Source: a virus
DNA: 22,834 nucleotides
IMG/VR virus record: IMGVR_UViG_3300013101_000105
Span: 1-22,834 of that record
Direction: 5' to 3' (one strand)
A program made the position numbers and the translations under genes. The notes under the pieces were generated by a model. It ran no database searches, was not told the DNA's origin, and saw only the letters and a list, made by a program, of their open reading frames with translations. The first letter of the stretch is position 1, and each line of letters starts with the position of its first letter. Positions 1 to 22,834 of this stretch are shown one piece after another.

Positions 1-18
1 ATCATGATATAAACACAC
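1..18 (-). CDS. possible 5' end of a further gene, cut by window edge
   Basis: On the minus strand a GTG codon at 18-16 is preceded by GAGG with a spacing of 5 bases and stays open for six codons to the window edge. This is where the next gene of the minus-strand operon would be expected, because the gene at 53-718 ends 35 bases upstream. Too little sequence is present to say anything about the product, and the true start could be beyond the edge. Confidence 0.3.
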
Positions 19-52
19 AACCGCCTCAATTACATCTGTAACATTCTTACCG

Positions 53-718
53 CTAAACCTGAATTTCATCTTCCTTAGACTCACTTTCTCCCTTGTCCGC
101 TGGGGTTGTGCTGACAGGTTTATTTTTCATCTTCTCTGTATCCGGTATAAACTTATTACACATAACGATATTATCAGTTCTCTCCTTACCTACACTCCTG
201 GACGTATCCTTGCCGTATAGTTGATCTGCGAAAGTCGCAGGGCATTCTTGTACCTCTAACTGACAATAGTCACAGGCGTGTATGTCCGGGTCCTCCAGTT
301 TATCGAGTCCCATTCTATAACGCAACATTTGGAATTCCCTTATCAATTCCTCTTTGTTAATCTCTTCGGTGATCTTGAACTGTTCTTCAACGAATTTACC
401 ACCTTTCGATTCTCTTGTCTGATAGAATATTCTATCAAAATTCAAATCTTTCACCTTTTTCGCCGCTTCCTTTAAAATCATATCGGCTGTGCTTTCCGCG
501 AAAGTACCGTCAGAAAACACCTTATGTGAGGGACATCTTAAATACAATTCAGAGGCTATCATAATACAAGCATTAATCCAATTATGTGCCGTCTGATTAC
601 TTTCTGTCAACCTGCGGGCTATTTCCCTTTTTCCAAGATTCAATAATCTTTTGTCAAGCTTGACCTTAGACATGTTCTGTTTTTCCGCTTCCTTCGTTTC
701 TTTTTTCTGTTCTGACAT
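53..718 (-). CDS. unknown protein with a Cys-rich patch, 221 aa
   Basis: I do not recognise a family. The start chosen is the ATG at 718-716, which has AAAGGG six bases upstream. A longer reading from a TTG at 733 would place that Shine-Dalgarno inside the gene. The first 25 residues are charged (Lys/Glu-rich) and include an N-terminal SKVK basic patch like that of other proteins here. The middle is helical and charged. Around residues 147-160 a His-Ala-Cys-x2-Cys-x6-Cys patch suggests metal binding, although a fourth ligand is not obvious. The C-terminus is polar and probably disordered. The gene starts one base after the stop of the small membrane protein at 720-839, so the two are probably translationally coupled. 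Confidence 0.8.
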   Translation of the reverse strand: MSEQKKETKEAEKQNMSKVKLDKRLLNLGKREIARRLTESNQTAHNWINACIMIASELYLRCPSHKVFSDGTFAESTADMILKEAAKKVKDLNFDRIFYQTRESKGGKFVEEQFKITEEINKEELIREFQMLRYRMGLDKLEDPDIHACDYCQLEVQECPATFADQLYGKDTSRSVGKERTDNIVMCNKFIPDTEKMKNKPVSTTPADKGESESKEDEIQV

Positions 719-719
719 T

Positions 720-839
720 TTATTCCCTTTCAAAAAATAGTTTTATAATTATTAATCCTATAAGAGCTATAACCCCGTTAAATACTATAAGGCAACTCCA
801 CGGCTCATCCATCAATAATAAATTCAAAGTGTGTAACAT
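720..839 (-). CDS. small predicted membrane protein, 39 aa
   Basis: A short open frame runs from ATG at 839 (or the adjacent ATG at 842) to TAA at 722-720. GAGG lies five bases before the ATG at 839. The product has a polar N-terminal third (with Asp-Glu-Pro-Trp) followed by about 20 hydrophobic residues rich in Ile, Leu and Val. It ends in a charged Phe-Glu-Arg-Glu tail, so it looks like a single-pass membrane protein. It fits exactly between neighbours: it starts ten bases after the stop of the upstream gene and ends one base before the next ATG. A holin-like or superinfection-type role is possible for such small phage membrane proteins, but nothing in the sequence shows it. Confidence 0.6.
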   Translation of the reverse strand: MLHTLNLLLMDEPWSCLIVFNGVIALIGLIIIKLFFERE

Positions 840-849
840 CATAACCTCA

Positions 850-1173
850 CTACGGATAACGTATATTAAGGAAATTATCCAAACCGTGACGTACAGTCAC
901 ACCTTTTTCATACGCGTATTTCACCTCTCTATCAGCGCCTAACGATTCCCCAGGCAATCTTAAAAGATAATCACAAAGAGTAATTAAATGGAAATCATGT
1001 TTCATCCAATCCTCGTATGGTCTTGGGTATATTAAGTGTTGGAAGTGCGTTAACAGGGGAAGGATAGGACAAAAGCCCGCAGTCATTAATTTATCTCCCG
1101 CGTCAATCTGTGCTCGTACATTTTCCGCCTGATTACCTATTGTATAGGGGCTGGCTACATACACAGTTTCCAT
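850..1173 (-). CDS. nucleoside 2-deoxyribosyltransferase-like protein (DUF4406 type), 107 aa
   Basis: The protein opens with a beta strand and the motif Val-Ala-Ser-Pro-Tyr-Thr. It continues with a helix containing Gly-Asp-x-Leu, a Pro-x-Leu-Pro-Leu-Leu-x-His segment, an acidic Trp-Met-x-x-Asp region, and Leu-Pro-Gly-Glu-Ser-x-Gly-Ala-Asp-x-Glu. This order matches the small Rossmann-like N-deoxyribosyltransferase/DUF4406 proteins common in phages; the Glu of the PGES segment is the expected nucleophile. Family members exchange or cleave nucleobases from deoxynucleosides, so a role in nucleotide salvage or precursor supply is a fair inference. The ATG is preceded by GGAGG at six bases. Confidence 0.75.
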   Translation of the reverse strand: METVYVASPYTIGNQAENVRAQIDAGDKLMTAGFCPILPLLTHFQHLIYPRPYEDWMKHDFHLITLCDYLLRLPGESLGADREVKYAYEKGVTVRHGLDNFLNIRYP

Positions 1174-1176
1174 TGC

Positions 1177-1377
1177 CTACCTCCTCCCGTCTTGTTCGCG
1201 TATAAAATCTTTTATTTCAACATTAGTCATTGAGGAAAAACACTCATCACATAAATTAACAGACTTATTAAGAGTACCGGTAAGATAAACAGGTATAACT
1301 TTCTTACTTACTTCACATTTAGTACATATATGTACAATTTCTATAGGTATGTTTATACACCGTTTCACCTCACACAC
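1177..1377 (-). CDS. zinc-ribbon-like small protein, 66 aa
   Basis: Two Cys-x2-Cys knuckles, at residues 18/21 and 43/46, are separated by about 21 residues with beta-type sequence. This is the layout of a small zinc ribbon. The start is a GTG at 1377 preceded by GAGGGGG, and it overlaps the end of the upstream gene by eight bases. A GTG at 1368 is a possible alternative. No catalytic domain is present; it may be a nucleic-acid or protein-binding adaptor. The specific role is unknown. Confidence 0.7.
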   Translation of the reverse strand: MCEVKRCINIPIEIVHICTKCEVSKKVIPVYLTGTLNKSVNLCDECFSSMTNVEIKDFIREQDGRR

Positions 1378-2185
1378 GATTACGCCCCCTCAGTTTTGAC
1401 TTTAGTTTGTTGACACCTTCTTTTCTTGCTGTTTCCTTTTGTAAACTCTTCTCTTTCAATGATAGATTAGTATTTAAAAGGGAAGGCACTACACCCACAG
1501 CTCTTTTCATTTTTTTAATTAATTTCCTCACTCCTGATAGTTTCCTCTCCCAGTCTTCCAGTTTAGGGAATCGACTTTCAACGCCTGAATAAGATTTCAT
1601 TACAGCTATAGCTTTCTGCTTTGTTTTCGGATTCTCACAACGAATAATTAAATCATTATCCTTTGTAAACTGTATAAACGCTGCGCTATTCTGTGCGGAA
1701 TCCGGGCATATTTTATCAAGAGTCTCTAATACTGATATAAACCTTCTTAAATTAATAGCGGTCTTAATTTCCGTAGGTTTAGAGAACGCCCTTTTAAATA
1801 CATCCTGGAAATTAGCGTACTCCCTATTGTAAGTTTTAATTCCTATCTTTTTCTCCCCTCCTGTTTTTCCCGTATGTAAAGAGAAACTTTTATCGGATAA
1901 ATCTACGTGCTCAGTTACTCCACTATATTTCGTATCTCTTGGGATGTTTTTCAACACCTCTTTAACTGTCTCACTTGAGATAGTCAAATCTTGAGGCAAA
2001 GGTGAATTCCTTATAATGACATGCTTTAACATGTTATCGTGTACTGGACCCACCGCTATGACCGCCATACCGTTAGTCCCGATAGTTAAACCTTCCTTAG
2101 TGAAGTGCACATTATCGAGAGCCGGTATGGATTTATCATTTTTCGTAAGATCTACAACCCACAAATTTTGTTTGGAAAATATCAT
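1370..2185 (-). CDS. divergent sliding-clamp-like protein (tentative), 271 aa
   Basis: Residues 1-60 contain a strand-rich pattern with a TNGMAVIAV segment that recalls the ATDGHR-type turn of DNA polymerase III beta domains. Residues 140-200 read as the second half of a clamp domain: a helix with Leu-Arg-Arg-Phe-x-Ser-Val-Leu, then hydrophobic strands ending in a Lys-Ala-Ile-Ala-Val-Met-Lys segment like the final strand of a clamp repeat. If so, it would tether the phage family A polymerase. The last 60 residues are basic (Lys/Arg-rich) and not clamp-like. The protein is shorter than a bacterial beta subunit (about 370 aa), so it would hold two repeats, as in trimeric clamps. The start overlaps the upstream stop as ATGA. 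The fold assignment is an inference from pattern only. Confidence 0.45.
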   Translation of the reverse strand: MIFSKQNLWVVDLTKNDKSIPALDNVHFTKEGLTIGTNGMAVIAVGPVHDNMLKHVIIRNSPLPQDLTISSETVKEVLKNIPRDTKYSGVTEHVDLSDKSFSLHTGKTGGEKKIGIKTYNREYANFQDVFKRAFSKPTEIKTAINLRRFISVLETLDKICPDSAQNSAAFIQFTKDNDLIIRCENPKTKQKAIAVMKSYSGVESRFPKLEDWERKLSGVRKLIKKMKRAVGVVPSLLNTNLSLKEKSLQKETARKEGVNKLKSKLRGRNRV

Positions 2186-2520
2186 AAATTAATCACCCCG
2201 CTTACTCCTTCACGCTCTTTTATCGTATTGTCAATATCATTTAATATAGTATCACTTTCGAGAAAGCTTTCAAAAACACCCTCAACGTTAGATTCATAAC
2301 TATCTAATAATACCTCAACACTGTCAATCATATCGGATAACATCAAATTAACCTCCTCCTCATCAGACTTGCCGTCTATATCTAAACGGTAACACATAGC
2401 ATCTTCAAGATCTCTTCGTATATCTTTAATCAAAGCCTCTTTAAATCGTTCCTGCGCTATACGTGCGGAATCCATAGCCTGGTCAATACTTACCATCTTA
2501 CCTTCGTAATGTGGGTTCAA
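2182..2520 (-). CDS. unknown acidic helical protein, 112 aa
   Basis: No family is recognised. The product is strongly acidic, with an Asp/Glu-rich centre and long amphipathic helices. The TTG at 2520 has GAGG eight bases upstream. An ATG at 2496 with GAAGG four bases upstream would give 104 residues, and I cannot decide between them. The gene lies five bases after its upstream neighbour and overlaps the clamp-like gene by ATGA, so these genes form one translational unit. Confidence 0.7.
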   Translation of the reverse strand: MNPHYEGKMVSIDQAMDSARIAQERFKEALIKDIRRDLEDAMCYRLDIDGKSDEEEVNLMLSDMIDSVEVLLDSYESNVEGVFESFLESDTILNDIDNTIKEREGVSGVINL

Positions 2521-2525
2521 AATAA

Positions 2526-2807
2526 TTACCTCATTATCCTTTGTAAAGAATCGGTTAATTGTAAAGTATAAACATTCTGTAATTCAATAATCGCCTTAGA
2601 ATAACATGATACGTTTAAATCAAAAACGTATCTGAATTTATTAGATTGTATCTGCAATCTCTCCACAGTATTAACATCTAATTTAAAGATATGCTCTACT
2701 ATCTGGACCACAGTACTTTCAAATTTATTATTCCCTCCAATCTGTACCTTACCTTTTCTGTAGAAAAGACCGATTGTCGCTCCGTCCGCATAAACTATAT
2801 ATTTCAA
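2526..2807 (-). CDS. unknown protein, 93 aa; first gene after the left non-coding element
   Basis: The product is a strand-rich protein with no motif I recognise. The start is TTG at 2807 with GGAGGG five bases upstream, a strong ribosome binding site that supports the non-ATG start. It is the first gene of the block downstream of the non-coding element at 2808-3132, where a promoter-like sequence is present (2848-2877). Confidence 0.7.
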   Translation of the reverse strand: MKYIVYADGATIGLFYRKGKVQIGGNNKFESTVVQIVEHIFKLDVNTVERLQIQSNKFRYVFDLNVSCYSKAIIELQNVYTLQLTDSLQRIMR

Positions 2808-2847
2808 AAAACCCTCCAGTATTAAAATAAAACAACTTATTACTGAT

Positions 2848-2877
2848 AATATACTATAATTAACATAATAAACGCAA
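2848..2877 (-). promoter_or_regulatory. possible sigma70-type promoter for the 2807-to-53 gene block
   Basis: Minus-strand TTGCGT (2877-2872) and TATATT (2853-2848) are separated by 18 bases in an AT-rich setting about 40 bases upstream of the TTG start at 2807. The -35-like box TTGCGTTTA recurs at the candidate promoter before the 18305 gene. This is a consensus match only. Confidence 0.4.
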
Positions 2878-2900
2878 GAAAAGAATATAAAAAAAGTATG

Positions 2901-3122
2901 ATTATGCTACATCGCGCATGGGGTATACATATCCGTATTCTCTAATATGTTCAATTCTTATCTTATTCTCTCTATTTTAGGTATTAGAATAAACTACTTT
3001 GAAAATACAGGTTTTACCTTGTAACACCTTAATATTACTATATATATATTATTATTTGTAAATTTTTATTATTAGTATAGTAGTGTGTATACCTGTATAC
3101 CCCATGCGCGATGTAGCATAAT
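2901..3122 (+). repeat. left copy of non-coding element, bounded by a perfect 29-bp inverted repeat
   Basis: Positions 2901-2929 and 3094-3122 are exact reverse complements over 29 bases, with 164 bases between them. Both arms contain CGCATGG and GTATAC. The internal 3041-3080 segment matches 19035-19074 exactly in reverse complement (40 of 40), and 3004-3016 matches 19099-19111 in reverse complement. Arms plus AT-rich interior could be an origin, a recombination or transposition substrate (MITE-like), or the template of a long RNA hairpin. No target-site duplication is obvious. Confidence 0.85.
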
Positions 3123-3132
3123 TATTACTATT

Positions 3133-4470
3133 TTATTGCGTTCTCTTCATCCTTTTAATTTTACGAGCCGTTGACGCTGGAGAAAGACGAGTGATTTTCA
3201 CAGGTTCACCTACTGCTTTCGTATATCTCTCCAGCATCATATCGCAACATACCGGATCATTGTCTATCATAATACCCTTCCTCCCGTTTACTACACAAGA
3301 TAAAAGTGTAGTACCCGTACCAGCGAACGGGTCCAAGACATAACTATTGACGCGGGAAAAGTTACTTATAAAATAATCAGGAAGCTCTATCTTAAAAGCT
3401 GCTTTGTGGTACTTCTTATATTCATCCGTGTTCGTAAATTTCATGGATAATACGTTATCAATAGTACCTCTAAAATCTTTAGTACCTATAATCCGTTTAG
3501 AGCCGTCAGCGCTGAATATAAAAATAAATTCAAATCGGCTATTCAGGATATTACCCCACATAGCTGGCTGAGCGTGTACTTTATCCCAGATAATTATATC
3601 ATTCATTTTCTCCCTAAAATCATTCATGTACTCTATCAACGGTAATTTATTACCGCTAAGATATTGCACATTTACAAACGAGAATTCACAATATTTAATA
3701 GCTTGCTCAGTGAAACGAGTTAAATATTTCAAATACTCAGTATCCGTAAAGTTATCATGATTTGAGATATATTTCTTTTTTCTTACCGGGTCGTTAAAAT
3801 TATGTTTAGTATTATACTGCGGTGACGTAAAACAGATATCAGGTCTTTTCCCAGCGAGTAGGGTCGTATACGTTTCAGGCTTCGTGGAGTCCATACAAGC
3901 TATGATATGTTTATCATTCAAAAGGAGAATATCGCCAAATTTGAATACTTTCTCACCTGTAAACTTGACCGGGTCAGTGTTTACACTCAGTTTCTTTTCT
4001 TTGAATATCGCAAGCCCTTCTATGTCCTTACTGTCGAAACCGTGCGCTGGGGAAACGTCTGTAAAGATTTCACCGGCTTCCATAAGCTTAGATAAACAGG
4101 CGTTATCCCATTCCGCAAGCTCACTTGCTTTATTATCAGATAGTACGAAATCCCATTCTTTACTCTTTTCATTCCAGTTAGAACGTACAACGGGAATGTA
4201 TTTCATTCCTAAAATCTTAGCTGCTTTATATGCTGTATTGCCCGCTTTGATTTCGTTCTCCATATTTAATACTATAGGTTTACGGAAACCGTTCTCGCGT
4301 ATGTAAACTGAAAGCTTTCTCGCGGCCGGGTCATTTTTCCTTGGGTTGTTTTCTAACAGTTTACATCTGTCAACGGATACGGCTAATGTCCTTAAATCTC
4401 CTTCAGGTATGTAAGCGTAATTTCCGGTTGTCGGGTAATCTGCTCTACTCTTCTTCACTTTCTTTATCAT
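3133..4470 (-). CDS. ParB-like nuclease domain plus beta-class DNA methyltransferase, 445 aa
   Basis: Residues about 28-100 form a ParB/sulfiredoxin-type domain (Asn-Pro-Arg-Lys near the start, then Ile-Lys-Ala-Gly-Asn-Thr-Ala-Tyr-Lys-Ala-Ala). This is followed by an N4-cytosine/N6-adenine methyltransferase domain with motif IV first (Thr-Ser-Pro-Gln-Tyr near residue 217) and the SAM-binding motif I last (Asp-Pro-Phe-Ala-Gly-Thr-Gly-Thr-Thr near 380). This is the beta-class order. It should methylate an exocyclic amino group in DNA, probably protecting phage DNA. Motif IV has Gln where the second Pro of SPPY is usual. Both ends are basic. It overlaps the upstream gene by 26 bases and has GGAG seven bases before its ATG. 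It is the last gene of the replication module before the non-coding element. Confidence 0.9.
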   Translation of the reverse strand: MIKKVKKSRADYPTTGNYAYIPEGDLRTLAVSVDRCKLLENNPRKNDPAARKLSVYIRENGFRKPIVLNMENEIKAGNTAYKAAKILGMKYIPVVRSNWNEKSKEWDFVLSDNKASELAEWDNACLSKLMEAGEIFTDVSPAHGFDSKDIEGLAIFKEKKLSVNTDPVKFTGEKVFKFGDILLLNDKHIIACMDSTKPETYTTLLAGKRPDICFTSPQYNTKHNFNDPVRKKKYISNHDNFTDTEYLKYLTRFTEQAIKYCEFSFVNVQYLSGNKLPLIEYMNDFREKMNDIIIWDKVHAQPAMWGNILNSRFEFIFIFSADGSKRIIGTKDFRGTIDNVLSMKFTNTDEYKKYHKAAFKIELPDYFISNFSRVNSYVLDPFAGTGTTLLSCVVNGRKGIMIDNDPVCCDMMLERYTKAVGEPVKITRLSPASTARKIKRMKRTQ

Positions 4471-4750
4471 TCTTTTTCTCCATCTTAGGTAAGTTATTTA
4501 ATAAGTTTTCTATTTCGTCACCAATTTCAGGTTGATATCTGCGGTACTCTAATTTAATTAAATCAAGTGTCTTAGGTATAACCGTAAATTCCTGCATAGC
4601 ACTATCCATATTCTCTCTAACTTTTATTTTAACGGGCGTGCTCTTACCTTTATCTTTTAAGCCTGATAAGGTACATACTAAATCCAATTCTTGTTTGTAG
4701 CTCGACATATCGAACATCATACATTTATCTTTAGTTATTAAAGTTATCAT
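4445..4750 (-). CDS. unknown protein, 101 aa
   Basis: No family is recognised. It has a strand-rich N-terminal half and a helical C-terminal third ending in a Lys/Glu-rich acidic tail. The ATG overlaps the stop of the primase-helicase gene as ATGA and has GAGG seven bases upstream. Its 3' end is read in a second frame by the start of the methyltransferase gene. The position suggests a replication accessory factor, but nothing in the sequence proves that. Confidence 0.7.
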   Translation of the reverse strand: MITLITKDKCMMFDMSSYKQELDLVCTLSGLKDKGKSTPVKIKVRENMDSAMQEFTVIPKTLDLIKLEYRRYQPEIGDEIENLLNNLPKMEKKNDKESEEE

Positions 4751-6786
4751 TTGTAAACCTCACTTCCTTGTATGATTTTTAGAAAGTCTTCTCTGAATAC
4801 GTAATCTGTTTTCATATCTTTTTTTCTACGTTCGAAAACTTCCAACATGTAAAGAGACTTCAAGACCATATCACACACAGGCTCGGGTAATTTTATAAAG
4901 CTCGATACCTGTTTAGGTGTGTATGATGCATCATAAGATTTCCCGTAACAAGTTGACAGAGTATCGTTCAACCTTCCCGGTATAGTTCCTCGGGCGAGTT
5001 CTCTAATAATAGAGAATTCCGACTCTGTAGCTACGGTTATCCGTCTAAACATGCAGATACCTTTTAGAAGTTTCGTAAACTGCTTTACGATACGAGTACC
5101 AATTTCTCGAATAGGTTTATATAGAATCTCTTTTGAGAATTTATCTCGTTCAATTGACCCCCTCATATACGAAACAAACATAGCCAGGTAGAACATTTTC
5201 GTCTCTATCTCTTTGGGTATTGTCACATTATCAGGGTAATCATAATTCAGGCACTCATTAGCCATAGCCTGTAAATCCCCTCTCATGTTATTCTCTTTTG
5301 TCGTATTGCTGGCAGCTCTCATAATATATTGAAGCTCCTCTTCCATAGTGTTAGGTAGTTTCAAAGAGTACCTCAGAAAACGCTCTCCTAAACTGGATTC
5401 ATTCTCTAAAGTATATTCAATAGCAGGTGTTACCCCAGCGATGAAACCGAATTTACTGTTGTATTCCCTTTGCACGTTCCCGAATCTATGTTTATATACG
5501 CCGTCGTATATCGTCCGTAAAGCTCCAAAAATTGCCTCTCTGGCTTCTATCCTTGACTTAAGGATAGTAGTGAAATCTTTAGTAACTAAAACTTTGCCGT
5601 TAAGCGCTGGAAGGAGGGATTGGTCGACACCTCCGGCCGTGTACCCACTCACTAAACCCGCCATAGATAGATTATCCTCAGTATGTATATTCTTGGCTGC
5701 GGAAATACTCATTAATAATTCTGATTTGGTGAAACCCGAAGGGGCAACGAGAAAACTCCAAATAGGATCCCCTGACAAATGCAGATTGGAAATAATAGTA
5801 CCGTATAAAAAATCTATTACGTCGGTCTTGGGTAAGTGTAGATGTTCTTGATACGCTTTGTAAACATCTTGAGAGGTTAAGCCTTTACCGTCATAGCTTT
5901 CAGGTTCATTTATATTAATATCCGATTCATCGAAATCTTGCGGGTACTCTTTCAACATTTCAATAATTAAGCGGAAAGCTTCCCCAGCGTCAAGCTTACA
6001 TAATTTATAAAGATCCCTTAAATCAAATCTGTTCTCCGTTCCTTCAGGCCAATTAACAAAGAGTAATTCCCTCACTAATTGTTTAAGGAAGTTGAAAACT
6101 TTTAAAGCGCCTTTTTGTCCAGGCTTATCATTATCATAAATAACATTCACTTTTTTACCTTTGAACAAAGCCAACCAGTCAGCTTTAAAAGTACCCGCCC
6201 CAGGTACAGATAATACGATATCGTCGAAACAGCCGACAGCCCGTAATATCTCATACATAGCCATGGCGTCCCATTCGCCTTCGCAAAGCCAGACAGTACC
6301 TTTACAATTAGGAAGCGCGGGCCAATTTAACAAACCGGAATTACAACCCGCCGTAGACATGACTTTTTTCCCGTCGTATATCCTCACGTCTTGTAGTTTA
6401 TCGCCTGACGCGGTATACACTGGGATGCAATATCTTTGTGTTTTTGGGTTCCAACCCATTTTAAAAGCTTTTAACGTGGATAATTTCAAGCTTCTATTTT
6501 TGGCTAAACTTATCGCTGCGCCGCCTTTGAAATTTTCAGCACATAAATCCACTATCTGTCGTAAAAACATTTGATAACCGCCTTCACGGCCGCACGACTT
6601 ACAGTCCCATCCTTTATCTTTACTTTTGGTATTAACGTAAAAAGTGTAATCGTTCTTATGCTCCTTATGTCCGCAGAAAGGACACACGCCTATAATATGC
6701 TCCCCCGTTTCTTGTACAGGCTCGAAACCGTGCATAACATAAGCTTTACAGGCCGGGTGTTTCCTCAGTTCTTGTACGTTGTCCAT
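4747..6786 (-). CDS. TOPRIM primase-helicase, 679 aa
   Basis: Residues 35-65 hold a CHC2-like zinc ribbon (Cys35, Cys38, Cys62, Cys65). A TOPRIM domain follows, with Cys-Glu-Gly-Glu-Trp-Asp-Ala near 170 and Tyr-Asp-Asn-Asp-Lys-Pro-Gly near 217, the acidic residues that bind metal in primases. From about 345 there is an ATPase domain with a Walker A-like Ser-Gly-Phe-Thr-Lys-Ser, a Walker B-like Val-Leu-Val-Thr-Lys-Asp near 400, and Gly-Glu-Arg-Phe near 467 as an arginine-finger region. The C-terminus looks like a winged helix. This is the expected layout of phage primase-helicases that unwind DNA and make primers at the fork. The Walker A spacing is not the RecA/DnaB type, so the helicase subfamily is uncertain. 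GGAGG lies six bases before the ATG. Confidence 0.85.
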   Translation of the reverse strand: MDNVQELRKHPACKAYVMHGFEPVQETGEHIIGVCPFCGHKEHKNDYTFYVNTKSKDKGWDCKSCGREGGYQMFLRQIVDLCAENFKGGAAISLAKNRSLKLSTLKAFKMGWNPKTQRYCIPVYTASGDKLQDVRIYDGKKVMSTAGCNSGLLNWPALPNCKGTVWLCEGEWDAMAMYEILRAVGCFDDIVLSVPGAGTFKADWLALFKGKKVNVIYDNDKPGQKGALKVFNFLKQLVRELLFVNWPEGTENRFDLRDLYKLCKLDAGEAFRLIIEMLKEYPQDFDESDININEPESYDGKGLTSQDVYKAYQEHLHLPKTDVIDFLYGTIISNLHLSGDPIWSFLVAPSGFTKSELLMSISAAKNIHTEDNLSMAGLVSGYTAGGVDQSLLPALNGKVLVTKDFTTILKSRIEAREAIFGALRTIYDGVYKHRFGNVQREYNSKFGFIAGVTPAIEYTLENESSLGERFLRYSLKLPNTMEEELQYIMRAASNTTKENNMRGDLQAMANECLNYDYPDNVTIPKEIETKMFYLAMFVSYMRGSIERDKFSKEILYKPIREIGTRIVKQFTKLLKGICMFRRITVATESEFSIIRELARGTIPGRLNDTLSTCYGKSYDASYTPKQVSSFIKLPEPVCDMVLKSLYMLEVFERRKKDMKTDYVFREDFLKIIQGSEVYK

Positions 6787-6961
6787 TTACCGCCTCCAAA
6801 AGCTTATCCTCTAAAGTTAAAATTTTAGTTTGTTGGTTCTGAATGAGTAGTACCAGCTCTGACAGTTCTCTCCTTGTCAAATATCCATTCTCTCCAGTCA
6901 AGGGTAACCCTGCGCTTACTTTTAACTGCTTTAATAGCTCCGGTCGTTTGGGTCTTTGCAT
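6746..6961 (-). CDS. possible small coiled-coil protein overlapping its neighbours, 71 aa
   Basis: This frame overlaps the 6825-7187 gene by 137 bases and the primase-helicase start by 41 bases, so it is uncertain. In its favour, residues 28-60 form a convincing Leu/Ile heptad helix (Arg-Glu-Leu-Ser-Glu-Leu-Val-Leu-Leu), not typical of a random frame. The ATG at 6961 has only a weak purine stretch upstream. A TTG at 6880 with GGAGAG nine bases upstream would give a 44-residue product and a smaller overlap. Confidence 0.4.
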   Translation of the reverse strand: MQRPKRPELLKQLKVSAGLPLTGENGYLTRRELSELVLLIQNQQTKILTLEDKLLEAVNGQRTRTEETPGL

Positions 6962-7187
6962 TTTTATCGGCTTTCTTTGATAGTAATATTTTTGAGTATA
7001 AATCTTGATCTATTTTAAAAGCGGAAAAAGTATATTTTTCCTCTATATATTTCACATTACTTACAGCATTTCTGAAGAGGTATCTTAATTTAATATCCGT
7101 AATACCGTAACCGCTTTGATGGAGCATGGCGCGTAATACGAATTCTCTTTTGTTAAGTTCCTTAACTGTGTGTTTTATCGGTCCCAT
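6825..7187 (-). CDS. unknown basic protein, 120 aa
   Basis: No family is recognised. The start chosen is ATG at 7187, with AAAGGA six bases upstream. A longer reading from ATG at 7220 would cover that site. The first 60 residues are helical (Leu-Asn-Lys-Arg-Glu-Phe-Val-Leu-Arg); the second half is Lys/Arg-rich. It overlaps the upstream gene by 13 bases. It is the only frame covering 6962-7174 on the coding strand, which supports it. Confidence 0.65.
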   Translation of the reverse strand: MGPIKHTVKELNKREFVLRAMLHQSGYGITDIKLRYLFRNAVSNVKYIEEKYTFSAFKIDQDLYSKILLSKKADKNAKTQTTGAIKAVKSKRRVTLDWREWIFDKERTVRAGTTHSEPTN

Positions 7188-7408
7188 AAAAAGTCCTTTT
7201 CTGACATGAGTAATTCCCATTCTTTTTTACCGTATGTCTTTACGCCGGGGGAATGCGCGTTTATATCTTTTAAACTTGCCGCTCTTAACCTGGCTTTTAA
7301 AGCACTGATCTTTACTTTATTAACCCTCTCCCCTCGTTTCACTTTTCTTATCTTACGCATTCTAAGTATCTTCCAACCTTTTAAAATTTTCAATGATGTA
7401 TTATTCAA
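7175..7408 (-). CDS. small lysine/arginine-rich protein, up to 77 aa
   Basis: The protein is very basic. It contains Arg-Lys-Ile-Arg-Lys-Val-Lys-Arg followed closely by Asn-Lys-Val-Lys, a motif also present in the J-domain protein and in the 67-aa zinc protein. The start is either TTG at 7408 or ATG at 7360 (61 aa); upstream sites are weak for both. It overlaps the next gene by 13 bases. A nucleic-acid-binding role fits the charge but is not shown. Confidence 0.6.
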   Translation of the reverse strand: MNNTSLKILKGWKILRMRKIRKVKRGERVNKVKISALKARLRAASLKDINAHSPGVKTYGKKEWELLMSEKDFLWDR

Positions 7409-7412
7409 TAAA

Positions 7413-7437
7413 GTGTCTCGAAATTAAAAATAGACAC
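7413..7437 (-). other. small hairpin in the 58-base gap after the J-domain gene
   Basis: GTGTCT (7413-7418) and AGACAC (7432-7437) can form a 6-bp stem with a 13-base AT-rich loop. No clear U-run follows on the minus strand, so termination is doubtful. Confidence 0.3.
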
Positions 7438-7466
7438 CTATTTAAACGATTAAACAGGCTTAATTT

Positions 7467-8510
7467 TCATAGACTATATCTTTTCTTAAAATAATCGTAA
7501 GCTCCGTTTACTTCCACCATTTTATTATGCGCGGTTTCCTTCTCTTTTGTCGTACCGTTCTCCCATTTATCAGGATGCCATTTTAATGCCGATCTTCTCC
7601 ATAGTTTTTTTATTTCCGACTTTTGAACTTTACCTATAAAACCTAAAACAGTACCGTGAATTCTTTCTTGACTTCCGATAGTTGTAAAGAATCTGGAACT
7701 ACGCCCTGAATTATAGTTTGATCGTTGTTGTTTTTGTTGACGTCCGGCACTCCTACCGAAAAAATCAAACGATTCTCTGTCGCTGCCTGAGTCGTGCCCT
7801 CTAAACAAGTCCTTCCAGTAACTACCGTCAGAATAACCTTCATACGGCCAACCGCCAGTACCTGTATTGAACGTGCTATTCCTCCTATTCCTTTCCGCTT
7901 CCTCCTGTTCTTTTTTATCCCGTTTTCTTCGGGCTTCTCTTTCCCTATCTAATCTGTCAAGGTTATCGTAATACTCTTTCCGGGCAGATGCAAAATAATT
8001 AAAAGCTTCTTTATTTAATTTAAACTTAAATCCCATTTTTCCGGAAATAATATTTTCTATATAACGTAGATCGGAATTAATCACAATACGTACGGACATT
8101 CCAGCGAAACGCCCGGATTTAAAAACATACTTGAGGCCAAAACCTTCATTTTCTTTTTTCGCCTTCCGTAAACGTTCAACCCTATCCCGCTTAACGGTGT
8201 CAGCTTTAACCTTATTAATTTTCTTACGCTTTACTTTTCGAACTTTCCGCGCCCGTTCGCTGGGGTGAGGTTTCTCACTGCTTTCGAGGTTTTGGAAGTG
8301 TCTGAAACATTCATCGAAGTTGTGCCATATCTCCCCTGTATTCATATCCACTATTTCTTTGATTGACTGTGCACGATTAAACGGTAAAGATAATCTTATG
8401 TCTTTACGTATAAATACTATAAGGTCTACGGTGAAAATAATTTCTATAGTATCGAATTCATACTCCTGTATAATAATTTCACCTTCTATTTTAACCCGTA
8501 TTCTATGCAT
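7467..8510 (-). CDS. J-domain protein with basic and DUF3820-like segments, 347 aa
   Basis: The last 60 residues are a J domain: helix II Glu-Ile-Lys-Lys-Leu-Trp-Arg-Arg-Ser-Ala-Leu-Lys-Trp, the signature His-Pro-Asp-Lys (His near 311), and a helix III with Val-Asn-Gly-Ala-Tyr. This is the part of DnaJ that stimulates Hsp70/DnaK ATPase, so the protein probably recruits host DnaK. Residues 90-115 are a lysine-rich stretch with Arg-Lys-Val-Arg-Lys-Val-Lys-Arg and Asn-Lys-Val-Lys. Residues about 125-175 resemble the small strand-helix DUF3820 module (Lys-Ser-Gly-Arg-Phe-Ala-Gly-Met-Ser-Val). A charged, Gly/Ser/Arg-rich linker of about 100 residues joins it to the J domain. The ATG overlaps the polymerase stop by eight bases and has AAAGG upstream. 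Its place directly after the polymerase suggests remodelling of replication complexes. Confidence 0.8.
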   Translation of the reverse strand: MHRIRVKIEGEIIIQEYEFDTIEIIFTVDLIVFIRKDIRLSLPFNRAQSIKEIVDMNTGEIWHNFDECFRHFQNLESSEKPHPSERARKVRKVKRKKINKVKADTVKRDRVERLRKAKKENEGFGLKYVFKSGRFAGMSVRIVINSDLRYIENIISGKMGFKFKLNKEAFNYFASARKEYYDNLDRLDREREARRKRDKKEQEEAERNRRNSTFNTGTGGWPYEGYSDGSYWKDLFRGHDSGSDRESFDFFGRSAGRQQKQQRSNYNSGRSSRFFTTIGSQERIHGTVLGFIGKVQKSEIKKLWRRSALKWHPDKWENGTTKEKETAHNKMVEVNGAYDYFKKRYSL

Positions 8511-10389
8511 AAATAACCTTTAAGTCTTTTTTATCATTCCAATTCGTTGTCGATATAGACCAGGAAACTCGTAATGGAATTTCTATTTCCGGCATGTCAA
8601 TCATGAGTAAGGATATCTCTGGTAGAATCTCGTCTTTGTAAGGTAGTAAAGATCTTGGGTATTGAAAGATTATTTCGTCATGTACGTCAAGAATCATTTT
8701 TATATCTGATAAATATTTATTGGTTTTAAGATAATCATATACCTTGACCTGTGCGCGTTTAAGTATTCCAGCCGCTGTCCCTTGTATTTCATAATTAGCG
8801 CCGATATAAGGTTTATCTTTTTGTACATATAATTTACGGCCGAAAGAGGTAGTAATGAAACCGTCCCTTCTTACGCGTTCAATCACATCTTGCGTGAAAC
8901 CGGCTATACGTGAAAATCTGTATCTATAATTAGAGTCTCCCTGTTTTATTTCATCCACCGTCTTTTGTAAAGTTACCGCTACTTTGTCAAGACCGCCGCC
9001 ATACGCTATACAGAAGCCGATACCTTTATAAGCTTTCCTGTGTGTTTTAAATTTCTTAAGGTCGGTTTCTTTTAATTCCCTGGCTTGTTGTATTCCCGAT
9101 TTGTAAATTGGATCGCCTATCCGGGCGAATACTCCATCCATTAAAAAACACTCAACAGTTTTATAATGTATGTCAGCGGCCGGATCACTCTTCATTAAGT
9201 TTAATAATTCAGGTTCTCCCGTATTGTTAACTATGAGGCGCATCTCAATACCATCATAATCTACAGGCAATAATACACTACCTTTTTGAGCTCTAAAACA
9301 TTTCCTTAACGGAACAGGAAACGGGTTTTTCGGACCAGCGTCAGCGCTTACATTCTGCATGTTGGGCCTGTTTGACGTTTTGCGACTTGTCCGGGCAGCG
9401 TTAGAATTTATATTAGGGTTTATATGATCTTTACCCTTAGCATGTCTTAAATACCCTTTGATAGTAGCCAAACCTTTGGTGTAAGATCTCTGTTTTAATA
9501 TTAAATCTAAAATAGGATGGTCATATTTTTCCCGTAAGGTGAATAAAGTGTCTTTATCTGTTGACGGTTTAGGCGTATCACTATCGGTAAATTTTAAGAC
9601 AGGCATTTTATATTTACGAAAGAGAATCCGCCTTACCTGTTCATCACTGTTAAGATTTACATATTCTTTTAGAAGGTCGTAAGATTCTCTTTGTACTTTG
9701 TCAAGCTCAGACTCCATCCACAAAACAAGTTTATCAATATTCGGATAGGATAGATATATACCGTTAGACTCCTCCCATTGTGTGACTTTCACAACTTCAA
9801 TTTCGTTCAGGTAATCGGCGTACCTTCTACTATCTTTCATAAACTCTTTAATGAAAGTGTAGTATAATAAAATAGGTCTTTCCCCGTCCGCTGTCTGGTA
9901 CTCAGTCATTAAATTTACATTTACTAAGTTGTATTTATCCCCAGAAGCTTTCGCCGCTAATTTCACCTTTTTGTCAAGCTCTCTTGAGTATCCGCACAAC
10001 TCCCAACATAGGTAATCTAAAGCGTGAGAGGGAGCCAGGTTCCTCAACACTTGCGACATTATCATAGTATCATGCCAGACCGTTTCATCAGGTACATGTA
10101 CACCGTTCATTTTCAACATTGCAAGCTCAAATTTAAAGTTATGAGCTATCTTTACAATAGAGATATTTTTAAAATAATCTTGTAGATATTTCCAGTTTTC
10201 CTTATTGATTTCAGAATCTATATTGTCAAGACGTCTGACCTCTACTCTACAATCTATAGGATTACCTAAATTGTCAAGTACAGGCCATCCAATACAATAT
10301 GAGAAAATCTTATTCCCGTGATATGGATACAAACCGTCAGTTTCTACGTCGAAGCTACTCACTTTAATTTTTTTAATTTTATTTATCAT
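8503..10389 (-). CDS. family A DNA polymerase with 3'-5' exonuclease, 628 aa
   Basis: The exonuclease domain begins at once: Asp14-Val-Glu16-Thr (Exo I), then Ala-His-Asn-Phe-Lys-Phe-Glu (Exo II). Polymerase motifs follow: Thr-Ser-Arg-Lys-Thr-Ser-Asn-Arg-Pro-Asn-Met-Gln-Asn near 340, motif A Asp-Tyr-Asp-Gly-Ile-Glu-Met-Arg near 376, motif B Lys-Gly-Ile-Gly-Phe-x3-Tyr-Gly, and motif C Val-His-Asp-Glu near 572. There is no 5'-3' exonuclease domain, as in T7-type replicative polymerases. Motif A has Asp-Gly where Ser-Gln is usual. The ATG lies directly after a terminator-like hairpin and its U-tract (10394-10428), with no visible Shine-Dalgarno. It should be the phage replicase, working with the primase-helicase and perhaps the clamp-like protein. 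Confidence 0.93.
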   Translation of the reverse strand: MINKIKKIKVSSFDVETDGLYPYHGNKIFSYCIGWPVLDNLGNPIDCRVEVRRLDNIDSEINKENWKYLQDYFKNISIVKIAHNFKFELAMLKMNGVHVPDETVWHDTMIMSQVLRNLAPSHALDYLCWELCGYSRELDKKVKLAAKASGDKYNLVNVNLMTEYQTADGERPILLYYTFIKEFMKDSRRYADYLNEIEVVKVTQWEESNGIYLSYPNIDKLVLWMESELDKVQRESYDLLKEYVNLNSDEQVRRILFRKYKMPVLKFTDSDTPKPSTDKDTLFTLREKYDHPILDLILKQRSYTKGLATIKGYLRHAKGKDHINPNINSNAARTSRKTSNRPNMQNVSADAGPKNPFPVPLRKCFRAQKGSVLLPVDYDGIEMRLIVNNTGEPELLNLMKSDPAADIHYKTVECFLMDGVFARIGDPIYKSGIQQARELKETDLKKFKTHRKAYKGIGFCIAYGGGLDKVAVTLQKTVDEIKQGDSNYRYRFSRIAGFTQDVIERVRRDGFITTSFGRKLYVQKDKPYIGANYEIQGTAAGILKRAQVKVYDYLKTNKYLSDIKMILDVHDEIIFQYPRSLLPYKDEILPEISLLMIDMPEIEIPLRVSWSISTTNWNDKKDLKVIYA

Positions 10390-10393
10390 TTGT

Positions 10394-10428
10394 AAAAACG
10401 ACCGCCAATCGCTGGGGAAAGGCGGTCG
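10394..10428 (-). terminator. rho-independent terminator or attenuator between ssDNA-binding protein and polymerase genes
   Basis: On the minus strand CGACCGCC and GGCGGTCG form a perfect 8-bp GC-rich stem with a 14-base loop, followed immediately by TTTTT. It sits after the stop of the 10467-11225 gene. The polymerase ATG follows only four bases after the U-tract. The loop carries CCCCAGCG, one copy of the over-represented octamer. Strong ssDNA-binding-protein expression with lower polymerase expression is a likely consequence. Confidence 0.8.
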
Positions 10429-10466
10429 ATCTCTTTCCGGTTTACGGTTTATAAGTGGATAGCTTC

Positions 10467-11225
10467 TTATCTTTTTTTAGCTACTTTCTTTTTTACCGTT
10501 TTTTTTTTGGCGGTAGGTTTGGGTTTCTGTATAGCGTGTTCAATGTTTGCGGATTTGAACATCTTCACTTCATCCACTGTCAACTCTTTCTCAGGCCAGT
10601 CATAGGCTGAAATACGTTCTGCCAGAATTTCGTTTGTATCGTCTTCCTCTACTTCTATATCCTGAGCTTCACAGAAAGCGAGTAAAGAAAGATTGAGTGG
10701 GTCTTCTTCCTTGACTTCTTCCTCGGTTTCTTCCTTGGCTTTTTCGACTGGAGCAGTTTCAGTGGTTTCAGTAGTCCCGGTAGTTTCAGCGGTTCCCGCA
10801 TCGGCTGGCCCGTCAAGTAATTCCACAACACTGACATTTACGAAGTCACCGGAATGTTTTACATTCACCTTGACGGCCGCGCCTTCATCTGAAATAGCTT
10901 CCACAAGGTCTTCAAGTTCCGCAGGATCGTCCGGAGCTTCATATCCCATTTGCTCAATCCATTTACGTGTAAAAGTAAATCCCATTGGAGATTCAAGATG
11001 CATATAATCATAGACAACGTGTCCCTGAAATTCTCCATCTGTAATAATATGCTCACGTTTAATCATAAGCTTCTGTGAAGTCTTACTTTCGACAATTACA
11101 GCTTTCTGTAATTGCGCTATGTAATTCCCTGGAGCTATCTTAACCCCGCCGAACATTGAATCATACTGTGATTGTGAATCATTATAACTTTGCTGCATAC
11201 CCGCTAAGCGATCTTTAAAAGACAT
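10467..11225 (-). CDS. DUF669-like ssDNA-binding protein with basic tail, 252 aa
   Basis: Residues about 20-135 form a strand-rich domain: a Gly-x-Tyr-x-Ala-Gln-Leu strand start, a Lys-Leu-Met-Ile-Lys-Arg-Glu strand, and Phe-Thr-x-Lys-Trp-Ile-Glu-Gln-Met-Gly-Tyr. This resembles phage DUF669 OB-fold ssDNA-binding proteins found next to Sak-type recombinases. A Thr/Glu-rich low-complexity linker (about 145-175) follows, then a short acidic helical segment. The end is a lysine-rich tail (Lys-Lys-Lys-Thr-Val-Lys-Lys-Lys). Most bacterial SSBs end in an acidic tail, so this end is unusual. It should coat ssDNA for replication and annealing. It is followed by the terminator. Confidence 0.65.
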   Translation of the reverse strand: MSFKDRLAGMQQSYNDSQSQYDSMFGGVKIAPGNYIAQLQKAVIVESKTSQKLMIKREHIITDGEFQGHVVYDYMHLESPMGFTFTRKWIEQMGYEAPDDPAELEDLVEAISDEGAAVKVNVKHSGDFVNVSVVELLDGPADAGTAETTGTTETTETAPVEKAKEETEEEVKEEDPLNLSLLAFCEAQDIEVEEDDTNEILAERISAYDWPEKELTVDEVKMFKSANIEHAIQKPKPTAKKKTVKKKVAKKR

Positions 11226-11280
11226 GGTAAATCCTTTCGCATTTGTAAAGTAACATTTTAATTAATTGGTGAAAATTTTA

Positions 11281-12171
11281 TTACGATTTTTTTAGAACTT
11301 TTTTCTTTAACGATTTTTTAAACTTACTTGCCCCTTTCTGTACGAAGGTTGTATTATACGGTAATTCTTGTAAATTATTGAACGCATTAATTAAATTCTC
11401 ACACGCCTCCTCTTCACTTCCACCCATTGGTATTTTGTGTACGGGCTCACCTGACGGCGTCATGAAATGGCCTTTCATCCTATTTTTGGCTATAATATGC
11501 TCATCGCCTATTATTTGGAGCCACCTTTCGCCGTTTACAAAATGATAATAAAAAATGTTTGGGACCTGCGCACACAAGAATTGATACGCTTGTTTAGGCA
11601 GGTCAGGCGCCAAGGCGTTATATTTCTTACCGCTTATAGTTGTAAGCTCTTTTTCATCGGTATGACATAAGGCAAGGAACCCGTAATCACTCATCATTAA
11701 CTCTCTTACAAGAGGGATAAATACCTTCTTAACCTTGTTCCAGCTTGCTCCGTAATCGTTCATACCGCCCGGGTGCTCGAATCCATATTTCTTACCAGCG
11801 TATTCCATAGCCAGGTCATAAGCCACTTGCACATTGTCAATTGACAGAGTGGTAAAATCATGATTACCTTGCAGGAATTCCTCTTTTAAATCTTTGAAGT
11901 CTTCCCAACATTTTACATTATCCATTACATATGCGTAACTATCATTCGGTTCAAACATTAAATTGTAAACCTTACCCATCATGTTCGCCAGCGTAGTTTT
12001 ACCGCTTCCGTAAGGGCCGTGAATAAGTATAGGGTAATCACCTAAACTCTGGCTGGGTACGTGCTTTACTTTAGACATTTTTTTCTTTGTACGCATAGAT
12101 ATGGATTTTTTAACAGCCTTCTTTTTTGGCACTGTCTCCGTGTTCTTTTCCATCTTTTTTATAACTGCCAT
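11281..12171 (-). CDS. Sak4-like P-loop ATPase, 296 aa
   Basis: Walker A Gly52-Pro-Tyr-Gly-Ser-Gly-Lys58-Thr-Thr and Walker B Thr-Leu-Ser-Ile-Asp112-Asn are in the RecA-core arrangement of phage AAA_24/Sak4 proteins. An Ala-Leu-Cys-His-Thr-Asp sensor-like strand follows at about residue 170. Sak4 proteins are small RecA-type ATPases that bind ssDNA and help single-strand annealing recombination, typically with a phage SSB, which is the next gene. The first 36 residues and the last 20 are lysine-rich extensions outside the ATPase core. The ATG overlaps the upstream stop as TAATG, with GTGGAG just before. Confidence 0.8.
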   Translation of the reverse strand: MAVIKKMEKNTETVPKKKAVKKSISMRTKKKMSKVKHVPSQSLGDYPILIHGPYGSGKTTLANMMGKVYNLMFEPNDSYAYVMDNVKCWEDFKDLKEEFLQGNHDFTTLSIDNVQVAYDLAMEYAGKKYGFEHPGGMNDYGASWNKVKKVFIPLVRELMMSDYGFLALCHTDEKELTTISGKKYNALAPDLPKQAYQFLCAQVPNIFYYHFVNGERWLQIIGDEHIIAKNRMKGHFMTPSGEPVHKIPMGGSEEEACENLINAFNNLQELPYNTTFVQKGASKFKKSLKKKVLKKS

Positions 12172-13241
12172 TATTTCTCCACTTCGTTTAAGGTCGATAG
12201 TTCAGGGAATAATAATTTTCTTTTGTTGTATCCGGACATCTTACCGCTGGCGCAAGCGTCAAGGAAGTTGCACGGGAAAGGTGACTCGCAAGCGTACGGA
12301 TTCTTGTAAAAATCATCACTGCTTTTTTCTGGTCCCATTTCCCCTATGTCGGACAGGACTGATTGAAGCTCGCAAATATAATTACTTTTATCTTTATCCG
12401 TGTAAGGGATCTCATACCTCATAAAATAAAAATCAGGACGTTTTTTCAGGTCTTCTTCTAACCTTATTTTATAATCTACTAAATTTTCATTCACTCTCTT
12501 TCTTATGCCTGGTTTACGTATTATGTTATATAAAACACCGTCTATTTTCTGCTTAAAGATTTTTTCGCATACGGTCAAGTATGTTAAATTCTGGAAATCA
12601 AAGGAGAGGCGTTTCATCATTGTATTTTCTGTTATCCTGCTTTTGGTTTTATGCTCCATAAGCCAGTTTTTACCGCCTTTAATTTCATACTTACCGTCAA
12701 GCTTAATTTTTATAGGTGTGTCAAATAGATCACATACAAGCTCTGTTTCTACTTCTGTGAATTTCTTATCTTTAAAATCCTCCGGGTAGTATTTTATATA
12801 CGCCTCAAGCACTGTGGAAGTAACAGCCTTCTCCCATTCCCATTCCTGTAAGTCGATACCGTCAAGCTTTCCAGCGTCCTCCTGTTCATGCTCATACAAA
12901 TCTATGAGATAATTCAAACAATCGGCTATAGACTCTTTTTTTAATACTACTATCTCGTTATAAGCCCCCTTATAAAGAAACGCGAGAATATCGTGAACAA
13001 GACTCCCGAAACTTGTAGTATGGTTGTAGCCCTCAGATTCCCATTTGTTAATTTTAAACAGAAATAGCCTTTTACATTTCATATAGTACGACATTAAAGA
13101 TTGTGTAATACCGTTCTTCTGTAAAGAATATGACTCATTTGTCATGTCCTTTACTAACGCCGTAACCTTTCTTTTAATCTTTTTTACCGGCACTCTCTTG
13201 GATAACGTTTTCTTTTTCTTAACTATCTTTTTTTTAGCCAT
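12171..13241 (-). CDS. Cas4/RecB-like PD-(D/E)XK nuclease with Fe-S cysteines, 356 aa
   Basis: After a lysine-rich N-terminus (about 30 residues) the protein shows Gly-Ile-Thr-Gln-Ser-Leu-Met-Ser-Tyr-Tyr-x-Lys-Cys56, Phe-Gly79-Ser-Leu-Val-His83-Asp, Lys-Leu-Asp-Gly near 181, Glu-His-Lys-Thr-Lys near 195, and a Gln-x3-Tyr helix. These are the motifs of the PD-(D/E)XK exonuclease core. Near residues 317-331 three cysteines in Ala-Cys-Glu-x4-Cys-x5-Cys join Cys56 as a likely 4Fe-4S site, as in Cas4 and AddB. It probably resects DNA ends to feed the Sak4/SSB recombination genes that follow. The start is ATG 13241 with GAGG seven bases upstream, preferred over ATG 13256. Confidence 0.82.
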   Translation of the reverse strand: MAKKKIVKKKKTLSKRVPVKKIKRKVTALVKDMTNESYSLQKNGITQSLMSYYMKCKRLFLFKINKWESEGYNHTTSFGSLVHDILAFLYKGAYNEIVVLKKESIADCLNYLIDLYEHEQEDAGKLDGIDLQEWEWEKAVTSTVLEAYIKYYPEDFKDKKFTEVETELVCDLFDTPIKIKLDGKYEIKGGKNWLMEHKTKSRITENTMMKRLSFDFQNLTYLTVCEKIFKQKIDGVLYNIIRKPGIRKRVNENLVDYKIRLEEDLKKRPDFYFMRYEIPYTDKDKSNYICELQSVLSDIGEMGPEKSSDDFYKNPYACESPFPCNFLDACASGKMSGYNKRKLLFPELSTLNEVEK

Positions 13242-13780
13242 TCCAAAACCTCGCATACTTTCTGTAATTGTGTAGGAAAATCAGGGCTACTATTACCACC
13301 ACTCCGTATGATATAGGAAGGCCTTAACAGATTACCGTAATCTTTAAATTCATTTTTATAGTGTCTCTCAACTTCTTTCGTAAAGAAAAAAACATATTTA
13401 GGCTTTACAAACTCCATTAATCTGGCAAAATGTTTACTACATGATATAATCTCTTTAGACTTTGGCGGTCTTGTTGAGCCGGCTTTCTCATCAGTAGCGC
13501 GACAAAAAACCATATTAGAAATAAAGATATCAGGCTCCTCAACAGCTACTTTAATCGCCGCACGTTCTACAAGGTTATGTATATACTTACTATCAAAACT
13601 TTGTAAAATTTTCCCAGTAGTTTCTTGAACTTCAGTAATAGTCCCGCCTAAAAAAAGTATATCGGCGGGGTAACTTCCCGCACCTATAAGCGGACGTCTG
13701 CCGGCTTTACGGGTAGTATGCAGTAGGCAGTCATCACACTCACGGATGTCTCTAATAAAGTTTGGTAATCTATCGCTCAT
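13223..13780 (-). CDS. UDG-superfamily (family 4-like) protein with altered active site, 185 aa
   Basis: The four cysteines Cys15, Cys18, Cys93 and Cys114 match the 4Fe-4S ligand order of family 4 uracil-DNA glycosylases, and the surrounding pattern agrees: Asp-Ile-Leu-Phe-Leu-Gly, Asn-Met-Val-Phe-Cys-Arg, Lys-Pro-Lys-Tyr-Val-Phe. The catalytic motif usually Gly-Glu-Ala-Pro-Gly-x2-Glu reads Gly-Gly-Thr-Ile-Thr-Glu (45-50), and the motif usually His-Pro-Ser reads Arg153-Pro-Ser-Tyr. It may therefore bind DNA without normal uracil excision, or act on another base. The start is ATG 13780 behind GGAGGGAAGG, overlapping the upstream stop as ATGA. The 3' end overlaps the nuclease gene by 19 bases. 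Confidence 0.72.
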   Translation of the reverse strand: MSDRLPNFIRDIRECDDCLLHTTRKAGRRPLIGAGSYPADILFLGGTITEVQETTGKILQSFDSKYIHNLVERAAIKVAVEEPDIFISNMVFCRATDEKAGSTRPPKSKEIISCSKHFARLMEFVKPKYVFFFTKEVERHYKNEFKDYGNLLRPSYIIRSGGNSSPDFPTQLQKVCEVLEWLKKR

Positions 13781-13980
13781 TTTCCTTCCCTCCAATAATC
13801 ACAAGTTATAGAAGAACACCAATAATATCTATAATTAGTAGCTAATTTACAGCCGCAATTTTCAGGGCAACGCTCTTCTATTATACGCCCCATTGTTAAA
13901 TCAGGTTTCTCTACACGCTTTACTTTGGATATCTTCCTCTTTACTTTTCGTACTTTTCTAACGGGCGTCTTAACATCCAT
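13777..13980 (-). CDS. small zinc-ribbon protein with basic N-terminus, 67 aa
   Basis: Residues 7-24 are Arg/Lys-rich (Arg-Lys-Val-Arg-Lys-Val-Lys-Arg-Lys-Ile-Ser-Lys-Val-Lys). The C-terminal half has Cys38, Cys42, Cys44, Cys55 and Cys60, enough for one zinc site. A basic arm plus zinc ribbon suggests a nucleic-acid-binding accessory protein, and its neighbours are a resolvase and a UDG-like protein. The start overlaps the resolvase gene by 40 bases and AAGGGAT lies about ten bases upstream. No exact family is recognised. Confidence 0.7.
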   Translation of the reverse strand: MDVKTPVRKVRKVKRKISKVKRVEKPDLTMGRIIEERCPENCGCKLATNYRYYWCSSITCDYWREGK

Positions 13981-14447
13981 AAATCATTATCCCTTCTCAA
14001 TCCCATAGCTACAGAATCGGCTATGTGTTCATTATCGTACACTTTACCACTTATCAATTTAATCCTATAGTCTGTCGCTTCTTTCGTTAATTGACCTTTC
14101 CAAGCCCCAGGGGATACGAGAGTAAAAGGTATATTTTTTATAGCACATCTATCCGCGTAAGTAATAACACAAGTCTGGAGGTGAAACAAAGCGCCTGTCT
14201 CACCGGCTACTTGACTCTTAAGGGAACCGCTCCAAAGTTCAGGCTCCTCAAGTGTTACATGCGCTGGAGTGAGACTGTCAAGCAAGTTTGAAAATGTTTC
14301 CCCGGCGAATCTTATATAATTCTCTTTTGTCTTACGTAAAGCGGCCTCATGATTTATTATACCTGTTAACGGGTTTACTGTTCCGTTGAATAGTGCATAT
14401 CCGGTATGTATGCCGGTATCCACGAATAATTCGTTTTTAGGAATCAC
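13941..14447 (-). CDS. RuvC-like Holliday junction resolvase (RNase H fold), 168 aa
   Basis: The catalytic set is visible: Asp10 in Phe-Val-Asp-Thr-Gly, Glu67 in Thr-Leu-Glu-Glu-Pro, and His141 with Asp144 in Glu-His-Ile-Ala-Asp-Ser-Val. This is the RuvC order and spacing. The length (168 aa) matches the usual 160-175. A Gly-Glu-Thr-Gly-Ala-Leu segment follows the central Glu. It should cut four-way or branched DNA made by recombination and replication before packaging. The start is GTG 14447 with GGAGG six bases upstream, overlapping the upstream gene by 11 bases. Confidence 0.75.
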   Translation of the reverse strand: MIPKNELFVDTGIHTGYALFNGTVNPLTGIINHEAALRKTKENYIRFAGETFSNLLDSLTPAHVTLEEPELWSGSLKSQVAGETGALFHLQTCVITYADRCAIKNIPFTLVSPGAWKGQLTKEATDYRIKLISGKVYDNEHIADSVAMGLRRDNDLWMLRRPLEKYEK

Positions 14448-14715
14448 GATTATCCTCCAAAAAAGTTTTCACATACTGTAAAGATTCAAAGTATTTCTTT
14501 TTCTGACTTAACGGCTCTCCTGGAAACGGGTAGAAAAGTTTCCATTTGTCGGCACGTGCTAAATAAACTATAGAGTAAGTACATGTTTTAGTTTTTACTA
14601 TAATCCTGGGTACACCAGCGCGTGTAAGGTTGAACTCACCTTGTAGGAATAAAGAAGCCTTGCCTACATGTTTCTTAATTTCCTCCGGATCCTTTAAACG
14701 TTTTCTCGTAGACAT
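14437..14715 (-). CDS. unknown protein, 92 aa
   Basis: No family is recognised. The product is a basic mixed alpha/beta protein with an aromatic-rich central strand region (Trp-Lys-Leu-Phe-Tyr-Pro-Phe-Pro) and charged helices at both ends. The ATG overlaps the SNF2-like gene stop as TAATG and has GAGGAAAGG upstream. It is wedged between a helicase and a resolvase, so an accessory role in recombination is possible but unproved. Confidence 0.7.
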   Translation of the reverse strand: MSTRKRLKDPEEIKKHVGKASLFLQGEFNLTRAGVPRIIVKTKTCTYSIVYLARADKWKLFYPFPGEPLSQKKKYFESLQYVKTFLEDNRDS

Positions 14716-16070
14716 TATACGGCCTTTCCTCTAATATGTTTTGACATGCTCAGTAGAGTTTCCTGTTTACTCTCTTTTCTTATGATGGAATCAACTATGA
14801 CCTCTTCTATAGTATCCTCAGCCGTTAAGTCTATGATCAAATCGACTTCAGCCACGTACGGATTATTCATCCTTTTCTCAGTCTGTAAACGTGTTTCCAA
14901 CCCGAGAGGGGAGCTGAAATATACCGTAACGTCAGCTTTATTAATAGTAGCTCCGTACTTTAAACATTCAGGTTGACAATAGAGAACCTGTATTTTATTA
15001 CCCTGGAAATTATTTATTAAAGAATCCCTCTCATTTATACTTACGGTTCCGCTTATCATACCACTTTTTATTTTTAATCTGTCAAGTAATAACCCTATAT
15101 GATGAAGCTCGAAAGTATGCACAGCCCATATAATAATCTTACTATTTTTTAATTCACCTAATAAGAGGTCTTTTAAAACTTCAAGTTTTGTGCCGTCAAT
15201 AGGTTTAATAGTATCTCCATACACTGACTTATTAAGTATAAAGCCTGAACATAATTGACGTAATAGGGAATATTTACTTACATTGTAATCAGTAGCTACC
15301 ATAATATTATCATACTGTAAAACAAAATTCTTACATAAATTTTTATAAGCCTTCATTGTCTTATTTGATAGTCTGAACACCCTTCTCTCATAAACAACTT
15401 TATTATATAGACCGGCGTCAGCTTGGGAGATAGTAATACAAAATTTACTTACCCTATCCGTCAAGAATTTCAAACCTGTTTCCGATATACAATAACTATG
15501 TGCATCATATTTTATAAATAATTCATGTCTAAAATGCCAGTAATCTTTAAATCCTAAAATTTTAGGATCAAGAAATTTTAATTGTTGGAAAATATCAAGT
15601 TCACTTTCCGGCATAGGTGTACCAGTTAATATATACCGCCTGTCAACGTCTCTATATCCCTTTGTGTAATGTTGCGACATTTTTGTCGTTGGATTTTTTA
15701 AACTCGTAGATTCATCATACACTACAGACTTAAATTTTTTATTTACAATTTCTGGAAACGATAAATGGTTTTCCCTATTGACAAGTTGGAAAGGGCTTTG
15801 ATTAAATAGGCTTTCCTGTCGTTGTTTCTTTGTTCCATGTATCAAATGTATATCATTTTTATCTACGTTAAAGGTGTTAATTAATTCCTGTTTCCATCCG
15901 TACAGAGCTGAGTAAGGCCCCACAATTAACGCCGGTAAAGTATTATTACTAAGTATGTCGAAGATAGTTAAACGTGCCTTACCTAAACGCATATCGAGGA
16001 AATACGCTGGGTGAGAAACGGTTTTACTATAGTAAAACGCCGTACGTTGATGTTTAGCCAGTATTCTCAT
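14715..16070 (-). CDS. SNF2-type superfamily 2 helicase/translocase, 451 aa
   Basis: Motif I reads Asp26-Met-Arg-Leu-Gly-Lys31-Ala, motif II Asp-Glu-Ser-Thr-Ser near 119, motif III Leu-Thr-Gly-Thr-Pro near 148, and motif VI Gln-Thr-Glu-Lys-Arg near 399. The second RecA lobe includes Ile-Ile-Ile-Trp-Ala-Val-His. Compact SNF2/SSL2-like helicases of this size are common in phage replication modules and remodel or unwind DNA, often at branches. The residue after the Walker lysine is Ala instead of Thr/Ser, which may weaken ATP hydrolysis. The ATG is 12 bases from AAAGGA, a weak spacing, and a 13-bp hairpin lies just upstream. Confidence 0.85.
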   Translation of the reverse strand: MRILAKHQRTAFYYSKTVSHPAYFLDMRLGKARLTIFDILSNNTLPALIVGPYSALYGWKQELINTFNVDKNDIHLIHGTKKQRQESLFNQSPFQLVNRENHLSFPEIVNKKFKSVVYDESTSLKNPTTKMSQHYTKGYRDVDRRYILTGTPMPESELDIFQQLKFLDPKILGFKDYWHFRHELFIKYDAHSYCISETGLKFLTDRVSKFCITISQADAGLYNKVVYERRVFRLSNKTMKAYKNLCKNFVLQYDNIMVATDYNVSKYSLLRQLCSGFILNKSVYGDTIKPIDGTKLEVLKDLLLGELKNSKIIIWAVHTFELHHIGLLLDRLKIKSGMISGTVSINERDSLINNFQGNKIQVLYCQPECLKYGATINKADVTVYFSSPLGLETRLQTEKRMNNPYVAEVDLIIDLTAEDTIEEVIVDSIIRKESKQETLLSMSKHIRGKAV

Positions 16071-16091
16071 AAGTAAATTAAATCCTTTTAT

Positions 16092-16121
16092 ATTTAGGGT
16101 ACTTATTTAAGTACCCTAAAT
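16092..16121 (-). other. perfect 13-bp hairpin between the lysine-rich gene and the SNF2-like gene
   Basis: Positions 16092-16104 and 16109-16121 are exact reverse complements with a 4-base loop. On the minus strand no U-run follows (ATAAAAGG does), so it is not a standard terminator. It could be an RNA processing site or a translational control element, being 21 bases upstream of the next ATG. Confidence 0.7.
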
Positions 16122-16129
16122 TATTGAAA

Positions 16130-16678
16130 TTATTTTTTAATTTTTTTCAGCTTTTTAACTTTTTCAATAGGAGCCTCTTCTTTTTTCTCCTCTTTACTTT
16201 CAGGCGTGCTTCCTATATCATATTTCGCCTTTAAAGCCTTTTTAATAGGGCTCTTTTTTACTGACGGTTTTTTCGGCTTTCTCGGTACTGTAGAAGCTGG
16301 TACAGGTAAGTCATCTACTATTACGATTCTTTCGTAAGGTATTTCCTGTTTAGGTACAAAACAGTTAGTACCGTTATTTATATGCCAGCGTACTCCTGAA
16401 ACCTTGCCTGGTTTATACTCCCCAAGTTCTGGGAACTTCTTTTCAGTCAATTTAGAGATATTAGTATCTGTGTGTATCTGTGCGGTAATCAAATCAGTTA
16501 CATACTTTCTTTGAGCTTTTTTACCTGTAAGCTCCTCAGTTTCCGTTTTGTCAATAGGTTCCTTGATGTCTTTTTTAATAGCTTTTTTAATAGCTTTTTC
16601 CGTAACCTTATTGATCTTCTCAGCGGGATCCTTAACTGGTTTTTTTACCACTGTTTTCTTCTTAATCTTTACGGCCAT
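16130..16678 (-). CDS. lysine-rich, histone H1-like protein, 182 aa
   Basis: The first 45 residues and the last 55 are dominated by Lys with Pro, Ala, Val and Ile (for example Lys-Lys-Pro-Ser-Val-Lys-Lys-Ser-Pro-Ile-Lys-Lys-Ala). They flank a small globular part (about 58-115) with a possible winged-helix end, Val-Arg-Trp-His-Ile-Asn-Asn. Two basic arms around a small domain is the layout of H1-like DNA-compacting proteins. DNA binding is therefore likely, but homology is not established because low-complexity basic tails arise easily. GGAGG lies six bases before the ATG. Confidence 0.65.
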   Translation of the reverse strand: MAVKIKKKTVVKKPVKDPAEKINKVTEKAIKKAIKKDIKEPIDKTETEELTGKKAQRKYVTDLITAQIHTDTNISKLTEKKFPELGEYKPGKVSGVRWHINNGTNCFVPKQEIPYERIVIVDDLPVPASTVPRKPKKPSVKKSPIKKALKAKYDIGSTPESKEEKKEEAPIEKVKKLKKIKK

Positions 16679-16724
16679 ATCATACCTCCAAAAAATTAGT
16701 ACATGAATTTAGTTAGTTGTAAAA

Positions 16725-17012
16725 TTAATCCTCAAAAATTATACTCTTTTCAATTCTATTCCATATGGTGGACTGTTTTAAGATAGGTTTATTAATCCCG
16801 GAATTCTCTAAAAGCTTTACGCGTATTCTCTTTATCAAATTTACATCCAAATCACTATCATTTAAGAACACGCCGAAAGCGCGGGAAAAGAATTCATTCA
16901 GTACAGTATATGCCTCAAATTTCGGTACTTCAGAGATAGAGGAATACAACATCCACATAAATGACATTTCCTCAGTGCATTTTTTAGTATAGTCTTTAGA
17001 TATTAAATGCAT
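16725..17012 (-). CDS. unknown protein, 95 aa
   Basis: No family is recognised. It is a mostly helical protein with an aromatic N-terminal half (Phe-Met-Trp-Met-Leu-Tyr) and a charged C-terminal half. The ATG overlaps the stop of the DUF932 gene as TAATG, with AAAGG nine bases upstream, so it is probably coupled to that gene. Confidence 0.7.
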   Translation of the reverse strand: MHLISKDYTKKCTEEMSFMWMLYSSISEVPKFEAYTVLNEFFSRAFGVFLNDSDLDVNLIKRIRVKLLENSGINKPILKQSTIWNRIEKSIIFED

Positions 17013-17953
17013 TATAAAATACCTTTCAAAGATTTTATAGGTAATTTAGCGGACGGCATTTCCGAAGTAATAATTTTTGTAATTTCGTACAGAGCTTTCA
17101 TTTTTAAAACTTCACCTGTCCCAAACAACATTCCCCTTAAGGCTCCCTGTTGTGCTGTTTCATTATTTGAGGGACGGTAATTGACAGAATGGTCTGTATA
17201 ATTTGTAACAGCATTTAGTAATGCGTACGCGGTCCCAGACTGTTTCTTAAAAGTGTTATCGTCATTAGTTTCAAAATTATTAAGAATAGTTAGAGCTTTA
17301 TTCTCAGCCACATTCGACATAATGCCCTCATCATTTTGAAAAATATTATTAACTATTTTACCGACAACAGGAACAGATAATTTTATTTTAGCGAGTGAAT
17401 TAAGAAGGGCGAAAAAGTTTTTTATCTCAGAACTTAACAGGCCTACGGTATCATACATTCCCTCTATCTTTAAGGGGGCATTTTGTGTATGCCTGACATA
17501 ATCAATAGAATGTTTTGTAGGTAATGTCATACCGTTAGTACATATTAAACGTTTAGTATTAAGACCTAACGAAAAAGACCCGCTACCGTCGTGCATGGCG
17601 CGGACTATTAAAGAAGTATTTACAATATCACCGACGTTTCCGACATCAAGAGAGAAGTCTTTTAAATCGAATTCAGCAAAAACAGAGCGCCCGCCCTGGA
17701 AACTATCCGATCTTAAACATTCCATGTTTAAACCGTTTTCCTGTAAACGGTCAATGAAATTAAAAATCTCCCTGTTCTGAATTACTCTGTAGTTATTAGT
17801 AACTACACCCAGGAAATCATTATTGTCTGTTCTAAAAGTACCTTTAATTGGTAATACTTTACCTTTAGAATCGTAGATAGGACGTTTTTCAACATCCCAG
17901 TTTAAATTTGATTTTTGGAAATCTTTTAAATTGTGGATTTTTGTACGGCTCAT
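17012..17953 (-). CDS. DUF932 phage/plasmid-like protein, 313 aa
   Basis: The N-terminal half carries the family pattern: Leu-Gly-Val-Val-Thr-x2-Tyr-Arg-Val-Ile-Gln-Asn-Arg-Glu, a long helix, then Phe-Gln-Gly-Gly-Arg-Ser-Val-Phe-Ala-Glu-Phe, and later Asn-Thr-Lys-Arg-Leu-Ile-Cys-Thr-Asn-Gly-Met. The C-terminal part has Tyr-Ala-Leu-Leu-Asn-Ala-Val-Thr-Asn-Tyr-Thr-Asp-His, also typical. DUF932 proteins are common in phages and plasmids; their function is not established, though they sit among replication and recombination genes. The start is ATG 17953 behind GAGGGGAG. A leader hairpin (17976-17993) lies upstream and has a counterpart before the next gene. Confidence 0.82.
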   Translation of the reverse strand: MSRTKIHNLKDFQKSNLNWDVEKRPIYDSKGKVLPIKGTFRTDNNDFLGVVTNNYRVIQNREIFNFIDRLQENGLNMECLRSDSFQGGRSVFAEFDLKDFSLDVGNVGDIVNTSLIVRAMHDGSGSFSLGLNTKRLICTNGMTLPTKHSIDYVRHTQNAPLKIEGMYDTVGLLSSEIKNFFALLNSLAKIKLSVPVVGKIVNNIFQNDEGIMSNVAENKALTILNNFETNDDNTFKKQSGTAYALLNAVTNYTDHSVNYRPSNNETAQQGALRGMLFGTGEVLKMKALYEITKIITSEMPSAKLPIKSLKGIL

Positions 17954-17975
17954 AAGAGCTCCCCTCATTTTTTAA

Positions 17976-17993
17976 AGTTGTGTTCTATCAACT
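17976..17993 (-). promoter_or_regulatory. leader hairpin before the DUF932 gene
   Basis: AGTTG (17976-17980) pairs with CAACT (17989-17993) around an 8-base loop. The surrounding 23 bases align without gaps to the hairpin at 18327-18345 with 18 matches. The copies differ on both arms, but each still forms a 5-bp stem. Both sit immediately before a shared AAAAAATGARGGG ribosome-binding region. Confidence 0.5.
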
Positions 17994-17999
17994 AATTAT

Positions 18000-18305
18000 T
18001 TAAACGAAATCTATATCTACTACAATTATTTTATTTTTAAAATAGTTTACAATTATAGTTTTAATATTACCTGTAAACGTGGTTGAGAACAATACTGTAC
18101 CGTTATTATCATTATTAGCTATATACTGTAATAACCTACCCAAACTCTCAGGACGCGCGGACACTCTGAAAATTTCCTCATGATCCGTGAAAGAAAATTT
18201 ATCAACAATTCTACGATATACACAATAATAAACACAAGAGCCCCCGTTTTCAAGAACCTCCGTTTTCTCAACTTTAATGTTAACCAGTTTATTTTTGAAA
18301 TACAT
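18000..18305 (-). CDS. unknown protein, 101 aa
   Basis: No family is recognised. It is a strand-rich protein with a Cys-Val-Tyr-Tyr-Cys segment and a hydrophobic C-terminal strand. ATG 18305 is preferred, with AAGGGA seven bases upstream. An ATG at 18320 lies before that site. The leader includes a hairpin similar to that of the following gene. Confidence 0.7.
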   Translation of the reverse strand: MYFKNKLVNIKVEKTEVLENGGSCVYYCVYRRIVDKFSFTDHEEIFRVSARPESLGRLLQYIANNDNNGTVLFSTTFTGNIKTIIVNYFKNKIIVVDIDFV

Positions 18306-18326
18306 AATAATTCCCTTCATTTTTTA

Positions 18327-18345
18327 AAGTGTTGTTCTGTCACTT
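18327..18345 (-). promoter_or_regulatory. leader hairpin before the 18305 gene
   Basis: AAGTG (18327-18331) and CACTT (18341-18345) form a 5-bp stem with a 9-base loop containing TGTTCTGT on the plus strand. It is the counterpart of 17976-17993: loop and downstream sequence are conserved, and the stem is kept although bases differ on both sides. Confidence 0.5.
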
Positions 18346-18356
18346 AATACCTAAAT

Positions 18357-18385
18357 AAAATAATAAATGTAATCTTTAAACGCAA
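18357..18385 (-). promoter_or_regulatory. possible promoter before the 18305 gene
   Basis: Minus-strand TTGCGT (18385-18380) and TATTTT (18362-18357) are 17 bases apart. The -35-like TTGCGTTTA matches the one before the 2807 gene. The surrounding gap (18306-18431) has no gene. Confidence 0.3.
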
Positions 18386-18431
18386 TACTTTTTTTATATT
18401 TTTATTTTCCGTCCATCTAAATCGTTTAAAA

Positions 18432-18674
18432 CTAACAACTTACAGCGCCTACTTTTTTAAAATTTTTTAAACGCGTAGTTTTTACGCGCTGGGAAACGGC
18501 TGTAAGATAATTCTGCCTGTCTCTCTTCAGGCTGAAGGATACAGTATTTATAGTAGATGACAATGAGACATGCTTATACATTTCCTCCATAGCCTTCCTG
18601 TGGCTTGTGGCGTGTATTGTGAATACGGACACTGTATCGAGTTTAGTTCTTATTGTAGCTGTGAAAGGTATCAT
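18432..18674 (-). CDS. unknown small protein, 80 aa
   Basis: No family is recognised. It begins with a strand-rich stretch containing alternating Thr and hydrophobic residues, then a short helix with Arg-Lys-Ala-Met-Glu-Glu-Met-Tyr, and a basic C-terminus. AAGGAG is nine bases before the ATG. A gap of about 126 bases with a promoter-like sequence follows it. Confidence 0.65.
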   Translation of the reverse strand: MIPFTATIRTKLDTVSVFTIHATSHRKAMEEMYKHVSLSSTINTVSFSLKRDRQNYLTAVSQRVKTTRLKNFKKVGAVSC

Positions 18675-18701
18675 TCTTAAAAATCTCCTTCTTAATTAGT
18701 A

Positions 18702-18911
18702 TTAATATGAACGTTTCATGAAAATTTCAACATCTGAAAAACGTATAATATGCCTAACCTGTTTTATATCGTTAGATTCGGTGAAAACTTGTAGCAACTT
18801 CTCAGCTTTATCTATGCCTACTACGGACGACGTATAGTAATGATCTAACTGTATATTATATTGATCCGGGAATTTTAATGTACCTGCGAGTTTTAAAATT
18901 TCAGCCTTCAA
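18702..18911 (-). CDS. unknown small protein, first gene of the early module, 69 aa
   Basis: No family is recognised. It is a compact mixed alpha/beta protein. The TTG start at 18911 has AGGAGG five bases upstream, a near-perfect ribosome binding site. It is the first gene after the right non-coding element, and a promoter-like pair lies about 40 bases upstream. It is therefore likely expressed early and could be a host-takeover or regulatory peptide, though nothing in the sequence names a function. Confidence 0.65.
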   Translation of the reverse strand: MKAEILKLAGTLKFPDQYNIQLDHYYTSSVVGIDKAEKLLQVFTESNDIKQVRHIIRFSDVEIFMKRSY

Positions 18912-18951
18912 CGTGACCTCCTAAAAAATGTTAATTATTGACTACTACTTA

Positions 18952-18980
18952 AATATAACACTGTTCCAGAATAAAAGCAA
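18952..18980 (-). promoter_or_regulatory. possible sigma70-type promoter for the early/replication module
   Basis: Minus-strand TTGCTT (18980-18975) and TATATT (18957-18952) are separated by exactly 17 bases. Transcription would begin about 35 bases before the TTG start at 18911. This is the best consensus match in the window at a place where a promoter is needed. Confidence 0.5.
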
Positions 18981-19000
18981 TAAAAAAGATATAATAACGC

Positions 19001-19174
19001 AATAATTATGCGCCTTCACGCATGGGGTGTATACCTATACTAATAATAAAAATTTACAAATAATAATATATATAACTATAAATCATACACTTACAGCTTA
19101 AAACCTGTATTCTTGAGTAAAATAAACACTGTTCTATTATATATGAAGGTAGTTATATACGTATACGCCATGCG
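19001..19174 (-). repeat. right copy of the paired non-coding element (inverted relative to the left copy)
   Basis: Positions 19035-19074 are the exact reverse complement of 3041-3080 (40 bases), and 19099-19111 of 3004-3016. The arms CGCATGGGGTGTATAC (19019-19034) and GTATACGCCATGCG (19161-19174) form an imperfect inverted repeat matching the arms of the left copy. The end AATAATTATGC (19001-19011) is also shared. The copy is about 50 bases shorter than the left one and its arms have diverged more than its core. Confidence 0.85.
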
Positions 19175-19199
19175 TTAGTATTGCGTTTGTATTGCGTTT
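19171..19199 (+). repeat. iteron-like 11-bp direct repeats
   Basis: TGCGTTAGTAT, TGCGTTTGTAT and TGCGTTTC follow one another directly: two full 11-bp units and a partial third, starting in the right arm of the element. An 11-bp period puts the units on one face of DNA, as for initiator or repressor binding sites. Related ATTGCGTT sites occur at 18996-19003, 18379-18386 and 3135-3142, with a variant at 2870-2877. Confidence 0.6.
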
Positions 19200-19210
19200 C
19201 AAATAAATAA

Positions 19211-19268
19211 GGAGCGAAAGCCTGTCCTTGACAACAGGCAGACACTCCCGGAGGCAGCCGTAAGGCTG
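19211..19268. other. GC-rich block with nested hairpins (possible terminator or structured RNA)
   Basis: GCCTGT (19220-19225) pairs with ACAGGC (19234-19239), enclosed by GGAG (19211-19214) pairing with CTCC (19245-19248). CAGCC (19255-19259) pairs with GGCTG (19264-19268) across GTAA. Read on the plus strand, GTAA is a GNRA tetraloop and G-U pairs extend the stem. Read on the minus strand, it follows the last structural gene and could end that transcript, but no run of U follows. Confidence 0.45.
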
Positions 19269-19274
19269 TTGACA

Positions 19275-20111
19275 TTAGGTAGGCCAGCCTAAATCTGTTT
19301 TACTTTTGAGAGTAATAGTCTGTCCCATTATCCCAGAAGCTGATATACTGTGTTGGAATATCCAATCAGTACAATAATTCTGAACAGCCGCCCCAGTGGA
19401 GTCGGCGGTCTTTATATCCCAGGCGTTTCCATTACCGGCGATTACCCTACCGTTAATCTCACCGTTAAATTGTTGGCATCTAATATTCGCGTGTTGTTCA
19501 TTAGGTAGATCCCAATTGGCGGGTTGAGCTAAAATCTCAAGTACGCACCCGTCAAGTTGTCCGGCGTTAGCTGTTCCTATTAAAAACGGGTCGGGAAAAG
19601 TTAATAAAAGAATATCTCTATACCTGACGTAAGACATGTCAAAATCCAAGTAATGAGATAAATCACTCACACCGCCTACGTCGATAGGTCCCCGAATAGT
19701 TCCAGCACTGCCAGCAATGAGACCTGACCAACCGCGCCCTATAAATTGCGGATTTAACTTCAATGAAGCGGATACAGTACCGACAATGGAACCGGATATT
19801 ACGGCCGACATTTGACTCTGTAAATCACCCACTTGAATACTTAAAGAATTTATAGCGTTCTGAGCTGAGTCTGCCCATCCGTCAAGGGAAGGGAATAGAG
19901 AATTTACAACATAATTTTGCTGTTCATAAGTCAACCTATGCAGCCAGTTCATTACGTTACGTTCAGGCCGTTTACGGAAAGGAATCCATCCGAAAAGTTT
20001 TTGAGTGGCCGAAGCTTCTACAACATTATTTTCCCCTGTTGTTGGGTCTATCTGATCTGTCCTCGCGAATTCCGGCAAGTCTGCGGGTGGGTCTGGAAAA
20101 ATTAGTCCCAT
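19275..20111 (-). CDS. tail fibre-like virion protein, 278 aa
   Basis: The N-terminus has a Pro/Asp-rich start (Phe-Pro-Asp-Pro-Pro-Ala-Asp) and a Phe-x-Trp-Ile-Pro segment. A region about 55-110 with Met-Asn-Trp-Leu-His-Arg-Leu-Thr-Tyr-Glu-Gln, resembling segments of short phage fibres, leads into a coiled-coil-like stretch. The rest is Gly/Ser/Thr/Asn-rich beta sequence. A role as fibre or collar protein at the tail tip is inferred from this composition and from the adjacent baseplate gene. AGGAGAT is seven bases before the ATG. It is the last structural gene before the non-coding region. Confidence 0.6.
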   Translation of the reverse strand: MGLIFPDPPADLPEFARTDQIDPTTGENNVVEASATQKLFGWIPFRKRPERNVMNWLHRLTYEQQNYVVNSLFPSLDGWADSAQNAINSLSIQVGDLQSQMSAVISGSIVGTVSASLKLNPQFIGRGWSGLIAGSAGTIRGPIDVGGVSDLSHYLDFDMSYVRYRDILLLTFPDPFLIGTANAGQLDGCVLEILAQPANWDLPNEQHANIRCQQFNGEINGRVIAGNGNAWDIKTADSTGAAVQNYCTDWIFQHSISASGIMGQTITLKSKTDLGWPT

Positions 20112-20145
20112 ATTCTTATCTCCTATGAAAATTATTATTTGTAAA

Positions 20146-20841
20146 TTAAGTTATTAACTCAACGAAACGTCCGCCTTCAAGTACATTACCTACACCCGTT
20201 TCACCGAACCCCAGCGTATTAGCCTCCGGAGGATAACCGCCTTCACCATCAAAAGCGAAATCCGGGTCGTCATCAATTGACCAAGTGAGGATAATCTTAA
20301 CGCCTGAAGAAGCGATTAATTCAATCCTTTCCCGTAAATCTGAGGGGGGAGTGAAAACTGATTTAAAATTTATTAATAAAGTAGCGTTACCTATTTCTCT
20401 TAAGTGCATCTCCGTCGGATTCATTATAGCTTGGAAAGCTTCTATAATTGTTTCAGGTTCCCCGCTTGACTTATTGACGAAAATCCGTAATCGTATAGCT
20501 TCTCTATAATTATCGTCTGTTCTAAAATTACGCTCCTCACCTACAAGCTCCCCTATCATGTCAAGCTGGTCCCCTGTCTGTGTATCCAAATCTTTTAGAA
20601 GTTTTAAAGTACTGAGAACATCTTCTATATTCTGAGTTTCCTTTACAAATATAGCGGCAGCGGCTTTAAGCTGTTCCCTATCTGTAAACTGCTCTACTAA
20701 TAGATTTAAAGCTCTTTCAACATGGTTAGGTATAGAATCGTCAGGTTGACCGACGAAATCAAAATAACCAAATGAGGCTATTAACCCCATCCGTAAAGGT
20801 ATTGTTTGACCGTAAAGAGCTATATTATTTATATTCGGCAT
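20146..20841 (-). CDS. DUF2612-type baseplate protein, 231 aa
   Basis: Residues about 60-175 match the family pattern: Leu-Asp-Thr-Gln-Thr-Gly-Asp-Gln-Leu-Asp-Met-Ile-Gly-Glu-Leu-Val-Gly, then Asp-Asp-Asn-Tyr-Arg-Glu-Ala-Ile-Arg-Leu-Arg-Ile, a Gly-x-Pro-Glu-Thr-Ile-Ile-Glu-Ala segment, and a hydrophobic beta strand. DUF2612 proteins occur in phage baseplates. The C-terminus ends in a Gly-rich Phe-Gly-Glu-Thr-Gly-Val-Gly segment. GAGGGG precedes the ATG by five bases. It lies between fibre-like genes, consistent with tail-tip assembly. Confidence 0.8.
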   Translation of the reverse strand: MPNINNIALYGQTIPLRMGLIASFGYFDFVGQPDDSIPNHVERALNLLVEQFTDREQLKAAAAIFVKETQNIEDVLSTLKLLKDLDTQTGDQLDMIGELVGEERNFRTDDNYREAIRLRIFVNKSSGEPETIIEAFQAIMNPTEMHLREIGNATLLINFKSVFTPPSDLRERIELIASSGVKIILTWSIDDDPDFAFDGEGGYPPEANTLGFGETGVGNVLEGGRFVELIT

Positions 20842-20853
20842 TAATACCCCTCG

Positions 20854-22017
20854 TTAAGGAATTACAACTCTTGAACGTTCTGTTTCAGTAGATCTGGTAA
20901 TGGTCAAAATAGATGTGTTGTCCCTTTTGTAAAAGGTTAGGTCACCCACATTAGGCGTATCTTTACGGATACGGCCATCCATCATAGCCATAGATAATTG
21001 TAGAATCATATCCACGGTTATGCCATCTACTACACTTGACAGATTGAAATCGGATAAAGTACCGCTCGGTAATTTATCTATAATTTTTTGTAGCTCAGTG
21101 TCAATAGATTCAAAATTGGAACCGGCTACCGCTGGGGTAGAGCTGACATCCTCTGATCTGAAGGCTTTGGCTATTATCTGTTTATTAACTGTACTATCAT
21201 TTAAGTCTCCAGTGCTTGTTCCTATAGCTGTTATGATATCTGCGTGTTGATCTTGTAGGGTGTCATGTTCGGTTGATAAATCTTGTTGATTTACTACAAG
21301 TGTAAAGTGTTCAGCGAATAAAGTGTCATGTTCCGCTGCGAGTTCTGCGAGTTCCGCCGCGTCAATATCTTTACCGACTCCCTGACCTCTCGCCACAATA
21401 CCTGAATAAGCGCCGCCTGTAGCTTCGGCTTTAATAGCGTTCCCGTTGGGGGACAGTACTTGTATACCGTGACTGTCGGCGGATATACCGGGTGAAATTT
21501 TTAAAGCGATATTACCGGATACTATCCCAAGACCTACGCCGCCACTATCTATATTAGATACCTGCATACCCGGTTGAGCGGATCCTTTACCTTCACAGTT
21601 AAAGCCTATACCGAGTACTGTATTTTTAGCTTCGAAAGCCGCCTCACTTGACGTATTGCTGATAGCGGATAATTGTTCTAATTTAATCTTACCTACTCCA
21701 TCCGCGCCGTAGTACGCGTTATAAGCGTTTAAAGTCATAACCTGAAAGTCATGGAATACATGTAAAGGGCTTGTCCCGTTAGGGGAAGTCCAATAACTTA
21801 TACGTATCCTACCCAGTGTATTTAAGTCAGACGTTGACAGGATAAGAGCGTGCTCACCGTTCTCCCTATATACTGTCATGTTTGTTGTATTTCCGTACGC
21901 TCCGCCGTTTTTTGATATCCTAAACTGTTTTGAAGCTGTAACAGGCGTTAAACCGTCCGCTTCAACTATGGGACCTACTATGACCGTTGAGGCTGTACTT
22001 TGTGGTAAAGGTAACAT
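20854..22017 (-). CDS. fibre or adhesin-like virion protein, 387 aa
   Basis: Residues 1-95 form an Ig-like or carbohydrate-binding-type beta domain with the phage structural pattern Phe-Arg-Ile-Ser-Lys-Asn-Gly-Gly-Ala-Tyr. A Gly/Ala-rich beta region follows (about 110-215). Residues about 215-260 contain repeated Glu-His-Asp-Thr-Leu blocks, likely a trimeric coiled coil. The C-terminus has a beta strand module near Asp-Leu-Thr-Phe-Tyr-Lys-Arg-Asp. The layout is that of a fibre or baseplate spike-associated protein contacting the host. AAAGGA is eight bases before the ATG. Exact family not recognised. Confidence 0.6.
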   Translation of the reverse strand: MLPLPQSTASTVIVGPIVEADGLTPVTASKQFRISKNGGAYGNTTNMTVYRENGEHALILSTSDLNTLGRIRISYWTSPNGTSPLHVFHDFQVMTLNAYNAYYGADGVGKIKLEQLSAISNTSSEAAFEAKNTVLGIGFNCEGKGSAQPGMQVSNIDSGGVGLGIVSGNIALKISPGISADSHGIQVLSPNGNAIKAEATGGAYSGIVARGQGVGKDIDAAELAELAAEHDTLFAEHFTLVVNQQDLSTEHDTLQDQHADIITAIGTSTGDLNDSTVNKQIIAKAFRSEDVSSTPAVAGSNFESIDTELQKIIDKLPSGTLSDFNLSSVVDGITVDMILQLSMAMMDGRIRKDTPNVGDLTFYKRDNTSILTITRSTETERSRVVIP

Positions 22018-22043
22018 AATTAATTTCCTTTTGTAAATTATGA

Positions 22044-22834
22044 TTATTGATGTATAGTTCTCATTCTGAAATAATAATCCGGTATACCGCCAGTTACTGG
22101 CGTAGTGCCGGTAGCTCCTATAACTTCCCAGGATACGGTTGATGTATATACAGCCTCATCTTTTATAACTGAAATCTGAGTTTGCGAATCAAACCGATAG
22201 ACAAATGAGAATTCTTGATAATCATTATTTGTTGAATTCGTAGTCTGCCAAGATTGTACATGTCCCCCGGAGGATAGGAAAGTGTCGGTTGTCAATACAC
22301 TGGAAATAGCTATAGCAGTTATAGCCGCTGTGGCTGTTTCCCAACCTCTCTGCACTGATAGGTCAGGGTGTTCAATCACATACCCTTTATAGTTGATATC
22401 CCCCGCAGTATACCCGCTCAGCCTTACGGTTACGTTATCAAATAATCTGGCGCCTCGCATCATGTTAGAGTTTAAACCAGAAGCGCTGTATTTGGTTAGG
22501 TTTACTTTTAAGAACGATTCATTTTCAGTAACTGAGGTAATGATAACATCCTTATAAGTTTCCCCTATACTATCGCCCGCGAAACTTTGAACAGTAGCTC
22601 CTGATATAGATATTACTTGCCATTCCGCCCAGTTCGTTACGTTCGGGAAGTCTAAGTATATGAGTAACGTTGTTGCAGTCGTCAACATGTCGTTTACAAG
22701 TGATTCCTCCATTAACGTGTCCAGTGTTTGACCTCTCGCATAAGTGAGGCTATATGATTCCCCTAAATCAACTGAACTTATAATCGTGGAGTTGGCTGTT
22801 GTCGTCAGGTTATCCAACCCCCTTTGTACAGATA
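22044..22834 (-). CDS. tail/fibre-type virion protein, 5' end missing (263 codons present)
   Basis: The frame stays open to the window edge. A TTG at 22817 could be read as a start, but the Shine-Dalgarno-like GGGGG touches it directly, and the residues before it (Ser-Val-Gln-Arg-Gly) repeat inside the protein. I therefore read it as a truncated longer gene. The Ser-Val-Gln-Arg-Gly-x-[Asp/Glu]-x2-Thr unit recurs about 158 residues later, each time followed by Ile-Ser-Ser-Val. Sequence is Thr/Ser/Val-rich beta type, as in phage fibre and tail proteins. The C-terminus ends with an aromatic-Arg strand. It is followed after 26 bases by the fibre-like 22017 gene. Confidence 0.6.
   Translation of the reverse strand, partial: SVQRGLDNLTTTANSTIISSVDLGESYSLTYARGQTLDTLMEESLVNDMLTTATTLLIYLDFPNVTNWAEWQVISISGATVQSFAGDSIGETYKDVIITSVTENESFLKVNLTKYSASGLNSNMMRGARLFDNVTVRLSGYTAGDINYKGYVIEHPDLSVQRGWETATAAITAIAISSVLTTDTFLSSGGHVQSWQTTNSTNNDYQEFSFVYRFDSQTQISVIKDEAVYTSTVSWEVIGATGTTPVTGGIPDYYFRMRTIHQ

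Follow-up and report, generated by a model that had tools for sequence, protein, structure and literature searches.

Basic tails on replication and recombination proteins of a phage and its relatives

Tailed proteins of the window

The window, i.e. the whole stretch of viral DNA analysed, measures 22,834 nt and spans positions 1 to 22,834 of the IMG/VR record IMGVR_UViG_3300013101_000105. All the features described below map to its minus strand. Many of the encoded replication proteins carry basic tails, that is, net-positive terminal segments found outside of the folded domain. The Sak4-like ATPase is basic at both the N-terminus (12058..12171), which includes MSKVK, and the C-terminus (11284..11334). 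Tails are similarly found at the N-terminus of the Cas4-like nuclease (13146..13241, with VKKIK; the probable start is at MAKKK) and at the C-terminus of the ssDNA-binding protein, or SSB (10470..10532). The ParB-methyltransferase begins with MIKKVKK (4450..4470) and ends with RKIKRMKR (3142..3165), and basic regions occupy the N-terminal (16544..16678) and C-terminal (16133..16276) ends of an H1-like protein. All these tails are as reported in a preliminary description of the sequence, those of the methyltransferase being short. To the set are added here a basic C-terminal tail on a 271-aa protein of clamp fold (1373..1543), and the N-terminus of DNA polymerase A (PolA), MINKIKKIK (10363..10389), in which two copies of the pentad [IVM]-x-K-[VI]-K overlap. 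Two pentads each are also present near the N-terminus of a 67-aa zinc protein (RKVRKVKRK-ISKVK, 13918..13959), at aa 88-102 of a J-domain protein (RKVRKVKRKKINKVK, 8205..8249) and in a 77-aa protein (RKIRKVKR-GERV-NKVK, 7310..7357). MSKVK recurs in a protein of 226/221 aa (659..673).

Wrong start codons were discarded as the source of the tails; upstream sequences back several of the tailed starts (GGAGG for the H1-like, GGAG for the Sak4-like protein). The 77-aa and Cas4 proteins probably start downstream of the longest-ORF start, the former at the ATG at aa 17, which makes its motif N-terminal. In the relative G151, the orthologue of the 77-aa protein has the basic tail at the C-terminus, and the ParB N-terminus reads MIRKIKKVK. 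J-domain orthologues, present in two relatives only, start at the basic stretch, which is preceded by about 82 extra aa in the window copy. Every codon of the 67-aa gene is identical in L025, a 97% identical phage contig; over its full length, the H1-like orthologue of the same contig differs at 5 amino acids, none of which removes a K or R. The coding sequence of several N-terminal tails runs into the end of the preceding gene, as in RuvC/67-aa and UDG/Cas4.

By predicted fold, the 271-aa protein is a sliding clamp. All 38 PDB matches at E <=0.001 are beta, PCNA or related clamps (best E 1.8e-6), with query TM-scores of only 0.30-0.46. One of 10 members of the family matches phrog_947 (polymerase processivity factor), and two of 10 weakly match a RusA-named family. 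In the tail, aa 222-244 are modelled with pLDDT <50 and aa 241-268 as a low-confidence helix, so that this tail may not be simply disordered. The 252-aa SSB is predicted to be an OB-fold ssDNA-binding protein by both fold and profile. Its model has a Foldseek match to the ssDNA-binding protein PrgE (E 5.5e-5), and three PHROG single-strand DNA-binding families are matched by 3, 3 and 1 of the 14 family members, the window protein matching none. From aa 234 on, the SSB tail lacks secondary structure (pLDDT about 60); an acidic linker is located at aa 141-172 (10710..10805; pLDDT <50, i.e. low confidence). Outside these two models, most tails are presumably disordered.

A motif repeated in the window phage

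The preliminary description had noted a basic motif in the J-domain, 67-aa and 77-aa proteins, and shorter forms in the Sak4-like and 221-aa proteins; both observations hold. RK[VI]RKVKR is found in three of 29 non-virion window proteins, in none of the phage's own 31 virion ORFs (30 or 31, depending on de-duplication), in none of 261 bin ORFs of at least 60 aa, and in none of 500 local-composition shuffles. Bin ORFs, used as controls, were obtained with a crude ORF caller from 20 of 209 contigs, two of which, L008 and L020, deviate in G+C. The corresponding DNA, MGNAARRTNMGNAARGTNAARMG, matches exactly three window sites, in the 77-aa (7335-7357), J-domain (8227-8249) and 67-aa (13937-13959) genes, and is missing from 100 dinucleotide shuffles. 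The short form [VIM][NS]KVK is present in five of the 29 non-virion proteins (J-domain, 67-aa, 77-aa, Sak4-like and 226/221-aa), in 0/31 virion and 0/261 bin ORFs, and no shuffle out of 500 reaches five. RK[VI]RKVKR is itself composed of the pentad, for which 12 sites are found in 8 of the 29 proteins (null means 2.1 sites and 2.0 proteins). The methyltransferase C-terminus is a near copy of the motif.

The J-domain and 67-aa copies share RKVRKVKRK over 9 residues; over the first 8 codons they feature 3 synonymous and no nonsynonymous differences, and the 77-aa copy differs from either at 6 synonymous and 1 nonsynonymous codons. DNA repeats or gene copying were rejected as sole cause, since window repeats are short and the differences between motif copies are mainly synonymous. 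An ancient copying event, with selection acting on the peptide, is possible. DNA encoding the Sak4 and 67-aa motifs is 77% alike over 31 nt (repeat family D13).

Residue order in this phage is not random. Patterns of 6 residues with at least three K/R, found in at least three window proteins, number 34 (null mean 6.1, maximum 13 in 60 block shuffles), and those of 7 residues number 19 (mean 0.4, maximum 2). Three exact 7-mers are shared (null mean 0.15, reached in 0/300 shuffles) as well as four 6-mers (reached in 7/300); the 21 shared 5-mers are not significant (32/300). A BLOSUM62 best-14-mer test on all protein pairs was negative, the observed maximum being 38 and shuffled proteomes scoring up to 46. 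Only the window phage has a clear pentad excess. In 12 of the 13 relatives tested the count does not depart from the null, the weak exception being L086 (2/27 proteins, reached by 5/200 shuffles). In the relative G149, [IV]R[KE]RK is found in 5/56 proteins, all assigned by orthology to DNA metabolism or modification; this FIRKRK-type motif was picked post hoc, and the pattern-free test is not significant (16/60). The motif pattern was detected in six IMG/VR contigs, window phage included, the other five having no RK[VIM]RK[VIM]K in a called ORF; the longer form had no match in IMG/VR. The pentad excess plausibly reflects a lineage-specific tail sequence, arisen by copying or convergence, atop a general need for charge.

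Tails in relatives and control sets

Relatives were sought in IMG/VR, and orthologues compared in the window and 14 relatives. Of 44 IMG/VR loci found, 15 (L072-L086) entered the tail tables, from which L078, a near-duplicate of L077, was then removed; L111 entered one tabulation and was then excluded from the tail comparison. L087-L115, 14 genome_contigs loci and 5 cultured-phage loci were used in the profile search only. Searching 145 genomes (bin and relatives) for the Sak4-like protein gave no match except the window itself; single-protein IMG/VR scans with PolA, Sak4-like, J-domain and primase sequences, and tblastn of Cas4, J-domain and SSB against cultured phages, were unproductive. The terminal-charge table was built from 132 orthologues, less two that are truncated, and a basic tail is defined by a net charge of at least +6 within the terminal 20 residues.

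Tails recur at the same positions. The threshold is reached at the C-terminus of 10/14 Sak4-like ATPases (N-terminus 6/14), 10/14 SSBs and 5/10 clamps, at the N-terminus of 5/13 Cas4-like nucleases, and at either end of 4/13 ParB/methyltransferase proteins (the methyltransferase in L074 and L075), and by none of 15 PolA at either end; relatives have common ancestry, and counts are therefore not independent. The last 15 residues of SSB have a charge of at least +5 in 12/14, the SSBs of G149 and L075 lacking a basic tail. The preliminary description had pointed to virion and host proteins as decisive comparisons, and both agree with it. Basic tails are nearly absent from virion proteins (N-terminus 2/87, C-terminus 0/87), the two exceptions being the same protein in G145 and G149, whose gene directly follows that of the portal. 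They are also few in bin ORFs of at least 80 aa (N-terminus 13/230, C-terminus 11/230). Among internal 20-mers, 31/3466 reach the threshold. Distant homologues, a further comparison proposed there, mostly lack tails. Neither end is basic in the Sak4-like proteins of Enterococcus, Lactobacillus and Gordonia phages, and two of nine outgroup matches reach +6 at the C-terminus, one being from Yersinia phage P744.

The G+C content of the relatives ranges from 26 to 59%. Tail charge is independent of it (Spearman -0.01 over 14), and codon bias is therefore not the cause; the basic ends of L086, at 59% G+C, include GRRKHSKR and RKPRSRKKK. Lysine codons are AAG in 33/83 cases in the tails and in 152/566 elsewhere, unlike what A-run slippage would give, and A-run bias was likewise set aside.

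Charge is conserved between relatives more than exact sequence. Identity anchored at the terminus is at or near the shuffled level for the Sak4 C-, Cas4 N- and clamp C-terminal tails, and composition is thus kept there more than order. Some order is kept at the Sak4 N-terminus (0.175, shuffled 0.102, over 12 residues; 0/200 reach it) and at the SSB C-terminus (reached by 1/200 shuffles). Within-genome tail similarity is weak over the clade (mean 18.91, versus 18.05 in 8-residue block shuffles, sd 0.34, maximum 19.12; reversal test, P 0.018). The contrast of 18.91 with 16.98 was set aside, because whole-tail shuffles spread basic residues. Tail placement and controls support the idea, put forward earlier, of an extra basic module outside of folded domains common to unrelated replication proteins. 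They do not extend to a single common address tag, because tail sequences change over the 14 relatives and the pentad excess is limited to this phage; a tag specific to this phage, not conserved across the clade, is possible.

Possible roles of the tails

Judging from the sequences, it is somewhat probable that the flexible polybasic ends are electrostatic tethers of replication and recombination proteins to nucleic acid. With these tails, the Sak4-like ATPase, Cas4-like nuclease, SSB, clamp and ParB-like protein would bind phage DNA, single- or double-stranded, more tightly. The tails might also contact the acidic SSB linker, and the enzymes would thereby stay together at replicating DNA. Among the options proposed earlier (address tag, DNA tether or condensate-forming segment), the tether is the simplest. 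The order kept at the Sak4 N- and SSB C-termini exceeds what a tether acting by charge only needs, and such a tether would not predict the shared pentad of this phage.

That the pentad is a short docking motif, an address tag for one hub such as the acidic SSB linker, the clamp or a host protein, is rather unlikely. Shared basic patterns exceeding local composition, the pentad sites in eight proteins, the mostly synonymous differences among motif copies, the G149 motif confined to DNA-related proteins and the precedent of T4 gp32, in which a basic N-terminal motif binds a protein surface (PMC12893549, available part), all fit docking; the null level of the pentad in 12 of 13 relatives, the post hoc choice of the G149 motif, the weak tail similarity within genomes and the negative BLOSUM test do not. 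A variant in which each lineage has its own basic docking code ([IVM]-x-K-[VI]-K here, [FY]IRKRK in G149) on unrelated replication proteins, read by one acidic hub, e.g. the SSB linker, with hub and tags co-evolving, seems quite improbable; if true, the replisome of one phage would be held together and apart from others.

Lysine-rich N-termini can aid translation initiation, and the tails might be neutral or nearly neutral low-complexity additions of no shared function, coming from A-rich codons, initiation preferences or gene overlaps. Drifting sequences and overlaps with upstream genes would suit this explanation, improbable given the concentration of tails on particular proteins over 26-59% G+C, at both termini and hardly on virion proteins, the AAG-richer codons and the K/R residues all kept in the H1-like protein despite its 5 differences. 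Anchoring of replication to the inner face of the host membrane is highly improbable: basic and hydrophobic residues do alternate in the window pentads, and the lysine-bearing amphipathic tail of TubY binds membranes and DNA (PMC7762940, available part), but the tails of L080, L084 and L086 are rich in K/A/P/T/R and have few hydrophobic residues.

Known systems resemble the tails in part. The LAST motif of T4 gp32, KRKST at residues 3-7 and KRKTS in the core, contacts an acidic protein surface or ssDNA (PMC12893549, available part). As here, it is a short basic stretch near the terminus of a phage ssDNA-binding protein; unlike here, three basic residues are followed by two Ser/Thr, and the motif serves gp32-gp32 cooperativity rather than several families. 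The pattern (K/R)3(S/T)2 is missing from all 33 window proteins scanned, and occurs 5 times in the 132 orthologues. A basic C-terminal tail of 27 residues aids DNA relaxation by mycobacterial topoisomerase I and promotes DNA binding and activity (PMC7192597, in the part available). It similarly follows the folded domains of a DNA enzyme; that is one cellular enzyme, whereas here several proteins of one phage replisome are tailed. Comparable H1-like tails are found in mycobacterial HupB. E. coli SSB is a hub that has a disordered linker and a C-terminal tip and forms condensates, and its disordered region can gather partners (available parts of PMC12143593 and PMC10164576). In contrast, the phage SSB mostly ends basic, has an acidic linker, and its partners carry the basic tails. 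Yersinia phage vB_YenM_P744 shares the PolA-Cas4-Sak4 gene order, and its Sak4-like, SSB-like and helicase proteins have basic termini, but it is a remote relative with an acidic Cas4-like C-terminus. Neither GRP, the AT-hook core, nor the clamp-binding pattern Q-x-x-[LM]-x-F and its variant, a glutamine-aromatic peptide that binds the clamp, occurs in the 33 window proteins. No description of shared basic tails of such kind in phages was found in the open-access literature, to which the search was confined.

Polybasic tails are of a known kind, and accounts of them usually deal with single enzymes; what is new here is that their positions are conserved throughout the replisome of one phage. 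Over a clade spanning 26-59% G+C they recur on the same few phage proteins and are rare on virion proteins, and in one phage eight proteins have a pentad in common. If they function jointly, the tails may allow phages to organise the replisome by shared electrostatics, with neither a nucleus nor a dedicated scaffold.

Gene content and related contigs

The window contains a phage replication module, after which tail genes are located. Profile searches assigned its products to family A polymerase (PolA), primase, SNF2-type helicase, Sak4-like ATPase, Cas4-like PD-(D/E)XK nuclease, RuvC-like resolvase, uracil-DNA glycosylase (UDG), ParB fused to a DNA methyltransferase and a DnaJ-domain protein. 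The 271-aa protein is predicted, with moderate TM-scores, to adopt a sliding-clamp fold, and the modelled 252-aa protein (SSB) features an OB fold, its nearest match being the ssDNA-binding protein PrgE. The window is the entire 22,834-base contig C1 of a bin of 209 contigs (1.17 Mb), which may not represent the phage host. Two bin contigs, C6 (L008) and C18 (L020), have a G+C content of 0.49 and 0.45, versus about 0.36 in most of the bin, and are possibly foreign.

Virion genes were taken from G145, an IMG/VR phage contig 97% identical to the window. The start of G145 matches window positions 67-194 (93%). As G145 also matches the opposite window end, the phage probably has a self-closing genome of some 46 kb. 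The G145 terminase, used as query, retrieved 19 IMG/VR loci, and a polymerase alignment yielded 44. Tails were compared in 14 of the latter plus the window; these relatives are mutually non-independent, which limits the reading of all clade counts, and gene starts are inferred. The same modules are found in the G151 (49 kb) and G149 (42 kb) contigs, whose Sak4-like proteins are 51% and 33% identical to that of the window, respectively. An identical 19-residue stretch (LVFDADLVASNTIDMDVNG region) is common to two G151 virion proteins (L061:8755-10116 and L061:13398-14516), and is perhaps part of a shared surface domain.

A pentad repeated in the window proteins

The basic motif RK[VI]RKVKR, which a preliminary description had located in several unrelated replication proteins along with lysine-rich tails, was confirmed at the reported places, as were the tails. 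Examined in detail, the motif is assembled from the pentad [IVM]-x-K-[VI]-K. The pentad is doubled at the N-terminus of PolA as well as in the 67-aa, 77-aa and J-domain proteins, and single copies are found in the ParB-methyltransferase, Sak4-like, Cas4-like and 226-aa proteins. These 12 sites, distributed in 8 of the 29 non-virion window proteins, exceed the means (2.1 sites, 2.0 proteins) and the maxima (7 sites, 6 proteins) of 200 block shuffles. No excess was detected in virion ORFs (1/31) or in bin ORFs (20/261), both falling in the null range. A test run without a preset pattern and one based on exact 7-mer sharing both agree with the excess; a BLOSUM pair test on the window proteins provided no support for a shared motif.

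Basic tails in orthologous proteins

Both termini of orthologues were tabulated, and ends were defined strongly basic if the net charge was +6 or more in the terminal 20 residues. Such ends are recurrent in Sak4-like, SSB, clamp, Cas4-like and ParB proteins, and scarce in PolA, primase and RuvC; the threshold was reached at the N-terminus of 3/14 UDG and 2/12 SNF2 proteins. Among the virion proteins of G145, G151 and G149, strongly basic ends are limited to 2 of 87 N-termini and none of 87 C-termini. Both exceptions correspond to one gene located directly past the portal (L031:6397-7368 in G145, L065:11685-12584 in G149), the product of which, as a guess, is a DNA-contacting minor head protein. 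Bin ORFs had strongly basic N- and C-termini in 13/230 and 11/230 instances, probably including ribosomal-type proteins. Tail charge is independent of the G+C content of the relatives.

The position of the tails can shift, as the G151 orthologue of the 77-aa protein has its tail at the opposite end. The J-domain orthologues of G151 and of locus L073 begin at a basic stretch which is internal in the window protein. The N-terminal extra part of the latter (window 8265-8510, about 82 aa) is missing in both relatives having the gene, and on this comparison may result from a fusion.

Ends resembling the SSB tip (VPDCIPF, DGLPF, DTGVPF, NDIPF) were noticed on non-SSB proteins. They are the C-termini of the L074 clamp, the L073 and L077 ParB proteins and the L038:9410-12016 product (Yersinia phage P744 Pol). 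In contrast, basic residues form the C-terminus of most SSBs in the window clade. Hub peptides have possibly been exchanged between proteins.

Charge, residue order and tethering

Tail identity was compared with that of 200 shuffles anchored at the terminus. The observed identity was reached by 8 shuffles for the Sak4 C-terminus, 36 for the Cas4 N-terminus and 189 for the clamp C-terminus, tails in which composition is kept more than order. A little residue order is kept at the Sak4 N-terminus and the SSB C-terminus, where 0 and 1 shuffles, respectively, reached the observed value; judged by eye, 7 of 13 Sak4-like N-termini fit the consensus M-[APTG]-x-[VI]-[KR]-[KR].

The simplest account of the tails is that they would serve as electrostatic tethers to nucleic acid, a behaviour having biochemical precedent (PMC7192597). 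Structure models of the tails covered two proteins, clamp and SSB. In the phage SSBs an acidic stretch, the minimum net charge of which per 20-residue window ranges from -5 to -20 in 14 members, separates the OB fold from the protein end. Speculatively, this stretch might be a second partner of the basic tails. The arrangement can be likened to that of T4 gp32, for which PMC12893549 proposes that an acidic core surface meets the protein's own basic LAST motif. The repeated peptide could instead be a docking motif confined to the window phage; the pentad excess in the window would fit this idea, which is improbable next to electrostatic tethering. Because composition prevails over order in most tails, and the pentad excess is missing in 12 of the 13 relatives tested, two layers are separable: a requirement for positive charge shared by the whole clade and, in the window phage, a peptide specific to its lineage.
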